Source: Agromyces protaetiae
Lineage (GTDB): Bacteria; Actinomycetota; Actinomycetes; Actinomycetales; Microbacteriaceae
Assembly: GCF_004135405.1 (NCBI RefSeq)
Contig: NZ_CP035491.1
Span: 372,001 to 436,000, forward strand
DNA: 64,000 nucleotides
Direction: 5' to 3'
The notes below the pieces were generated by a model. The model had not been told where the DNA came from. It was given only the letters and a program-made list of their open reading frames with translations, and ran no database searches. Position 1 is the stretch's first letter. Every line of letters begins with the position of its first letter. A program made the translations under genes and the position numbers. Below, piece after piece: positions 1-64,000 of the stretch.

Positions 1-54
1 GAGCGTCGAGCGGTGCACCGCGATGCGGGGGTCCTGTGCGATCACGGCGGCCAC
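1..54 (-). CDS. 5' end of an unidentified divergent gene (partial)
   Basis: A GTG at 54-52 opens an uninterrupted minus-strand frame to the window edge, translating as VAAVIAQDPRIAVHRSTL. Only 18 codons are visible, so no family can be assigned. The divergent position next to a DeoR regulator, with a TTTCG/CGAAA operator-like repeat in the gap, is the usual layout for a regulator and its sugar-metabolism target, so this may be the regulated gene (inference). The start codon and even the reality of the gene are uncertain. Confidence 0.3.
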   Translation of the reverse strand, partial: MAAVIAQDPRIAVHRSTL

Positions 55-60
55 GTTACG

Positions 61-98
61 TGACTTTCGTTTTCGAAACAACTCTTCTTTCGCATTGC
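61..98. promoter_or_regulatory. Putative DeoR-family operator
   Basis: The gap upstream of the DeoR regulator holds an AT-rich island in an otherwise very GC-rich sequence. It contains the inverted repeat TTTCG (65-69) and CGAAA (74-78) with a TTTT spacer, and another CTTTCG near 88-93. DeoR/AgaR-type regulators are known to bind repeated CTTTCGTTT-like units, so autoregulation and control of the divergent gene are plausible. Confidence 0.4.
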
Positions 99-129
99 AA
101 AGCCGCGGGCCACGCGGGAGAATCGGCGC

Positions 130-975
130 ATGCCCGAAGCGTTGGATGCCGTGAGTCGCCGCGAACTCGCGCTCGCCCTCGTCGTCGAGCGCGGCTTCGT
201 GCGGGTCGCCGACCTCGCGACGGCGTTCGGCGTCACGTCCGTCACGGCGCGCGCAGACCTCGACGTCCTCGAACGCGCGGGCGCCGTGCGCCGCGTCCAC
301 GGCGGCGCGGTGCCCGTCGCGATCGGCGTGAACGGCGCGGATGTCACGGCCGGCGCGCTGCTCGAGGCATCCGCCCGACCCGACCGCGAGCCGACCTTCG
401 AAGAAGCCCTCGAGACCTCGGTGCGCCCCAAGCGGCAGATCGGGGAAGCCGCCGCCGCCCTCGTCGCGAGCGGGCAGAGCCTCATCCTCGACGTCGGCAC
501 GACGACCCTGCAGATCGCCCGCGCGCTCCGCGCCCGCGCCGACCTCGACGACGTCACGATCTTCACCAACGGCCTCTCGATCGCCCTCGAGCTCGAACCC
601 GAGATCCCGCGCTTCACCGTGATCGTGACGGGCGGCACCCTCCGCCCCCGGCAGCACTCGCTCGTGCACCCGCTCGCGGGCTCGATGCTCGACGAGATCC
701 ACGTCGACCTCGCCTTCATCGGCTGCAACGGCGTCGACCCCGTGCACGGCGTCACGAACGCCAACCTGCCCGAGGCGCAGGTGAAGTCGCTCATGCTCCG
801 CGCCGCCGCGCGCGCCGTCGTCGTCGCCGACGGGTCGAAGCTCGGCGAGGCGCACCTCGGCCGCATCGCGCCCGTCGACGCGTTCGGCCTCTGCATCACC
901 GACGCCGCAGCCCCCGACGTGCTCGTCGCCGAGATCGAGGAGCAGGGGCTGCCGGTGCTGCGGGCGGGGGCCTGA
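130..975 (+). CDS. DeoR-family transcriptional regulator
   Basis: A 281-residue protein with the DeoR layout. The N-terminal winged helix-turn-helix (about residues 5-60) includes VRVADLATAFGVTSVTARAD and the RRVHGGA wing. The C-terminal sugar-phosphate sensor domain shows LILDVGTTTLQIA, a VTGGTLRP loop and the FIGCNGVD and VVVADGSKLGE motifs of the DeoRC fold. Such proteins repress sugar or polyol catabolic genes and release DNA on binding a phosphorylated sugar. The effector cannot be read from sequence. A GGGAG ribosome binding site about 9 nt before the ATG supports the start. A hairpin follows the stop codon. Confidence 0.9.
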   Translation: MPEALDAVSRRELALALVVERGFVRVADLATAFGVTSVTARADLDVLERAGAVRRVHGGAVPVAIGVNGADVTAGALLEASARPDREPTFEEALETSVRPKRQIGEAAAALVASGQSLILDVGTTTLQIARALRARADLDDVTIFTNGLSIALELEPEIPRFTVIVTGGTLRPRQHSLVHPLAGSMLDEIHVDLAFIGCNGVDPVHGVTNANLPEAQVKSLMLRAAARAVVVADGSKLGEAHLGRIAPVDAFGLCITDAAAPDVLVAEIEEQGLPVLRAGA

Positions 976-988
976 GCGGAAACGCGAA

Positions 989-1019
989 AGGCCCGGAACT
1001 TCCGCAGAAATCCGGGCCT
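989..1019. terminator. Bidirectional terminator hairpin between deoR-type gene and tRNA-Met
   Basis: Arms AGGCCCGGA (989-997) and TCCGGGCCT (1011-1019) form a 9-bp stem. On the minus strand the stem is followed by TTTCGCGTTT, so it probably ends the tRNA-Thr/tRNA-Met transcript; on the plus strand it lies just after the regulator stop codon. Confidence 0.65.
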
Positions 1020-1023
1020 GTTG

Positions 1024-1097
1024 TAGCGAGGGCGGGACTCGAACCCGCGACACCACGATTATGAGCCGTGTGCTCTAACCACCTGAGCTACCCCGCC
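1024..1097 (-). tRNA. tRNA-Met (anticodon CAT, elongator type)
   Basis: The minus strand folds as a full cloverleaf: acceptor GGCGGGG paired with CCTCGCT, D-arm GCTC/GAGC, anticodon loop CTCATAA with CAT, and T-arm GCGGG-TTCGAGT-CCCGC. The paired 5' end (G1-U72 rather than a C1/A72 mismatch) and the absence of three GC pairs in the anticodon stem argue against the initiator. CCA is not encoded. It lies 34 nt downstream of tRNA-Thr. Confidence 0.93.
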
Positions 1098-1131
1098 GCA
1101 TGATTCCGCGCCGCGCGCGACACCGAACCAG

Positions 1132-1203
<72 letters not shown>

Positions 1204-1240
1204 ACGCTGCCGAAATCGGCAACCAGAAGAGAATATCACT

Positions 1241-3175
1241 TCATCGGCCGTGCTCCGAACCGGTGGTCGGAACCGCGACGCCGGGCAGCCGCCAGGCCGC
1301 GAACGCGGGCCCGCCGGAAGAGATCGCGCACGTTCCGGATGTCTCGAGCCGCACGTCTCCGAAGGCTGCGAGCAGCTCGGGGTCGCCCACCAGCTGCGGC
1401 AGTGCGCCCGTGGCGAGCTCCACCGCAGACGCCGACCTGGCCGCGAAGACGAGCACCGAGGCATCCGCCGCTTCTCTGACGAACGCGACTGCGTCGTCGG
1501 TCGCCCCCACCCACCTGAGTCCGCCCGTCTGCAACGCGGGCTGCGCCCGCCGCAGGCCGAGGAGCGTGCGGTAGACGTCGAGCGTCTCGGCGACCTCAGG
1601 TTCCGCGACACGCGACCACGGGATGGGCGTGCGACTCGCCTCGCCGTCGACGCCCGTGAGCGCGAACTCGTCGCCCGCCCAGACGACTGGGATACCGGGC
1701 AGCGTCACCGAGAGGCCGAGCGCGACGGGCACCGTGCCGGGCCGGGCGTGCGTGAAGAATCGCGGGGTGTCGTGCGTGTCGAGCGCATTCATCGTCGCGA
1801 GGCGCGTGCGCCACGGAAACCCCGCCGCGAACGCCGTCTGCGCGTCGAGCATCTGCGGCGCCGTGAGCGTCGGCACCTGCGCACGGGCGAAGCCGAGGCC
1901 CCCGCCCGCAGGGCTGCCGGGCGTCTGCAGCCAGCTCCACAGCGGACGCGTGAACGCCGTGTAGGTCATCGCGCCGTGCCACGCGTCGCCCTGGAAGTCG
2001 GATGCCGCGTCGTTGGTCGATTCCCCGAGGAGGATCGTGTCGGGTTTGACGCCCAGCATCGTGCGACGGATCGTCTGCCGCACCTCGGCGTTGAGGTCGG
2101 TGCCGCCGAGGCGCCCCGTCATGTTGGCGACGTCGATGCGCCAGCCGTCGAGTCCGAACGGCTCGTTCAAGTAGCGAGCGACGACTGAGTCAGTGCCCTC
2201 GATGAACCGGCGGCGGAGCTCCTGCGACGACCAGTCGAACTTCGGCAGGCTCGGCACCCCGAGCCAGGACTCGTACGCACCATCCGGCCCGAAGTAGTAG
2301 AACCCGCGCTCGATCGACTCGGGGTCGGCCTGCGCCGTGCGGAACCATTCGTGCGCGTCGCCCGAGTGGTTCGAGGTGAGGTCGCCGATGACGCGGATGC
2401 CTCGGGCATGCGCCGCCTCGACGAGCCGCACGAGTGCGTCGTCGCCCCCGAGGAGGTCGTCGACGCGGTCGAACGTCGACGCGTCGTACCGGTGGTTCGA
2501 TCGCGCCGGGAAGACCGGGGTCAGGTAGAGCAGGTTCACGCCGAGCTCGACGAGGTGGTCGAGGCGTTCGCGCACGCCGTCGAGGTCGCCGCCGAAGATC
2601 TGCTGCGACCGGCCGGGCATCTCGGGGTCGACGGCGTCGTCCCAGTCGGCCGGGATGGCCCAGTCGGGTAGCTCGCCGCGCTCCCTGAGCACGTCGAAGG
2701 GCGCGCCTTCGGACTTCGCGAACCGGTCGGGGAAGACCTGGTAGAGCACGCTCGCCGCCGCCCAGTCGGGCGCGGGCGCATGCGCGACGAGCCGGAAGTC
2801 GTCGTCGTCGCGCGTCTCGACGAGTGACAGCCCCCGCTGGTTCACCCAGTGCTGACGGCCGTCGACGCCTGCAAGGAGCCACCGGTAGCCGTGCACGGGG
2901 TTCTCGACCTCGACTTCGGCTTCCCACCAGTCCCAGCCGTCACCCTCGCTCATCGAGCTTGTCGAAGGCCCGAGCCGCTCCGCTTCGCTGAACCGCGGCT
3001 CGCGATTCGGGTTCGACCTCGTGCCGACCCACGCGAGCCGGCCGATGGGCGTGCCGTCGGCGGCGGTCGCACCGGTGGGCACCCGCAGCCGAACCCGCAC
3101 GACCTCCCCAGCGCGGGCGTCTGGGTGGAGACGTGAAGCGGCGAGCCGTCGTGGTGCGGTGTCGTCATGGGCCAA
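1241..3175 (-). CDS. GH13 glycosidase (neopullulanase/maltodextrin-glucosidase type), probable N-terminal frameshift
   Basis: A cytoplasmic alpha-amylase-superfamily enzyme with no signal peptide. An N-terminal CBM34-like beta domain is followed by the (beta/alpha)8 barrel with the nucleophile in DGWRIDVANM (about residue 348), the acid/base in LLGES (about 383) and the transition-state Asp in DTHDTPR (about 470). Such enzymes hydrolyse short or cyclic maltodextrins. It is the last gene of the malE-malF-malG operon. The open frame begins at a weak TTG (3175), but an ATG at 3168 opens MTTPHHDGSPLHVSTQTPALG in another frame, which would join the conserved EVVRVRLRVP if one base were added at the C4 run 3106-3109. 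A short insertion near residues 70-80 contains a CCTTCGACAAGCTC repeat. Confidence 0.85.
   Translation of the reverse strand: MAHDDTAPRRLAASRLHPDARAGEVVRVRLRVPTGATAADGTPIGRLAWVGTRSNPNREPRFSEAERLGPSTSSMSEGDGWDWWEAEVEVENPVHGYRWLLAGVDGRQHWVNQRGLSLVETRDDDDFRLVAHAPAPDWAAASVLYQVFPDRFAKSEGAPFDVLRERGELPDWAIPADWDDAVDPEMPGRSQQIFGGDLDGVRERLDHLVELGVNLLYLTPVFPARSNHRYDASTFDRVDDLLGGDDALVRLVEAAHARGIRVIGDLTSNHSGDAHEWFRTAQADPESIERGFYYFGPDGAYESWLGVPSLPKFDWSSQELRRRFIEGTDSVVARYLNEPFGLDGWRIDVANMTGRLGGTDLNAEVRQTIRRTMLGVKPDTILLGESTNDAASDFQGDAWHGAMTYTAFTRPLWSWLQTPGSPAGGGLGFARAQVPTLTAPQMLDAQTAFAAGFPWRTRLATMNALDTHDTPRFFTHARPGTVPVALGLSVTLPGIPVVWAGDEFALTGVDGEASRTPIPWSRVAEPEVAETLDVYRTLLGLRRAQPALQTGGLRWVGATDDAVAFVREAADASVLVFAARSASAVELATGALPQLVGDPELLAAFGDVRLETSGTCAISSGGPAFAAWRLPGVAVPTTGSEHGR
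2955..2968 (-). repeat. CCTTCGACAAGCTC repeat inside the GH13 coding region
   Basis: This 14-mer (minus-strand reading) matches, with one difference, the two tandem copies at 59484-59511. Here it is translated as part of GPSTSSMS, a stretch that separates otherwise conserved segments of the N-terminal domain, consistent with insertion of a small repetitive element that keeps the frame open. Confidence 0.55.
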
Positions 3176-3235
3176 CCCTCTCAGGCGAACGTTTCGAGTA
3201 CGAGAACAGTGGTGGCACGAGTCATCCGCCCGCCC

Positions 3236-4149
3236 TTACTTCACCGCGCCCGCCGTGAGCCCGCCGACGATGTACTTCTGCAGCCACAGGAACAGCGCGA
3301 CGACCGGCAGCGCCGAGATGACGGCGCCCGCCGAGAACGCGCTCCAGTCGGCGTAGCGCGGGTTCGACACGAGCTTCGTGAGGCCCACGGCGAGGGTCTG
3401 GTTCTGCGGGTCGATGAGGAGCACCGACGCCACGACGAACTCGTTGACGCTCGAGATGAAGCTGAGGAGCGCGACGACCGCGAGGATCGGGGCGACGAGA
3501 CGCAGGATGATCGTGAAGAAGATGCGGGCGTGGCCCGCGCCGTCGATCTTCGCGGCCTCGTCGATCGACACGGGGATCGTGTTGAAGAACCCGTACATGA
3601 GGAACGTGTTCACCCCGAGCGCGCCGCCGAGGTACACCATGATGAGGCCCGCGTGCGTGTTGAGGCCGATGGCCGGGAACCAGTCGCCGATCGCGCTCAT
3701 GAGCAGGAAGATCGCGACGACCGCGAGCAACTGCGGGAACATCTGCACGACGACGATCGAGATGAGGCCGAACCGGCGGCCCGTGAAGCGCATGCGCGAG
3801 AAGGAATACGCCGCAAGCGCGCCGAGGAACGTCGACGCCACGGCCGTGATGCCCGCGACGATGAGCGTGTTGGCGAACCAGTTCGCGAACGGGATGTCGG
3901 GGCTCGAGAGGATCCGGATGTAGCTGTCGAGGCCGATCTTCGAGAACAGCGCGTTCGACCCCGTGAGCGTTCCCTGCGGGTTCAGCGAGCTCGACAGGAC
4001 GAACAGGATCGGGAAGCACGCGAACACGACCATGACGAGGCCGACGATGTGGCGCCAGCCCGTCGCGCGGAACCAGCGCGAGAAGTTGAACGGACGCTTC
4101 GGGAGAGCGGCCGCGGCCGCCGCGGCGCCGGTGGTTTCGAGCGTGGACA

Positions 4150-4150
<1 letters not shown>
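3236..4150 (-). CDS. malG: Maltodextrin ABC transporter permease, MalG type
   Basis: A 304-residue inner-membrane permease of the MalG family with about six hydrophobic segments. The EAA loop that contacts the ATPase is visible as EAAKIDGAGHARIFF followed by a proline-rich turn about 80 residues from the C-terminus. The ATG at 4150 overlaps the malF stop codon by one base (TGATG), indicating translational coupling. No ATPase (MsiK/MalK) is encoded here; in actinobacteria a shared MsiK often energises such importers (family knowledge). Confidence 0.88.
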
Positions 4151-5778
<1,628 letters not shown>

Positions 5779-5813
5779 GTGTCTCTCCCCTGAGCCCATC
5801 GTGCAGCGGAAAA

Positions 5814-5846
5814 CTCCGGGCCGGGCGAAGAGCGCCCGGCCCGGAG
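5814..5846 (-). terminator. Perfect 14-bp hairpin between malE and malF
   Basis: Arms CTCCGGGCCGGGCG (5814-5827) and CGCCCGGCCCGGAG (5833-5846) with a 5-nt loop lie just after the malE stop and about 35 nt before the malF start. There is no T-run, so it is more likely a partial terminator or an RNA-stabilising stem that sets the malE to malFG ratio than a full stop. Confidence 0.6.
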
Positions 5847-5856
5847 CATCCGGTGC

Positions 5857-7098
5857 TTACTTGCTGATCGCGGCCTGCACATCGGCCGTGAGCTTCTGCC
5901 ACGTCGCGACGGGGTCGGCGCCGTTGATGATCTCGGCCTGCGCGATGCCCCAGTACTGCCACACCGCACCCATCGCCGGGATGGCCGGCATCGGGACGGC
6001 CTGGTCGCCGACGGCGGCGAAGCCCGCGATGATCGGGTCGGCCGAGGCCGTCTCGGCGGCGGCCGAGAGGGCGGGGAGGACGTTGCCCGCCTTGAAGAGC
6101 TCGAGCTGGACGTCTTCGGTGCCGAGGTAGTTCACGAGGAAGTCGTTCGCGGCGACCTTGTTCTTCGACTCGGCCGAGATGAAGAAGCCCTTGACGCCGG
6201 CGAACGGCGAGGCGGGGTCTGCGGTCGGGCTCGGAACCGGGTCGATCGCGACGTTGATGCCGGCGTCGACTGCGGCGCCGACGTTCCACGGGCCCGTGAG
6301 CCAGAACGCGGCGGTGCCGTCGAGGAATGCGGTCTTCGCGATGTCGCCGTCGATGTCGGTGTTGAAGACGCCCGTGCCGTTCTTGCCCTGGCCCGAAAGC
6401 CACTGCGCGAACTGCTCGCCGCCCGCGTTGCCGATCTGGAGATCGGTCGGGTCGTAGCCCTGGTCGTTCGTGCCGAAGACGGGCGCGCCGAACGCGGTCT
6501 GGAACGGGTAGAGGTGGTACGGGTTGCCCTCGGCGCCCTGTTCGACCACGAACGGCTGCGCGAGGCCGGCGGCCTTGCCCTTCGCGATCATGTCGTCGAA
6601 GTTCGCGGCCGGCTCGGGGATGAGGTCCGCGTTGCGGAGGACCGCGATGTTCTCGACCGCGTAGGGGAGCATGTAGGTCGTGCCCTCGTAGGTCGACGCG
6701 TCGATCGCGACCTTGAGGTAGTCGGCGGCGGAGTCGCCGAGCTCGATGGGGGCGACGACACCGTTGGTCGAGAGCTCGCCCAGCCAGTCGTGGGCGCCCA
6801 TCGCGATGTCGGGGCCCTTGCCCGTCGGCACCTGCTGGATGAAGTCGTCCTTGATGTCGGCGTTGTCCTTGCCGACGAGGTCGACCTTCACGCCGGTCTT
6901 CTCGGTGTACGCCTCGGCTGCGCCCTTGAGCGCGTCGACGCGCTCGGTGTCGACCCAGACCGTCAGCGTGCTCGCGGCCGACGAGTCGCCCGAGCCGTCG
7001 CCCGAGTCGCCCGAACCGCCCGCGCATCCCGCGAGACCGAGCGTCGTCACGATCGCGACGGCGCCTGCGGCGAGGAGGCTCTTCCTGTTCACCCTCAT
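5857..7098 (-). CDS. malE: Maltodextrin-binding lipoprotein, MalE type
   Basis: 413 residues. The signal peptide ends in the lipobox LAGC with Cys25 as the lipidation site, followed by a Gly/Ser/Asp linker and a family 1 extracellular solute-binding protein (TLTVWVD start, TAFGAPVF, GTAAFWLTGPW, GFFISAESKNK). The assignment to maltodextrin rests on the family and on the flanking GH13 genes and MalF/MalG. GAAGGG lies about 8 nt before the ATG. First gene of the minus-strand operon, divergent from the alpha-glucosidase across a LacI-type operator region. Confidence 0.88.
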   Translation of the reverse strand: MRVNRKSLLAAGAVAIVTTLGLAGCAGGSGDSGDGSGDSSAASTLTVWVDTERVDALKGAAEAYTEKTGVKVDLVGKDNADIKDDFIQQVPTGKGPDIAMGAHDWLGELSTNGVVAPIELGDSAADYLKVAIDASTYEGTTYMLPYAVENIAVLRNADLIPEPAANFDDMIAKGKAAGLAQPFVVEQGAEGNPYHLYPFQTAFGAPVFGTNDQGYDPTDLQIGNAGGEQFAQWLSGQGKNGTGVFNTDIDGDIAKTAFLDGTAAFWLTGPWNVGAAVDAGINVAIDPVPSPTADPASPFAGVKGFFISAESKNKVAANDFLVNYLGTEDVQLELFKAGNVLPALSAAAETASADPIIAGFAAVGDQAVPMPAIPAMGAVWQYWGIAQAEIINGADPVATWQKLTADVQAAISK

Positions 7099-7231
7099 TG
7101 GTGTGCCCTTCGTGCGTTGCAGAGTCCGGCGCCTTCGCCAGGTGTGGGTCGTGCCCGTGTTCCGCCGCGACTGCCGCGGAACGCGCACCGTGCCCGAAAG
7201 GCCGTTCTTCCGAATGATGTTGCTCGCCGTG

Positions 7232-7245
7232 TGCAAGCGGTTACA
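7232..7245 (+). promoter_or_regulatory. LacI-type operator TGCAAGCGGTTACA
   Basis: It matches the central-CG operator pattern of LacI-family sugar regulators and differs by one base from the site at 48021 upstream of the amylase/pullulanase gene. The position suits control of malE. Confidence 0.65.
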
Positions 7246-7255
7246 GGTATACCTG
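7244..7255. promoter_or_regulatory. 12-bp perfect palindrome CAGGTATACCTG
   Basis: This palindrome overlaps the last two bases of the LacI-type operator. It may be a second regulator site or an extension of the same operator; no known motif is assigned. Confidence 0.35.
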
Positions 7256-7330
7256 CTCACCGGCCGTCCGCAAAACCGGAAGCCGGCCTTCGATACCGGT
7301 TCGTGACCCATCGGATGTCTCCGTGCGACC

Positions 7331-7344
7331 TGCAAGCGTTTCCA
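7331..7344 (+). promoter_or_regulatory. LacI-type operator TGCAAGCGTTTCCA
   Basis: A second site of the same class, centred about 25 nt before the inferred -10 of the alpha-glucosidase, so binding would block the promoter. Confidence 0.6.
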
Positions 7345-7374
7345 TGGTGTACGCGGATGTCGTACAGTTTCGGC

Positions 7375-9081
7375 ATGACTTCGGAATGGTGGCGCACCGC
7401 CGCGATCTACCAGATCTACCCGCGATCGTTCGCCGACAGCAACGGCGACGGCATCGGCGACCTGCCGGGCGTCACGGCTCGCCTCGGCTCGCTGCAGTCG
7501 CTCGGGATCGACGCCGTCTGGTTCTCGCCCTTCTACACGTCGCCCCAGAAGGACGCCGGCTACGACGTCGCCGACTACTGCGACATCGACCCGCTCTTCG
7601 GCACGCTCGCCGACTTCGACGCCATGCTCGAAGAGGCGCACGCACGAGGCATCCGCGTCATCGTCGACCTCGTCCCCAACCACTCGAGCGACCGGCACGT
7701 CTGGTTCCAGGCCGCGCTCGCGGCCGCCCCCGGCAGCGCCGAGCGCGCCCGCTACCTCTTCCGCGACGGCAAAGGCGCGACCGGCGAACTGCCCCCGAAC
7801 AACTGGGAGTCGGTCTTCGGCGGCCCCGCCTGGACACGCGTCGTCGAGGCCGACGGCAACCTCGGCCAGTGGTACCTCCACCTCTTCGACTCGTCGCAGC
7901 CCGACTTCGACTGGCACAACGAAGAGGTGCGCGAAGAATTCCGGCGCATCCTGCGCTTCTGGCTCGACCGGGGCGTCGACGGCTTCCGCGTCGACGTCGC
8001 CCACGGCCTCGTCAAGGCCGAAGGGCTCCCCGACTGGACGGCCGCCGAGGGCGCCGGCTCGATGGGCGGTGCCGGCGGCGAGGGCGTCCCGCTCGAACCC
8101 GAGATCAGCACCGAGCCCGGCGACGCCCCGCCGTACTGGGCGCAGGAGGGCGTGCACGAGATCTACCGCGACTGGCGGAAGGTGCTCGACGAATACCCCG
8201 GCGACCGCATCCTCGCCGCCGAGGCCTGGGTCGACCCGCTCTCGAAGGTCGCCAAGTGGGTGCGCCCCGACGAGATGCACCAGTCGTTCAACTTCGCCTA
8301 CCTCGAGACGCCGTGGAAGGCCGCAGCCCTCCGCAAGGTCATCGACGACTCGCTCGATGCGTTCGGCTCGGTCGGCGCCCCCTCGACCTGGGTGCTCTCG
8401 AACCACGACGTCGTCCGCCACGCGACGCGCCTCGCCGTGACCGCCGACAACCCCCAGGGCCACGGCCTCGGCCCGCGCTCGAAGGGCATCCCCGAGTACG
8501 CGACCGGCGTGCGCCGCGCCCGCGCCGCCACCGCCCTCATGCTCGCGCTGCCCGGCTCGGCCTACCTGTACCAGGGCGAGGAGCTCGGCCTGCCCGAGGT
8601 CATCGACCTGCCCAACGACGTCCGCCAAGACCCCACGTGGTTCCGCACCGACGGCGAGCGCTATGGACGAGACGGATGCCGCGTGCCCATCCCGTGGGAG
8701 GGCGACGTGCCGTCGTACGGCTTCGGGCCCTCGGATGCCTCGTGGCTGCCCCAACCCGCCCAATGGGCCGAGCTCGCCCGCGACAAGCAAGAAGGCGTCG
8801 CCGGATCGACCCTCTCCCTGTACCAGGCCGCCCTGCGGCTCCGCCGCGAGCACGCCCTCGGCTCGGGGACGCTCGTCTGGGCAGACGCACTCGGCGCCGG
8901 CCTCGACGTCCCCGCCGACGTCGTCGCGTTCCGCAACGGCGACGTCCTCGTCGTCGCGAACGCCGGCACGGCCGCAGTCGCGCTGCCCGCGGGCGAGGTC
9001 CTCCTCGCGTCGAACGAGCTCGGCGCCGGGGCATCCGGCTCTTCGCTGCCGCCCGACACGACCGTCTGGCTCCGCGCCTGA
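7375..9081 (+). CDS. GH13 alpha-glucosidase
   Basis: 568 residues, cytoplasmic. It starts with the oligo-glucosidase signature WWRTAAIYQIYPRSF and the calcium-type loop DSNGDGIGDLPG. Catalytic residues are visible: nucleophile in DGFRVDVAHG (about 201), acid/base in AAEAWVDP (about 281) and Asp in LSNHDVV (about 341). It would release glucose from the non-reducing end of imported maltodextrins; alpha-1,4 versus alpha-1,6 preference is not decided. The ATG at 7375 is chosen because TACAGT lies 6 nt upstream (leaderless arrangement); an in-frame ATG at 7357 would overlap that hexamer. Divergent from malE. Confidence 0.9.
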   Translation: MTSEWWRTAAIYQIYPRSFADSNGDGIGDLPGVTARLGSLQSLGIDAVWFSPFYTSPQKDAGYDVADYCDIDPLFGTLADFDAMLEEAHARGIRVIVDLVPNHSSDRHVWFQAALAAAPGSAERARYLFRDGKGATGELPPNNWESVFGGPAWTRVVEADGNLGQWYLHLFDSSQPDFDWHNEEVREEFRRILRFWLDRGVDGFRVDVAHGLVKAEGLPDWTAAEGAGSMGGAGGEGVPLEPEISTEPGDAPPYWAQEGVHEIYRDWRKVLDEYPGDRILAAEAWVDPLSKVAKWVRPDEMHQSFNFAYLETPWKAAALRKVIDDSLDAFGSVGAPSTWVLSNHDVVRHATRLAVTADNPQGHGLGPRSKGIPEYATGVRRARAATALMLALPGSAYLYQGEELGLPEVIDLPNDVRQDPTWFRTDGERYGRDGCRVPIPWEGDVPSYGFGPSDASWLPQPAQWAELARDKQEGVAGSTLSLYQAALRLRREHALGSGTLVWADALGAGLDVPADVVAFRNGDVLVVANAGTAAVALPAGEVLLASNELGAGASGSSLPPDTTVWLRA

Positions 9082-9100
9082 CCCGCTTCTGAACTCGAAC

Positions 9101-9142
9101 GAACGGCACTCCACCGGTCTCATCGCCGATGGAGTGCCGTTC
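9101..9142. terminator. Terminator-like hairpin between convergent genes
   Basis: Perfect 13-bp arms GAACGGCACTCCA (9101-9113) and its complement (9130-9142) lie between the convergent glucosidase and M23 peptidase genes. A second, smaller hairpin sharing the CACTCC core follows. Confidence 0.6.
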
Positions 9143-9155
9143 GCGCGTCGGAGAA

Positions 9156-9174
9156 CGGAGTGTTCGGCACTCCG
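9156..9174. terminator. Second hairpin sharing the GGCACTCC core
   Basis: Arms CGGAGTG (9156-9162) and CACTCCG (9168-9174) around TTCGG. GGCACTCC recurs at 9104 and 9167, with its complement in the right arm at 9131, so the pair looks like a partial duplication. Confidence 0.45.
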
Positions 9175-9234
9175 CTGCGGTACCGGTACTCGAATGCGAG
9201 CGTGTCGGGCGCGCGGCGCGCAGCGCGCAGCGCG

Positions 9235-10983
9235 TCAGTTCGTGTTGTCGTACAGCCACTCGAGCGGGTCGACCCACTCGCCGTCGACCCCGCCGATGCG
9301 GATCTCGAAGTGGAGGTGGGGGCCGGTCGACATGCCGGTCGTTCCGGTGAGCCCGACGATGTCGGCGACCTTGACGGTGTCGCCGACCTCGAAGCGGCGC
9401 GAGCCGTACTGCATGTGCGCGTAGACGCTCGTGATGACCTGTCCGTCGATGACGTGGTCGATCATCGTGACGACGCCGAGCGAGTCGCCGTCGTCGGTCG
9501 AGACCGAGACGACGCCGTCGGCGATCGCCTGGATCTCGGCGCCGTAGCCGGGGTTGAAGTCCTGCCCGTGGTGGTCTTCGGAGCAGCCCGCGCAGTCGCG
9601 GTATCCGAAGCGGTCGCCGATGTGGACGCCGACGGCGAACGGCCACTGGATGGTGCCGTTGGGGTTGTTCGTGAAGGTCGCCTCGGGGCGGATGCCTGCG
9701 GCCGCGGCGTACTCTGCGATCGACTGGTGCTGGTAGCTCTCGACGCCGACCTGTTCGGCGATGATCGAGCCGCTGTCGAGGTCGACGCGCTGCCCGGGCC
9801 CACGTTCGGCGGTCTGCGATGCGAGCGCGAGCGCCTGCACGTCTTCGGGGCTCAGGAGCGACAGGGCGGGGATCGAGGTCGCAAGCGCCAGGGTGACCGC
9901 GAATCCCATGGCGGCGATCGCGCGCACCCCCTTGCTGCGACGGCCGGTCGCGGGGCGCGCGGGGGTCGCGGCGGATGCCTCGGGCTCGGGCGCTACGCGA
10001 CGGCCCGGTGCGACGCGCTGGTCGCGGCGGGCGGATGCCTCGGGGTACGCGGCCTCGGAACGCGCGGGCTCAGGGTGTGCGGGCTCGAACACCCCCGTCT
10101 CGACCGCCGCAGCCGCATCGCGCGCGGCGCGACGGCCGGATGCCTCGGTGCGGGCCTCAGAGCGACGGACCTCGCCCGGGGTAGAGGCCCCGAAGAGTTC
10201 GTCGAGCCCGCCGAAGGCCGAGACGTCGGCGGCGGCTACGGCCGAGACGTCGGAGGCGGCTATGGCCGAGACGTCGGAGGCGGCTACGGCCGAGACGTCG
10301 GAGGCCGTGGAAGCTGCGGGCTCGGGAATCGAGTCCGCCCCGATCTGTTCGGCGCCGCGTTCCTGCCGGCGTGCGGCGCGGCGAGAGAGGGCTGACGGGT
10401 GCGCGACGGCCGTGTGCTCAGCGGAAGCCGTCGGAACTGGAGCAGGAGCGAGTGCCGCGAGTCGAGCGTGCGTCGCCTGGTCGACCGGGGTGGTGAGCTC
10501 GAGACGGGTCGGGCGCTGCGCCGATGCCCCGATCCGGGCGGCGATGTCGGCGTCCACGGCCGAACCGACAGACTGCGCCGTGACGTCGGTCTCCGTCGTG
10601 GGCCGTCCCGCGACCGGAGTCTGCGCCGCGGACTGCAGCAGCGCCTCGAATCCGGCTCCGTCTGTGACGGAATGCGGTGAGGCCGGGCGGCGGTCGCGGC
10701 GGCGACTCGGCTGCTCGGCCTCGGGAATCGTGGTGCGGTCGATGTGCGAGAAGTGCGAAGGGGCCTGCGCGATCGGCGCCTGCGCCGGAGCCACGGGCAT
10801 CGCGGGCGTCGCGGGCATCGCCGCAGCCGGAGTCGCCGTCGGTGTCCACCCCGCGACGGCCTGCGTCGCGGTCGCCGCTTGCTCGCGCTCCCGGATCTCT
10901 CGCCTTGTGAGGGGTCGCTCAGCCCGCACGGGAGACTGAGTGCCTGGCGCGGAACCGTCGGGCACGAGGGGGGACTCGAGCAC
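9235..10983 (-). CDS. Secreted or membrane-anchored M23 (LytM-type) metallopeptidase
   Basis: About 582 residues from a GTG at 10983; the open frame extends to 11139 and the true start is uncertain. A long Pro/Ala/Ser-rich cytoplasmic segment contains the TRREIREREQ motif often seen at the start of such actinobacterial proteins. One transmembrane helix (GVRAIAAMGFAVTLALATS) leads to a C-terminal M23 domain with HHGQDF, the VSV..DDGDSLGVVTMIDH strand and the zinc-binding HLHFEI. It would cleave peptidoglycan cross-links outside the membrane. The region 10216-10306 holds four 24-bp direct repeats giving DVSA-x-AA units. Confidence 0.8.
   Translation of the reverse strand: MLESPLVPDGSAPGTQSPVRAERPLTRREIREREQAATATQAVAGWTPTATPAAAMPATPAMPVAPAQAPIAQAPSHFSHIDRTTIPEAEQPSRRRDRRPASPHSVTDGAGFEALLQSAAQTPVAGRPTTETDVTAQSVGSAVDADIAARIGASAQRPTRLELTTPVDQATHARLAALAPAPVPTASAEHTAVAHPSALSRRAARRQERGAEQIGADSIPEPAASTASDVSAVAASDVSAIAASDVSAVAAADVSAFGGLDELFGASTPGEVRRSEARTEASGRRAARDAAAAVETGVFEPAHPEPARSEAAYPEASARRDQRVAPGRRVAPEPEASAATPARPATGRRSKGVRAIAAMGFAVTLALATSIPALSLLSPEDVQALALASQTAERGPGQRVDLDSGSIIAEQVGVESYQHQSIAEYAAAAGIRPEATFTNNPNGTIQWPFAVGVHIGDRFGYRDCAGCSEDHHGQDFNPGYGAEIQAIADGVVSVSTDDGDSLGVVTMIDHVIDGQVITSVYAHMQYGSRRFEVGDTVKVADIVGLTGTTGMSTGPHLHFEIRIGGVDGEWVDPLEWLYDNTN
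10216..10306. repeat. Four tandem 24-bp repeats inside the M23 peptidase gene
   Basis: Units start at 10216, 10240, 10264 and 10288 with core GGCCGAGACGTCGG; the last unit is incomplete. The unit length is a multiple of three, so copy number changes would only lengthen the disordered linker. Confidence 0.85.
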
Positions 10984-11177
10984 GTTGGGGGGAACTTTCG
11001 GCGTAGGGGGCGAATCGTAGGGGGCGCCATCGCGACCGGGGCCGAGATAACGGATCGGTAAAGCGTACCCCGGGACATCCGATCGCGCCACCGAATGCCG
11101 AGAGTCATTCGGAGATGATGCCCCGTTTCGAGTCGCCACACGCGGACTGCCGCGCAGACCGCCGCGCAGCCCGGCAC

Positions 11178-12008
11178 TCAGGCCGGCGCGCCTGCCTCGC
11201 GGAGCGCTTCGGCGAGCTCGGCGTGCAGCCGCGGCGCGGCCACGAGGATGAACTCCTCATCGGCGGCTCCGCCGCGCGGACCGGTCACGAGTGCACCCGC
11301 CTCGGCCGCGACGAGCGCCCCGGCGGCGTGATCCCACGCGTGCAGCCCCGACTCGTAGTACGCGTCGATGCGACCGGCCGCGACGGCGCAGAGATCGAGC
11401 GACGCGGCGCCCATCCGACGGATGTCGCGGATGCGCGGCAGAAGCTGCGAGACGATCGCCGCCTGATCCCGGCGCTTCTCGGCGGCGTAGCCGAACCCCG
11501 TGGCGACGAGCGCGCGCGACAGCGGGACATCCTGATTCGCTTCGATGCGCGCCCCGTCGAGCGTCGCACCTCCGCCCTCGGATGCCTCGAACAGCTCGCC
11601 GCTCGTCGGGTTCACGACGACGCCTGCGAGCGCCCGCCACTGCCTCGCGCCCTCGGAGCGCGCGACGACGGCGATGCTGACCGCCCACGCCGGGATGCCG
11701 TAGAGGAAGTTGACGGTGCCGTCGATGGGGTCGACGATCCACTCGAGCCCGGTCGAGCCGGGCAGCGACGTGCCCTCTTCGCCGAGGATGCCGTCGTCGG
11801 GGCGCGCCTCGAGGATGAGCGTGCGGATGAGCGCCTCGGTGTCACGGTCGACGGCCGTCACGATGTCGGTCGGAGTCGACTTCGTCGCTGCGACCTCGAC
11901 GCCCGCGCGGCGGGCCTCGATCGCGAACGCGCCGGCCTGCAGCGCGATCGTGCGGGCGAGTTCGAGGAGTTCGGCTGGCGAGGGTGCGGATGTCTCGGGG
12001 CCGGTCAT
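11178..12008 (-). CDS. Inositol monophosphatase-family phosphatase
   Basis: 276 residues covering the complete metal-dependent sugar phosphatase fold. Metal-binding motifs are in order: DIVTAVD (about 47), GEEG (about 76), WIVDPIDGTVNF (about 89-100) and AWDHAAGALVAAEAG (about 224-238). Likely substrates are inositol phosphate, histidinol phosphate or PAP; sequence alone does not decide. TAGCGT lies 6 nt before the ATG, consistent with a leaderless mRNA. It lies upstream of the M23 peptidase on the same strand, with the displaced tRNA-Tyr terminator and the IS behind its promoter. Confidence 0.88.
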   Translation of the reverse strand: MTGPETSAPSPAELLELARTIALQAGAFAIEARRAGVEVAATKSTPTDIVTAVDRDTEALIRTLILEARPDDGILGEEGTSLPGSTGLEWIVDPIDGTVNFLYGIPAWAVSIAVVARSEGARQWRALAGVVVNPTSGELFEASEGGGATLDGARIEANQDVPLSRALVATGFGYAAEKRRDQAAIVSQLLPRIRDIRRMGAASLDLCAVAAGRIDAYYESGLHAWDHAAGALVAAEAGALVTGPRGGAADEEFILVAAPRLHAELAEALREAGAPA

Positions 12009-12033
12009 ACCCTCACGCTACGCGCCCGGAAAC

Positions 12034-12060
12034 GAGAAAAGCCACCGCATCGCGATGGCT
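12034..12060 (-). terminator. Rho-independent terminator, probably the original one of tRNA-Tyr
   Basis: On the minus strand AGCCATCGC (12060-12052) pairs with GCGGTGGCT (12048-12040) and is followed by TTTTCTCGTTT. It begins 4 nt beyond the left copy of the tRNA-Tyr 3' end (12064-12078), exactly where a tRNA terminator would sit before the IS inserted. Confidence 0.7.
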
Positions 12061-12063
12061 CTC

Positions 12064-12078
12064 TGGTGGCGAGTGAGG
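12064..12078. repeat. Left 15-bp target-site duplication of the IS (copy of tRNA-Tyr 3' end)
   Basis: TGGTGGCGAGTGAGG is identical to 13380-13394. It is the complement of the last 15 bases of tRNA-Tyr including CCA. Confidence 0.88.
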
Positions 12079-12150
12079 TGTCTGAGTTCGCGACATAGGT
12101 CACAGGTGATGTGTCGCTCATGAGTCGCGTCATAGGTCACAGTCGGCGGC

Positions 12151-13335
12151 ATGTCGAAGCACCGGGTGATCGTGTTGAAGATCGTCGCGAAGCAACTCAC
12201 CGTCACCGAGGCGGCGGAGCAGTACGGACTCTCTCGGCGGCATCTGCACCGGCTCCTCGCCCGTTACCGGGAGGAGGGACTGGATGGCCTGGAGTCTCGT
12301 TCCCGAGCCCCTCGAACCTCACCGCAGAAGACGACAGACCGGGTGCGGGACCGCATCGTCGAACTGCGCCGCGCTCTGACCGACGCCGGAAGCGATGCCG
12401 GGCCGGTCACGATCGCCTGGTATCTGCGCACGGAAGGGCTGCGACCGCCGTCGACGTCCACGATCCGACGGGTCCTGCACGCCGCCGGCCTGATCATTCC
12501 CGAGCCGAGGAAGCGTCCGAGATCCTCCTACGTGCGGTTCGAAGCATCCCAGCCCAACGAGACCTGGCAATCCGACTTCACCCACTGGCGCCTTGCCGAC
12601 GGCACCGATGTCGAGATCCTGAACTGGCTCGATGACCACTCCCGCCTGCTGCTGTCCTGCACCGTCCACCACCCGGTCACCGGCCAGGACGTCGTGGACA
12701 CGTTTCTCGCCTGCGTCGACGACTACGGCCCGCCGGCGTCCACGCTGACCGACAACGGCCGCGTCTACACCGCCCGACATGGCGGAGGACGCAACGCGTT
12801 CGAATACGTCCTGGCCGTACTGAACATCGTGCAGAAGAACGGCGCCCCGAACCGCCCGCAGACTCAGGGGAAGATCGAACGCTTCCACCAGACCCTCAAA
12901 CGCTGGCTGACCGCCCGACCCCGCGCGACCACGATCCCCGAGCTGCAACATCAGCTCAATCAATTCCGGGAGCACTACAACCAGCACCGCCCGCACCGCG
13001 CTCGAGAAACGACTCCCGCGATCGCCTACGCAGCCTCACCGAAAGCCGCGCCCGCCAGCAGCCGCCCCGACACCATCCACTACCGCGTCCGCCACGACCA
13101 CGTCGGCAGCAACGGCAAGATCAGCTTCCGCCGTGCCGCCCGCATGCACCACCTCGGAATCGGCGCGAACCACCGCGGCACACCCGTCATCCTCATCGCC
13201 GACGAACACACCGTCACCGTCATCGCACTCCGCACCGGCGAAATCATCGCGACCAACACCATCGACCCCAACAAGGCCTACTGGCGCAACACGATGAGAG
13301 CCCCAGGCCGATGGCCCGGGGCTCTCAAAACGTGA
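12151..13335 (+). CDS. IS481-family DDE transposase
   Basis: 394 residues, apparently intact. An N-terminal helix-turn-helix (LTVTEAAEQYGLSRRHLHRL) and a second HTH region (residues about 60-120) precede an rve/integrase core with the triad Asp in WQSDFTHW (about 136), Asp in TDNGRVY (about 202) and Glu in QGKIERFHQTL (about 243). The C-terminal beta domain is present. The 3' end of the gene encodes a strong hairpin (13296-13326). An undamaged frame and near-matching ends suggest recent arrival. Confidence 0.92.
   Translation: MSKHRVIVLKIVAKQLTVTEAAEQYGLSRRHLHRLLARYREEGLDGLESRSRAPRTSPQKTTDRVRDRIVELRRALTDAGSDAGPVTIAWYLRTEGLRPPSTSTIRRVLHAAGLIIPEPRKRPRSSYVRFEASQPNETWQSDFTHWRLADGTDVEILNWLDDHSRLLLSCTVHHPVTGQDVVDTFLACVDDYGPPASTLTDNGRVYTARHGGGRNAFEYVLAVLNIVQKNGAPNRPQTQGKIERFHQTLKRWLTARPRATTIPELQHQLNQFREHYNQHRPHRARETTPAIAYAASPKAAPASSRPDTIHYRVRHDHVGSNGKISFRRAARMHHLGIGANHRGTPVILIADEHTVTVIALRTGEIIATNTIDPNKAYWRNTMRAPGRWPGALKT
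13296..13326. terminator. Hairpin at the 3' end of the transposase gene
   Basis: GAGAGCCCC (13296-13304) pairs with GGGGCTCTC (13318-13326), extended inward by GGCC/GGCC with a GAT loop. It overlaps the last codons of the transposase; it may terminate transcription or shield the element from outside transcription. Confidence 0.55.
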
Positions 13336-13379
13336 CCTATGTCGCGACTCAGGTGAGACCTATGTCGCGACTCATCACA

Positions 13380-13464
13380 TGGTGGCGAGTGAGGGATTCG
13401 AACCCCCGAATGCTGAGCAGTCTGATTTACAGTCAGATCCCTTTGGCCGCTTGGGTAACTCGCC
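13380..13464 (-). tRNA. tRNA-Tyr (anticodon GTA) with encoded CCA
   Basis: Minus-strand cloverleaf with acceptor GGCGAGT/ACTCGCC, a long class II variable arm (CTGCTCAGCATTC region), anticodon GTA in ACTGTAAAT, and T-loop TTCGAAT. The 3' end reads ACTCGCC-A-CCA, with CCA at 13382-13380. The IS junction lies immediately after the final A, so the tRNA sequence itself is intact, but its natural terminator is now 1.3 kb away beyond the IS. Confidence 0.93.
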
Positions 13465-13546
13465 ATGTCGCCCCCGACCAAGTTCTGCACACAACCAGGG
13501 GCCTCACAAGAATACCCGGGCATCGTCGCAGGGCGAAATCGAGCCG

Positions 13547-14296
13547 TCAGGCGTGGGCGGGGCGTTCGGGATCGATCGTGGCGATCGGCTCGGTCGGATG
13601 CTCCGGATGACTGCCCGAGACATCCTGGACCGGCACGAACCGTGCCTCGTCGCGGTCGTATCGTTCCTCGCGCTCGGTCCACCAAGCGTCGCCGATGCGC
13701 TCGGTCTCGCGCGTCTCGCGCAGGTGCATCCACCCGTCGTCGGCGCGAGGCATCCGCTCGGAGTCCGGATACCGTGCCGGCACCCCCTGCTGCGCCCCCG
13801 CCCCGCGGAGTCCCGCCCGCGCGATGACCCGCTGGATCGTGAGGTCGCGCTGGTCGGGCCGGCCGACGAAGCGGATCTCGCGGAGCCCCTGGTCTTGCGC
13901 GGCCGATTCGAACACGAAGTGGCCGTAGCCGAGGATGCGGCCGATCACGGGCTTCCGCACCGAGATGTCGAGGATTCGCGCGAGCGGCATCGTCGAGATC
14001 TGCTGCGAGAGGATGCCGTGCACGCGGAACACGCGCATGTTCGTGATGACGAACCGGTCCATACGCACCTCGGCGATACGCCACAGCGCGTGCAGCACGA
14101 GGATCGGCGCGCCGAGCAGCGGCACCCAGTAGAAGTCGCGCGGCAACCAGAAGAGGAGCGCGAGCACGGGGACCGCGAGCGCGATCTCGAGGAACGGCTT
14201 GAGGCTCGCCGTCCAGTGCTTGGTGACCTCGTCGACGACCACTTCGCCCTCATCGGTGATGAGGTGCTTGCGGACGTTCGGGTCGAACAGGCGCAC
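13547..14296 (-). CDS. Membrane protein with bacterial PH (YdbT-like) domain
   Basis: About 249 residues from the GTG at 14296, chosen because MRLFDPNVRKHLITDEGEVV begins the conserved region; upstream in-frame sequence looks non-coding. Two hydrophobic helices (roughly residues 35-80, with FWLPRDFYWVPLLGAPILVLHALW) precede a bacterial PH domain (DRFVITNMRVFRVHGILSQQ, ARILDISV). The C-terminal tail is charged. Such proteins have no established biochemical role. The gene starts 11 nt after a 54-residue membrane protein gene on the same strand. Confidence 0.8.
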   Translation of the reverse strand: MRLFDPNVRKHLITDEGEVVVDEVTKHWTASLKPFLEIALAVPVLALLFWLPRDFYWVPLLGAPILVLHALWRIAEVRMDRFVITNMRVFRVHGILSQQISTMPLARILDISVRKPVIGRILGYGHFVFESAAQDQGLREIRFVGRPDQRDLTIQRVIARAGLRGAGAQQGVPARYPDSERMPRADDGWMHLRETRETERIGDAWWTEREERYDRDEARFVPVQDVSGSHPEHPTEPIATIDPERPAHA

Positions 14297-14307
14297 GCGC
14301 CGGCCTG

Positions 14308-14472
14308 TCAGCCCGCGAGCGTCGTGAAGAAGCGACCGACCGACTCGACGCCGCCCACGACCGCGCCGACCGTGCCCTGCACGGCGGTCGCGGCGTCTTC
14401 GGGCCGCGTGATCAGATAGAACGCGGCGAACAGCACGACGAGTCCGATGGCGATGCGCTTGACCCACTTCAC
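14308..14472 (-). CDS. Small single-pass membrane protein
   Basis: 54 residues from GTG 14472, preceded by GAAGGGA about 10 nt upstream. It begins VKWVKRIAIGLVVLFAAFYL (one transmembrane helix), then ITRPEDAATAVQGTVGAVVGG and ends FFTTLAG. No function is known to me; tight coupling to the PH-domain gene suggests a shared membrane role. Confidence 0.65.
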   Translation of the reverse strand: MKWVKRIAIGLVVLFAAFYLITRPEDAATAVQGTVGAVVGGVESVGRFFTTLAG

Positions 14473-14710
14473 GGTGGACGGTCCCTTCGGTTCGATTCGG
14501 ACGGACAGGCATCGCCCCCGAGAGCCGGCCCGAACGGCTTTTCTATCGTGCGAACGGGCATTCGAGCGGATGCCACGCCCGCGCGCCGCGGAATCGGCGA
14601 TGTTGCTCACGGCGTCGCTTGCGGCCTCGCTCCCGGCGTCGCTTGCCGGCCCCGGGCGCCACGCCCGATAAGATGCCTCACGACTCCGGCGCCGCCGGGA
14701 ACGAGGAGCC

Positions 14711-15727
14711 ATGGCCGGCATCGAAGACGTCGCACGCCTTGCGGGGGTGTCCACCGCGACGGTCTCGCGCGCGCTCTCGGGGCGCGGCCATGTGTCGCCC
14801 GCGTCGAAGGCGAAGGTGCTGGAGGCCGCCGCCCGACTCGGGTACGTCGTGTCGTCGAACGCGTCGAGCCTCGCCTCGGGGCGCACGCGCAACGTCGGCG
14901 TCGTCATCCCCTTCCTCAACCGCTGGTTCTTCTCGTCGGTGCTCGAAGGCGCGCAGCAGGCGCTCCTCCGCCACGGCTACGACCTCACCCTCTACAACCT
15001 CTCGGGCGACGGCGCCGAACGCGCGAGCGTGTTCGAGCACTTCCTCCTGCGTCAGCGGGTCGACGCCGTCATCGCCGTCTCCCTCGAGCTCACCGAGTCC
15101 GAGGTCACGCGCCTGCACGACCTCGGCAAGCCGCTCGTCGGCGTCGGCGGGCCGATCCCGGGCGTCCGCACCCTCACGATCGACGACATCGCCGTCGCAC
15201 GCCTCGCGACCGAGCACCTCATCGGCCTCGGGCACCGGCGCATCGCGCACATCGGCGGCGACCTCGAGTTCGACCTCGACTTCCATCTGCCGACCAACCG
15301 GCGCCTCGGCTACGAGAGCGCGCTGCGCGACGCCGGGATCGAGCCCGAACCCAAGTACTTCGCGCCCGCCGACTTCACGGTCGCGGGCGGCTACCACGCG
15401 GCCAAGCAGCTCCTCGGCTCGCCCCGCGACCGCCCGACGGCGATCTTCGCGGCGAGCGACGAGATGGCGCTCGGCACGATCCTCGCCGCGCGCGATCTCG
15501 GCATGTCGGTCCCGCGCGACGTCTCCGTCGTCGGCATCGACGACCACGACCTCGCCGACTTCTTCGGCCTCACGACGGTCGCGCAGTTCCCGCGCGTGCA
15601 GGGCGAGCAGGCGGTCGAGACCCTCATGGAACAGCTCGAACCAGGGTCGGATGCCTCGGAGCCGGCCTCGATCTCGCTGCCCTACGAGTTGCGCGTCCGC
15701 TCGTCGACGGCCCGGCCGGAGGTCTGA
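14711..15727 (+). CDS. LacI-family transcriptional regulator
   Basis: 338 residues. The N-terminal LacI HTH (IEDVARLAGVSTATVSRALS) and hinge (LGYVVSSNASSLASGRT) are followed by a periplasmic-binding-like sensor domain (NVGVVIPF, IGGDLEF, VVGIDDHDLADFF). It would repress carbohydrate genes and respond to a sugar. It lies 7 kb from the maltodextrin operon and is the only LacI protein in the window, so it is a candidate for the TGCAAGCG operators, though that link is only inference. GAGGAG precedes the ATG; GATAAG at 14668 could be a -10. Confidence 0.9.
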   Translation: MAGIEDVARLAGVSTATVSRALSGRGHVSPASKAKVLEAAARLGYVVSSNASSLASGRTRNVGVVIPFLNRWFFSSVLEGAQQALLRHGYDLTLYNLSGDGAERASVFEHFLLRQRVDAVIAVSLELTESEVTRLHDLGKPLVGVGGPIPGVRTLTIDDIAVARLATEHLIGLGHRRIAHIGGDLEFDLDFHLPTNRRLGYESALRDAGIEPEPKYFAPADFTVAGGYHAAKQLLGSPRDRPTAIFAASDEMALGTILAARDLGMSVPRDVSVVGIDDHDLADFFGLTTVAQFPRVQGEQAVETLMEQLEPGSDASEPASISLPYELRVRSSTARPEV

Positions 15728-15730
15728 GCG

Positions 15731-16600
15731 ATGAAGCTCACACGCATCCGCGTGCACCCGGTCAAGTCGTTCGCGGGCGTCGACACCGACGCGACGCACG
15801 TGCTCCCGTGGGGACTCGAAGGCGACCGCCGATGGGCGGTCGTCGACCCCGACGGGAAGCCCGTGACCGCACGCGAAGAGAACGCGATGCTCGGGCTCAC
15901 GGCCGAGGTGGTCGACGCCGGGGCCGGGGCTGGGGCTGGGGCTTCTGCGCTGCTCCTCGGCTCGCGCGACGGCGCACCCGCGCTGCGGGTCGCAATGCCG
16001 GCCTCCGACGCCGAGCCGATCGCCGTCGGCCACAGCCGTCAAGGCACGGCGCTTCCCGCCGGGTCTGACGCCGACGCGTGGCTCTCGGCCCGCCTTGGCC
16101 GCCCGCTGCGGCTCGTCTGGCAGCCCGACCCGCGCGCCCGCACGGTCAACCCGTCGAACGGCGGCCGGCCCGGAGACATCCTCTCGCTCGCCGATGCCGG
16201 GCCGCTGCTGCTCGCGTCCGAGGCATCCGTCGCCCGTCTCAACGCGCTAGCCCTCGAAGACGCGCTCGAGCGCGGCGAAACCGACGCTCCCCCGCTCGTC
16301 GTCGAGCGCTTCCGGCCCAACCTCGTGATCGACGGCGACCCGCGCGAGCCGTTCGCCGAGGAGGCGTGGTCGCACGTGCACGTCGGCGGCGTGCGCTTCC
16401 GTGTGCAAGGCGTGTGCGACCGGTGCGTCATGACGACGATCGACCCCGACACGCTCCAACGCGGCAAGGAGCCCATCCGCACGCTCGCCAAGCACAGGCG
16501 ACGCGAGGGGAAGACGTGGTTCGGGGTGTGGCTCGTGCCCGACCTCGACGCCTCTGAGACCGATGTGCTCTCCGTCGGCGACGAGGTGCAGGCCGCGTGA
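15731..16600 (+). CDS. MOSC domain protein
   Basis: 289 residues. An N-terminal MOSC beta-barrel ([33 protein letters not shown]) is followed by the C-terminal MOSC domain with RFRPNLVID and the conserved cysteines of [18 protein letters not shown]. The family handles sulfur or molybdopterin-linked reactions such as N-hydroxylated compound reduction in YcbX/mARC relatives. The gene starts 3 nt after the LacI stop, so they are probably co-transcribed. The natural substrate is unknown. Confidence 0.85.
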
Positions 16601-16662
16601 ACCGCGCACTCGAGACATCCGTACGCACTGCTCTGCTGCCCCCGCTCGCTAGACTTTCCCGC

Positions 16663-17151
16663 ATGGCAGATTCGACGTTCGACATCGTGAGCAAAGTCGA
16701 CAAGATGGAGGCCGACAACGCGGTCAACCAGGCGCGCAAAGAGATCGAGCAGCGCTACGACTTCAAGGGCGTCGGCGCGTCGGTCGAGTGGAGCGGCGAG
16801 AAGATCCTGCTCAAGGCGTCGACCGACGAGCGCGTGAAGGCCGTGCTCGACGTCGTGCAGTCGAAGTTCATCAAGCGCGGCATCACGCTCAAGAGCCTCG
16901 ATTCGGGCGACCCGTACCCTTCGGGCAAGGAGTTCCGCATCGAGATCGAGCTGAAGAACGGCATCGACCAGAAGAATGCGAAGGAGATCGGCAAGATCAT
17001 CCGCGAAGAGGCGCCGAAGTCGGTCAAGAGCCAGATCCAGGGCGACGAGTTGCGCGTCTCGTCGAAGAGCCGCGACGACCTGCAAGAGACCATGCGCATC
17101 TTGAAGGCCGCCGACCTCGAGGTCGACCTCCAGTTCGTGAACTTCCGCTGA
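16663..17151 (+). CDS. YajQ-family nucleotide-binding protein
   Basis: 162 residues, the usual family length, starting [20 protein letters not shown] with the conserved RYDFKG and [15 protein letters not shown] segments. YajQ proteins bind cyclic di-GMP or other nucleotides in some bacteria. The ATG at 16663 is preferred over an upstream in-frame ATG at 16597 because homology begins here and TAGACT lies 7 nt upstream, the leaderless pattern. Confidence 0.92.
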
Positions 17152-17191
17152 GGCGGCGGCGGCGCGGCGCTCCGCTCCGCTCCGCTCTTAC

Positions 17192-17247
17192 GGTGGGTTC
17201 TGCACACCGCGGTGCTCCCCGAATCACCTCGGTGTGCAGAAGTCACC
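17192..17247. repeat. 56-bp palindromic element A (left flank of nuclease-like gene)
   Basis: Left arm 17192-17209 and right arm 17230-17247 are complementary over 18 bp with two adjacent mismatches; the perfect core is TTCTGCACACCG with its complement. The 20-nt centre is unpaired. The right arm contains the stop codon of the nuclease-like gene. The element resembles element B at 18402-18457. Confidence 0.75.
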
Positions 17248-18283
17248 GTTGTGACGGTCGCTCCGGGCCTGCGCCGCGAATCGGTCGCGCGGCCGGCGCG
17301 TCTCGCTTCGGGATCATGAGCTTCGGGCTCCGCGTGCGAGGCACTCCCATCGCGTCGAGGCGAGCGGCGAGCGGCCCGAGCGCGAGTGCGTCGGCCCAAT
17401 CCCACCGGTCGAACGCTCGCAACTGCCGGCGGATCGCATTCTCACGGTCCTTCTCACGGATGACCGTGTGCGCCGCCGAGCCCGCCGAGCCGTCACCGCT
17501 CAAGTACTTGCCTCGCCCGTCGGCCTCGGCGCCGGCGTCGACCGACTCCCAATAGAAGTCGAGGAAGGCCTGGCGTCCGAGCTCCGGCAACCACATCGGC
17601 AGCTGGAGCGTCGGTGCTTCGAAGCCGAGCTGCTCGAACGCGAGTCTGCTCACTGTTTCGAGCGGAGTGTCGGCGAGCGGCGTAGCCCGGCTCAACACCG
17701 CCTCGACCCGCAGGCTGCCGGGATACGGAAGCATCGCCTCGTGCTGGGCGCGGAGGGCCTCGATCGTCGTCATCGGCCGTGCGCCGCCGAATCGCGGGAC
17801 GCGAATCGCCGCATCGACCGCCGTCAAGGCCGCCGCAAGCGTCGCACGGCGTGCGAGTTGGATGAGCGAGAATTCGATCGAGGTGGTCGCACATCCGTCG
17901 ATGAGCCGGGACTCGACCGGCCCGCGGCTCGCCGTCGCGATCACCCCGCGCCGACGATTCGCGGAGCCATTGCGCGAGAGCACGTACACCTCATCGGGCC
18001 AACCGCCGAAGATCGGCAACCGCGCGAGTGCGATCGCCGAGAAGCTCGTGAACACCGGAGCATCCATCGTCTGCGCCGCTGCGATCACGCCGATGCGGTA
18101 CCGCTCGGCCGCACGCTCCCAGTGTGAACTGGCACCGACGTCGGTGACCTGGGTGTACACGCCGCGTCGTACCCGTTGCACCTCGCCGCTTCGGAGAGCA
18201 GACAGAAGCTCGCCGCGGAGTCCGAGCTCGGCAACAGCGTCGAAGCGAATGAGGCCGTTCGGGGTGATCGGGAGGAATGTCAC
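17243..18283 (-). CDS. AbiEi-like wHTH protein with C-terminal PD-(D/E)XK nuclease-like domain
   Basis: 346 residues from GTG 18283. The N-terminal part (IRFDAVAELGLRGELLSALRSGEVQRVRRGVY) resembles the AbiEi antitoxin winged helix. The C-terminal part has DTPLETVSRLAFEQLGF, FLDFYWESVD and EADGRGKY followed by EKDRENAIRRQ, matching the Glu, Asp, Glu-x-Asp-Gly and Lys layout of DUF559/Vsr-like nuclease folds. Biochemical role unknown. The start is chosen because GACACT lies 6 nt upstream; the open frame can also be read from GTG 18415 inside palindrome B. No toxin partner is adjacent. Both ends lie at related palindromes, like the gene at 53335. Confidence 0.7.
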   Translation of the reverse strand: MTFLPITPNGLIRFDAVAELGLRGELLSALRSGEVQRVRRGVYTQVTDVGASSHWERAAERYRIGVIAAAQTMDAPVFTSFSAIALARLPIFGGWPDEVYVLSRNGSANRRRGVIATASRGPVESRLIDGCATTSIEFSLIQLARRATLAAALTAVDAAIRVPRFGGARPMTTIEALRAQHEAMLPYPGSLRVEAVLSRATPLADTPLETVSRLAFEQLGFEAPTLQLPMWLPELGRQAFLDFYWESVDAGAEADGRGKYLSGDGSAGSAAHTVIREKDRENAIRRQLRAFDRWDWADALALGPLAARLDAMGVPRTRSPKLMIPKRDAPAARPIRGAGPERPSQR

Positions 18284-18401
18284 CTCGCCAGTGTCATCGG
18301 CCGCGGGATCGGACTCACGCGGAGACGGGTGCGGTGGGGTGTGCGTCCCGCTGCCGCCGACTGTGGAGGATCCGTCGGCGCGCGCCGGGCGCAGGGTCTG
18401 C

Positions 18402-18457
18402 GGTGGCTTCTGCACCCGGCGGATGCGCCTACCTCACCGTCGTGCGCAGAAGCCACC
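18402..18457. repeat. 56-bp palindromic element B (right flank of nuclease-like gene)
   Basis: Perfect 12-bp outer arms GGTGGCTTCTGC (18402-18413) and GCAGAAGCCACC (18446-18457) enclose a 32-nt centre. Element A shares GGTGG-x-TTCTGCAC on the left and AGAAG-x-CACCGTTG on the right, so A and B are diverged copies of one sequence on either side of the gene. Confidence 0.75.
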
Positions 18458-18513
18458 GTTGCCGACCAAGGAATCTGGGGGCCGGGGGCTGCGGGCGCGG
18501 GCGGGCGCGCGGC

Positions 18514-19572
18514 TCAGCGCGGGCCGTAGCCCCGCAGCCACCGTGTGATCGCGGCGTAGCCCGCGGCACGGGCGGGCTCGCGCGAGAGCGCGACGTCGTG
18601 GAGCGCGCCGTCGATGCGGACGACCGTCACCTGCGCCCCGAGGCGAAGCGCCCGCTCGGCGATCTCGTCGACCACGAGCACGATGTCGCTCGTCCGCATG
18701 GCTTCGTCCCACCTCGGCTGGATGAGCGAACGCGCTGAGAGCTGCGTCAGCACGGGACATCCGACCTCGATGCCCGCCGCGACGATCGCGTGCCCCGCCA
18801 GGATCGCCGTGAGCCACGCCGGATGCGTCGGCGCCCCCTTGTCGAGCCGCCACTCGTGGTCGTACTCCCACTCGCCGCCCTGGGCCTTGTCGATCGAGCG
18901 CGCGTAGAAGCCGAGGTCGGGGTTCGGCAGCGGCCCCATGGGGTTGACGCGCGCGCCCCACGCCATGACGGGCGTGAGCGCGCCGCGCCCGACGCGTCCG
19001 GTCTGGAACTCGAGCCACGGGCTGTTGAGCACGAGCGCCGCAGCCCGGCCGGGATGGCGAGCCGACCAGAGCGACAGGACGAGCCCGCCGGTCGAGTGCC
19101 CGACGAGGATCAAGGGCCGAGCGGATGCCCCGGGGTTCGCGCCGACGGCAGCCGCGTCGATGCCGGTGCCGGTGCCGTCGTGCGGGCGCCCCATCGCGTC
19201 GAGCGCTGCCGCGAGGTCGGCGTCGTAATCGGTGAGGTCGGTGATGTAGCCGTGCGTCTGGCCGGGGCGGAGACTGCGGCCGTACTTGCGGAGGTCGAGG
19301 GCGAAGAACCGGGCCCCCTGCCCGGCCCAGTACTCGGCGACCTCGGGGTTGAAGAAGTAGTCGTTCCAGCCGTGCAGGTAGAGCACGTCGGCGCCCTCGG
19401 CGGCCCCACGGGTGAAGGGCTTCCGCCACCACCAGCGCTTGCCCGGAAGCCGCCCGGGCAGGTAGCGCACGAGCGTCGCGACGACCTCGCCCTCGTCGTC
19501 TTCGCCGAGCGGGAGCGTCAGTTGCTCGAACCGCGAACCGAGCACGTCCGGTCGCCAGTCGCCTTCGGCCAC
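18514..19572 (-). CDS. Alpha/beta hydrolase (lysophospholipase-like)
   Basis: 352 residues from GTG 19572, which has GGGAGGGG about 3-10 nt upstream. It shows the fold landmarks VLYLHGWNDYFFN (oxyanion region), ALDLRKYGRSLRPGQTHGY, the nucleophile elbow GHSTGG and the catalytic His in DGALHDVALS near the C-terminus. It is a serine esterase/lipase of the Hydrolase_4 type; substrate unknown. No signal peptide. Confidence 0.85.
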   Translation of the reverse strand: MAEGDWRPDVLGSRFEQLTLPLGEDDEGEVVATLVRYLPGRLPGKRWWWRKPFTRGAAEGADVLYLHGWNDYFFNPEVAEYWAGQGARFFALDLRKYGRSLRPGQTHGYITDLTDYDADLAAALDAMGRPHDGTGTGIDAAAVGANPGASARPLILVGHSTGGLVLSLWSARHPGRAAALVLNSPWLEFQTGRVGRGALTPVMAWGARVNPMGPLPNPDLGFYARSIDKAQGGEWEYDHEWRLDKGAPTHPAWLTAILAGHAIVAAGIEVGCPVLTQLSARSLIQPRWDEAMRTSDIVLVVDEIAERALRLGAQVTVVRIDGALHDVALSREPARAAGYAAITRWLRGYGPR

Positions 19573-19665
19573 GTCCCCTCCCCCGGTCCGCCGTCGGTTC
19601 CAGCGTAGTGAACGGCGGGCGGATGCCTCGGGGCGGCGCTCGCGCGCCATGCGCCTCGCCGGGCG

Positions 19666-20313
19666 TCAGCTCACGAAGAGCACGCCGATGAGCCCGCCCG
19701 CGAGCATCGCCGGACCGAACGGGATCGACCCCTTGAGTGTGACCCGCCGGAGTGCGAGCGCGACGAGCGCGACGACCCCGCCGACGAGGAACGCCGCGAC
19801 GAGCCCCACGAGCCACGCGGTGAGCCCGAGCCACCCGAGGAGCAGGCCGATGAGCGCGGCGAGCTTGACGTCGCCCATGCCCATCGAGCGCGGCGAGAGG
19901 AGCGCGATCGCGAAGTACGAGGCGAACATCGCGAGTCCCCCGAGGAACGCCCACAGCAACGCGATCCACGCACCCGAGACCGCCGACGCCGCCAGCAGCA
20001 GCACCGCCACGACGGCGAGGCTCGAGAGCACGACCCGATCGGGCAGGCGCTGCTCGGCGACGTCGATGATGGCGAGCACGGTCGACGCGGCTGTGAACGC
20101 GAGCGCGGCGGGCAGCACCGGCACGACGCCGACGCGCCACACGACGACGCCCCACACGATCGCCGTCGTCGCCGCGGCGACGACCCGCACGAGCCGCTCG
20201 CTCACCTCGGCCTCGCGGAAGTGGTGGATCGCCCACGACGCGAGCGGCCACCAGCCGAGCACGCCGCCGAGCACGACGGCGATGAGCACAGTGGCGCTGA
20301 CCGAGAGGGGCAT
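19666..20313 (-). CDS. Prepilin leader peptidase, A24 family (catalytic domain only)
   Basis: 215 residues with about seven hydrophobic helices and both aspartate motifs of the A24 peptidases: IDVAEQRLPDRV (about 88) and SMGMGDVKLAAL (about 150). The N-terminal methylase domain of full PilD is absent. Such enzymes process type IV pilin or Tad/Flp pilin leaders; no pilin or secretion gene is in the window, so the substrates lie elsewhere. TACCCT lies 7 nt before the ATG. Confidence 0.88.
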   Translation of the reverse strand: MPLSVSATVLIAVVLGGVLGWWPLASWAIHHFREAEVSERLVRVVAAATTAIVWGVVVWRVGVVPVLPAALAFTAASTVLAIIDVAEQRLPDRVVLSSLAVVAVLLLAASAVSGAWIALLWAFLGGLAMFASYFAIALLSPRSMGMGDVKLAALIGLLLGWLGLTAWLVGLVAAFLVGGVVALVALALRRVTLKGSIPFGPAMLAGGLIGVLFVS

Positions 20314-20366
20314 GCAGAGAAGGGTAGCGGCGGGCGGGACATCCGCCCTGCCGCCTGTGCACTCCG

Positions 20367-21746
20367 CTAGACCTCGCCGCGCGAGATGTCGACCATGTCG
20401 GCTCGCGGAACGACCTTGATGCGCGCGCGGTCCTCGGCCGCGCCGAGAGCGAGTTCGTGCTCGTCGAGGCGGTGCCAGCCGTCGAGGTCGGTCCAGCGGA
20501 TGCCTCGGGCTTCGAGCAGTTCGACGATGGCGTCTTCTTCGGGCGCCTCGGGGTTCCACCAGTTGCCGAGGTCGTTGATGAGGTGGCCGACGGTCTCCAT
20601 GGCGTCGGACTTCGTGTGCCCGATGAGGCCGACCGGCCCACGCTTGATCCAGCCGGTCGCATAGACGCCGTAGAGCTGGCGTGCGTCGCCCGTCTCGGGG
20701 TCGACCGTGAGCACCTGGCCCTCGTGGTTCGGGATGACGCCGAACTTCTCGTCGAACGGCACGTCGGGCAGCGGCGACCCGAAGTAGCCGACGGCCCGGT
20801 AGACGGCCTGTACGGGCAGTTCTCGGATCTCGCCCGTGCCGACGACGCCGCCCTGCCCGTCGGGCGCCGTGCGCTCGTAGCGGATCGCCCCGACCCGCCC
20901 GGTGCCGTCGTCGACGAGTGCGACGGGCTTGGCGAAGAAGTGCAGGTGCAGGCGCCGCGAGGCCTCCCCCACCGAACGCTGCCGCCACTGTTGCAGCACT
21001 TTGTCGATGACGAAGACCTGCTTGTTGCCCGCGACAGCGGCGCGCGCCGCGTCGTCGTAGTCGAAGTCCTCGTCGTACACGATCATCTCGACATCGCGCA
21101 GCTCGCCGAGTTCGCGCAGTTCGAGCGGCGTGAACTTCACGCTCGTCGGGCCGCGGCGGCCGAACACGTGCACGTCGGTCACGGGCGACGCGGCGAGGCC
21201 CTCGGCGACGTTCGCAGGGATCTCCGTCGGCATGAGGTCTTCGACGTGCTTGGCGAGCATGCGCGCGCTGTCGAGGGCGACGTTGCCGTTGCCGATGACG
21301 GCGACCTGCTGCGCCTCGAGCGGCCACGTTCGCGGGACATCGGGGTGCCCGTCGAACCAGCTCACGAAGTCGGCGGCGCCGTATGAGCCCGCGAGCTCGA
21401 CGCCGGGGATGTGGAGCGACGCGTCGCGCACGGCGCCCGTCGCGAAGATGACGGCGTTGTAGTGGCGCTTGAGGTCGTCGAGGGTGAGGTCTTCGCCGAA
21501 GCGCACGTTGCCGAAGATCCGGATGTCTCCACGGTCGAGCACTTCGCGGAGCGCCGTGATGATGCCCTTGATGCGCGGGTGGTCGGGCGCGACGCCGTAG
21601 CGCACGAGTCCGTAGGGCGCGGGAAGGCGGTCGAACAGGTCGATCGAGACGTCGAAGTTGCGCTCGGCCTTGAGCAGGATGTCTGCCGCGTAGATGCCGG
21701 CCGGGCCGGCGCCGACGATCGCGAGACGCAACTTGTTCTTCGTCAC
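20367..21746 (-). CDS. fprA: Ferredoxin/adrenodoxin-NADP+ reductase, FprA type
   Basis: 459 residues, the length of mycobacterial FprA. The FAD-binding motif VGAGPAGIYAA lies at the N-terminus, the NADP-binding motif VIGNGNVALDSARML at about 150, and the C-terminal TGWIKRGPVGLIGHTK segment is typical of adrenodoxin-reductase-like flavoproteins. It transfers electrons between NADPH and ferredoxin. The GTG start shares one base with the TAG stop of the polyprenyl synthase gene (TAGTG), implying translational coupling. Confidence 0.92.
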   Translation of the reverse strand: MTKNKLRLAIVGAGPAGIYAADILLKAERNFDVSIDLFDRLPAPYGLVRYGVAPDHPRIKGIITALREVLDRGDIRIFGNVRFGEDLTLDDLKRHYNAVIFATGAVRDASLHIPGVELAGSYGAADFVSWFDGHPDVPRTWPLEAQQVAVIGNGNVALDSARMLAKHVEDLMPTEIPANVAEGLAASPVTDVHVFGRRGPTSVKFTPLELRELGELRDVEMIVYDEDFDYDDAARAAVAGNKQVFVIDKVLQQWRQRSVGEASRRLHLHFFAKPVALVDDGTGRVGAIRYERTAPDGQGGVVGTGEIRELPVQAVYRAVGYFGSPLPDVPFDEKFGVIPNHEGQVLTVDPETGDARQLYGVYATGWIKRGPVGLIGHTKSDAMETVGHLINDLGNWWNPEAPEEDAIVELLEARGIRWTDLDGWHRLDEHELALGAAEDRARIKVVPRADMVDISRGEV

Positions 21747-22867
21747 TAGTTCGATCTTTCCACGATGGTGTCGGCGAAGCGCGTGAGCGCCTTCTTCACG
21801 GAGCCGTCGGGCAGCACGTCGAGCGCCGAGACGGCCTCGGCGGCCCACCGGTGCGCCTCGGCGAGCGTCGCCTGCGTGGCCTCGTGGTCGCGGAGCTCGG
21901 CGACGATCGCGTCGACGGTCTCTTTCGACGGCGGCAGCCGCACGGCCTGCGTGTTGGTGTCGACGGGGTCGCCCGCGGCAGCCGGGTCGGCGGGCATGAC
22001 GTCGCGCTCGATGCGTGCGAGGAGGTCTGCCGACGAGGCATCCTGCCTTGCGAACTCGCGGAGCCGCAGCAGCGGCAGTGTGACGACCCCGGCCCGCAGG
22101 TCGGTGCCGGGCACCTTGCCCGTCTCGGCGGGGCTCGGCGACAGGTCGATGACGTCGTCGATGAGCTGGAACGCGACGCCGATCTTCTCGCCGAACTCGA
22201 CCATGGGGTCTTCGAAGCGCTTGTCGGCGTTCGCGAACACGACGCCCGAGTGCGCCGACGCGGCGATGAGGGAGCCCGTCTTGTCGGCGAGCACCTGGAT
22301 GTAGTGCGCGATGGGGTCTTCGCCCGGCTGCGGGCCGACCGTCTCGTGGAGCTGGCCGAGCACGAGCCGCTCGAACGTGTCGGCCTGCATCTTGATCGCC
22401 CGCTCACCGAGCTTGGCCATGAGCTGGCTCGCCCGCGCGAACAGCAGGTCGCCCGTGAGGATCGCGACCGAGTTGCCCCACACCGCGTGTGCGCTCGGCA
22501 CCCCGCGACGACGGTCGGACTCGTCCATCACGTCGTCGTGGTAGAGGCTCGCGAGGTGCGTGATCTCGATCGCCTCGGCGGCCGTGACGACTTCGTCGGT
22601 CACGCCGTCGCCGAGCTGTGCCGCGAGGAGCGTGAGCATGGGGCGCACGCGCTTGCCGCCCGCCTCGAGCAGGTAGCGCGAGGCCGGATCGGCGATCGGA
22701 TCGGTGAACGACACCTCGTCGACGAGCCCCGCTTCGACCCGGTCGAGCCCGTCGTCGATGGCCTTCGCCATCGCCCGGTCGGCGGCACTGGCGAAGATGC
22801 GGTCGCTCAGTCCGAGGTTCGCTGCGAGCGAGGATCCGCGACGAGCGGCCGTTGGGCTCGGTTTCAC
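21746..22867 (-). CDS. Trans-polyprenyl diphosphate synthase
   Basis: 373 residues. Both aspartate-rich motifs are present: DDVMDESDRRRG (about 113) and LIDDVIDLS (about 240), plus the GGKRVRP substrate motif. It condenses isopentenyl diphosphate with allylic primers to make the long side chain, very likely of menaquinone given the men genes alongside. The GTG at 22867 is preceded by TAGGCT with a 6-nt gap, the leaderless pattern. Upstream of fprA in an overlapping pair. Confidence 0.92.
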   Translation of the reverse strand: MKPSPTAARRGSSLAANLGLSDRIFASAADRAMAKAIDDGLDRVEAGLVDEVSFTDPIADPASRYLLEAGGKRVRPMLTLLAAQLGDGVTDEVVTAAEAIEITHLASLYHDDVMDESDRRRGVPSAHAVWGNSVAILTGDLLFARASQLMAKLGERAIKMQADTFERLVLGQLHETVGPQPGEDPIAHYIQVLADKTGSLIAASAHSGVVFANADKRFEDPMVEFGEKIGVAFQLIDDVIDLSPSPAETGKVPGTDLRAGVVTLPLLRLREFARQDASSADLLARIERDVMPADPAAAGDPVDTNTQAVRLPPSKETVDAIVAELRDHEATQATLAEAHRWAAEAVSALDVLPDGSVKKALTRFADTIVERSN

Positions 22868-22963
22868 GCGTCTAGCCTATCGGGGCGCATGCTGAGCGGA
22901 TGTTCCGCGGCGCGCGCCTGCGGAACGTGCGCCGCGCGGGTCTCGATACGCTCGCCGCGCTCG

Positions 22964-23680
22964 CTACTCGACCGCCGGGGCGGGCTTGACCGCGCGGTGC
23001 AGGGCGACGACGCCGAGCGTGAGATCGCGCCACTCGACCTCGCCCCAGCCCGCCTCGCGGATCCACGCGGCGAGCGTGCGCTGGTCGGGCCACGCCTCGA
23101 TCGACTCGTTGAGGTAGTCGTAGGCGGTGTCGTTCGAGCTCGACAGCTTCACGAGCCGCGGCATGACGTGCTTGGAGTAGACGCCGTAGCCCTTGCGCAC
23201 GAGCCCGCGCGGCGGGTGAGAGAACTCGCACACGACGAGCCGGCCGCCGGGCTTGGCGACCCGCAGGAACTCGCGGAGCGCGGCCTTCGGGTCGTTGACG
23301 TTCCGGAGGCCGAACGAGATCGTGACGGCATCGAAGGACTCGTCGTCGAACGGGAGCTTCGTGGCATCGGCCTCGACGAACACGAGGTTCGGCACGTGGG
23401 CTTGGCGTCGGCGGCCGACCTCGATCATGCCGGGCGAGAAGTCGGCGGCGACGATCGAGGCGCCCGAGCGCGCGAGGCTCGCGCTCGAGGTGCCCGTGCC
23501 GGCGGCGACGTCGAGGATGCGCTCCCCGGGAACGGGGTGGATGGCCTTCGTCGTCGCGGCGCGCCAGAGCGGCGCGTTGCCGACCGAGAGCACGTTGTTG
23601 GTGCGGTCGTAGCGGGCCGCGACCTGGTCGAACATGGCGGACACCTGCGACGGGTCCTTCCCGAGGTCTGCGCGGCTCAT
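22964..23680 (-). CDS. menG: Demethylmenaquinone methyltransferase
   Basis: 238 residues of the UbiE/MenG family. The SAM-binding motif ILDVAAGTGTSS (about 48), the VTISFGLRNV signature (about 108) and FDQVAARYDRTNNVLS near the start are all present. It methylates demethylmenaquinone in the last step of menaquinone synthesis. TAGACT lies 7 nt before the ATG. It lies upstream of and in the same direction as the polyprenyl synthase. Confidence 0.94.
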   Translation of the reverse strand: MSRADLGKDPSQVSAMFDQVAARYDRTNNVLSVGNAPLWRAATTKAIHPVPGERILDVAAGTGTSSASLARSGASIVAADFSPGMIEVGRRRQAHVPNLVFVEADATKLPFDDESFDAVTISFGLRNVNDPKAALREFLRVAKPGGRLVVCEFSHPPRGLVRKGYGVYSKHVMPRLVKLSSSNDTAYDYLNESIEAWPDQRTLAAWIREAGWGEVEWRDLTLGVVALHRAVKPAPAVE

Positions 23681-23774
23681 GGGTTCGAGTCTACGGTCGG
23701 ACGCTGAGCGGCCGCCGCGCACGGCGCGTGAACGAATTCCACACACGAGCGCCGGATCCGAATATTCTTTCCGG

Positions 23775-24869
23775 ATGACGCAAGCACAGGCGACCGCGCG
23801 CGAGCTCCTCCCGAGGGTGCTCGAACTCGGCATCGAGTCGGGCACCTTCAGCGCCGTCTCGCTCCTCATCGCACTCGACGGAGAGATCGTCGACGAGCAG
23901 ACGCTCGGCGTGACCCGGCGCTGGGACGCCCCCGGCGTCGAGGCGCGCGAGCCGGGCTCCGCCGTCGACGCGAACACGCGCTTCGACCTCGCCTCGCTCA
24001 CGAAGCTCGTGACGGCCGCGACCGTGCTGAGCCTGCTCGACGAACATGGCCTCGGCGTCTCGCTCCGCGTCGGCGAGCTGCTCCCCGAGTTCGCCGACGC
24101 GCCGCTCAGCGACCTCACGCTCGCCGACCTCCTGACGCACACCGCCGGTTTCCCGGCCGAATGGTTCGGCCGCGAGCCGGACGAGGGCGCCGCGCGCTTC
24201 CGGGCAGGGGCTCGCCCGACCGACCCGCGAGGCGTGCTCCACCGGTACTCGTGCGTCGGCTACATCTGGGCGGGCCTGGCCGCCGAGGCGCTGGGCGGGG
24301 CGTCGCTCGACGCCCTCGCGCACCGGCACGTGCTCGACCCGCTCGGCATGACCGAGACGGGCTACCGGCCGGGCGCCGAGCTGCTTCCCGCCATCGCCGC
24401 GACGGAGTACCAGTCGACCCCGCCGCGCGGCCTCGTGCACGGCGTCGTGCACGACGAGACATCCTGGGCGCTCGGCGGCGCGGTCGGGAACGCCGGCCTC
24501 TTCGGGACCGCGCGCGACCAGCTGCGCCTGACGGAGGCCCTCAGACTGCCGCCGGGTGAGAGCGCGCTGCCCTCGAGCGTCGTGCGCGCGATGACCTGCG
24601 TCCACGACGCGAGCGCCCCGCAGGCGGAGAACTTCCGGCAGGCGATCGGATCGCGCATCGACGACGCGTGGACCGAGCGGTGGCGGTGGGCGAACGGCGT
24701 CGTCGGGCACACGGGGTTCACCGGCACCGCCGTCGCGACCGAGCCCCTCGGGCGGCGATCGCTCGTGTTCCTCACCAATCGCGTGCACCCCGACCGTGCG
24801 ACCGAGGGCATCGCCGACATCCGCCGCGCGGTCGCCGGCGCCGCAGCCGAGTACGGAACGGCCGGGTAG
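23775..24869 (+). CDS. Serine hydrolase of the beta-lactamase/PBP4* family
   Basis: 364 residues. The Ser-x-x-Lys catalytic motif is in DLASLTKLVTAA (about 75), YSCVGY takes the Tyr-x-Asn position and HTGFTGTA the Lys-Thr-Gly position. No signal peptide is evident, so a cytoplasmic esterase or peptidase role is more likely than antibiotic resistance. TATTCT lies 6 nt before the ATG. Divergent from menG. Confidence 0.85.
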   Translation: MTQAQATARELLPRVLELGIESGTFSAVSLLIALDGEIVDEQTLGVTRRWDAPGVEAREPGSAVDANTRFDLASLTKLVTAATVLSLLDEHGLGVSLRVGELLPEFADAPLSDLTLADLLTHTAGFPAEWFGREPDEGAARFRAGARPTDPRGVLHRYSCVGYIWAGLAAEALGGASLDALAHRHVLDPLGMTETGYRPGAELLPAIAATEYQSTPPRGLVHGVVHDETSWALGGAVGNAGLFGTARDQLRLTEALRLPPGESALPSSVVRAMTCVHDASAPQAENFRQAIGSRIDDAWTERWRWANGVVGHTGFTGTAVATEPLGRRSLVFLTNRVHPDRATEGIADIRRAVAGAAAEYGTAG

Positions 24870-24941
24870 GCCGCCCGACGCATGCTGGGCGGGACATGTG
24901 GGCTGGGCGTCCGCCCAGGGGGCGCGGCGTAGGCTTTCGAC

Positions 24942-26210
24942 GTGTCCGAACCACGCCTCCACGTGCGCACGGTCGCGGTCGACGAGACCGAGCCGCTCAT
25001 CCCCCGGGCCGACCCCCGTAACCCGCTCGTCTGGTTGCGGCGTGGCGAAGGCGTCGTCGGGCTCGGCGAAGTCCTGCGCATCGAATCGAGCGGCCCGACC
25101 CGCGTCGAAGACGCCGCCGCCGCCTGGACCGAGCTCGCCGCCCACGCCGACGTCGACGACCGCGTCGGTCTTCCCGGCACGGGCCTCGTCGCGTTCGGCG
25201 CCTTCGCGTTCGCCGACGAGTCCGCCGCGACGAGCGTGCTCCTCGTGCCCGAGATCGTCATGGGCCGCCGCGACGGGCGCGCGTGGGTCACTCGCATCTC
25301 GCTCGCGACGGGCGACGACGAGGCGCAGGATGTCTCGGACGAGGCATCCGAAGACCCCGTGATCCCCGAGCCGGCGCCCCGCCGCAAGGTGCCGCGGGTG
25401 ACCTTCGCGCCCGGCAGCGTGACCCCCGACGCCTACGAAGCCGCGGTCGCAGAGGCCGTGCGCCGCATCGACGCGGGCGACCTCTCGAAGGTCGTGCTCG
25501 CCCGCCAGCTCGTCGGCGAGCTGCATGAAGACGACGGCCTGCGCGCGACCATCAACCGGCTCGCAGAGGACTACCCCGACACGTGGGTGTTCGCCGTCGA
25601 CGGACTCATCGGCGCGAGCCCCGAGACGCTCGTGCGCGTCGACCACGGGCAGGTGTCGGCGCGCGTGCTCGCGGGCACGACCGCGAGAGGTGCGGGCGAG
25701 GCATCCGACCGCGAGCGCGCGGCGCAGCTCCTCGAATCGCCCAAGAACCGCGAGGAGCACGCGCTCGCCGTCGCGAGCGCCGTGAGCACCCTCGAACCGC
25801 ACACCGCCCGCCTCGACGCGAGCCCCGAGCCCTTCACCCTGCAGCTGCCGAACCTGTGGCACCTCGCGACCGACCTCAAGGGCACGCTCGGCGACGGCTC
25901 GACCGCGCTCGATCTCGTGCGGGCCGTGCACCCGACGGCGGCCGTCGCGGGCACGCCCCGGAAGGTCGCGCTCGCGACGCTCGCCGAGCTCGAGGGGTTC
26001 GACCGCGGCCGCTATGCGGGGCCGGTCGGCTGGGTCGACGGCGACGGCGACGGCGAGTGGGCCATCGCGCTGCGCTGCGCGCAGGTCGACGCCGACGGCA
26101 CCGTCACCGCCTATGCCGGTTGCGGCATCGTGCACGACTCGGCGCCCGCCGCCGAACTCGCCGAGACCGTCATGAAGTTCCAGCCGATCGTCGAGGCGTT
26201 CGGGGGCTGA
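24942..26210 (+). CDS. menF: Isochorismate synthase
   Basis: 422 residues with the chorismate-binding fold in the C-terminal two thirds: KVVLARQLVGEL, FAVDGLIGASPETLVRV, RVLAGTTARG, HPTAAVAGTPR and YAGPVGWVDGDGDGEWAIALR. It converts chorismate to isochorismate, the first committed menaquinone step. The GTG at 24942 follows TAGGCT by 6 nt. It is transcribed opposite to menD. Confidence 0.92.
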   Translation: MSEPRLHVRTVAVDETEPLIPRADPRNPLVWLRRGEGVVGLGEVLRIESSGPTRVEDAAAAWTELAAHADVDDRVGLPGTGLVAFGAFAFADESAATSVLLVPEIVMGRRDGRAWVTRISLATGDDEAQDVSDEASEDPVIPEPAPRRKVPRVTFAPGSVTPDAYEAAVAEAVRRIDAGDLSKVVLARQLVGELHEDDGLRATINRLAEDYPDTWVFAVDGLIGASPETLVRVDHGQVSARVLAGTTARGAGEASDRERAAQLLESPKNREEHALAVASAVSTLEPHTARLDASPEPFTLQLPNLWHLATDLKGTLGDGSTALDLVRAVHPTAAVAGTPRKVALATLAELEGFDRGRYAGPVGWVDGDGDGEWAIALRCAQVDADGTVTAYAGCGIVHDSAPAAELAETVMKFQPIVEAFGG

Positions 26211-26214
26211 GGCC

Positions 26215-27075
26215 TCACTCCTCGTCGAGCAACCGCTGCTTCTGCGCCGCGACGTCGAAGTCGGCGGGAGGCCAGTCCAGGTGCATCGCCTCAAGCGCGT
26301 CGATGAGCAGGTGCTGCACGGCGAGCCGCGCGTACCACTTGCGGTCGGCGGGCACGACGAACCACGGGGCATCCGGGGTCGACGTGCGCTCGAGCGCGAT
26401 CTGATACGCCGCGTCGTAGTCGTCCCAGACCTCGCGCTCGTCGATGTCGCCGGGATTGAACTTCCAGTGCTTGTCGGGCCGGTCGAGGCGTTCCAGGAGG
26501 CGCGCCTTCTGCTCCTCGCGCGACAGGCGCAGCACTACCTTGATGATCGTCGTGCCCTGTTCGACGAGCCTCCGCTCGAAGTCGACGATCGCGCCGTAGC
26601 GCCGCTCGATCTCCTCGGGCGGCGCGAGCTCGCGCACGCGCGCGATGAGCACGTCTTCGTAGTGCGAGCGGTCGAAGACGCCGATCATGCCCGCACCGGG
26701 CGTGCGCGACTCGATGCGCCACAGGAAGTCGTGCGCGCGCTCTTCGGCGGTCGGCGCCTTGAACGCCGCGAGCTCGACGCCCTGCGGGTCGACCGCGCCC
26801 ATGACATGCTTGACGATGCCGCCCTTGCCCGCCGTGTCCATCGCCTGCAGCACGAGCAGGATGCGCCGTTCGTCGCCCGCGGCGCGGCTGTTCGCGAAAA
26901 GCAGCTCCTGCAGGTCGGCGAGGATCTCGGCGCCGTCGGCGAGCGCCTGCTGCCCGTCGGCCTTGTTCCCCGCGTAGCCGGGCTTGCCACCGGGGTCGAC
27001 GTCCGTCAGCGTCAGCCCCTGCCGGAACTCGAGGAGCGGGTTCGGGTCTTCGGTCCAGTACGTCTCGCGGCCCAT
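26215..27075 (-). CDS. Polyphosphate kinase 2 family protein
   Basis: 286 residues. The Walker A motif QAMDTAGKGGIVKHV (about 78), the Walker B-like GVFDRSHYEDVL (about 132) and the lid region RLDRPDKHWKFNPGDIDER define PPK2. It transfers phosphate between polyphosphate and nucleotides; class I versus III is not decided. AAGGAG precedes the ATG. It converges with menF, only 4 nt apart, and is downstream of menD. Confidence 0.92.
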   Translation of the reverse strand: MGRETYWTEDPNPLLEFRQGLTLTDVDPGGKPGYAGNKADGQQALADGAEILADLQELLFANSRAAGDERRILLVLQAMDTAGKGGIVKHVMGAVDPQGVELAAFKAPTAEERAHDFLWRIESRTPGAGMIGVFDRSHYEDVLIARVRELAPPEEIERRYGAIVDFERRLVEQGTTIIKVVLRLSREEQKARLLERLDRPDKHWKFNPGDIDEREVWDDYDAAYQIALERTSTPDAPWFVVPADRKWYARLAVQHLLIDALEAMHLDWPPADFDVAAQKQRLLDEE

Positions 27076-27157
27076 GAGCGCTCCTTCGGTTCGCGACGCG
27101 GCGTCGCGTCTCGAATCATCCTGCCGATGCTCCGGATGTCTCGGCAACCCGCCGCGC

Positions 27158-28933
27158 TCAGCGCGCGAGCGGCACCTCGAGCAGCGTCGGCCCCGTGACG
27201 GCGGTGCCGAGCGCCTCTTCGAGCTCGCCGCGCGTCGCTGCGCGGCGGTAGGTCCAGCCGTAGGCGGCGGCGAGCTGCGAGAGATCGACCGACTGCGGCG
27301 TGTACTGCACGCGGTCGAAGGCGTCGTCGGGGGCGGTGTCGCGCACTTCGAGGGCGTCGAAGATCGTGCCGCCGCCGTCGTTGCCGACGACGAGCTGGAT
27401 GCGCGGTCGGTCTTCGCCGGCGCCGAGGAGGAGCGAGCCGACGTCGTGGAGGAGGGTGAGGTCGCCGATGATCGCGCGCGTGACACCGGGCTTCGCGTCG
27501 GGCGCGCGCTGGCTCGCGATCGCGATGCCGAGGGCGGTCGCGACGGTGCCGTCGATGCCCGCGAGCCCGCGGTTGGCGAGCACGCGGATGTTCCGCCCGG
27601 GAACGCTGCGATCGGCGTCGCGGATGAGTCGGGATGCCCCGAACACGAGCCGGTCGTGCGGCCAGGTCGCCGACCAGATCGACTCGACGAGCAGGCGCCG
27701 CGAAACCGGTTCGCGCACGCGAGCGAGCTGCGCTTTGAGGAACGCGCGCTGGGCTTCGAAGTCGGCCACGTGGCCGGTCTCGTCGACGCCGCTGCGCACG
27801 GCCTCGGGCTCGGGGTCGCCCTGCGCGACGAGTGCACGGCTCGCGTGCACCCACCTGCCCGTCCAGGCGCGCTCGTCGCGCGTCTGTTCGTGCGGTTCGA
27901 CGCGCACGCTCCGCTCGAACCGGCGCACGCGCCTGCCGGGGTTGTACCACTCGATGCCCGACGGGGCGACGACGATCGCCTCGACGCCCGAGCGCTGCAC
28001 GAGCGCCGGCACTTCGCGCGACAGCGTCGGATGCCCGAACACGACGACGCGTTCGACCTCGTCGCCGAATCCCTCTTCGCGAAGCAGTTCGCGGTAGGCG
28101 ACGACGAGGTTCGGCCCGAAGTGGGCGCCGCTCGTGACCTCGGCCGCGAGCGGCCACCCGCCCGCGCGGGCGAAGGCCTCGGCTTCGGCGCCTGCGCCGG
28201 TGCCCGCGACGACGAGCGTGCGCGGCCCGTGGGCGATGAGCGCTCCGCCGTCGTCGCGCGATCCGACGGGGACGTGGGCGGGGCCGAGGTCGGCGAGGCG
28301 GGCGCGGCGCGCGGCGACGGCAGCCCGGTCGACGCCGATCGCCGAGGAGAGCGGCTCGCGGAGCTGCAGGTTGACGTGGACGGGTCCCGGTCCAGGGTGC
28401 ACGATCGGTTCGCCTCGATCGTCGACGCCCAGTGCCGCATCGTAAGCGCGCTTCGCGAGCTTCGCCGCGGCATCGGTCTCGTCGTCGGCGCCGACGGGCG
28501 CCTCGACGTCGCGCTCGAAGCGCACCGCGCCCGCGAAGATGCCGGGCTGCACCGTCGTCTGGTTCGAGCGGATGCCTCGGAGCTCGGCCGGGCGGTCGGC
28601 GGTGAGCGCGATGAGCGGAACGCCCGAGTGGTGGGCTTCGACGATCGCCGGATGCAGGTTCGCGACAGCGCCGCCCGACGTGGTCACGACGACCGCGGGC
28701 CGCCCCGACTCGAGCGCGAGGCCGAGCGCGAGGAACCCCGCACCCCGCTCGTCGATGCGCACGTGCAGCCGCACGAGCTCTGCGCGCTCGAGTTCGGCCG
28801 CGGCGAGGGCGATCGCCTGCGAGCGTGAGCCCGGCGCGACGACGACGTCGGTCACGCCGAGGGCGATGAGTTCGGTCAGCAGGGCGAGCGAGTACCGGCT
28901 CGCCGGGGCGGCGGGCAGGTCGGGCTCAGGCAT
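27158..28933 (-). CDS. menD: SEPHCHC synthase, thiamine-diphosphate enzyme
   Basis: 591 residues with the ThDP-enzyme layout. The N-terminal pyrimidine domain shows [16 protein letters not shown], the glutamate of [15 protein letters not shown] and [20 protein letters not shown]; the C-terminal PP domain has [13 protein letters not shown] and [14 protein letters not shown]. It joins isochorismate and 2-oxoglutarate. The ATG overlaps the end of the preceding PLDc_N-type gene by 8 nt, so they are co-transcribed. Confidence 0.95.
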
Positions 28934-29348
28934 TCGGTCGGCCGCCGGTCGCCCCGTCGCCGTCGGGAGTGTCAGGGTGGCGGTGCCCCGAGCCGTCGTC
29001 GAGGCCCGGGTCGAAGTCGGAGTCGAGGTCGGCGAGCTCCTGCTCGAGCCGACGGATGCGTTCGTCCTGCTCGCTGTCGCGCTCGAGGCGGCGGAGGAAC
29101 TCGGGGTCGTCGTCGGGGGACGCGGGGGCGCGGCCCACGCCGCCGGCACGAGCCGGACGGGCGCGCCCGCGACCGATCACGAACCAGAGGACCGCGCCGA
29201 GGATCGGCACGAAGAGGATCACGACGATCCACCATCCGCGGGGGATGCCGCGGATGCGCGATCGATCGAACAGCGCGCAGTCCACGACGGCGTAGACGAT
29301 GAAGACCACGGCTGCGACCAGGAGCGGAATGGCGAACCTGATCAGCAT
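28926..29348 (-). CDS. PLDc_N-type membrane protein
   Basis: 140 residues. Two hydrophobic helices flank [20 protein letters not shown], the cardiolipin-synthase N-terminal (PLDc_N) pattern without any catalytic HKD domain. The C-terminal half is highly acidic and predicted helical (coiled-coil-like [20 protein letters not shown]). Function unknown. TATACT lies 6 nt before the ATG. Confidence 0.82.
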
Positions 29349-29423
29349 GCCCTGAGTATAGGCGCGCTCGAGTCACGTTCGGCTGGGAGCGACCGCACAG
29401 GTGGACGTGCCTACACTGAACCC

Positions 29424-29711
29424 GTGAAGTCGCTCCCCGCTTGGGTCCCGTACACGGCCCTGCGCATCCTGCTGTTCGCGGCGCCGTTCGCGGTGCTCAT
29501 GATCGCGGGGGTCCCCTGGTGGATCTCGGCGCTCGTCGCCGCGGTGTTCGGCTTCGCGGCGTCGGTCGTGCTCCTGCGCGGCTACCGCGAGCGGCTCGCG
29601 ACCGACCTCTACGAGGCACGCCACCGCGAGAAGCCCGAACCGACGGTCGACGCCGAGGTCGAAGACGCCGTCATCGACGCGAAGGACGCGCGGGAGCGCC
29701 CGGCGGAGTAG
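29424..29711 (+). CDS. DUF4229-type membrane protein
   Basis: 95 residues. Two transmembrane helices (LRILLFAAPFAVLMIAG and WISALVAAVFGFAASVVLL) precede a charged tail with RGYRERLATDLYEAR. This actinobacterial family is regularly found beside men genes; function unknown. The GTG follows TACACT by 6 nt. Confidence 0.8.
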   Translation: MKSLPAWVPYTALRILLFAAPFAVLMIAGVPWWISALVAAVFGFAASVVLLRGYRERLATDLYEARHREKPEPTVDAEVEDAVIDAKDARERPAE

Positions 29712-29741
29712 CGGCGCGCACGAGGCATCCGCCCATCACGA

Positions 29742-30743
29742 TCAGAACGCGATCGCGAGCCCGAGTCCGATGCCGTAGACGAGCGCGACGAGGCTCGTGA
29801 GCTGGAGCGCCGTGATGAGCTCACGCGGCGTCTTGCCCCACACGACGATGGCGCACGCGGGCAGCGCCGCGAGGAGCGCGAAGAGCACGAGGATCGCCGT
29901 CGGGTAGAGCAGCGAGAACGCCCACGCGATGCCGAACGGCACGAGCATGAAGACGACGTAGAGGATGCGCCCCACGGTCGGGCCGACGAGCACCGCGAGC
30001 GTACGCTTCTTCGCGGCCTTGTCCTGCTTCACGTCGCGCAGGTTGTTGGCCATGAGCACGGCGCACGCGAGGAGGCCGATGCCGACGCCGCCGACCCACG
30101 CCTCGGTGTTGACCGTGAGCGCTTGCACGAATGCCGACCCGGCCGTCGCGACGAGCCCGAAGAAGACGAACACGAACAGCTCGCCGAGGCCGTAGTACCC
30201 GTAGGGGCGCCTTCCGCCCGTGTAGAACCACGCCGCGACGATCGCGACGGCGCCGACGGCGATGAGCCACCACTGCTGCGTGATGATCGTGAGCGCGAGG
30301 CCCGCGACCGCGGCAACGCCGAAGAACGAGAGCGCGACGATGAGCACGTGCCTGGGCTTCGCGGCGCCCGATCCGGTGAGGCGGGCGGGGCCGACGCGCA
30401 CGTCGTCGGTGCCGCGGATGCCGTCGGAGTAGTCGTTCGCGTAGTTGACGCCGACCTGCAGCCCGAGCGCCACGACGAGGGCGAGGAGCGCGCGCCACGG
30501 ATGCCACGCCTCGCCCGGGATCGCGATGATGCCGGCACCCGTGCCGAGCGCGACGGGCGCGATCGCGAGCGGCAGCGTGCGGAGCCGCGCGCCGCCCACC
30601 CAGTCACGGAACGTCGCGGGGCCGCGCGCGACGGTCGGCGCCTGCGCCGCCTTCGCGGGGTTGCCGGACGCGCCGGGACGACGGGGGTGCTGGGAGGAGG
30701 CGGACTTCTGCCGCTGCGCGTTCGGGCGTGCCACGCCCGCCAT
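29742..30743 (-). CDS. menA: 1,4-dihydroxy-2-naphthoate polyprenyltransferase
   Basis: 333 residues. After a variable hydrophilic N-terminus comes a UbiA-type integral membrane enzyme with about eight helices. The prenyl-diphosphate/Mg motif NYANDYSDGIRGTDD (about 99) and the second motif NNLRDVKQDKAAKKRTLAV (about 213) are intact. It attaches the polyprenyl chain to DHNA in the membrane. Confidence 0.94.
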   Translation of the reverse strand: MAGVARPNAQRQKSASSQHPRRPGASGNPAKAAQAPTVARGPATFRDWVGGARLRTLPLAIAPVALGTGAGIIAIPGEAWHPWRALLALVVALGLQVGVNYANDYSDGIRGTDDVRVGPARLTGSGAAKPRHVLIVALSFFGVAAVAGLALTIITQQWWLIAVGAVAIVAAWFYTGGRRPYGYYGLGELFVFVFFGLVATAGSAFVQALTVNTEAWVGGVGIGLLACAVLMANNLRDVKQDKAAKKRTLAVLVGPTVGRILYVVFMLVPFGIAWAFSLLYPTAILVLFALLAALPACAIVVWGKTPRELITALQLTSLVALVYGIGLGLAIAF

Positions 30744-30805
30744 CGTACCGAGGGAGGCTATCGAGACGCTGTGGGCGGGCTATGCGTGCCGGCGTCGCCG
30801 CGTGG

Positions 30806-31999
30806 CTACTCCGCCGCCAGCCGCGCGATCGCGGCACGGTCGGGCTTGCCCGACGCGAGCATCGGCAGGGCGTCGAGCACGACGAGGCGCACGGGGCGAC
30901 CGGCGGGCGGAAGGCCCGCGGCGTCCGTCGCGCGCGCGAGCGTGACTTCGGGCGCACCGGATGTCTCGAGTGCGCCCGGTGTCTTGAATGCGCCGGATGC
31001 CTCGGCCACGACGATCACGGCCCGCTGGCCCCACTCGGGGTCGTCGACGGCGACCGCGACGGCGTCGTGGAATCCGTCGAGCGCGCGGACCGCGCGTTCG
31101 ATCTCGCCGAGCGCGACCTTCACCCCGCCCGAGATGATGACGTCGTCGGCCCGCCCGCGGATGCGGAGCCGCCCGTCGGCGCCGAGCCCGCCGAGATCGC
31201 CCGTGCGGTACCAGCGGCGGCCTCCTGAACCGGCGACGAACGCGCGTGCCGTGCGGTCGGGGTCGCCGAGGTAGCCATCGGCGAGCGTCGGCCCCGACAG
31301 CAGCACCTCGTCGGTCTCGCGGTCGGCGCGCACCTCGACGCCTGCGAGCGGCACGCCGTCGTAGACGCATCCGCCGCTCGTCTCGCTCGACCCGTACGTG
31401 CGCACGACCCGAGCGCCGAGGTGGGCCGCGCGACCGGCGATGGGCGCGGCGAGCGCCTGCCCGCCCACGAGGATCGCGTCGTACGACGTGAGCGCCGCCG
31501 CCACGAACGCGTCGCGCTCGGCCGCATCGACGAGTCGGGCGAGCTGCACGGGCACGAGTGACGTGTACGCCGGGGTGCGCGGATCGAGGGTCGCGGATGC
31601 CTCGGCGAACTCGCGCACGTCGAAGCCTGCGCCGATCGCGCTTGCGATGACGACGGGCGACGTGCCCGCGAGGATGCTCCTGACCAGCACCTGCGCGCCC
31701 GCGATGTAGTGCCCGGGGAGGGCGAGGAGCCACCGTCCCTGCCCGCCGAGGGCGTCGTGCGTGGCATCGGCGCTCGCCGTGAGGGCGTCTGCCGAGAGCA
31801 GCACGCGCTTCGGGGCATCCGTCGATCCGCTCGTCTCGACGACGAGGGCGATGCGGTCGTCTACCTCGGTGGCGACCGCATCGGCGACTGACGCGTCACC
31901 GGGCACCGGCCAGACCGCAGGCCCCCCGGCGAGCGCGGACTCGAGCGCACGGGTCAGCCCCGAGACATCCGAAGCCGAAACCTTGATGAGCGGTTTCAT
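30806..31999 (-). CDS. menE: o-Succinylbenzoate-CoA ligase-type AMP-binding enzyme
   Basis: 397 residues, short for an acyl-CoA synthetase as MenE proteins are. It has the P-loop VVETSGSTDAPKRVLLS (about 55), RTYGSSETSGG (about 180), WYRTGDLG (about 245) and the C-terminal LPMLASGKPDRAAI catalytic lysine. It activates OSB with CoA. It lies between menB and menA on the same strand. Confidence 0.92.
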   Translation of the reverse strand: MKPLIKVSASDVSGLTRALESALAGGPAVWPVPGDASVADAVATEVDDRIALVVETSGSTDAPKRVLLSADALTASADATHDALGGQGRWLLALPGHYIAGAQVLVRSILAGTSPVVIASAIGAGFDVREFAEASATLDPRTPAYTSLVPVQLARLVDAAERDAFVAAALTSYDAILVGGQALAAPIAGRAAHLGARVVRTYGSSETSGGCVYDGVPLAGVEVRADRETDEVLLSGPTLADGYLGDPDRTARAFVAGSGGRRWYRTGDLGGLGADGRLRIRGRADDVIISGGVKVALGEIERAVRALDGFHDAVAVAVDDPEWGQRAVIVVAEASGAFKTPGALETSGAPEVTLARATDAAGLPPAGRPVRLVVLDALPMLASGKPDRAAIARLAAE

Positions 32000-32018
32000 C
32001 GCGCGCCGGTAACCGGCA

Positions 32019-32933
32019 TCAGAAGTGCCACGGGTACGGGCCCCAGTCGGGGTCGCGCTTCTCGAGGAACGAGTCGCGCCCCTCGACGGCCTCGTCGGTG
32101 CCGTACGCGAGCCGCGTCGCCTCGCCCGCGAACACCTGCTGGCCGACCATGCCGTCATCGACCGCGTTGAACGCGAACTTCAGCATGCGGATCGCCGTCG
32201 GCGACTTCGTGAGAATGGTGCGGGCCATCGCGATCGCCTCGCGCTCGAGCTCGGCGTGGGGCACGACGCGGTTCACGGCGCCCATCTCGTACGCGCGCTC
32301 GGCGCTGTACTCCTCGGCGAGGAAGAACACCTCGCGCGCGAACTTCTGCCCGATCTGCCGGGCGAAGTACGCCGAGCCGTAGCCCGCGTCGAACGAGCCG
32401 ACGTCGGCGTCGGTCTGCTTGAAGCGGCCCTGCTCGCGGCTCGCGATGCTCAAGTCGCACACGACGTGCAGCGAGTGGCCGCCGCCCGCCGCCCATCCCG
32501 GAACGACCGCGATGACGACCTTCGGCATGAAGCGGATGAGGCGCTGCACCTCGAGGATGTGGAGGCGGCCCGTCGCCGCGGCAGCGGCGGGATCGCGAAC
32601 GACCGACGTCTCCTCGGCCGAGTACTGGTAGCCGTCGCGCCCTCGGATGCGCTGGTCGCCGCCCGAGCAGAACGCCCAGCCGCCGTCTTTCGGGCTCGGG
32701 CCGTTACCCGTCAAGAGCACGACGCCCACGCGCGGGTTAACTCGCGCGTCTTCGAGGGCGCGGTACAGCTCGTCGACCGTGTGCGGGCGGAAGGCATTGC
32801 GCACCTCGGGCCGGTCGAACGCGATGCGCGCGATGCGGCCGTCGTTCGAGAGGTGGTAGGTGATGTCGGTGAAGGATGCTCCGGCCGGGGCCTCTGCCCA
32901 CTCGGACGGGTCGAACAGCTCGGAAACGCTCAC
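32019..32933 (-). CDS. menB: 1,4-Dihydroxy-2-naphthoyl-CoA synthase
   Basis: 304 residues of the crotonase fold with the MenB-specific segments FCSGGDQRIRGRDGYQY, VPGWAAGGGHSLHVVCDLSIAS and DVGSFDAGYGSAYFAR, ending EKRDPDWGPYPWHF. It closes the second aromatic ring in menaquinone synthesis. The GTG at 32933 is preceded by TAGGCT with a 6-nt gap. Confidence 0.95.
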   Translation of the reverse strand: MSVSELFDPSEWAEAPAGASFTDITYHLSNDGRIARIAFDRPEVRNAFRPHTVDELYRALEDARVNPRVGVVLLTGNGPSPKDGGWAFCSGGDQRIRGRDGYQYSAEETSVVRDPAAAAATGRLHILEVQRLIRFMPKVVIAVVPGWAAGGGHSLHVVCDLSIASREQGRFKQTDADVGSFDAGYGSAYFARQIGQKFAREVFFLAEEYSAERAYEMGAVNRVVPHAELEREAIAMARTILTKSPTAIRMLKFAFNAVDDGMVGQQVFAGEATRLAYGTDEAVEGRDSFLEKRDPDWGPYPWHF

Positions 32934-32993
32934 GCTCCCAGCCTACTTGCGCCCGTCCGACAGCCCCACGTCCGCCCCGACCCCAACCGCTAT

Positions 32994-33045
32994 GAGGACG
33001 CCAACCAGGGAAATGCGCGTCTGGATTCCCCCGGTTGGCGTCTTC
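32994..33045. repeat. 52-bp palindromic element F between menB and a lipoprotein gene
   Basis: 17-nt arms (32994-33010 and 33029-33045) match at 15 positions with core GACGCCAACC and its complement; GGGAA/TTCCC extends the stem inward. Same size and arm/centre proportions as the elements flanking the two nuclease-like genes, but there is no such gene here. Confidence 0.6.
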
Positions 33046-33086
33046 ACGCTCGATGGCGGAACCCTGGTCCCCCCTACGCTGGGTGC

Positions 33087-33662
33087 GTGACCCTCAGAAT
33101 TCGCACCCTCGCCTTCGCCGTGCCTGCCGCGTTCGCCCTCGCGCTCTCGCTGTCGGCGTGCGCGTCACCTGCGACCGAGCCCGACTCCGCGTCGACCCCG
33201 AGCGCGAGCGACGCACCGGCCGCGTCCGGCGTCGCGACGACCGGCGCGTGCGACGGCGACGAGGGCGTCACGGTCGTCGTCGACACGGGCGACCTGGATG
33301 TCTCCGACGACCCCTCGGGCGAGTGGTGCGTCTCTGCCGACGACGCCATCGGCGCCGCCGACGCGCTCGCGGCCACCGGCGTCACGACCGAGGGCACCGA
33401 AGAGTACGGCGACCAGATCGTGTGCCGAGTGAACGGCGTGCCGTCGGAGGACACCGCGCTCGAAGGCGACGACGGCACGGTCGTTCACGAGGAATGCCAG
33501 TCGATGCCGCCCGCGTTCGCCTACTGGTCGCTCTGGACGAAGCCCGCGGGCGGCGAGTGGGGCTACGCCGAGGAAGGGCTCTCCACCCTCCAGCTCGAGC
33601 CCGGCGATGGCGTGCAACTCCTCTTCGTGCTCAACAACGAGCCGGCCGCGCCGAGCGCGTAG
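33087..33662 (+). CDS. Lipoprotein with DUF4430-like C-terminal domain
   Basis: 191 residues. The signal peptide ends in the lipobox LSAC (Cys25). After a Ser/Pro/Asp linker the C-terminal half includes FAYWSLWTKPAGGEWGYAEEG and LEPGDGVQLLFVLN, resembling the DUF4430 fold found in transcobalamin-like proteins. It sits 19 nt before the ECF transporter gene, so a role in capturing that transporter's substrate is likely; cobalamin is my guess because metH is next. TACGCT lies 6 nt before the GTG. Confidence 0.7.
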   Translation: MTLRIRTLAFAVPAAFALALSLSACASPATEPDSASTPSASDAPAASGVATTGACDGDEGVTVVVDTGDLDVSDDPSGEWCVSADDAIGAADALAATGVTTEGTEEYGDQIVCRVNGVPSEDTALEGDDGTVVHEECQSMPPAFAYWSLWTKPAGGEWGYAEEGLSTLQLEPGDGVQLLFVLNNEPAAPSA

Positions 33663-33681
33663 CGCCGCTTCCGGTGATGCC

Positions 33682-36624
33682 GTGAGGTCCCGACCCGCAC
33701 CCCTTCGCGCCGCGGCGTTCATCGCCGCGGGGTTCGTCGGGGTGCGGGTGCTGTACCGCGTCGCGTTCCACGGCGCCGACGGGTCGGGGCCCGTGGTACT
33801 GCCCTTCCCCGAGATCCCGCTGCCGCGGCCGTTTTCGCACGTCGTGCTGCTCGGGCCTGCGACGCTCGACGGCCTCGTCGACGCCGCCGTGAGCGCCCTG
33901 CCGATCGCACTCACGATCCTCGCCTTCGGCCTGCTCAACGCCGTCTTCGACGTCCCTCGCCTCCTCACTCGCGCGGCCCGGCGCGGCCCGTTGCGAGGCG
34001 TCGCGCGCATGCTGTCGGTCGCGTGGGCGGGGCTCCCGGCTCTCGCCGAGGCTGTGCGGCGGGTGCGGTTCGCGCAGCGCCTGCGCGGCGAGCGCGGCGG
34101 CCCGCGCCTGCTGGCGCCCGTGCTCGAACGGACGCTCGAGCGGGCCACGGCCGTGGCTGCGGCCCTCGAACTGCGCGGGTTCGCGGGACATCCGGTGGAC
34201 GGAGTCTGCGAACGTCCGGTCGAGGCGCGAGACCTCGCCATCACGCACCGGGATGCCTCGGCGCCCGCCGTGCTCGTGCCGTCGCTCGAGCTCGCGACCG
34301 GCACGCTCACGCTCGTCGCTGGCCCGACCGGCAGCGGCAAGTCGACGCTCCTCCGCGCCGTCGCGGGGCTGCACTCGCACCTCGATGGCGGCACGACCTC
34401 GGGCGAACTCGTCGTGGTCGGCCACGACCGCGAGGCCACGCCCCCACGCGACACCGCCCGGACCGTCGGCGTCGTCCTCCAGCACCCGCGTGAGGGGTTC
34501 GCGACAGAGCGCGTGCGCGACGAGATCGGCCTCGTGCTCGAACTCCGCGGCGTCGATCCCGTCATCGTCGCGGCGCGCGTGCAGGAGATCGCCGCGCGCG
34601 TCGGTATCGAGTCGCTCGTCGACCGCGACCTGAGCGGCCTCTCGGCCGGCGAGGCGACCCTCGTCGCCATCGCCGCCGCGATCGCCGAGCACCCCATCCT
34701 GCTCCTCATCGACGAGCCGCTCGCCGACCTCGACGTCGTCATGCGCGCCCGCATCGTCGGCCTGCTCGGCGCGCTCGCGCACGAGGCGGGCATGTGCGTC
34801 GTCGTCGCCGAGCACCGGCACGCCGAGTTCGCGGCGGTCTGCGACGGCCGCGTCGAGGTGTCGGGCGGGGTCGCGCGGCCGGTCGCTTCGAGCGGGGCGG
34901 ATGTCTCGGAGACGACGGATGCATCGGGGCTCGCGCTCCTCGGTCCCCGCACCCGCGCAGCCTCCGACGTCGTCTTGCGCGCCCGCGAGCTCACGGTCCT
35001 CCACGACGGCACGCGCGCGGTCGACGCGGCGGGCCTCGATCTCGCGGCGGGCGAGCTCGTCGCCCTCACCGGCCCGAACGGCGCCGGCAAGTCGAGCCTC
35101 CTCGTCGCGCTCGCGACGACGCGCGGCGGGGCGGTCGAGGTGCTCGACAGCCATGGCCGGATCGGCGTCGCGCTCGTGCCCGACGCCTCCGACGACCTCT
35201 TCGCCTCGACCACGGTCGCCGCCGAGTGCGCCCGCACCGACCGGCGCACACATCTGCCCAAAGGCACGACCGCGGCCCGCTTCGCGGCGTTCCTCGGGCT
35301 CGACCCTTCCTCGCCGGCGTTCCTCGACCGGCTCGCCCGCCACCCGCGCGACCTCTCGGTCGGCGAGCGCCGCTGCCTCGCGATCGTGCTGCAGACGGCG
35401 CGGACTCCGAGTGTGCTCCTCGTCGACGAGCCGACGCGAGGGCTGGATGCCTCGGCACGCGCCCTCGTCGCCTCGGCGCTCGTGCGGGCCGCAGACGCCG
35501 GAGCCGCGGTGTGCTTCGCGACGCACGACGCCGCATTCGTGGCCGCGCTCGCGGATCGGGTGCTGCCGATGGCGGGCGGCGTGCTCGGGCCGGCGGAAGC
35601 ACCTGCCCGCGACGAAAGCCCAATCGACGCGGCCCAGCCGCAGCGAACGGAGTCGCAGCCCGAGACATCCGCCACGCCCGCGACATCCGTTCTCCCCGCC
35701 GCATCCGCCGCCCCCGAGGCATCCGCCCGGCTTTCGACGCCGCCGCGCTCGCGGCGCGGCCTTCGAGCCATCCACCCCGCCTTCGTCGCCATGACGCTTG
35801 CGAACCTCGTCGCGCTCGCCTCGTTCACGTGGCCGCTCGCGGCGGCCGCCGTGCCGTCGCAGGCGAGCGCCGCCGTGCCCGTCGCGGCCCTCGCGCTCGC
35901 GCCCGTCGCAGCCCTCGTTGTGCTGTGGGCGCTCGACGAGTCGGTACGCAGCGCGCACACCCTCGCCCTGCTCGGCACGCTCGCGGCGATCGGCGCCGCC
36001 GTCCGCATCGCGGGCACCGGCGTCGGCGGCGTCGAGGCCGTGTTCATCCTGCTCATCCTCGCGGGGCGCGCCTTCGGCGCTCGGTTCGGGCTCCTCCTCG
36101 GGCTCACGACGATCGCGCTGTCGACGATCGTGACGGGCACGTTCGGGCCGTGGACGCCGTTCCAGATGTTCGCGTGCGCGTGGGTCGGGGCGGGCGCCGG
36201 GCTCCTCCCCCGCGGGCTCTCTCACCGCGCCGAGATCGCCGTGCTGTGCGTCTACGGGGTGGTCGCGTCGTACCTGTTCGGCCTCATCATGAACCTGTGG
36301 TTCTGGCCGTTCGCGATCGGCACCCGCTCGTCGATCGCGTACGAGTCGGGTGCGCCGCTCGCGCAGAACCTCTGGAGCTTCCTGCTCTACTCCCTCGTGA
36401 CCTCGTCGATCACGTGGGACACCCTGCGCGCGATCACGACCGTCGTCGGGCTCGTCGTCGTCGGCGGCGCCGTGCTCGCCGCGTTCCGCCGGGCGAAGCC
36501 GATCCCGGCGGGCGACCGGGCGGCGCGCGGCGCGGCCGTCACACCGAGAAGTACTTCGCCTCGGGGTGGTGGAACACGAACGCGTCGGTCGACTGCTCGG
36601 GGTGCAGCTGCAGTTCGTCGCTGA
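33682..36624 (+). CDS. Single-polypeptide ECF transporter (T-A-A-S fusion)
   Basis: 980 residues from GTG 33682. Residues about 1-170 resemble the T (EcfT/CbiQ) subunit, ending in the coupling motif region RATAVAAALELRGFAG. Two ABC ATPase domains follow: Walker A GPTGSGKST (about 214) with LSAGEA (about 318), and GPNGAGKSS (about 462) with LSVGERR (about 557) and LLVDEPTRGLD. After a linker rich in Ala/Ser/Pro, residues about 700-950 form a six-helix S component (GPWTPFQMFACAWVGAGAGLLP). All four ECF modules are thus in one chain. The substrate is unproven; cobalamin is suggested by metH and the DUF4430-like lipoprotein. The 3' end overlaps metH by 86 nt on the opposite strand. Confidence 0.85.
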   Translation: MRSRPAPLRAAAFIAAGFVGVRVLYRVAFHGADGSGPVVLPFPEIPLPRPFSHVVLLGPATLDGLVDAAVSALPIALTILAFGLLNAVFDVPRLLTRAARRGPLRGVARMLSVAWAGLPALAEAVRRVRFAQRLRGERGGPRLLAPVLERTLERATAVAAALELRGFAGHPVDGVCERPVEARDLAITHRDASAPAVLVPSLELATGTLTLVAGPTGSGKSTLLRAVAGLHSHLDGGTTSGELVVVGHDREATPPRDTARTVGVVLQHPREGFATERVRDEIGLVLELRGVDPVIVAARVQEIAARVGIESLVDRDLSGLSAGEATLVAIAAAIAEHPILLLIDEPLADLDVVMRARIVGLLGALAHEAGMCVVVAEHRHAEFAAVCDGRVEVSGGVARPVASSGADVSETTDASGLALLGPRTRAASDVVLRARELTVLHDGTRAVDAAGLDLAAGELVALTGPNGAGKSSLLVALATTRGGAVEVLDSHGRIGVALVPDASDDLFASTTVAAECARTDRRTHLPKGTTAARFAAFLGLDPSSPAFLDRLARHPRDLSVGERRCLAIVLQTARTPSVLLVDEPTRGLDASARALVASALVRAADAGAAVCFATHDAAFVAALADRVLPMAGGVLGPAEAPARDESPIDAAQPQRTESQPETSATPATSVLPAASAAPEASARLSTPPRSRRGLRAIHPAFVAMTLANLVALASFTWPLAAAAVPSQASAAVPVAALALAPVAALVVLWALDESVRSAHTLALLGTLAAIGAAVRIAGTGVGGVEAVFILLILAGRAFGARFGLLLGLTTIALSTIVTGTFGPWTPFQMFACAWVGAGAGLLPRGLSHRAEIAVLCVYGVVASYLFGLIMNLWFWPFAIGTRSSIAYESGAPLAQNLWSFLLYSLVTSSITWDTLRAITTVVGLVVVGGAVLAAFRRAKPIPAGDRAARGAAVTPRSTSPRGGGTRTRRSTARGAAAVRR

Positions 36625-39600
36625 GTTCGACGCCCATGCGCTCGGGCTTCAGCAGCTCGACGACCTTGCGGCGGTCCTCCATGTCGGGGCACGCGGGGTA
36701 GCCGAGCGAGAAGCGAGCGCCGCGATACTCGAGCTTGAAGAGGCCTGCGGTGTCGGTCGGGTCGTCGGCGGCGAAGCCGAGCTCGGAGCGGATGCGCGCG
36801 TGCCAGTACTCGGCGAGCGCCTCGGTGAGCTGCATGACGAGCCCGTTGAGCTCGTAGTAGTCGCGGTAGCGGTTCTCGGCGAACATCTTCGCGGTGAACT
36901 CGTCGATCTTCGCGCCCGCCGTGACGAGCTGCACGGGGAGCACGTCGATCTGCCCCGACTCGCGCGAGCGCACGAAGTCGGCGAGGCACAGGTGACGGTC
37001 GCGGCGCTGGCGCGGGAAGTGGAAGCGCAGTCGTTCGGAGCCGAGCGCTGCACCGGGTGCCGCGCCGAGCGACTCGCCGTCGGGCGCGAGCAGCCCCGGC
37101 TGCCCGAGCACGCCCTCGCGGTCGTCGCCGTGGTGCAGCACGACGAGGTCGTCGCCCTCGGACACGACCGGGAAGTACCCGTACGCGACCGACGCGTCGA
37201 GCATGCCCTCGGCGAGGATCCGGTCGAGCCAGTACCGCAAGCGTGGCCGGCCTTCGCTCTCGACGAGCTGCTCGTAGCTCGCGCCGTCTTCGCCGCGGCC
37301 GGGCTTCAGCCCCCACTGGCCCATGAACGTCGCACGTTCGTCGAGGAACGCCGAGTAGTCGGCGAGCGCGAGGCCGCGCACGATGCGCGTGCCCCAGAAC
37401 GGCGGGGTGGGCACGGGGTTGTCGGATGCCACGTCCGAGCGCGCGGGCATCGCCTCGGGCTCGGTGAGGGTGAGCTTCGAGCCGCCCGTGTGGATGCGCT
37501 TCTTGAGGGCGGGCAGCCCGACTTCGGCGGGCGCGGCGCCGCGGGCGATCTTCACGAGCGGCTCCATGAGGCTCAGGCCCTCGAACGCGTCGCGCGCGTA
37601 GCGCACCTCGCCGTCGAAGAGGCCCGCGAGGTCGTCTTCGACATACGCGCGCGTGAGCGCCGCGCCACCGAGGATGATCGGCCAGCGCTTCGCGAGCCCG
37701 CGCGCCTGCAGCTCCTGCAGGTTCTCCTTCATGACGACGGTCGACTTCACGAGCAGCCCCGACATGCCGATGACGTCGGCGTCGTGCTCCTCGGCGGCCG
37801 CGATGATGTCGGCGATCGGCTGCTTGATGCCGAGGTTGATCACCTTGTAGCCGTTGTTCGTCAGGATGATGTCGACGAGGTTCTTGCCGATGTCGTGCAC
37901 GTCGCCGCGCACGGTCGCGATGACCATCGTGCCTTTGCCGGATGCCTCGGTCTTCTCCATGTGCGGTTCGAGCAACGCGACCGCGGACTTCATCGTCTCG
38001 GCCGACTGCAGCACGAACGGCAGCTGCATCTCGCCCGACCCGAAACGTTCGCCGACGACCTTCATACCCTCGAGGAGGTGGTCGTTGATGATGCCGAGGG
38101 CGGTCATCCCCTCGCCGCGGGCGAGGTCGAGGTCGGCTTCGAGGCCCTTCGACTCGCCGTCGATGATGCGCCGTTCGAGGCGCTCGCCGACGGGGAGGGC
38201 CGCGAGCTCGGCGGCGCGCTGGTCGCGGAGAGCCGCCGTGTCGACGCCCGCGAAGAGGTCGAGCATAACGGCGAGCGGATCGTACGTCGTGTTGCCGTCG
38301 GCATCGTATTCGCGGCGATCCCACACGAGGTCGAGGGCGACCTTACGCTGCTCCTCCGAGAGCGAGGCGAGCGGCACGATCTTCGCGGCGTCGATGATGC
38401 CCGAGTCGAGCCCTGCCTCGACGGCCTCGTGCAGGAACACCGAGTTGAGCACGCTGCGCGCGGCCGGGTTGAGGCCGAACGACACGTTCGAGACGCCGAG
38501 GGTCGTGTGGATGCCGGGGTACTTCTCGGTCAGGCGCCGGATGGCCTCGATCGTCTCGATCGCGTCGCGGCGGGTCTCCTCCTGCCCGGTCGCGATGGGG
38601 AAGGTCAGACAGTCGACGATGATGTCCTCGACGCGCATGCCCCACTCGCTCACGAGCTCGTCGACGAGGCGCGACGCGATCCGCAGCTTGTCGTCGGCCG
38701 TGCGCGCCTGGCCCTGCTCGTCGATCGTCAGGGCGATGACGGCCGTGCCGTGCTCCTTCACGAGCGGCATGATGCGGCCGAACCGGCTGGTGGGGGCATC
38801 CCCGTCTTCGTAGTTGACCGAGTTGACGACCGGACGTCCGCCGATGAGTTCGAGCCCCGCGGCGATGACCGCGGGCTCGGTCGAGTCGATGACGAGCGGC
38901 AGCGTCGACGCGCTCGCGAACCGCGAGACGACCTCGCGGATGTCGGCGACGCCGTCACGGCCGACGTAGTCGACGCACACGTCGAGCAGGTGCGCGCCGA
39001 CGCGGATTTGGTTGCGGGCGATCTCGACGCAGTCGTCCCACCGCTCCTCGAGCATCGCCTCGCGGAACGCCTTCGACCCGTTCGCGTTCGTGCGCTCCCC
39101 GATCGCGAGGTAGGACGCATCCTGGTGGAACGGCACGTGCTGGTAGAGCGACGCGACGCCCGGTTCGGGCTTCGCGTCGCGGGCGGATGCTCCGGACTGC
39201 GCGTCGATCCGTCGCAGATCGCCCTTTTCTCCGTCACCGAGGGGCATCCCGCGACGGATCGCGTCTGCGTCATCTCCCCGCAGCCGCTCGACGACCGCCC
39301 GCATGTGGTCGGGAGTCGTGCCGCAGCACCCGCCGACGAGGCCGAGGCCGAACTCGCGCACGAACTGCTCATGCGCAGTCGCGAGCTCACCGGGCTCGAG
39401 CGGGTAGTGCGCGCCGTCGGCGGTCAGCACGGGCAGGCCCGCGTTCGGCATGCACGCGACGGGCACGCGCGAGTGCTTCGAGAGGTGCCGCAAGTGCTCG
39501 CTCATCTCGGCGGGGCCGGTCGCGCAGTTGAGGCCGATCGCGTCGACGCCGAGCGGTTCGAGTGCCGTGAGGGCCGCGCCGATCTCGCTGCCCATGAGCA

Positions 39601-40261
39601 TCGTGCCGGTCGTCTCGACGGTGACCTCGACGAAGATCGGCAGGCGGATGCCCCGGCTGACGATCGCCTGCTTGCAGCCGTTGACCGCGGCCTTCGTCTG
39701 GAGCAGGTCCTGCGAAGTCTCGATGAGGAACGCGTCGGCTCCGCCGTCGATGAGGCCCTCGGCCTGCAGGGCGAACGTCTGCTTCAAGTGGTCGTAGGTC
39801 GTGTGGCCGAGCGAGGGCAGCTTCGTGCCCGGGCCCATCGAGCCGAGCACCCACCGCACCCGCCCGTCTGCGGCCTCGGCCGCCTCGACGCGCTCGCGCG
39901 CGATGCGCGCGCCCGCTTCGGCGAGCTCTGCGATGCGATCGTCGATGCCGTAGTCGGAGAGGTTCGACCAGTTCGCGCCGAACGTGTTCGTCTCGACGGC
40001 GTCGATGCCGGTCGCGAGGTAGGCGTCGTGGATCGATGCGACCACATCGGGACGCGCGACGTTGAGGATCTCGTTGCATCCTTCGAGCCCCTGGAAGTCG
40101 CCCTCGACCGAGAGGTCGTGCCCCTGCAGCATCGTGCCCATGGCGCCGTCGGCGATGACGACGTTCGACCGCACGGCGTCGAGCAGCGCAGCGGCTCGCG
40201 CAGGCAGCGCGACACCGTCGACGTCGAGCGGGAAGCGGGGTGCGGTGGATGTGCCGATCAC
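36539..40261 (-). CDS. metH: Cobalamin-dependent methionine synthase
   Basis: 1240 residues with all four MetH modules: homocysteine methyltransferase (1-340, zinc cysteines in GLNCATG near 247 and GGCCGTTPDH near 311), pterin/methyl-THF domain (about 360-650), cobalamin domain (about 660-890, with RGDVHDIGKNLVDIIL near 787) and the AdoMet activation domain (about 900-1240, ending HPEAKYFSV). It remethylates homocysteine to methionine. The GTG at 40261 follows TAGACT by 7 nt. I see no cobalamin-riboswitch-like leader. Divergent from menC and convergent, with overlap, to the ECF gene. Confidence 0.95.
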   Translation of the reverse strand: MIGTSTAPRFPLDVDGVALPARAAALLDAVRSNVVIADGAMGTMLQGHDLSVEGDFQGLEGCNEILNVARPDVVASIHDAYLATGIDAVETNTFGANWSNLSDYGIDDRIAELAEAGARIARERVEAAEAADGRVRWVLGSMGPGTKLPSLGHTTYDHLKQTFALQAEGLIDGGADAFLIETSQDLLQTKAAVNGCKQAIVSRGIRLPIFVEVTVETTGTMLMGSEIGAALTALEPLGVDAIGLNCATGPAEMSEHLRHLSKHSRVPVACMPNAGLPVLTADGAHYPLEPGELATAHEQFVREFGLGLVGGCCGTTPDHMRAVVERLRGDDADAIRRGMPLGDGEKGDLRRIDAQSGASARDAKPEPGVASLYQHVPFHQDASYLAIGERTNANGSKAFREAMLEERWDDCVEIARNQIRVGAHLLDVCVDYVGRDGVADIREVVSRFASASTLPLVIDSTEPAVIAAGLELIGGRPVVNSVNYEDGDAPTSRFGRIMPLVKEHGTAVIALTIDEQGQARTADDKLRIASRLVDELVSEWGMRVEDIIVDCLTFPIATGQEETRRDAIETIEAIRRLTEKYPGIHTTLGVSNVSFGLNPAARSVLNSVFLHEAVEAGLDSGIIDAAKIVPLASLSEEQRKVALDLVWDRREYDADGNTTYDPLAVMLDLFAGVDTAALRDQRAAELAALPVGERLERRIIDGESKGLEADLDLARGEGMTALGIINDHLLEGMKVVGERFGSGEMQLPFVLQSAETMKSAVALLEPHMEKTEASGKGTMVIATVRGDVHDIGKNLVDIILTNNGYKVINLGIKQPIADIIAAAEEHDADVIGMSGLLVKSTVVMKENLQELQARGLAKRWPIILGGAALTRAYVEDDLAGLFDGEVRYARDAFEGLSLMEPLVKIARGAAPAEVGLPALKKRIHTGGSKLTLTEPEAMPARSDVASDNPVPTPPFWGTRIVRGLALADYSAFLDERATFMGQWGLKPGRGEDGASYEQLVESEGRPRLRYWLDRILAEGMLDASVAYGYFPVVSEGDDLVVLHHGDDREGVLGQPGLLAPDGESLGAAPGAALGSERLRFHFPRQRRDRHLCLADFVRSRESGQIDVLPVQLVTAGAKIDEFTAKMFAENRYRDYYELNGLVMQLTEALAEYWHARIRSELGFAADDPTDTAGLFKLEYRGARFSLGYPACPDMEDRRKVVELLKPERMGVELSDELQLHPEQSTDAFVFHHPEAKYFSV

Positions 40262-40311
40262 TCGCGCGAGTCTACTTACGCTCGCTCCGAACCGCGGGCG
40301 ATGATGGGCAC

Positions 40312-41301
40312 ATGGACCTGCCGCCCCTCGCCGACCTGCTCGCCACCGCCCGGGTCGTCGCCCTGCCGCTCGTGACCCGCTTCCGCGGCATCGACATTCG
40401 CGAGGCGCTCGTGTTCGAGGGCCCCGAGGGCTGGACCGAGTTCTCGCCGTTCGTCGAATACGACGACGACGAGGCATCGGCGTGGCTCGAGGCATCCATC
40501 GATTTCGGGTGGCGGAAGCCGCCCGCGCCGCTGCGCGACGCGATCCGCGTCAACGCGACCGTGCCCGCCGTCGATCCCGACAGCGTCGCCGCCGTGCTCG
40601 CGCGGTTCCCGGGTTGCCGTACGGCCAAGGTCAAGGTCGCGGGCGCCGGCACGACCCTGCAACAGGATGTCGCGCGCGTGCGTGCCGTGCGCGAGGCGCT
40701 CGGCCCCGAGGGCCGCGTGCGGCTCGATGCGAACGGCGGGTGGAACGTCGACGAGGCCGAGCACGCGATCCACGCGATGTGCGAGTTCGACCTCGAGTAC
40801 GTCGAGCAGCCGTGCGCGACGGTGTTCGAACTCGCCGAGATCGGCATCCGCACGAAGTACCTCGGCATCCCGATCGCGGCCGACGAGAGCGTGCGTCGCG
40901 CAGCCGACCCGCTCTTCGTGGCCGAGGCGGGCGCCGCCGACCTGCTCGTGATCAAGGCGCAGCCGCTCGGCGGGGTCCACCGCGCCCTGTCGATCATCGA
41001 CGCGGCGGGCCTGCCCGTGAACGTCTCGAGCGCGCTCGACACGAGCATCGGACTCGCCATGGGCGCCCACCTCGCGGCGGCCGTGCCGTCGCTCGAGTAC
41101 GACTGCGGGCTCGGCACGGCGTCGCTGCTGGCGGCGGATGTCACGGGGTCGCCGCTCTTCCCCGAGAACGGGTCTATCCCCGTGCGGCGAGTCGTACCCG
41201 ACCCCGTGCTGCTCGATCGGCACGAAGCCGACGATGAGCGTGCGGCATGGTGGCTCGCCCGCCTCGAGCGCGTCTACGAGGTGCTCGCCGAGCGCGAGTA
41301 G
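40312..41301 (+). CDS. menC: o-Succinylbenzoate synthase
   Basis: 329 residues of the enolase superfamily. Catalytic and metal residues are visible: AKVKVAG (Lys, about 106), RLDANGGW (Asp, about 140), EYVEQPC (Glu, about 164), AADESV (Asp, about 188) and VIKAQP (Lys, about 212). It dehydrates SHCHC to OSB. It is separated from the other men genes by the ECF/metH segment. Divergent from metH with only 50 nt between starts. Confidence 0.93.
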   Translation: MDLPPLADLLATARVVALPLVTRFRGIDIREALVFEGPEGWTEFSPFVEYDDDEASAWLEASIDFGWRKPPAPLRDAIRVNATVPAVDPDSVAAVLARFPGCRTAKVKVAGAGTTLQQDVARVRAVREALGPEGRVRLDANGGWNVDEAEHAIHAMCEFDLEYVEQPCATVFELAEIGIRTKYLGIPIAADESVRRAADPLFVAEAGAADLLVIKAQPLGGVHRALSIIDAAGLPVNVSSALDTSIGLAMGAHLAAAVPSLEYDCGLGTASLLAADVTGSPLFPENGSIPVRRVVPDPVLLDRHEADDERAAWWLARLERVYEVLAERE

Positions 41302-41323
41302 CCGACCGATCTGCTCGATCGGT

Positions 41324-41551
41324 TTACATGAGCCTCCCGAGGACGATCGCCGCGTATTGGTCGGCCCGGAGACGCTCTGCTTCGAGACGATGGTCGTGGA
41401 GCTCGGCGAGCTCGGCGTGGGTCGGGGCGACGTGCTGCATGCGCCGACTCCACGCGAGAAGCGCGAACCCGACGCGTCGCACGACGCGCGCGAACGGCGG
41501 CAACTCGTGCGAGATCGAGGTCGGATGCCCGACGGTGAGTACGGAGTTCAT
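41324..41551 (-). CDS. Small hypothetical protein
   Basis: 75 residues, starting MNSVLTVGHPTSISHELPPF and containing VGFALLAWSRRMQ followed by a charged helix ELHDHRLEAERLRADQYAA. No known domain. The sequence has normal codon character, and the pattern of one short hydrophobic helix plus SRR and a charged helix recurs in small actinobacterial proteins (recollection). It lies downstream of the amylase/pullulanase gene after a terminator. Confidence 0.6.
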   Translation of the reverse strand: MNSVLTVGHPTSISHELPPFARVVRRVGFALLAWSRRMQHVAPTHAELAELHDHRLEAERLRADQYAAIVLGRLM

Positions 41552-41606
41552 GGTTCAGTTCTATGCCCGACCACCGACATTCGAACGGGGTCGGTGAGGA
41601 CGCAGC

Positions 41607-41640
41607 GCACCGCCCCCACCACGACGGGTGAGGGCGGTGC
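41607..41640 (-). terminator. Terminator hairpin after the amylase/pullulanase gene
   Basis: Left arm 41607-41620 (GCACCGCCCCCACC) pairs with 41626-41640 over about 14 bp with one wobble or mismatch. It lies 17 nt beyond the stop codon of the giant gene. Confidence 0.6.
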
Positions 41641-41656
41641 ACAGCCGATCGGCGGG

Positions 41657-44600
41657 CTACTCGGTGCGCCTCACGAGCGCACGCACGCGCGGCGCGAGTC
41701 GCGGTGCGACGATGAGCAGTCCGCTGGCGAGGAGCGCGAGCGCGAGGAGCACCGCGAGCCACGTCTGCGTGCCCGTGAGCCCCAGCGGGCCGAGCACGAC
41801 GAGCGGGACGGATGCCTCGAGCCCCGACTCGATCGCGAGCAACCGCACCTCGTGGTCGCCGACCTCGGTGCCGAGCGGAATCGTCGCCCGCGCCGACACG
41901 GCGCCGTTCGCGTCGGCCGTCGCCGCGACGAGCAGCTGCGGCGTCGAGTGCAGCCACACCTGCACCGTTTCGCCCGGTTCGAAGCCCGTGCCCGTGATGC
42001 CGATGACGTCGCCGGGGCGAGCCGCCTGCACCGACAGGCTCACCGAGGGCGAGACGCCGGGGCCCGTCGGGTCGGTCGGGTCGGTCGGATCCGTCGGGTC
42101 GATCGGGTCGGTCGGATCCGTCGGGTCCGTCGGGTCCGTCACCTGCGCGTCGACGAGCACCACGGCCGTGCGTGCCGGAATCGAGACCGTGCCCGTCGCG
42201 ACATCCCACGTCGTCTGCTTCGCGACCGCGTCGGAACCGGCCGCCTGCGCCGCGTTGAGCGCGAACTCGCGACCCGCGAGCCCGTCGATCGCCTCGGTGA
42301 TCGGTGCGGGCGACGCGTTGAAGACGACGAGCGCACCCTCGAGGGCCGGGTCGACGTCGGCACCGACCGTGTCGTCGACGAGCATCGCGATGAGGCCGGC
42401 CGTGGCATCCGTGCCGCTGTTCGGGAAGGTGACCTTCTCGTCGATGAGCGCGGCAGACCCGAGCTGGAGCAGGTCGACGCTCGAGCGCACGCGCAGCAGG
42501 TCGAGGGCCTGCGCTTCGGCCGATTGGATGTCGGCCGCCTGCGGCTTCAACGCGGGGTCAGCGAGGAGCGGTGCCATGACGCCCCACTTGTCCTCGTTGT
42601 CGCCCGCGGGCGGGAGGCCAGACCCGAAGGTCGACTCCGTGCCCGTCCAGTCGATGCGGTTGAACCAGTCGCCCGAGTTGTAGCTGTTGCGGTCGAGCGA
42701 CTTCGAGCGCAGCAGCTCGGTGCCGGCGTGCCAGAACGCGGGCGTCTGGGCGAACGCCACGGTCGCGAGCGACAGCGTGTTCATGCGCACACGGTCGGCC
42801 ATCGAGGTGCCCTGCGGCAGCTTCAGCACCGACGTGTCGTAGAGCGTCTCGTTGTCGTGGGCGTCGACGTAGGTGATGACCTCGTCGGGCTCGTCGGCGT
42901 AGCCGGCGGGCGACCCGCGGTAGTCGAGCTGATCGCCGCGCTTGACCGTGCCGTCGGACGTCTCGAGCTCGTACCCGCGCAGGTTGCCCGCGAGGCCGAG
43001 CTTCACGAGGTCGGTCTGGTGGGCGAGGTCGATGAGCTGGTCGGCCTGCGACGCGGTGCCCGGTCGCCCGTTGGGGTCGGTGCCGAGGCCCGTGCCGAAG
43101 CCCTGCGTGAACGTCGACGAGCCGTCGACCGGGCTGCCGCCGTGCACGGCGTCGCGCAGCCGGTCGCTGAACGTGCCGATGCCTGTGCCCCCGAGCTGGC
43201 CTTGGGTGGCCTGCTCGAAGCGCGCGTTGTTCGCGACCTCGCCGAAGTTCCACCCTTCGCCGTACAGGTAGATCGACTTCCCGTCGACCCCGTCTCGAGC
43301 GAGCGTCAGCTCGTCGAGCGCGGCCCGGATCGCGAGCAGGTTCTCCTTCGAGTGGTGCCCCATGAGGTCGAAGCGGAACCCGTCGACCTTGTAGTGCTTC
43401 GCCCACGTCACGATCGAGTCGACCATGAGCTTCTGCGCGAGAGCGTTCTCGGTCGCGACGTTCTGGCAGCACGTCGAGGTCTCGACCGTGCCCGTCGCCG
43501 AGAGGCGCTGGTAGTAGCCCGGCACGATGCGGTCGAGCACGCTCTTGCCGCCCTGACCCGACTCGGCGGTGTGGTTGTACACCTCGTCGAGCACGACCTG
43601 CAGGCCCGTCGCGTGCAGTGCGCCCACCATCGAACGGAACTCGGCGACGCGCGCCCCGCCGTTCGGGTTCACGGCGTACGAGCCCTCGGGCGCCTGGTAG
43701 TGGTACGGGTCGTAGCCCCAGTTGAAGCCGTCGAGGTCGCGGATGCCGTCGAGGCACGCCTGCTGCTCTTCCGACGCGGGGCCGAACGACGCGAGGTCGC
43801 AGTCGGGCGTCTGCTGCAGATCGCGGCGCTCTTCGATCGTCGCGATGTCGAACGTCGGCAACAGGTGCACGGTGTTGATGCCCGCCTGCGCGAGTTCGCG
43901 AAGGTGCTGCGTTCCCGCCGAGTCGCGCGTGAACGCCGTGTACGTGCCGCGCTCGTTCTCGGGCACCGTCTCGTCGCTGATCGAGAAGTCGCGCACGTGC
44001 AGTTCGGTGATCGCACGGTCGACCGCGCGCGGGATGACGGGCGCGGGCGTGTCGGCCCACAGCGCCGGCTCGTTCGCGGGGTCGTCGAGGTCGATCGCGA
44101 CCGAGCGCACCGAGTTCGTCGTGAGCGCGACCGAGTAGGGGTCGGTGACCGAGTTCTCCTCGACCTTCCCGGTCGTCGGCGCGTAGACCGTCACGTTCCA
44201 GCGGTATTCGGCGCCGGATGCCGCGGGCTCGCCGCCGGGGCCTTCGGCCCCTTCGACGGTCCAGACTCCGGATGCCTCGTCGAACACCGCAGCGGTCAGT
44301 GCGGGCTCCCCGTCGTCGCCCGTCGGGAAGACCTCGAGCGCGACGTCTTTCGCGGTCGGCGCCCACAGGCGGAACGTCGGCTCGTCGCGCTTCCACGTCA
44401 CGCCGAGCGACACGGATGCCGCGGCGTCGCCGTAGAGCGCGTCGAGCACGCCGGCCGTCTGCACGCCCGTGAAGGCGCTCAGCTCCCCGCCCGTGCGCTG
44501 CGCGACGGCGAGCTGCCCCGTGAGCAGGTCGTGTGCCGTCTCGCGGTCGAGGTCGCCCGTCGAGAGTGCGAGGTACGCGCCGCCGCCGAGCTGCGGGAAC

Positions 44601-47600
44601 CGCGCGAGCTGCGCGGGCGTGAGCCCGCCCGCGACGAGCGACAGCGCGACCGGGTCGGACTCGTCGCCGCCCGTCACCTCGCCGTCGGCCACCGCGAGCC
44701 CACCGGTCGCCGCGTGTTCGAGCGACCACGAGGCATCCGTCGCCGTCGCCCCGCCGAGGAACGACGCGGGCCACGCGATCGTCTGCGCGTCGATCCACTG
44801 CGCGCGCGACTCGCCCGTGCCCGCGAGCGGCGGGTCGGCGACGACGATCTCGAGCACGTGCGTCGCGAGCGTGTAGCGGAACTCGACGACCTTGCCGTCG
44901 GACGCGCTGAACGCGTAGTTCGCGCCGCCCGGGGCGCCGCCCACGCCGTAGTTCTCGTCCCACGACATGCCGTGCGCGACCTTGCCCTCGTACGAACCCG
45001 ACGGGAGCCCGTCGGTCGAGAACGTGTACACGCCGTCGCCGTCGCCGTCGAACATGAGCGTCGCGAGGCAGTCGGGCGACCAGTCGCCCGGGCATCCGAG
45101 CTCGGACTGGAAGCTGCCCGGCACTGTCACGATGGGGCCGAAGGCCGTCGAGGTGAGCTGGTGCGTCTTCGGGTCCCAGTAGAACGTGACGGGGCCGCCC
45201 GCGTGCGAGTACGTGATGTTCGCGCCGTCGGGCACGCCGTTCTGGCCGTAGTTGAGCGTCCACGAGCCGTTGATCGCGACCTTCGTCTCGTAGTCGCCGG
45301 CGGGCAGGTCGAACGTGCCCGCGTAGACGCCGTCGGTCCGCAGCGTGAGCTTCGCCTGCTCGCAGCCCGGCGCCCAGTCGCCCGCGCACCCCATCTCGGA
45401 GTTGTGCGAGCCCGGAATCGTCACGAGATCGATGGGCTGCTCGGGCTCCTCGGGCGTCTCGCCGAGGGTCACGGCGTTGCCGACCGACGCGTACGTCGAG
45501 GCCGCCGAGCGGTGGCCCGCCGCGTCGACCGTGACGGCGCGGTACTCGACGAGCGTGCCGTTCGCCAGGCCGCGCGTGTCGTGGAAGACGCGCGGCGTGG
45601 TGTCTTCAGCGGTGCCGAGCGCGTGCCACGCGTCGTCGCCCGTCGCACCCGCGATGCGCCACGCGAAGCTCGTCTCGCTCCACGTCGCGTCGTCGACGTC
45701 GGCCGAGACGGGCGTCACACCCGTGACACCCGCGCCGGGCGTCGGCACGTCGACCTGGATCGCCTGCGCTTCGGCGGGGGCTGTCACCTCGCGGTCGGCT
45801 CGGTAGACGGCGGCCCCGAGGGCCGGGACCGTGACGGATGCCACGGCGTCGCCGTTGCTCGAAAGGGTCGTCGCGACTCCCTCTCCGCCGTCGGCACCGT
45901 ACAAGGCCTCATACGAGGCATCCGCCGTCAGCGTTCTGACATCCACCGTCTTCGCAGCCGCCGTGTTGTTCACGGCGACGAGATACTCGACCTGCTCGTC
46001 GCGGTCGACGCGCGAGAACGCGTAGACGCCCGCGCCGTTGTCGGCGTACCGCTCGATCTGCGCGCCGTCCGCGAGGGCCGGGTGCGCGGCGCGCAGCGCC
46101 GAGAGTGCGGCGATGTGCTCGTAGAGCGGAGCATCCACGTCGTATCGGTCCACGCTGCCCGCCTGCTCGCCCGTGACGAGCTGCTGGTTCGCGAACTCGT
46201 CGACCTCGGTCGCGAAGAGCGACTGGCGCGCGCTCTTGTCGTTGCCGGGATCGGCGCCCGCGAAGCCCTGCTCGTCGCCGTAGTAGACGACGGGCTGGCC
46301 GCGCGTGAGGAACATGAGGTCGTGCGCGAGCTCGTCGCGCGCGAGCGGCGCGTCGGTCGTGCGGAGGAAGTAGCCGACGCGGCCCATGTCGTGGTTGCCG
46401 AGGAAGGTCGGCAGCGCCGACGCCGACGAGTGCGACGTCGTGTAGTAGTCGTCGCCCGCGAAGAGCGACTGCAGGCCCTTGGCCGAGTTGCCCGCCGCGA
46501 AGCCGACCGCCTGCGACTGGAAGGTGAAGTCGAGCACCGAGTTCATGTCGGTGTCGCGCACATACGGCGACAGCTTCACGGGGTCGGCGTCGTAGACCTC
46601 GCCGAACATGAAGAAGTCGGGCTTGCCCTGCTCGTGCGCGTAGTCGAGCACGTCGGTCGTCCACTGCTGCCAGAACTCGAAGTTCACGTGCTTCACCGTG
46701 TCGATGCGGAAGCCGTCGATGCCGAGGTCGATCCAGTCCTTGTACACCTCGGCGAAGCCCTCGACGACGGTCGGGTGCTCGGTCATGAGGTCGTCGAGGC
46801 CCGAGAAGTCACCCGTCGTGACCGACTCGCCCTCCCACGTCGAGTCGCCGCGGTTGTGGTACAGCGTCGGGTCGTTGAGCCACGCGGGCACCTTGACGTC
46901 GGCCTCGGCCGGGTCGATGACGGGCGTGTACGGGAAGCTCGTCGCGGGGTCGAGCGCCGGGAACGCCGGGGCGCCCGCGCCCGCGTAGTCGGCCGGGTCG
47001 AACACGTCGCCGCCCGCCGTGCGATACGGGCTCGTCGCCTGGTCGACGTAGGAGTACTGCCCCTCCTCGTAGTCGATGACGTCGGCCGTGTGGTTCGTGA
47101 TGATGTCGAAGTACACGTCGATGCCGCGCGCGTGCGCGTCGTCGATGAGCGCCTTCAGTTCGGCGTTCGTGCCGAGGTGGGGGTCGATCTGGGTGAAGTC
47201 CGTGATCCAGTACCCGTGATATCCCGCGCTCGCGTTCGCTCCCTCGCCCTGCACGGGCTTGTTCTTGAAGCTCGGGGTGAGCCAGATCGCGGTCGTGCCG
47301 AGCCCGTCGATGTAGTCGAGGTTGTCGCGCAGGCCCTCGAGGTCGCCGCCCTCGTAGAAGCCCTTGTCGGTCGGGTCGAAGCCCGTCGCCATGCGGTCGC
47401 CGTCGAGACCGCCGCGGTCGTTCGACTCGTCGCCGTTCGCGAAGCGGTCGGTCATGACGAAGTAGAAGGTCTTGCCGGCGCCCGGTTCGCGCACGGGCTC
47501 GGCGACGAGCGAGGCGTCGGATGCCTCGTCGTACGCGCCGCGGACGCCCAGGAGTTCGAGGCCGACCCGGTGCGTGGCGTCGTCGAAGGTCACGCGCACG

Positions 47601-47947
47601 GCGCTGTCGCCCGCGACCGTGAGCGGGATGTTGTCGCCGCCGCCGTTCAGGCCGTACGACTCGTCCCACGCGTCGTTCACGGCGACCTTGTACTCGTAGG
47701 AGCCCGCCGGGATCGTGAAGTCGGCCGTGAAGACGCCGGGCTCACCGGTCGGCGCGAGTTCGGTCTCGGCGCACTCGGGCTGCCAGTCGGACGAGCACCC
47801 GAGCTCGTCCTGCAGGCTCCCGACGAGCGCGAACGTGCGCTCCTCCGCCGCCGCCGGCAGGGCGGGCAGTGCCACCGCGGCGGATGCCGCGAGCGCCCCC
47901 GTCACGATCGCCGCCAACCAACTGCGCTTCATGGCGCTTCGCGTCAT
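41657..47947 (-). CDS. Giant extracellular alpha-amylase/type I pullulanase, membrane-anchored
   Basis: 2096 residues from ATG 47947, which has AGGAG 7 nt upstream. Signal peptide (about 1-42), X25 starch-associated module (about 45-140), GH13 amylase barrel with DGFRIDTVKH (about 414), FMFGEVYD (about 448) and LGNHDMG (about 517), two more X25 modules (about 835-1040), then a pullulanase with GYDPYHYQAPEGSY, DGFRFDLMGH (about 1522), YGEGWN (about 1562) and VDAHDNE (about 1695). A DPT-repeat linker leads to an Ig-like domain, one transmembrane helix and an RRTE tail, so it is tethered outside the cell. It would hydrolyse both alpha-1,4 and alpha-1,6 bonds of starch or glycogen. LacI-type operators lie upstream. 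Confidence 0.92.
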   Translation of the reverse strand: MTRSAMKRSWLAAIVTGALAASAAVALPALPAAAEERTFALVGSLQDELGCSSDWQPECAETELAPTGEPGVFTADFTIPAGSYEYKVAVNDAWDESYGLNGGGDNIPLTVAGDSAVRVTFDDATHRVGLELLGVRGAYDEASDASLVAEPVREPGAGKTFYFVMTDRFANGDESNDRGGLDGDRMATGFDPTDKGFYEGGDLEGLRDNLDYIDGLGTTAIWLTPSFKNKPVQGEGANASAGYHGYWITDFTQIDPHLGTNAELKALIDDAHARGIDVYFDIITNHTADVIDYEEGQYSYVDQATSPYRTAGGDVFDPADYAGAGAPAFPALDPATSFPYTPVIDPAEADVKVPAWLNDPTLYHNRGDSTWEGESVTTGDFSGLDDLMTEHPTVVEGFAEVYKDWIDLGIDGFRIDTVKHVNFEFWQQWTTDVLDYAHEQGKPDFFMFGEVYDADPVKLSPYVRDTDMNSVLDFTFQSQAVGFAAGNSAKGLQSLFAGDDYYTTSHSSASALPTFLGNHDMGRVGYFLRTTDAPLARDELAHDLMFLTRGQPVVYYGDEQGFAGADPGNDKSARQSLFATEVDEFANQQLVTGEQAGSVDRYDVDAPLYEHIAALSALRAAHPALADGAQIERYADNGAGVYAFSRVDRDEQVEYLVAVNNTAAAKTVDVRTLTADASYEALYGADGGEGVATTLSSNGDAVASVTVPALGAAVYRADREVTAPAEAQAIQVDVPTPGAGVTGVTPVSADVDDATWSETSFAWRIAGATGDDAWHALGTAEDTTPRVFHDTRGLANGTLVEYRAVTVDAAGHRSAASTYASVGNAVTLGETPEEPEQPIDLVTIPGSHNSEMGCAGDWAPGCEQAKLTLRTDGVYAGTFDLPAGDYETKVAINGSWTLNYGQNGVPDGANITYSHAGGPVTFYWDPKTHQLTSTAFGPIVTVPGSFQSELGCPGDWSPDCLATLMFDGDGDGVYTFSTDGLPSGSYEGKVAHGMSWDENYGVGGAPGGANYAFSASDGKVVEFRYTLATHVLEIVVADPPLAGTGESRAQWIDAQTIAWPASFLGGATATDASWSLEHAATGGLAVADGEVTGGDESDPVALSLVAGGLTPAQLARFPQLGGGAYLALSTGDLDRETAHDLLTGQLAVAQRTGGELSAFTGVQTAGVLDALYGDAAASVSLGVTWKRDEPTFRLWAPTAKDVALEVFPTGDDGEPALTAAVFDEASGVWTVEGAEGPGGEPAASGAEYRWNVTVYAPTTGKVEENSVTDPYSVALTTNSVRSVAIDLDDPANEPALWADTPAPVIPRAVDRAITELHVRDFSISDETVPENERGTYTAFTRDSAGTQHLRELAQAGINTVHLLPTFDIATIEERRDLQQTPDCDLASFGPASEEQQACLDGIRDLDGFNWGYDPYHYQAPEGSYAVNPNGGARVAEFRSMVGALHATGLQVVLDEVYNHTAESGQGGKSVLDRIVPGYYQRLSATGTVETSTCCQNVATENALAQKLMVDSIVTWAKHYKVDGFRFDLMGHHSKENLLAIRAALDELTLARDGVDGKSIYLYGEGWNFGEVANNARFEQATQGQLGGTGIGTFSDRLRDAVHGGSPVDGSSTFTQGFGTGLGTDPNGRPGTASQADQLIDLAHQTDLVKLGLAGNLRGYELETSDGTVKRGDQLDYRGSPAGYADEPDEVITYVDAHDNETLYDTSVLKLPQGTSMADRVRMNTLSLATVAFAQTPAFWHAGTELLRSKSLDRNSYNSGDWFNRIDWTGTESTFGSGLPPAGDNEDKWGVMAPLLADPALKPQAADIQSAEAQALDLLRVRSSVDLLQLGSAALIDEKVTFPNSGTDATAGLIAMLVDDTVGADVDPALEGALVVFNASPAPITEAIDGLAGREFALNAAQAAGSDAVAKQTTWDVATGTVSIPARTAVVLVDAQVTDPTDPTDPTDPIDPTDPTDPTDPTGPGVSPSVSLSVQAARPGDVIGITGTGFEPGETVQVWLHSTPQLLVAATADANGAVSARATIPLGTEVGDHEVRLLAIESGLEASVPLVVLGPLGLTGTQTWLAVLLALALLASGLLIVAPRLAPRVRALVRRTE
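42060..42140 (-). repeat. Short DPT tandem repeat in the pullulanase gene
   Basis: A run of 9-nt units with core GGGTCGGTC/GGATCCGTC encodes (Asp-Pro-Thr)n as a stiff linker between the catalytic part and the C-terminal anchor. Confidence 0.85.
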
Positions 47948-48020
47948 CCTCGACTCCTGGTTCCCGGGCACACCCGCGTGCCCCGACTTCCGGCGAAGGT
48001 AGCAGCGGGCCGCGCGTTAA

Positions 48021-48034
48021 TGCAAGCGCTTACA
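48021..48034 (+). promoter_or_regulatory. LacI-type operator TGCAAGCGCTTACA
   Basis: Near-perfect LacI-family operator 74 nt upstream of the amylase/pullulanase start, differing by one base from the site upstream of malE at 7232. It sits where RNA polymerase would bind for the minus-strand gene. Confidence 0.7.
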
Positions 48035-48076
48035 GATCATCGGTACGAATCGTGATCTCGGGCCTCGAAATCGCGG

Positions 48077-48090
48077 GTAAACGCTTGCGT
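48077..48090 (-). promoter_or_regulatory. Second LacI-type operator upstream of amylase/pullulanase
   Basis: On the minus strand this reads ACGCAAGCGTTTAC, like the 7331 site. The two sites are centred 56 nt apart, which would permit cooperative binding. Confidence 0.55.
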
Positions 48091-48166
48091 ACGCATGCGT
48101 GCGGGCCGCGCATGCCGCGCCCGGCGGCTCGTGAGCACCGACCCGAGCAGCGGCGCACCGCACCGT

Positions 48167-48235
48167 TTCAGGAGATCGCACGCACCTCAGGACCAGATTG
48201 CGACTGCGCTCCTGACCAGCGAACGATCTCCTGAA
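48167..48235. repeat. 69-bp palindromic element E
   Basis: Perfect 12-bp arms TTCAGGAGATCG (48167-48178) and CGATCTCCTGAA (48224-48235) enclose 45 nt. It lies between the control region of the giant amylase gene and the end of ccsB, so it could also act as a terminator, but there is no T-run. Same general design as elements A-D and F. Confidence 0.6.
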
Positions 48236-48295
48236 TTCGGGATGACTCAGACGGGAAGGTCTCGGATGTCGGAGACGGGAAGGCCGGGCGCGCGC

Positions 48296-49399
48296 TCAGA
48301 GCCCCGAGTACGCGTGCAGCCCCTTGAAGAACAGGTTGACGATCGTGAAGTTGAAGAGCACCGCCGAGAAGCCGATGATCGCGAGCCACGCCGACCGCGA
48401 CCCGCGCCAACCGCGCGTCGCGCGCGCGTGGATGTAGCCCGCGTAGATGACCCAGATGATGAAGGTCCACACCTCTTTGGTGTCCCAGCCCCAGTAGCGG
48501 CCCCACGCCTTCTCGGCCCAGATCGCACCCGCCATGAGCGTGAACGTCCACAGGATGAAGCCGATGATGTTGACCCGGTAGGCGAGGTTCTCGAGGGTCT
48601 TCGCCTTCGGCAGCGTCGCGAGGAACGAGCGCTTGACCGACTCGGCCGTCGCCGCCGTCGCCTCGCGACGCGACTGCATGAGCTGCACGACCGACAGCGC
48701 GAAGCCGAGGGCGAAGAAGCCGACGGCGCTCGTCGCGACGAACACGTGGATGATGAGCCACAGCGACTGCAGGGCCGGCGGAAGCGGCACGACCGAAACG
48801 TGGAAGTTCACGGTCGCGACGCCCAGCAGCACGAGGACGAGGCCCGTGACGAACGTGCCGAGGAAGCGCAGGTCGATCTTCGACACGAGGAGCACGACGA
48901 GGAACACCGTCGTCACGACGAGCGTGCCCGTGAGCGCGAACTCGTACATGTTGGCCCACGGCACGCGGCCCGCGGCGACGCCGCGGAGGACGTCGCCGGC
49001 GAGGTGGAGGACCCACGCGAGCACCGTCATCGCGACGGCGACGCGGAGGGCGGGCGAACGGCCGTAGCTGACGGATGTCTCGTCGTCGAGGTTCTTCCAC
49101 CGACTGCGCTTCGCGGGGGCATCCGAAACAGACGCGCCCGAGTCATCCGAACCGTACGTCTTCGCGCCCGCCGAACCCGACGCCGCCTTCGCAGCCTCGG
49201 CCGCGGCGATGACGCCCACGTGCACGGGCGCGGCGTCGGCAGACGACGCAGCCGAGGCATCCGCCGCCGCATCGGCCGCCCGGGCCGCCGCCGACCCACG
49301 TCGAGCGAGGTCGATCGAGTAGGCGATGAACGCGATCGCGTACACCACCATCGCCGAGTACACGCACAGCAGCGAGATCTGGTCGAGAGTGTCGGTCAC
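48296..49399 (-). CDS. ccsB: Cytochrome c biogenesis protein CcsB/ResC
   Basis: 367 residues. It has about eight transmembrane helices, a variable Ala/Ser-rich loop after the first helix, and the haem-handling WWD-type motif AWGRYWGWDTKEVWTFIIW (about 285-303), with conserved histidines such as LIIHVFVATSAVGF. With ResB it forms the System II haem exporter and cytochrome c synthetase. It starts 10 nt after resB. Confidence 0.94.
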   Translation of the reverse strand: MTDTLDQISLLCVYSAMVVYAIAFIAYSIDLARRGSAAARAADAAADASAASSADAAPVHVGVIAAAEAAKAASGSAGAKTYGSDDSGASVSDAPAKRSRWKNLDDETSVSYGRSPALRVAVAMTVLAWVLHLAGDVLRGVAAGRVPWANMYEFALTGTLVVTTVFLVVLLVSKIDLRFLGTFVTGLVLVLLGVATVNFHVSVVPLPPALQSLWLIIHVFVATSAVGFFALGFALSVVQLMQSRREATAATAESVKRSFLATLPKAKTLENLAYRVNIIGFILWTFTLMAGAIWAEKAWGRYWGWDTKEVWTFIIWVIYAGYIHARATRGWRGSRSAWLAIIGFSAVLFNFTIVNLFFKGLHAYSGL

Positions 49400-49409
49400 G
49401 GGAACAACC

Positions 49410-51185
49410 TTACGTCGTGGGTTTCGAGGAGTCGTCAGGAGTTTCGGCCGCGGCCGAGTCGGCCACTGCAGCGGGCACCGGCCCCGCGTGCTCGTCGGCG
49501 AGCGACGCGACGGCCTCTTCGAGGCCTGGATCCTCGCCGCGGGCGAGGCCCGCGTACTCGAGCACGACCCGTCCGTCGCGGCGTGTCGCGGCCTTCACCC
49601 ACATGCGCCGACGCGGCACGAAGAGCGAGGTGAGCAGGCCCGCGAGAATGAGGATCGCAAACGCGAGCACCCACGTCTGCGTCGGGTCGTGGTGCACGTC
49701 GAACGACGCGAAGCGCTTGACGCTGTGCGAGAAGTCGCCGTCGGCAGCGGCGCCGCCCGAGGCATCCTCGAAGGTCACCGACCCGCGCCCGCCCGGCAGG
49801 TCGGCCGTCTCGCCCGGCATGAGCTGCAGGGAATCGACGCCCGTGGCGCCGCCCGTCAGCTGGGTCATGCCCGACGGATCGAGCGTGTACACCGATCGCG
49901 GGGTGCCGCCGTCGATGCCGAGGTCGCCCTCCCACACGTTGAGGGTCAGCACGGGGTAGACGAGGTCGGGGTAGGTCGACGTGAACGCGCCCGTGTCCAA
50001 GACGTCTTGCGTCGGGTAGAAGAAGCCGACCATGCCGAGCTGCTCGGGCAGGCCGTCGGGCACCTTGACGACGCCGATCGACGTGAGGTTCGCGTCTTGC
50101 GGCAGGAACGGCACCGAATCGGTGAAGACGACCTCGCCGTCGGCATCGCGCACGGTGATCGTCGGCGCGTACCCGTTGCCGAGCAGGTAGATGTTGGTGC
50201 CGTGCGTCACGAGCGGTTCGTTGACCTTGACGACCTGTTCGGATGCCTCGCCCGACTGGTCTTCGATCGTGACGCGCGCCGTGAAGTCGGTCGGCTGGCC
50301 GATCGCGTTGGGGTTCTGCGTCTCGTAGACGGCGTCGAGGCCTTCGAGAGAGAGGCGGAACGGCTGGAGCTGCCGGTCGTCGAAGAACCGGCCCGGGTTG
50401 AACGAGTCGAACGCCGCGAGCGTGTTGACGAACGACTGCCCCTCGACGACGACGCGCTGGCCGGCGAAGCCGAAGCCGCCGCCGATCGCGACCGTCACGA
50501 GCACCCCGAGGAGCGCCGTGTGGAAGACGAGGTTGCCCGTCTCACGCAGATACCCGCGTTCGGCCGAGACGGATGGCTCGCCCTGCACGTCGTAGCGCTC
50601 GACGCGGTAGCCCATGCCCTTCAGCCGCTTCGCGGCGTCGGCGATCGCGGCCTCGGCGTCAGCCCCTTCGGGAACCTCCCGCTCGGTGTACCCCGCGAGC
50701 CGCGAGAGCCGCACGGGCGTACGCGGCGGCCGGGCGCGGAGCGCCTCGAAGTGGTGCTTCGTGCGCGGGATGATGCAGCCGATGAGCGACACGAACAGCA
50801 GCAGGTAGACGGCCGAGAACCATGCCGACGTGTACACGTCGAACATCTGCAGCGAGTCGAGGATCGGCGCGAGCCGCGGGTTGTCGTTGAAGTACTGCGT
50901 GACGCCGTTCGGGTCGCTCGACCGCTGCGGCACGAGCGAGCCCGGCACCGCCGCGATCGCGAGGAGCAGGAGCAGCAGGAGCGCCGTGCGCATGCTCGTG
51001 AGCTGCCGCCAGATGAAGCGGAGCCAGCCGACGAGCCCGAGCTTGGGCTGCGCGATGCCGGGGCCGCCGCCGGGGCCGTCGCCGTCGCCCGGGTCTCCTC
51101 GGCGCGTCGTCGCCTCCGACCCGTCGACGTAGTCCGACGGCCGGAGCGGATCGTGCGCGCGATCAGAGGACGAGGTCGATGCCAC
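49410..51185 (-). CDS. resB: Cytochrome c biogenesis protein ResB
   Basis: 591 residues. Cytoplasmic N-terminus, then helices beginning [28 protein letters not shown], the conserved VPQRSSDP region and a large extracytoplasmic domain ([16 protein letters not shown]) before a last helix. Partner of CcsB in System II. The GTG start overlaps the end of ccdA by 23 nt. Confidence 0.93.
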
Positions 51186-51915
51186 GCATCACTCCCTGCA
51201 GTTCGTTCATCCACACGGTCCAGAGCCCCGAGACCATGACGATGCCGATCACGACGAGGAGCGCCCCGCCGATGAGGTTGATCGTGCGGATGTGCCGGCG
51301 GAGGAAGGTCATCGACCCCGTCACCCAGCCGAAGCCGAGCGCGACGAGGAGGAATGGGATGCCGAGGCCGATGCAGTACGCGAGGCCGAGGACCGCGCCG
51401 CGCCAGGCCGACTGCGCGTCGAGGCTGAGGCTCAGCACCGCGGCGAGCGCAGGCCCGATGCACGGCGTCCAGCCGAGACCGAAGACGACGCCGAGCAGCG
51501 GCGCGCCCGCGAGCCCCGTCGCGGGCCGCCACGACGGCTTGAACTGCCGCTGCAAGAACGTGAACTGCCCGATGAAGACGAGCCCCATGACGATGAGCAC
51601 GACGCCGAGCACGCGCGTGATGGGGTCCTGCCAGGCGCGGAGCCACGCGCCCGCGGCGCCCGCGAGGGTCGTGTAGACGAGGAAGACGGCCGTGAACCCC
51701 GCGACGAAGAGGGCGACGCCGAGGAGCAGCCGGCGCCGGTTGCGTCGTTCTTCGGATGCCTCGGCCGACGCCTCGGTGAAGCCGCCGATGTAGCCCAGAT
51801 AGCCGGGGACGAGCGGCAGCACGCAGGGCGAGAGGAACGAGATGAGCCCCGCGGCGAGCGCGATGGGGATCGCGACGATCAGTTGTCCGCTGAAGACGAG
51901 TTCGCCCGCGCCCAC
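51163..51915 (-). CDS. ccdA: Thiol-disulfide electron carrier CcdA
   Basis: 250 residues from GTG 51915, one base after the TlpA stop codon. Six helices, with the two redox cysteines in [19 protein letters not shown] (about 34) and [17 protein letters not shown] (about 150). It passes reducing equivalents from the cytoplasm to the extracytoplasmic TlpA/ResA so that apocytochrome haem-binding cysteines stay reduced. Confidence 0.93.
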
Positions 51916-51916
51916 G

Positions 51917-52522
51917 TCAGGCGCCCTCGCCCTGGAGTCCCGTGACGATCGTCGAGAGGATCGAGGCATCCTTCAACTGACCGAGGATGCGCGCCGCGAC
52001 GCGGCCCTCGCGGTCGAGCACGAGCGTCGTCGGCACGGCGGCCGGGGGCACCTTGCCCGCGAACGCGAGCTGCACTCGGCCCTCGTCGGTGTCGAGGATC
52101 GACGGGTAGGTGATGCCGAACTTCTCCTCGAAGGGCGCGGCGGTGCCCGCCTGGTCGCGCACGTTGACGCCGACGAACGCGACGTCTTCGCCGAACTGCT
52201 CGTGCACCTCTTGGAGGATAGGCGCTTCGACGCGGCACGGGGCGCACGCCGCGTACCAGAAGTTCACGACCATGACCTTGCCGTCTTGCTCGGCCGAGTC
52301 GAACTCGAGGCCGTCGACGGTCTCGCCCGAGAACTCGACGGGGGCCTCGCGATTCTCGGGGGCGAACTCGGCGATCGTGCCGTCGCCCGCGATGTAGTTC
52401 TTGCCGCTGCCCTCGCGGTACTGTTCGGCGAGCGGATCCGACGAGCAGCCCGTCAGGAGCAGCGCCGCCGAGACGCCGATCGCTGCGAACGCGGTCGCGG
52501 CACGAGACATCCGGTGCTTCAT
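51917..52522 (-). CDS. TlpA/ResA-type thioredoxin lipoprotein
   Basis: 201 residues. The signal peptide ends in LLTGC (Cys26), so it is a lipoprotein. The redox motif is CAPC in [17 protein letters not shown] (about 88-100), with the cis-proline in [15 protein letters not shown]. It would reduce apocytochrome c before haem attachment. The ATG overlaps the stop codon of the upstream histidine phosphatase gene by one base (TGATG). Confidence 0.93.
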
Positions 52523-53166
52523 CACACCGCCCCCACGTCGGTCGCCGACGCCGACAGCGGCGCAGCCGGATCGCGGTAGTCGACCTCGACGAACCGGTCG
52601 CCGCGGCGCTCGAGCGTCGTGATGCTCGACAGCGCGCAGCGGCGCTTGCGCGGGTCGTGCGGGAGGGATGCCCCGGCGAGCGCACGGTGCACCATCCAGA
52701 TCGGGAGCTGGTGGCTGACCAGGACGACGTCGCCGCCGTCGGCTGCGCGCCACGCGTCGTCGATCGCCGCGAGCATGCGCGTCGAGATCGAACGGAACGG
52801 CTCGCCCCAGCTCGGCCGCCATGGGTTCACGAGGTGCCGCCAGTTCCGGGGGTCTTTGAGGGCCGACTGCTCGCCCAGCATGCGCTTGCCCTCGAACCGG
52901 TTCTCGGGCTCGATGAGGCGGGGATCGATGGATGCCTCGAGGCCGAACGCGTGCTCGATGGGCGCTGCCGATTCGCGCGTGCGCTGGAGCGGGGACGCGA
53001 CGATCGCCGCGACGGGGCGCCCCCGCGATGCGAGGTCGTCGGCCGCCGCCTGCGCCATCTGTCGCCCGAGCTCGGAGAGTCCGTAGCCGTCGAGCCGTCC
53101 GTAGAGGACGCGCTGCGGGTTGAACACCTCGCCGTGGCGCACGAGATGGATCTGGTCGGCAGGCAC
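52522..53166 (-). CDS. Histidine phosphatase (phosphoglycerate mutase-like)
   Basis: 214 residues. The catalytic HLVRHGEVFNPQRVLYGRLDG is at the N-terminus, with ASPLQRTRESA (about 61) and the second histidine in LVSHQLPIW (about 155). It is a member of the His-phosphatase branch 1; substrate unknown. The GTG follows TAGACT by 7 nt. As first gene of the ccs operon it is conserved beside these genes in actinobacteria (recollection), but no role in cytochrome assembly is established. Confidence 0.9.
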   Translation of the reverse strand: MPADQIHLVRHGEVFNPQRVLYGRLDGYGLSELGRQMAQAAADDLASRGRPVAAIVASPLQRTRESAAPIEHAFGLEASIDPRLIEPENRFEGKRMLGEQSALKDPRNWRHLVNPWRPSWGEPFRSISTRMLAAIDDAWRAADGGDVVLVSHQLPIWMVHRALAGASLPHDPRKRRCALSSITTLERRGDRFVEVDYRDPAAPLSASATDVGAV

Positions 53167-53223
53167 GGCGTCCAGTCTAGAGAGCGCGTTCCTTCGAATT
53201 CGCCGAGTCTGCCGGCGCCGCAC

Positions 53224-53281
53224 CTCCTCGACGCTCCGCCTCCTTCCCTCCGCTCCCCTCCTCCCCTGCCGCTCCTCTCCC
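53224..53281. other. Polypyrimidine tract next to element C
   Basis: About 58 nt of almost pure C/T on the plus strand with a few G and one A. Element D, on the other side of the nuclease gene, is followed by a G/A-rich tract (54429-54478), so the outer flanks of the pair are roughly inverted in composition. Confidence 0.5.
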
Positions 53282-53336
53282 GAAGTCGCACGAATGGTGC
53301 TCATCCGCCCGGAATTCCGACCGTTTGCGCGACTTC
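53282..53336. repeat. 55-bp palindromic element C (left flank of DUF559-type gene)
   Basis: 17-nt arms (53282-53298 and 53320-53336) with outer core GAAGTCGC and its complement, and a 21-nt centre. It is identical to element D at 49 of 55 positions. It ends two bases inside the 3' end of the nuclease-like gene. Confidence 0.85.
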
Positions 53337-54249
53337 AGTGCGCTCGAGCGGCGAGCGCCCGGCGCACGAGGTCGATCCGGGCGCCGCGCGCAGCGCCGCG
53401 ATGGCGTTTCGTGAACCGGATGACCCGCCAGCCCGCCGCGGTCAGCGCCTCGATCCGCTCGAGGTCGCGGGCGTACTGCCGGTCGTCGGTGCGATGGTGA
53501 TCGCCGTCGTACTCGACGATCACCCGCACGGATTCGTACACGAGATCGCCGATCGCGATCAGGCGCCCGAAGGCGTCGAAGATCGGCACGTTCACCTCGG
53601 GTTCGGGCAGCCCCGCCGCGACGAGGTCGAGTCGAAGCCGGGTCTCCTCGGGCGAATCGGTTCCCTCGCGCACCGCCTCGAGCGCGGCGGCGAGCAGCCG
53701 GAACCCCCGCCGGCCGTGTCGTCGCCCGACCGCCCACCCGAGCTGTTCGAGCGTCGAGATCGGGTGATTCCGGCGAACGAGCGAGTCGCCGGCGACGACG
53801 AGTTCCTCGAACGTGCAGAGTGTCGCGAGCTGACACCACGCGTCTTCGGGCGCGACGACCGGCAGCCCGTTCCACGCCCCGACCCGCGTGCCGCCCGCGG
53901 CGAGCCGGTGGCCGCGTATGCCGGCACCGCGCGGTATCGCGTTCGGGATGAACGCCGAGACATCCAGTCGTGCGTCTTCGAGTCTGCGGGGCACGACGAT
54001 CCTGAACAACCGGCAGGCGGTGACGTGACTGAAGGCCTGGCCACCGCGCATCGTCAGGAGCTTCGCCCGGCAGCGCTCGACGAGCGTAATCGTGCTCGCG
54101 TTTGTGCCCCGAGGCATCCGTACGCCGTGGAACGGCCGTCCGAGGTCGCGGCCGCGCAATCGACCGCGCCCGACCCCCGCGTCAAGCGCCCGACTCGTCG
54201 TGAAGGGGCCGGCTCGGAACCGTGCGGGCAACTGCGCGTGGGGTTTCAT
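53335..54249 (-). CDS. DUF559/Vsr-like endonuclease-domain protein
   Basis: 304 residues from ATG 54249. The N-terminal two thirds are poorly conserved but include an AbiEi-like stretch (RGRDLGRPFHGVRMPRG). The C-terminal PD-(D/E)XK-like domain shows SPEETRLRLDLVAAGL, GDLVYESVRVIVEYDGDHHR and the helix DLERIEALTAAGWRVIRFT, matching DUF559. Such proteins are abundant in Microbacteriaceae-type genomes (recollection) but their role is unknown. Like the gene at 17243, it is enclosed by a pair of palindromes and has no evident partner gene. Confidence 0.75.
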   Translation of the reverse strand: MKPHAQLPARFRAGPFTTSRALDAGVGRGRLRGRDLGRPFHGVRMPRGTNASTITLVERCRAKLLTMRGGQAFSHVTACRLFRIVVPRRLEDARLDVSAFIPNAIPRGAGIRGHRLAAGGTRVGAWNGLPVVAPEDAWCQLATLCTFEELVVAGDSLVRRNHPISTLEQLGWAVGRRHGRRGFRLLAAALEAVREGTDSPEETRLRLDLVAAGLPEPEVNVPIFDAFGRLIAIGDLVYESVRVIVEYDGDHHRTDDRQYARDLERIEALTAAGWRVIRFTKRHRGAARGARIDLVRRALAARAH

Positions 54250-54372
54250 CGTCGCAGCCTCGCGCCCGCGCGGGCCCCGCCGGTGCCGAGCGGGTTCGGG
54301 CGGGAATCGTTCCCGAAGGACTCGCCCTGTGGAGGAGAGGCGCACCCCACTCCGTCACCCGCACGCGCTGCC

Positions 54373-54427
54373 GAAGTCGCGCAAATGGTTGTCATCCGCC
54401 AGGAATGCCGACCGTTTGCGCGACTTC
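54373..54427. repeat. 55-bp palindromic element D (right flank of DUF559-type gene)
   Basis: Arms 54373-54389 and 54411-54427 are complementary at 16 of 17 positions (outer part GAAGTCGCGCAAA). It is in the same orientation as element C with six differences, about 120 nt before the start codon of the nuclease-like gene. Confidence 0.85.
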
Positions 54428-54497
54428 GCGGGAAGGGGCGGGAGAGCGCGGGCGGGAGAGCGGGGCGGGCGGGAAGAAGCCGGCGTAGGGTCGGCAC

Positions 54498-55442
54498 ATG
54501 GGGGCCGAGCCGACGCGGATGGTCCGCCTCGCGGGCGGGCGCTTCCGCATGGGCTCAGACGAGCAGCCCGACGAGGGGCCCGTGCACGAGCGCGAGGTGG
54601 GCGCGTTCGCGATCGATGCGCACCCCGTCACGAACGAGCAGTTCGCGGCGTTCGTCGAAGCGACGGGGTACGTGACGGTCGCCGAACGGGCGCTCGATCC
54701 GACCGACTTCCCCGGCGCCGATCCAGCCGACCTCGTGCCGGGCGGGCTCGTGTTCACGCCGACTGCGGGCCCGGTCGATCTGCGGGACTGGCGACAGTGG
54801 TGGCGGTGGGTTCCCGGCGCGAACTGGCGAGTCCCGTTCGGTCCCGACGGCGGCGTCGACGCGGTCTCGGAGCGGCTGCGGCATCCCGTCGTCCAGGTGA
54901 GCTACGCGGATGCCTCGGCGTACGCGTCGTGGGCCGGGAAGCGCCTGCCGACCGAGGCCGAAGCCGAGTTCGCGGCGCGAGGCGACCTCGACGGCGCCCG
55001 CTTCGCGTGGGGCGACGACGAGTTCCCGCGCGACGCCGAGCACCCCCGCGGCAGGCTCATGGTCAACCGCTGGCAGGGCTCGTTCCCGTACCTCAACACG
55101 GGGGCGGCGGGGTTCGTCGGCACGTCGCCCGTCGGCACGTTCCCGCCCAACGGCTACGGACTGTCGGATGTCACGGGCAACGTGTGGGAGTGGACGACCG
55201 ACTTCTATGCACCGCGGCACCTCGTGCCGGGCGAGACCCCGGTCGACGCGGGCGCCAGGGGCAACCTGCTCGCCGAGACATCCGCCGAACCGGGCTCGCG
55301 CATCCCGCGCCGCGTGCTCAAGGGCGGCTCTCACCTGTGCTCGCCCGACTACTGCCTGCGCTACCGGCCGGCGGCCCGCTCGCCGCAGGCGGAGGACACG
55401 GCGACGACCCACATCGGGTTCCGCTGCGCGGCCGACACGTGA
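54498..55442 (+). CDS. Formylglycine-generating enzyme (sulfatase-modifying factor)
   Basis: 314 residues covering the whole FGE-sulfatase fold: VRLAGGRFRMGSD, HPVTNEQFAAFV, VQVSYADASAYASWAGKRLPTEAE, TGNVWEWTTDFY and GGSHLCSPDYCLRYRPAARS with both active-site cysteines of aerobic FGE. It converts a cysteine in Cys-x-Pro-x-Arg sulfatases to formylglycine. No sulfatase is in the window, so its target lies elsewhere. TAGGGT lies 6 nt before the ATG. Confidence 0.92.
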   Translation: MGAEPTRMVRLAGGRFRMGSDEQPDEGPVHEREVGAFAIDAHPVTNEQFAAFVEATGYVTVAERALDPTDFPGADPADLVPGGLVFTPTAGPVDLRDWRQWWRWVPGANWRVPFGPDGGVDAVSERLRHPVVQVSYADASAYASWAGKRLPTEAEAEFAARGDLDGARFAWGDDEFPRDAEHPRGRLMVNRWQGSFPYLNTGAAGFVGTSPVGTFPPNGYGLSDVTGNVWEWTTDFYAPRHLVPGETPVDAGARGNLLAETSAEPGSRIPRRVLKGGSHLCSPDYCLRYRPAARSPQAEDTATTHIGFRCAADT

Positions 55443-55478
55443 GTCGACGCGCGAGTCGGGCCCGGGCCGCGAAGCGGG

Positions 55479-55742
55479 TCAGGCGAGCAGCGCCGCGCGC
55501 AGCCGCGCGCCGTCGATACGCCAGTAGCCGTGCGGCTCGCCGTCGATGAGGACCACGGGGATCTCCTCCGCGTAGAGCGCCGCGAGCGCGGGGTCGTCGA
55601 GGATCGAGAGCTCTTCGACCTCGACGGCGGGTGCCGCAGGGTCACCCGCGAGCTGCGCGCGGACGGCGTCGACGACTTCGCGGGCGTCGTCGCACAGATG
55701 GCATCCGGGCTTGCCGATGAAGGTCAGGCGGCGCGTGGTCAC
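55479..55742 (-). CDS. Glutaredoxin-like protein
   Basis: 87 residues with the redox motif GKPGCHLCDDA at the N-terminus and the cis-proline in EEIPVVLIDGEPHGYWRID. It matches the DUF836/glutaredoxin-2-like family and probably acts in disulfide exchange; partner unknown. The GTG follows TAGCCT by 6 nt. Confidence 0.87.
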   Translation of the reverse strand: MTTRRLTFIGKPGCHLCDDAREVVDAVRAQLAGDPAAPAVEVEELSILDDPALAALYAEEIPVVLIDGEPHGYWRIDGARLRAALLA

Positions 55743-55812
55743 CGTCTCAGGCTACGCGCCCGCGCGCTCGGCAGGCGCGCTGCCGAGACATCCGCCCGCC
55801 CGGAAACGACGA

Positions 55813-55843
55813 AAAGCGCCGCGTCCCGAAGGACCGGCGCTTT
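55813..55843 (-). terminator. Terminator after the bS22-type gene
   Basis: GCGCCG and CGGCGC enclose GTCC/GGAC and a CGAA tetraloop (plus-strand reading). On the minus strand the stem is followed by TTTTCG, just downstream of the small ribosomal protein gene. Confidence 0.65.
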
Positions 55844-55862
55844 CGACGAAGTCGCGTGCGAC

Positions 55863-55961
55863 TTACTTCTTGTTGCGACGCTGGTGGCGAGTCTTGCGAA
55901 GCAGCTTGCGGTGCTTCTTCTTCGCCATACGCTTGCGACGCTTCTTGATGACGGAACCCAT
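55863..55961 (-). CDS. bS22-type mini ribosomal protein (AURKAIP1/COX24 domain)
   Basis: 32 residues, highly basic: MGSVIKKRRKRMAKKKHRKL followed by LRKTRHQRRNKK. It matches the tiny actinobacterial 30S-associated protein described in mycobacteria as bS22. TGAGG lies about 7 nt before the ATG and a terminator follows, so it is a single-gene unit. Too short for most gene callers. Confidence 0.88.
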   Translation of the reverse strand: MGSVIKKRRKRMAKKKHRKLLRKTRHQRRNKK

Positions 55962-56089
55962 CGAAACCTCACTGGAAGATCGAGTCGGCCGCGCGTGCCG
56001 CAGCCGAGAGGCAGGAAAGCCTTGGACTAGTCTAGCCGATCCGACGGCGCGCTCCGTTCAGGACCCGTTCACGCTGCTAGCGTCGAAGG

Positions 56090-56599
56090 ATGCCCGCTTC
56101 CGAACTCGTCATCCGCACGACCCGCGAAGACGACTGGCAGGCGGTCCGGGCGCTCCGACTCGAGATGCTGCGCGACTTCCCGCTCGCCTACGGCGAGACC
56201 CTCGAGCACGCGTTGCGCGTCGAGGAGCAGGGCTGGCGCGGGCGCGCCCGGCGCGGCGAGAGCGAGGGGCAGACGTCGGTCGTCGCGATCGAGGGCGAGC
56301 GCTGGGTCGGGCACATGGGCGGGTACATTCCGGATGCCTCGACCGGCCCTCTGCTCGTGAGCGTCTACGTCGCACCCGACCGTCGCGGCGACTCGCACGG
56401 CGTCTCACGCGCCCTCCTCGCCGAAGTCGAACGGTGGGCTGCCGGGTTCGGCGGGACGCTCCGGCTCGAGGTCCACGAGCGCAACCCGCGCGCGATCGCG
56501 TTCTACGAGAAGGTCGGCTTCCACCTCACGGGCGCAAGCCGACCGTACGAACTCGAGCCCGGCGGGCGCGAACTCGAGATGATCAAGCGGCTCGCGTAA
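56090..56599 (+). CDS. GNAT-family N-acetyltransferase
   Basis: 169 residues. Acetyl-CoA fold landmarks: the N-terminal strand LVIRTTREDDWQAVRALRLE, VSVYVAPDRRGDSHGVSRAL (motif A, slightly atypical GDSHG for the usual R-G-x-G-x-G/A) and RNPRAIAFYEKVGFHLTG (motif B). Substrate unknown. Convergent with and directly abutting the ArsR gene. Confidence 0.88.
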   Translation: MPASELVIRTTREDDWQAVRALRLEMLRDFPLAYGETLEHALRVEEQGWRGRARRGESEGQTSVVAIEGERWVGHMGGYIPDASTGPLLVSVYVAPDRRGDSHGVSRALLAEVERWAAGFGGTLRLEVHERNPRAIAFYEKVGFHLTGASRPYELEPGGRELEMIKRLA

Positions 56600-57043
56600 T
56601 CAGCGACGCGGCTTCTGCACGACCGCCTGCACGCCGTGCGCGGTCGCGGCGAACGCCTTGCCGATGCGCGACGCGAATGCGCGCTGCTCGTCGCTCAGCG
56701 CTTCTTCCTCGTCGGCGAGAGCCTGAGCCGATGCGAGCGTCGCGGCGTCGGCCGCGGCACCGTCGGAGAGGAACGGGATGAGCCAGTCCTCGACGATCTC
56801 GAGCGGCGTGCGGTCGAGCCGGTAGTACCGGTGCTGGCCCTCTTCGCGGACGGTCACGAGCCCCGACTCGCGGAGCACCTTGAGGTGCTTCGACACGGTC
56901 GGCTGGCTGACGCCGAGGGCGGTGACGATCTCGGAGACGCTGATCTCTCCGTCGGACTGCGGGTCGGAGGCTTCGCGTTCGAGCAGGACCCCCAGGATGT
57001 CGCGCCGGGTCGTGTCCGCAACCACGTCGAAGATGTCCGCCAT
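56600..57043 (-). CDS. ArsR-family transcriptional regulator
   Basis: 147 residues. The winged HTH is clear: FDVVADTTRRDILGVLLERE, then ISVSEIVTALGVSQPTVSKH and LKVLRESGLVTVREEGQHRYYRLD. No cysteine metal-binding cluster is present, so it probably senses a non-metal signal. TACCCT lies 6 nt before the ATG. Divergent from the potassium transporter genes, which it may control (inference). Confidence 0.9.
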   Translation of the reverse strand: MADIFDVVADTTRRDILGVLLEREASDPQSDGEISVSEIVTALGVSQPTVSKHLKVLRESGLVTVREEGQHRYYRLDRTPLEIVEDWLIPFLSDGAAADAATLASAQALADEEEALSDEQRAFASRIGKAFAATAHGVQAVVQKPRR

Positions 57044-57077
57044 GGTGCAAGGGTAGCCACTCGCGGCGGGGAGTACC

Positions 57078-58562
57078 ATGACACACGCGTTCGGTGGAGT
57101 CGTCGGGAGGGGACGCGTGACTCGAGTCAGCTCGCCCGCCCTGAGAGGGCGTCCCGAGAGCAAGACGTGGCTGGGGCGCATCCGGGATGCGATCGACCAT
57201 CTCGCCCGTCATTCGCCGTCGCGATTCGCGATCCTCATCTTCGCCGGGCTCGTGCTCGTCTTCACGCTCCTGTTCTCCCTGCCGATCGCACGAGCGGGAG
57301 ACACGGCGACCCCGCTCCACGATGCGCTCTTCACGGCCGTCTCGGTCATCTGCGTCACGGGCCTCGCGACCGTCGACATGGCGACGTACTGGTCGCCGTT
57401 CGGCAACGCGCTCGTGTTCATCGGCGTCAACATCGGCGGCGTCGGCGTGCTGACCCTCGCGACGACGCTCGGCCTCGTCATCTCGCGTCGCCTGGGCCTC
57501 CGCGCGAAGCTCATGGCCGCGAGCGACACGAACCCGTCGCGCCTGCACGCCGGGCCGGTGTCGGAGCGGCAGGCCGTACGCCTCGGCGAGGTCGGAGGCC
57601 TCCTCGCGACCGTCGCGATCAGCGCCCTCGTCATCGAGGGGGCGATCGCGCTCCTGCTCCTCCCGAGCATGTTCGCTGCCGGCTACGACCCGCTGCATTC
57701 GATCTGGTACGCGTTCTACTACTCGGCGATGGCGTTCACGAACACGGGCTTCAACCCCAACCCGGGCGGGCTCGATCCGTTCCAGCACGACTACTGGATG
57801 CAGTCGCTCCTGCTCGCGGGTGTATTCCTCGGCAGCCTCGGCTTCCCGGTCATCTTCGCGCTCGCGCGCGGGTGGAGGCATCCGCACCGCTGGAGCGTGC
57901 ACGTGAAGCTCACGCTCACGACGACGATCATCCTGTTCTTCCTCGGCGCCCTCGTGTTCCTCGTCCTCGAGTACAACAACCCCGAGACCTACGGCAAGCT
58001 CGACGCCGGCGGAACGGTGTTCCAGTCGTTCTTCATATCCGGGATGACTCGATCGGGCGGGTTCGCGACGATCGACATGCACGCCCTCAACGGGTCGAGC
58101 CAGCTCGTCGCGAGCATGCTCATGTTCGTCGGCGGCGGCTCGGCGTCGACCGCGGGCGGCATCAAGGTCACGACCCTCGCGGTGCTGTTCCTCGCGGCGT
58201 TCGCCGAGGCGCGCGGCCAGCAGTCGATGGAGGCGTTCGGACGACGCATCCCCCGAGACATCCTGCGCCTCTCGGTGAGCGTGGTGCTGTGGGGCGCGAC
58301 GATCGTCGCCGTCGCCTCGGTGCTCATCCTGCAGATCACGAAGGCGCCGTTCGAGAACGTGCTCTTCGACGTCATTTCGGCGTTCGCGACGTGCGGCCTG
58401 TCGACGGGCCTCACCGCGTCGCTGCCGCCCGAGGGCGTCTACATCATGTCGGCGACGATGTTCATGGGCCGCGTCGGCACCGTGACGCTCGCCGCGGCGC
58501 TCGCCGCGAGCCAGCGCCGACAGCTGTTCAAACGACCGGAAGAGAGGCCCATCGTTGGTTGA
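57078..58562 (+). CDS. ktrB: Potassium uptake membrane subunit, KtrB/TrkH type
   Basis: 494 residues from ATG 57078 (GGGGAG 4 nt upstream), or 481 from GTG 57117 (GGGAGGGG upstream); both starts are plausible. Four M1-P-M2 repeats carry the selectivity-filter glycines: SVICVTGLATVD, AMAFTNTGFNP, GMTRSGGFATID and FATCGLSTGL. It is the K+-translocating subunit working with the KtrA protein encoded next. The stop overlaps the ktrA start by 8 nt. Confidence 0.93.
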   Translation: MTHAFGGVVGRGRVTRVSSPALRGRPESKTWLGRIRDAIDHLARHSPSRFAILIFAGLVLVFTLLFSLPIARAGDTATPLHDALFTAVSVICVTGLATVDMATYWSPFGNALVFIGVNIGGVGVLTLATTLGLVISRRLGLRAKLMAASDTNPSRLHAGPVSERQAVRLGEVGGLLATVAISALVIEGAIALLLLPSMFAAGYDPLHSIWYAFYYSAMAFTNTGFNPNPGGLDPFQHDYWMQSLLLAGVFLGSLGFPVIFALARGWRHPHRWSVHVKLTLTTTIILFFLGALVFLVLEYNNPETYGKLDAGGTVFQSFFISGMTRSGGFATIDMHALNGSSQLVASMLMFVGGGSASTAGGIKVTTLAVLFLAAFAEARGQQSMEAFGRRIPRDILRLSVSVVLWGATIVAVASVLILQITKAPFENVLFDVISAFATCGLSTGLTASLPPEGVYIMSATMFMGRVGTVTLAAALAASQRRQLFKRPEERPIVG

Positions 58563-59223
58563 CCGCATCAGACACGACGCGCCCGTGCTCGTCATCGGAC
58601 TCGGCCGGTTCGGCGCGGCGACAGCGGGGCAACTCGACCGCCTCGGCCGCGAGGTGCTCGCCGTCGACACCGACGAGATCCTCGTGCAGAAGTGGTCGGA
58701 GCGCGTGACGCACACCGTCGTCGCCGACGCGAAGTCGGTCGAGGCGCTGCAGCAGATCGGGGCTCAGGACTTCTCGATCGCCGTCGTCGCGGTCGGGTCG
58801 TCGGTGGAGGCGTCCGTGCTCATCACGGCGAACCTCGTCGACCTCAAGGTGCCGCAGATCTGGGCGAAGGCGATCTCGGCGTCGCACGGCAAGATCCTCG
58901 AGCGCATCGGCGCGAGCCACGTGATCTACCCCGAGCGCGAGGCGGGCGAGCGTGCGGCGCACCTGCTCTCCGGCCGCATGCTCGACTTCATCGAGTTCGA
59001 CGACGATTTCGCGCTCGTGAAGATGTATCCGCCGAAGCCGATCCGGGGCAAGACGCTCACCGAGTCGGGCGTGCGCTCGCGCCACAACGTGACGGTCGTC
59101 GGCGTCAAGAGCCCCGGCAAGCCGTTCACGTATGCGACCGAGAACACGATCGTCACGAACCACGACCTCATCATCGTGTCGGGCACCGAGAGCGACATCG
59201 AGAAGTTCGCGAACCTCGAGTAG
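58555..59223 (+). CDS. ktrA: Potassium uptake regulatory subunit, KtrA/TrkA (RCK)
   Basis: 222 residues from TTG 58555, with AGAGAGG 7 nt upstream. The Rossmann nucleotide-binding RCK_N domain begins VLVIGLGRFGAATAGQL with AVDTD at the end of strand 2; the RCK_C domain follows (IRGKTLTESGVRSRHNVTVV). It forms the cytoplasmic ring that gates KtrB in response to ATP/ADP or c-di-AMP (family knowledge). Confidence 0.93.
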   Translation: MVDRIRHDAPVLVIGLGRFGAATAGQLDRLGREVLAVDTDEILVQKWSERVTHTVVADAKSVEALQQIGAQDFSIAVVAVGSSVEASVLITANLVDLKVPQIWAKAISASHGKILERIGASHVIYPEREAGERAAHLLSGRMLDFIEFDDDFALVKMYPPKPIRGKTLTESGVRSRHNVTVVGVKSPGKPFTYATENTIVTNHDLIIVSGTESDIEKFANLE

Positions 59224-59541
59224 CGGTTCGAGGAATTCAGGATGCCTCGACCACACGGTCGCGCCTGCGTGGCGGCCTCCGCCGCCACCAGACGCATCTG
59301 CGTCTGGCAAGCTCCCATTCCGATCACGCGTCCCCGACTCACCACCCCCCCACGCATGGTGTCGCCGCGCGGAGCGGCGGCACTTCGGCACCGCGGCATG
59401 CAGACCCTGCGATCCGCTGATCCAGAACTGCGGATGCTTCACGCCCACCGGCACTTCGGCACCGCGCGCCAGGAGCGGAACCCCCTTCGACAGGCTCCCT
59501 TCGACAGGCTCAGGGACATCCGTCCTGACGGATCCGTTCGG
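59224..59541. repeat. Repeat-rich intergenic region between ktrA and the ABC exporter
   Basis: 318 nt with no convincing gene. It holds a hairpin GTGGCGGC/GCCGCCAC (59269-59288), a second stem CCAGACGCA/TGCGTCTGG (59288-59307), an 18-bp direct repeat CGGCACTTCGGCACCGCG at 59378 and 59449, and two exact tandem copies of CCTTCGACAGGCTC (59484-59511). Confidence 0.7.
59484..59511 (+). repeat. Tandem CCTTCGACAGGCTC repeat
   Basis: Two abutting 14-bp copies. A one-base variant lies inside the GH13 gene at 2955-2968 in the opposite orientation. Confidence 0.8.
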
Positions 59542-59542
59542 A

Positions 59543-59574
59543 GAATTCACAAAGTTGTGAATTCGGAGTAGCGT
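59543..59574 (+). promoter_or_regulatory. Promoter with 22-bp perfect palindromic operator for the ABC/MarR operon
   Basis: Arms GAATTCACAA (59543-59552) and TTGTGAATTC (59555-59564) flank AG. TTCACA (59546-59551) is placed 17 nt before TAGCGT (59569-59574), giving a -35/-10 pair, and the ATG follows 7 nt later. The palindrome covers the -35 and most of the spacer, so a dimeric repressor bound here would block transcription; the MarR-type protein encoded by the third gene is the obvious candidate. Confidence 0.7.
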
Positions 59575-59581
59575 CGCGCGC

Positions 59582-60538
59582 ATGACGACAGTGATCGACG
59601 CGCGCGGCCTCGAGAAGCGATTCGGCCGCGCCACCGCCCTCGACGGACTCGACCTCCGGGTCGACGCGGGCGAAGTGCACGGATTCCTGGGCCCGAACGG
59701 CGCCGGCAAGTCCACGACCATCCGCATCCTCCTCGGCCTCGCGCGCGCCTCGGGCGGCACCGCCGCGGTCTTCGGCGACAACCCCTGGGCGCACGCGGCA
59801 TCCCTCCACCGCCGCATCGCGTACGTGCCGGGCGACGTGAGCGTCTGGCCCAACCTTTCGGGTGGCGAGGCGATCGACCTGCTCTCGCGCCTGCGCGGCG
59901 GCACGCACGACAAGGCCGCGTACGCCGCCGAGCGCGCACGGCTCGTCGAAGCGTTCGAGTTCGACCCGCGCAAGAAGGGCCGCGCCTACTCGAAGGGCAA
60001 CCGGCAGAAGGTCGCGCTCATCGCGGCGTTCGCGACGCCCGCCGACCTGTACATCCTCGACGAGCCGACGAGCGGCCTCGACCCGCTCATGTCGCAGGTC
60101 TTCACGAAGGAGGTCGACCGGGTCGCCAAAGAGGGCGCGACCGTGCTGCTGTCGAGCCACATCCTCTCCGAGGTCGAAGACCTCTGCGACCGGGTCAGCA
60201 TCATCCGCGCGGGCAAGGTCGTCGAGTCGGGCACGCTCGCAGACCTGCGGCACCTGACGCGCACCGAGATCGCGTTCGTGCACGACACAGCACAGGATGC
60301 CTCGGTGCGGGCGATCCCCGGAACGAACGACCTGGTCGTCGACGCGGGCCGCGTGCGGTTCACGGTCGACAGCGACCACGTGCCATCCGTGCTCCCCGAA
60401 CTCGCCCGCCTCGAAGTCAAAGGCCTCACCGTCACCCCGCCGACCCTCGAGGAGCTCTTCCTCCGCCACTACGGCGACCGGATCGAGGCATCCGGGCCCG
60501 CCGACGCCGACCCGACCGAGGCCGGTGCCCGCTCATGA
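59582..60538 (+). CDS. ABC exporter ATPase
   Basis: 318 residues. Walker A GPNGAGKSTT (about 38), the signature region YSKGNRQKVALIAAFA, Walker B LYILDEPTSGLDP and the H-loop LLSSHILSEVEDL define a drug/antibiotic-exporter-type ATPase (CcmA/DrrA group). Its ATG is 7 nt from a -10 hexamer. It pairs with the permease encoded next (ATGA overlap). Confidence 0.92.
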   Translation: MTTVIDARGLEKRFGRATALDGLDLRVDAGEVHGFLGPNGAGKSTTIRILLGLARASGGTAAVFGDNPWAHAASLHRRIAYVPGDVSVWPNLSGGEAIDLLSRLRGGTHDKAAYAAERARLVEAFEFDPRKKGRAYSKGNRQKVALIAAFATPADLYILDEPTSGLDPLMSQVFTKEVDRVAKEGATVLLSSHILSEVEDLCDRVSIIRAGKVVESGTLADLRHLTRTEIAFVHDTAQDASVRAIPGTNDLVVDAGRVRFTVDSDHVPSVLPELARLEVKGLTVTPPTLEELFLRHYGDRIEASGPADADPTEAGARS

Positions 60539-62157
60539 GCGTGTTCACCGCGCTGCTGCTCCAGCGCCTCCGGCGCGACCGGCTGCAGCTCATCCTCTGG
60601 GTCGTGGGCATCGCGCTGCTGGCGTACGCCGTGATCGGGGCGGTGTTCGACACCTACGGCACCGAGTCCGAGCGCAAGGACATCCTCGGCGTCGCGATCG
60701 CGACCCGCACGATCCTGATCTTCCGCGGCACGCCGAACGGCGTGAGCGACGGCGCGTTCGCGTTCTTCCTGATCTTCGCGTGGCTCTCGCTCATGGGCGG
60801 GCTCATGAGCACCTTCCTCGCGGTGCGGCATACGCGCGCCGAGGAGGAGCAGGGCCGCGCCGAACTCGTCGCAGCGACGCAGGCGGGCCGTGTGCTGCCG
60901 ACCCTCGCGACGGTCGTCGAGGGCGTCATCGCGAACATCCTCGTGGGGCTCGGCGTCGCGGTCGGGTTCATCCTCGGCGGGCTCGAGCCGGTCGGCTCGT
61001 TCGTCGCGGGCGCCGCGATGGTCGCGACGGGCGTCGCGTTCCTCGCGTTCGGCCTCCTCGCGGCGCAGCTCTTCCGCACCTCGCGCGGGGCGAACGGCAT
61101 CTCGGTCGCGTTCGTGCTCGCCGCCTACCTGTTGCGCGGCATCGGCGACGCAGCGGGCACGCCGTCAGAGGACCTCCTGCATGTCACGCCCGCGTGGCCC
61201 AGCTGGCTCTCGCCCATCGGGTACGGGCAGTTCACGGGCGCGTTCGTCGAGAACGACCTCGTCCCGCTCCTCGTGCCCCTCGCGTTCGCGGTCGTGGTCA
61301 TCGCCGGCGTCTTCGGTCTGCAATCGGTACGCGACCAGGGCGCGAGCCTTCTGCCGGGGCGTGCCGGGCGCGCGACCGCCGGGCCTGGGCTCTCGAACAG
61401 CCTCGGACTCGCGTGGCGGCTCAACGCGTCGATCTTCGCGGCGTGGGCGGCGGGCGGCGCGGCGACCGGCCTCCTCGCGGCATCGCTCTCGGGGCTCGTG
61501 GGCGATCTCGCGGGCGAGGCCCCGCAGGTCGTCGACACTTTGCGGAGCCTCGTGGGCGACGAGGCGAGCCTCGAGCAGGCGTTCATCGCGACGTTCTACT
61601 CGCTCGTCGGCATCCTCGCCGCGTGCTGCGCGGCACAGGTCGCCATGCGAGCGCGCCAGGAGGAGGTGCACGGCACCGCCGAACTCGTGCTCGCGACACC
61701 CGTGTCGCGCGTGCGCTGGCTCGCCGAGTACTGGATCGTCGGCGTCATCGTGATCGTCGGCATGCTCGGCATCTCGGCGGTCGCGGGCGTGCTCGGCGCC
61801 CTCCGAGGAGCGAACGCCGATACGGTCATCCAGAACATCTGGGAGGCCGCGGCCGCGCAACTGCCCGTGAGCCTCCTCTTCCTCGGCGTGACGCTCGTCG
61901 TCTTCGCCTTCCTGCCGCGCGCGACGATCCCGCTCGGATGGGCGCTCGTCGGCGTGGCCGCGATCCTCGGCCTCTTCGGCCCCATCCTCGGGCTCCCCGA
62001 GTGGGTCGTCGACCTCTCGCCGTTCGCGCACTCCCCCGTGCCCGCGGGCGACGGAACCGACTGGGCGGGCGGGTTCTGGCTGCTCGGCGTCGCCGCCGTC
62101 GCGGCGGTCGTCGCGATCGCGTCGATGCGTCGGCGCGAGATCGCGAGCGGCGGATGA
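60535..62157 (+). CDS. ABC exporter permease (polyketide-antibiotic exporter type)
   Basis: 540 residues with about twelve hydrophobic segments in two similar halves, beginning MSVFTALLLQRLRRDRLQLILW and containing RHTRAEEEQGRAELVAATQAGR and a matching RARQEEVHGTAELVLATPVSR in the second half. This duplicated E-x-x-G-R/T-AEL pattern is typical of TnrB3/OleC5-like multidrug exporters. Substrate unknown. ATGA overlap with the ATPase gene. Confidence 0.88.
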   Translation: MSVFTALLLQRLRRDRLQLILWVVGIALLAYAVIGAVFDTYGTESERKDILGVAIATRTILIFRGTPNGVSDGAFAFFLIFAWLSLMGGLMSTFLAVRHTRAEEEQGRAELVAATQAGRVLPTLATVVEGVIANILVGLGVAVGFILGGLEPVGSFVAGAAMVATGVAFLAFGLLAAQLFRTSRGANGISVAFVLAAYLLRGIGDAAGTPSEDLLHVTPAWPSWLSPIGYGQFTGAFVENDLVPLLVPLAFAVVVIAGVFGLQSVRDQGASLLPGRAGRATAGPGLSNSLGLAWRLNASIFAAWAAGGAATGLLAASLSGLVGDLAGEAPQVVDTLRSLVGDEASLEQAFIATFYSLVGILAACCAAQVAMRARQEEVHGTAELVLATPVSRVRWLAEYWIVGVIVIVGMLGISAVAGVLGALRGANADTVIQNIWEAAAAQLPVSLLFLGVTLVVFAFLPRATIPLGWALVGVAAILGLFGPILGLPEWVVDLSPFAHSPVPAGDGTDWAGGFWLLGVAAVAAVVAIASMRRREIASGG

Positions 62158-62183
62158 CCGGTCGCGGATGAAAGACTGAGTGG

Positions 62184-62657
62184 ATGCCTCGCGACGAGCA
62201 CGCCCTGCGCGCCGCGGTCGAACAATCGGCCGCGGTGCTCACGGCTGCCGGGTTCCCCAAGATGCCGGCGCGCGTGCTCATGTCGCTCGCCGTCGCCGAG
62301 CGTGGCGGCAAGACGGCCGCCGAGCTCGCCGACGAACTCACGGTGAGCCCGGCCGCGATCTCGGGGGCGGTGCGCTATCTGCAGACGGTGGGAATCATCC
62401 ACCGCATCCCGCAGCCCGGCAGCCGTCGCGACAAGTGGGAGCTCCTCGACGACGCCTGGTACTCGACGCTCGTGGCGAAGAGCCCCGTGTACGCGGCGAT
62501 CTCGGCGCTCTCCGACAAGCTCGCCGACGCGATCGGCGACGACGATTCGCCGCCCGGGGCCCGCACTCGCGAGATGGCGAGGTTCTACCGGTTCATCGAC
62601 CGCAAGATGCCCGAGCTGCTGCGCGACTGGGAGGACGAGCGAGGCTCGGTCGGGTGA
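62184..62657 (+). CDS. MarR/GbsR-type transcriptional regulator
   Basis: 157 residues. The winged HTH is KMPARVLMSLAVAERGGKTAAELADEL followed by TVSPAAISGAVRYLQTVG and wing IHRIPQPGSRRDKWEL. The family often represses the transporter operon it belongs to. The gene starts 26 nt after the permease; AAGACT 6 nt before the ATG could give it an additional promoter. It probably binds the palindrome at 59543 (inference). Confidence 0.87.
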   Translation: MPRDEHALRAAVEQSAAVLTAAGFPKMPARVLMSLAVAERGGKTAAELADELTVSPAAISGAVRYLQTVGIIHRIPQPGSRRDKWELLDDAWYSTLVAKSPVYAAISALSDKLADAIGDDDSPPGARTREMARFYRFIDRKMPELLRDWEDERGSVG

Positions 62658-62702
62658 GCAGTAAGACGGCGGATTCGGCGTAGTGTCCGGCTTTCGATTG
62701 GA

Positions 62703-63128
62703 TCACCGCGTGAGCTCGAGGATCGTGCCCGTCGCAAGCGCCACGACGCCGATCGAGGCGAGCACGATGCCGAGGGTGCGGAGGATGCGCCGCCCGATCG
62801 GCCGTTCGTTGAGCCGTACGTGCCCGGGGTCGCGCTCGCAGTAGAAGGCGGGCTGCTCGTCGCGGTTCACGACGTGCGCGAACTCCTGTTCGTCGAGCTC
62901 ACGCTCGTGGAACTCGCCGCCCGCGAACCAGCGGACGAGCGCGGGGAGGGAGTCGGGGTCGAGTTGGCCCGGCGTTCCGCCGCCGCCCGTGACAACGGCG
63001 TCGGTCGGGAGCCATCGCCCATCGACGAGTCGGATCAGCAGCGCGATGAGGAGGCACAGCACGCCGACCGAGAGGGCGATCCAGCCGATGACCTCGGCGA
63101 TCCCCGAGACGACGTCGGATGGGTGCAC
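62703..63128 (-). CDS. Membrane protein of unknown function
   Basis: 141 residues with a hydrophobic helix near each end (IGWIALSVGVLCLLIALLI and LRTLGIVLASIGVVALATG) and a polar middle containing WFAGGEFHERELDEQEFAHV. No domain recognised. The GTG follows TAGCGT by 6 nt. It lies downstream of the DUF402 gene on the same strand. Confidence 0.75.
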   Translation of the reverse strand: MHPSDVVSGIAEVIGWIALSVGVLCLLIALLIRLVDGRWLPTDAVVTGGGGTPGQLDPDSLPALVRWFAGGEFHERELDEQEFAHVVNRDEQPAFYCERDPGHVRLNERPIGRRILRTLGIVLASIGVVALATGTILELTR

Positions 63129-63174
63129 GGGGCAACGCTATCGGCTCCGTGAGGGACCCGCCCGGCGACGCGAT

Positions 63175-63729
63175 TCAGCCGGCGAGCGCACGCAGCACCG
63201 CGAACCAGCGCGCGGGCGTCGCCTCGTCGAAGGGCGGCTCGCGCCGCTCGACGGCCCTGAGCAGTGCCGCGGCGTGGGCCTCGGTCCGTTCGACGACGAC
63301 GTCGGGGTAGCCGAACTTCGCGCGGTGTTCGGCGAACTCGTCCTCGTCGTCGAGGTAGACCGATCCGTCGCCGCGCTCGATGACGTCGAGGTCGAGGTCG
63401 ATCATCGAGACCGTCGTGCCCGTGGCATCCGCCGTCCACTCGGGCGTCGTCGTGAGGTCGACGTAGACGCGCGTGCCGCGCGGGTGCCCGAGGTTGAAGG
63501 CGGGCGTCCAGCCCGCGTCGGGGAAGAGCGAGACGGTCTCCCACTCGGAGTCGAACTGCCAGCCCGGCCGGTCGTAGTGCGTGCCCGCGGGGAACCCGAC
63601 CCACTCGCCGTGCTCGTCGCGCCCGAGCCGGACGCCGTCGTAGTGCCAGTGCCGCGTGCCGTCCCACTTGCGGTAGCGGACGCGCACGAGCGCGCCGGGT
63701 TCGGCGGGACGCTCCGCGGGGTCGGTCAC
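63175..63729 (-). CDS. DUF402-family protein
   Basis: 184 residues. The start VRVRYRKWDGTRHWHYDGVRLG, WVGFPAGTHYDRPG, the NLGHPRGTRVYVDLTTTPEW and IDLDLDVIERGDGSVYLDDEDEFAE segments match DUF402, a fold seen in nucleoside phosphatases and FomD. Exact role unknown. The GTG follows TAGGCT by 6 nt. Confidence 0.85.
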   Translation of the reverse strand: MTDPAERPAEPGALVRVRYRKWDGTRHWHYDGVRLGRDEHGEWVGFPAGTHYDRPGWQFDSEWETVSLFPDAGWTPAFNLGHPRGTRVYVDLTTTPEWTADATGTTVSMIDLDLDVIERGDGSVYLDDEDEFAEHRAKFGYPDVVVERTEAHAAALLRAVERREPPFDEATPARWFAVLRALAG

Positions 63730-63751
63730 GGGTCGAGCCTACGCCGCGTGC

Positions 63752-64000
63752 TCAGACGAGGGCGCCGAGTCGGTCGGCCAGGCGTTCGGTCACGAGAGCG
63801 CGGAACGCGGGATGCTCCGCCGCAGCCCCACCCAGGAGGTCGAGGAGTCCCGCGGCGAGGGCCGGGGCATCCGTCGACCCGCCGACCTGCGACGACGCGA
63901 CGATCACCGCGAGTTCGGCGGCGCGCCCGTCGGCGATCGGCTCGCCGGCATCGACGCGCGCGACGAGGAACGCGGCCCACGCCGCGACGGCCTCGGCGAC
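63752..64000 (-). CDS. C-terminus of a mannitol dehydrogenase/fructuronate reductase-like protein (partial)
   Basis: The last 82 codons of a minus-strand gene that runs off the window. The reading VAAWAAFLVARVDAGEPIAD and ALAAGLLDLLGGAAAEHPAF resembles the helical C-terminal domain of the polyol dehydrogenase family. Identification from this fragment alone is tentative. Confidence 0.55.
   Translation of the reverse strand, partial: VAEAVAAWAAFLVARVDAGEPIADGRAAELAVIVASSQVGGSTDAPALAAGLLDLLGGAAAEHPAFRALVTERLADRLGALV

What the first reader, a model, noticed from the sequence alone, without database searches (positions are those of the whole stretch)
1..64000. A 9-mer, GGATGYCTC, occurs about once per kilobase on both strands and in several reading frames
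Counting by eye I find about 65 copies of GGATGCCTC or GGATGTCTC (36 on the plus strand, about 30 on the minus strand); base composition alone predicts roughly one. Examples: 364(-), 1337(+), 2395(+), 8733(+), 9973, 10033, 10138(+), 15649(+), 25328(+)/25341(-), 35445(+), 44270(+), 49254(-), 60295(+)/60485(-). Within genes it is read as DAS, EAS, DVS, ETS or RGI depending on strand and frame, and it also occurs between genes (16612, 19621, 27134, 29722, 55785, 59240). It often extends to CGGATGYCTCGG. It uses codons GAT, GCA and TCC that are otherwise scarce. Frame-independent enrichment points to selection at DNA level: an uptake-type word, chromosome-organising site, a repair or methylation motif like HIP1, or a biased mutational product.
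Basis: partly seen in the sequence, partly recalled or inferred. Interest (0 to 1): 0.8.

Follow-up and report, generated by a model that had tools for sequence, protein, structure and literature searches.

The report
Genome-wide DNA watermark word in Agromyces
A soil bacterium and its relatives carry one short DNA word thousands of times, chosen over equivalent spellings at more than half of the places where proteins allow it and kept by evolution, which looks like a species watermark for recognising self DNA.

Summary
Confirmed and extended. The window (inferred to be Agromyces, Microbacteriaceae) holds 67 GGATGYCTC (1.6 expected); its genome holds 2699. The word beats synonymous-codon shuffles in every reading phase (289 vs 14.0 in 420 kb coding), is 2.5-fold denser between genes, and fills 289 of 520 sites where the protein permits it (56%; shuffle 3%). 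Between two relatives at 94% identity the rare codons spelling it are kept (GAT 45 of 48 inside words, 87 of 282 elsewhere). All 60 Agromyces genomes searched carry the core GGATGYCNC. Position 8 is a dialect letter: T here, G in near relatives, differing in place at 9 of 16 shared sites (background 0.03). Milder forms occur in Microbacterium, Leifsonia and Cryobacterium, not Arthrobacter. No replication-strand skew. Best reading: an uptake-type self-recognition word (DUS/USS-like) with an unidentified reader protein. Against a plain DUS: type IVa pilus ATPase PilB is in only 8 of 60 Agromyces genomes and tracks word density loosely; comEC is near universal; uptake is untested. Chi, polar sites, C5-methyltransferase origin and codon bias are disfavoured. 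My paper searches found no description.

The parts
364..372 (-). GGATGCCTC
1337..1345 (+). GGATGTCTC
1458..1466 (-). GGATGCCTC
2395..2403 (+). GGATGCCTC
5215..5223 (+). GGATGCCTC
7313..7321 (+). GGATGTCTC, intergenic
7646..7654 (-). GGATGCCTC
8733..8741 (+). GGATGCCTC
9973..9981 (+). GGATGCCTC
10033..10041 (+). GGATGCCTC
10138..10146 (+). GGATGCCTC
11580..11588 (+). GGATGCCTC
11988..11996 (+). GGATGTCTC
13617..13625 (-). GGATGTCTC
13747..13755 (-). GGATGCCTC
15649..15657 (+). GGATGCCTC
16173..16181 (-). GGATGTCTC
16220..16228 (-). GGATGCCTC
16612..16620 (-). GGATGTCTC, intergenic
19621..19629 (+). GGATGCCTC, intergenic
20498..20506 (+). GGATGCCTC
21521..21529 (+). GGATGTCTC
22035..22043 (-). 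GGATGCCTC
24456..24464 (-). GGATGTCTC
25328..25336 (+). GGATGTCTC, left arm of an inverted pair that can fold as a 9-bp stem
25341..25349 (-). GGATGCCTC, right arm of that inverted pair
25698..25706 (-). GGATGCCTC
27134..27142 (+). GGATGTCTC, intergenic
28570..28578 (+). GGATGCCTC
29722..29730 (-). GGATGCCTC, intergenic
30959..30967 (+). GGATGTCTC, first unit of a degenerate 18-bp array
30995..31003 (+). GGATGCCTC, third unit of that array
31595..31603 (+). GGATGCCTC
31962..31970 (-). GGATGTCTC
33296..33304 (+). GGATGTCTC
34251..34259 (+). GGATGCCTC
34899..34907 (+). GGATGTCTC
35445..35453 (+). GGATGCCTC
35662..35670 (-). GGATGTCTC, end unit of an 18-bp array 35658-35727
35716..35724 (-). GGATGCCTC, other end unit of that array
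37940..37948 (+). GGATGCCTC
40489..40497 (-). GGATGCCTC
41810..41818 (+). GGATGCCTC
44270..44278 (+). GGATGCCTC
44730..44738 (-). GGATGCCTC
45915..45923 (-). GGATGCCTC
47519..47527 (+). GGATGCCTC
49073..49081 (+). GGATGTCTC
49254..49262 (-). GGATGCCTC
49759..49767 (-). GGATGCCTC
50241..50249 (+). GGATGCCTC
51754..51762 (+). GGATGCCTC
51963..51971 (-). GGATGCCTC
52504..52512 (-). GGATGTCTC
52930..52938 (+). GGATGCCTC
53957..53965 (-). GGATGTCTC
54111..54119 (-). GGATGCCTC
54908..54916 (+). GGATGCCTC
55275..55283 (-). GGATGTCTC
55785..55793 (-). GGATGTCTC, intergenic
56332..56340 (+). GGATGCCTC
57875..57883 (-). GGATGCCTC
58255..58263 (-). GGATGTCTC
59240..59248 (+). GGATGCCTC, intergenic
60295..60303 (+). 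GGATGCCTC
60485..60493 (-). GGATGCCTC
62182..62190 (+). GGATGCCTC, at a gene edge

Best explanation
The word is a genome-wide recognition site, (C)GGATG-Y-C-[T/G]-C(G), that a sequence-specific DNA-binding factor of Microbacteriaceae reads as a mark of self DNA. Shown here: the excess, its independence of frame and strand, the conservation of the codons that spell it, occupancy of more than half of the permitted sites, lineage dialects, and in-place differences at position 8. Inferred: that a protein reads the word, that the switch ran from G to T, and that the process is DNA uptake. A plausible uptake machine is the Tad (Flp) pilus with ComEA/ComEC, as in Micrococcus luteus; this genome has two tadA-bearing loci and a comEA-comEC pair. 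The reader protein is unknown.
For: 2699 copies in 3.68 Mb, 1371:1328 by strand; top of 4505 frequent 9-mers against synonymous shuffle. Excess in all six codon phases, 289 vs 14.0. Word in 289 of 520 protein-permitted sites (0.556; shuffle 0.033; three control words 0.002-0.023); permitted peptides themselves 2.08-fold up, controls 0.91-1.46. One-letter variants of positions 1-5 under-represented (65 vs 142 expected), those of positions 6-8 over-represented: strict core, tolerant 3' half. Rare codons kept inside words between G423 and G431; 88 of 126 words shared against 51 of 129 for six usable controls. Dialects. Position 8: T here at 9 of 16 shared sites with G in G402, background 0.029, p 1e-10. 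Close inverted pairs 13 inward vs 3 outward; densest between convergent genes, 2.84 per kb. Long form scarce in six Microbacterium phages, 7 in 229 kb vs 190 in 520 kb of Microbacterium loci. comEA, comEC, two tadA, a TadE by Pfam. Density, dialects, fixed core and inverted pairs match DUS as described in PMC3630211.
Against: PilB of type IVa pili, the DUS/USS machine, is in only 8 of 60 Agromyces genomes; two of the 8 (G139, G400) have the fewest words, though the other six are among the 18 richest by count. In the family PilB genomes are richer (p 7e-8 in all 199, 0.011 in those of 2.5 Mb or more, no phylogenetic correction), but 6 of the 22 richest lack it and 27 of the 91 poorest have it. 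ComEC is in 195 of 199 genomes, word-poor ones included. Spacing after merging clusters is random (CV 0.87 vs 0.88), not even. In the three-genome comparison the visible loss rate of words (15 lost, 68 kept in all) is not clearly below that of control 9-mers (14 lost, 46 kept); the contrast lies mainly in fewer singletons (7 vs 50). One of six control sets was as conserved (13 of 19). The short core CGGATGC is above expectation in two of six phages. No reader protein was found, and the eight papers listed do not mention Agromyces.
Confidence: 0.48

Rival explanations
1. HIP1-like: a DNA methyltransferase that reads the GGATG core, coupled to a methylation-directed mismatch repair, creates and maintains the word without any uptake function.
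For: HIP words in cyanobacteria are frequent, have alternates by lineage and go with orphan methyltransferases (PMC4390886 abstract). The strict part here is a 5-6 base core with a tolerant flank. Y at position 6 could be decay of a methylated C (inference).
Against: HIP words are palindromic, this is not. No C5 methyltransferase hit in this genome or 27 others of 60 Agromyces genomes, all with the core. The unit is 9-11 bases, long for a methyltransferase (recalled). Adenine/N4 methyltransferases were not searched.
Confidence: 0.15
2. Binding site of an orientation-blind nucleoid or chromosome-organising protein.
For: Genome-wide, strand-symmetric, denser between genes, 18-bp arrays that could seat neighbouring protomers.
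Against: Random spacing; about three-fold variation in density between species of one genus; none in a 20 kb stretch with a GC-poor island; I recall no nucleoid protein with such a site.
Confidence: 0.13
3. Chi-type recombination hotspot recognised by RecBCD/AddAB/AdnAB, or a KOPS-type pointer.
For: Over-represented non-palindromic chromosomal word, long form scarce in phages.
Against: Chi and KOPS are skewed to the leading strand (recalled); here 178 leading and 194 lagging in 464 kb, with oriC placed by the parS cluster at 852-857 kb and the terminus assumed opposite (sums by hand).
Confidence: 0.07
4. Neutral product: codon-pair preference or a context-dependent mutation bias.
For: GC-rich genomes have strong codon and context biases; other Microbacteriaceae show moderate excess of unrelated words.
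Against: All six phases and intergenic DNA are enriched, and 50 synonymous shuffles reach at most 26 vs 289; rare codons conserved inside the word far more than elsewhere; T here for G in G402 at 9 of 16 shared sites against 0.029 in general.
Confidence: 0.05

Closest known systems
DNA uptake sequence (DUS) of Neisseriaceae, read by minor pilin ComP
   Same: Non-palindromic word of about ten bases in thousands of copies (about 1900 in 2.2-2.3 Mb in N. meningitidis, PMC3630211; here 2699 in 3.68 Mb), both strands, fixed core with lineage dialects, permissive and intergenic sites preferred, inverted pairs able to form stem-loops.
   Different: Actinobacteria; core CGGATG instead of CTG; type IVa pilus ATPase absent from 52 of 60 Agromyces genomes; no ComP-like reader found; uptake not shown; T and G forms coexist in many genomes.
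Uptake signal sequence (USS) of Pasteurellaceae
   Same: 9-base core, both strands, similar density, family-wide with variants (recalled).
   Different: USS has AT-rich flanks and is said to be evenly spaced (recalled); here spacing is random and flanks carry little signal beyond C at -1 and G at +9.
HIP1 and alternate HIPs of cyanobacteria
   Same: Frequent genome-wide word with lineage alternates.
   Different: HIPs are palindromic and go with orphan methyltransferases (PMC4390886 abstract); here non-palindromic and no C5 methyltransferase hit in 28 of 60 genomes.
Chi sites
   Same: Over-represented non-palindromic chromosomal word.
   Different: No leading-strand skew here; longer word; dialect difference between near relatives.
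Flp/Tad pilus plus ComEA/ComEC transformation system of Micrococcus luteus (PMC4322843)
   Same: Two tadA-bearing loci and a comEA-comEC pair are in the window's genome.
   Different: The term 'uptake sequence' occurs 0 times in that paper; Micrococcaceae sampled here (17 Arthrobacter/Pseudarthrobacter loci) lack the word; M. luteus itself was not examined.

Membership tests
DUS/USS uptake word | short non-palindromic word in hundreds to thousands of copies far above expectation | tested here: met
DUS/USS uptake word | no strand preference overall or by replication arm | tested here: met
   1371:1328; 178 leading, 194 lagging
DUS/USS uptake word | lineage dialects around an invariant core | tested here: met
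DUS/USS uptake word | inverted pairs able to form stem-loops near gene ends | tested here: met
   13 inward vs 3 outward pairs under 60 bp; 6 of the 13 not inside one gene, 7 inside; 2 of 3 folded examples beat all 200 shuffles, the window pair is matched by 8 of 200
DUS/USS uptake word | scarce in foreign DNA | tested here: inconclusive
   CGGATGYCNCG 7 in 229 kb of six Microbacterium phages vs 190 in 520 kb of Microbacterium loci, but phage Efeko has 3 in 17.5 kb and the short core is above expectation in Efeko and Min1; the phages' own hosts were not compared. L016 with a type I restriction island: no GGATGYCTC, 4 GGATGYCNC in 20 kb
DUS/USS uptake word | type IVa pilus machine in word-bearing genomes | tested here: not met
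   PilB-type match in 8 of 60 Agromyces genomes; G021 and G054 with 2753 and 3146 CGGATGYCNCG lack it
DUS/USS uptake word | word raises DNA uptake or transformation in the living cell | not testable with these tools
   needs an experiment
DUS/USS uptake word | a dedicated reader protein (ComP or the like) | not tested
   no candidate found; only some tad, pil and com genes identified
HIP1 | palindrome | tested here: not met
   GGATGYCTC is not its own complement
HIP1 | orphan methyltransferase for the word | tested here: inconclusive
   PF00145 absent in G000 and 27 more of 60; other methyltransferase families not searched
Chi | leading-strand skew | tested here: not met
   178:194

The most novel reading that the evidence does not exclude
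The first sequence-specific DNA uptake (self-recognition) system of Gram-positive bacteria: a family-wide word of Microbacteriaceae, with species dialects, read not by a type IVa minor pilin but by a component of the Tad pilus or ComEA route or by a wholly new reader, strong enough to dictate codon choice at more than half of the protein-permitted sites and to shift amino-acid use.
Probability: 0.33. Interest if true: 0.92.

Novelty: new variant of a known kind. Interest (0 to 1): 0.82.

Why it matters
As far as I recall, uptake words of this anatomy are documented only in Neisseriaceae and Pasteurellaceae. One in Actinobacteria, with dialects across many genera and without the usual pilus in most Agromyces carriers, would mean that DNA self-recognition evolved again with another reader, would give a ready measure of who exchanges DNA with whom in a large soil and plant-associated family, and offers a natural experiment, the change of letter at position 8, on how a whole genome follows its reader. 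If it is not uptake, it is an unknown genome-wide recognition system that overrides codon usage.

Tried and rejected
Type IVa pilus as the necessary machine: PilB presence against word density in 199 Microbacteriaceae and 60 Agromyces; associated loosely, not required. ComEC as predictor: near universal. C5 methyltransferase: no hit in 28 of 60. Replication polarity: none. Even spacing as in USS: not found. Density against codon score: my two gene callers disagree (0.98 falling to 0.28 per kb; no clear trend), so I claim nothing. A surplus of blocks with 3 or more mismatches at word sites between this genome and G402 may be misalignment and is not used. The automatic backwards-word control contains TAG and is biased low, so synonymous shuffles were used instead.

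Gene calls: the first caller missed an ABC-transporter gene at about 33.6-36.6 kb of the window and covered only 235 of 403 kb of the Arthrobacter set; the second recovers that gene. The main counts hold under both. I at first took the + strand ORF 41138-48055 for a gene; NCBIfam finds nothing in it and both callers choose the minus strand.

Papers: PMC3630211 passages and section 11 seen; PMC4322843 passages; PMC4390886 abstract and outline; all others search listings only. The statement that no description was found rests in this open-licence library; listings were capped (one search returned 1198 papers with one of the 9-10-mers, 20 listed, none on this; one search listed 15 of 4161).

Full report
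What was checked. GGATGYCTC occurs 67 times in the window, 37 on + and 30 on -, against 1.6 expected. The window is bases 372001-436000 of a single 3,683,091-base contig that holds 1371 + 1328 copies; the word read backwards has 8.

Anatomy. In 464 kb of this genome (the window plus 20 stretches of 20 kb) there are 372 copies; the logo is C(76%)-GGATG-Y(C 65%)-CTC-G(89%)-G(56%) with little signal beyond. Against synonymous shuffles, single-letter variants in the first five letters are under-represented (65 seen, 142 expected over positions 1-5), variants at positions 6, 7 and 8 are over-represented (28 vs 5.6, 47 vs 17.0, 200 vs 63.5) and those at position 9 little (14 vs 9.5). So GGATG is strict and the 3' half tolerant.

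Not codon usage. With the second gene caller (426 genes, 419.9 kb coding, 44.1 kb between genes) coding DNA holds 289 words; 50 synonymous shuffles give 14.0 on average and at most 26. By phase, observed/expected: +0 4/0.3, +1 11/0.6, +2 129/6.1, -0 112/2.4, -1 30/4.5, -2 3/0.1. Intergenic density is 1.75 per kb (77 copies), coding 0.69; between convergent genes 2.84 (14 copies). The first caller gave 272 vs 12.4 and 93 intergenic copies. GAGGCATCC is the most over-represented of 4505 9-mers seen at least 20 times in coding DNA. Counting only places where the encoded protein allows the word by synonymous choice, it is present at 289 of 520 (0.556) against 0.033 after shuffling; three control words stand at 0.023, 0.002 and 0.015. 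The permitted peptides are 2.08 times as frequent as after permuting codons within genes (1.46, 0.91 and 1.25 for the controls). The same measure for GGATGYCGC is 0.419 in four G-dialect Agromyces, 0.301 in 22 Microbacterium loci and 0.100 (shuffle 0.084) in 17 Arthrobacter/Pseudarthrobacter loci.

Kept by evolution. G423 and G431 are 94.4% identical over 153.9 kb. They share 88 of 126 words of the T or G form; of seven control 9-mer sets one had no site, and the other six share 51 of 129, ranging from 1 of 6 to 13 of 19 (sums by hand). Inside words the rare codons are kept: GCA 17 of 24 against 45 of 229 elsewhere (p 5e-7), GAT 45 of 48 against 87 of 282 (p 3e-17), TCC 23 of 23 against 393 of 586 (identical against synonymous change; non-synonymous pairs, 0, 1 and 2 inside words, left out) (first caller). 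Of two altered-word controls, the one with the first two letters changed shows no effect (GAT 2 of 9), the one that keeps GGATG a weak one for GAT (24 of 42 against 108 of 288, p 0.018). With G424 as a third genome, 68 of 114 words are in all three (controls 46 of 166); with G424 as outgroup words show 15 losses and 7 gains, controls 14 losses and 50 gains. The loss rate alone is therefore not clearly lower than for average 9-mers; what stands out is that a word built of rare codons, which elsewhere turn over fast, is kept at least as well as average sequence.

Dialects. All 60 Agromyces genomes searched have GGATGYCNC, 1642 to 5415 copies. The share with T at position 8, by hand for the ten genomes in both, is 57% here, 54% in G362, 40% G021, 33% G153, 31% G139, 19% G371, 17% G193, 13% G054, 11% G299, 10% G345. 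In sampled stretches the near relatives G402, G054, G432 and G299 have 0.88-1.05 G forms and 0.08-0.15 T forms per kb, against 0.22 and 0.80 here. At sites aligned between the window and G402 where the rest of the core is kept in both and G402 has G, this genome has T in 9 of 16, G in 5, C in 2; the general rate of T here for G there is 0.029 (p 1e-10). Sites with A in G402 mostly stayed A (4 of 5). The other three relatives, not independent, give T at 6 of 10, 4 of 10 and 4 of 7. That G is the older letter is inferred from its prevalence in Microbacterium. In 22 Microbacterium loci the core CGGATGC is 3.2-fold over shuffle in genes (608 vs 190.4) and 103 vs 25.7 between genes, with forms GGATGYCGC, CGGATGCTG and GACGGATG; nine Cryobacterium, Leifsonia and Salinibacterium loci show GACGGATG 77 vs 6.9 in genes; 17 Arthrobacter/Pseudarthrobacter loci show next to nothing (CGGATGC 99 vs 69.5 in genes, 44 vs 48.5 between). 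Over 199 Microbacteriaceae genomes CGGATGYCNCG ranges from 0 to 3146, lowest in small genomes of 0.7-2 Mb and in two of 2.8-2.9 Mb (G493, G559); among 396 genomes of the order, no genome outside family f1 passes about 120 GGATGYCTC, read by eye. These patterns see only Agromyces-like forms, so low counts elsewhere do not exclude other dialects.

What it is not. The parS cluster at 852-857 kb marks the origin; with the terminus assumed opposite, the sampled words lie 178 on the leading and 194 on the lagging strand (from, by hand), so Chi or KOPS-type polarity is absent. C5 methyltransferases (PF00145) are found in 32 of 60 Agromyces genomes and not in this one, which speaks against a HIP1 model with such an enzyme; other methyltransferases were not searched. 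Six Microbacterium phages have 7 CGGATGYCNCG in 229 kb, 22 Microbacterium loci 190 in 520 kb; but the short core CGGATGC is above expectation in Efeko (14 vs 3.5) and Min1 (22 vs 12.9), near it in the other four (9 vs 5.3, 7 vs 8.2, 8 vs 5.4, 9 vs 8.8), and five of the six phages were picked through one terminase search.

What it is most like. Non-palindromic length, strand balance, density (0.73 per kb; about 1900 DUS in 2.2-2.3 Mb in N. meningitidis, PMC3630211 section 11), single-letter dialects round a fixed core, preference for permissive and intergenic sites and inverted pairs (13 inward, 3 outward within 60 bp; three examples folded, two beat all of 200 shuffles, the window pair at 25328-25349 is matched by 8 of 200) are marks of uptake words. 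The genome has a comEA-comEC pair and two tadA-bearing loci by Pfam, and a type IVa pilus cluster whose ATPases and two pilins are by Pfam and the rest by eye; Micrococcus luteus transforms with two tad clusters and comEA/EC (PMC4322843 passages).

What speaks against uptake. A PilB-type ATPase (best E under 1e-100) is in 8 of 60 Agromyces; the two word-poorest of the 60 (G400, G139) are among those 8, the other six are among the 18 richest by count. In the family the association is positive but loose: 100 of 199 have PilB, median 0.072 vs 0.023 per kb (p 7e-8), and for genomes of at least 2.5 Mb 0.080 vs 0.031 (p 0.011), no phylogenetic correction; 6 of the 22 richest lack it and 27 of the 91 poorest have it. 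So the type IVa pilus may help or travel with the word but is not needed. ComEC is in 195 of 199 and explains nothing. The reader protein is unknown, and no uptake experiment was found.

Verdict. A recognised word under genome-wide selection or drive is close to certain; that it is an uptake word is the best of several readings.

Noticed in passing
window 30952-31004 and 35658-35727; L017 near 9533; L008 near 3807; L011 near 695: Copies of the core GGATGYCNC often lie on one strand exactly 18, 36, 54 or 72 bp apart (21, 9, 5 and 3 pairs in 464 kb), in genes and between genes, as degenerate 9/18-bp minisatellites whose spacers often differ; local duplication that keeps the word, or a spacing preference of a reader.
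   Followed up: partly
L016 (G000:C1:2944001-2964000), about 8-20 kb: GC-poor island with type I restriction genes (HsdR, HsdM by Pfam); the whole 20 kb stretch has no GGATGYCTC and 4 GGATGYCNC.
   Followed up: partly
window 12151-13335: IS481-family transposase (NCBIfam); no word inside it.
   Followed up: no
window 41138-48055 (+) and 41657-47971 (-): Very long antiparallel open frames; codon statistics choose the minus strand, yet the plus frame gives weak tblastn hits, two of four over pullulanase genes, perhaps antisense alignment.
   Followed up: partly
G000:C1:1487860-1500600 (L008, L228): Type IVa pilus cluster in an actinobacterium (PilB, PilT ATPases and two pilins by Pfam, further pil genes by eye), patchy in the genus: PilB in 8 of 60.
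   Followed up: partly
L190, L188 (G460, G478); L177, L184 (G483, G505); L189 (G448): Other words are moderately over-represented in other Microbacteriaceae (GCTGCTCG, CGTGCTCG, GGATCC contexts); codon context or other recognition words.
   Followed up: no
L077: A contig labelled Stenotrophomonas maltophilia P13 carries a metH 84% identical to the one in the window, so that contig is likely actinobacterial contamination.
   Followed up: no
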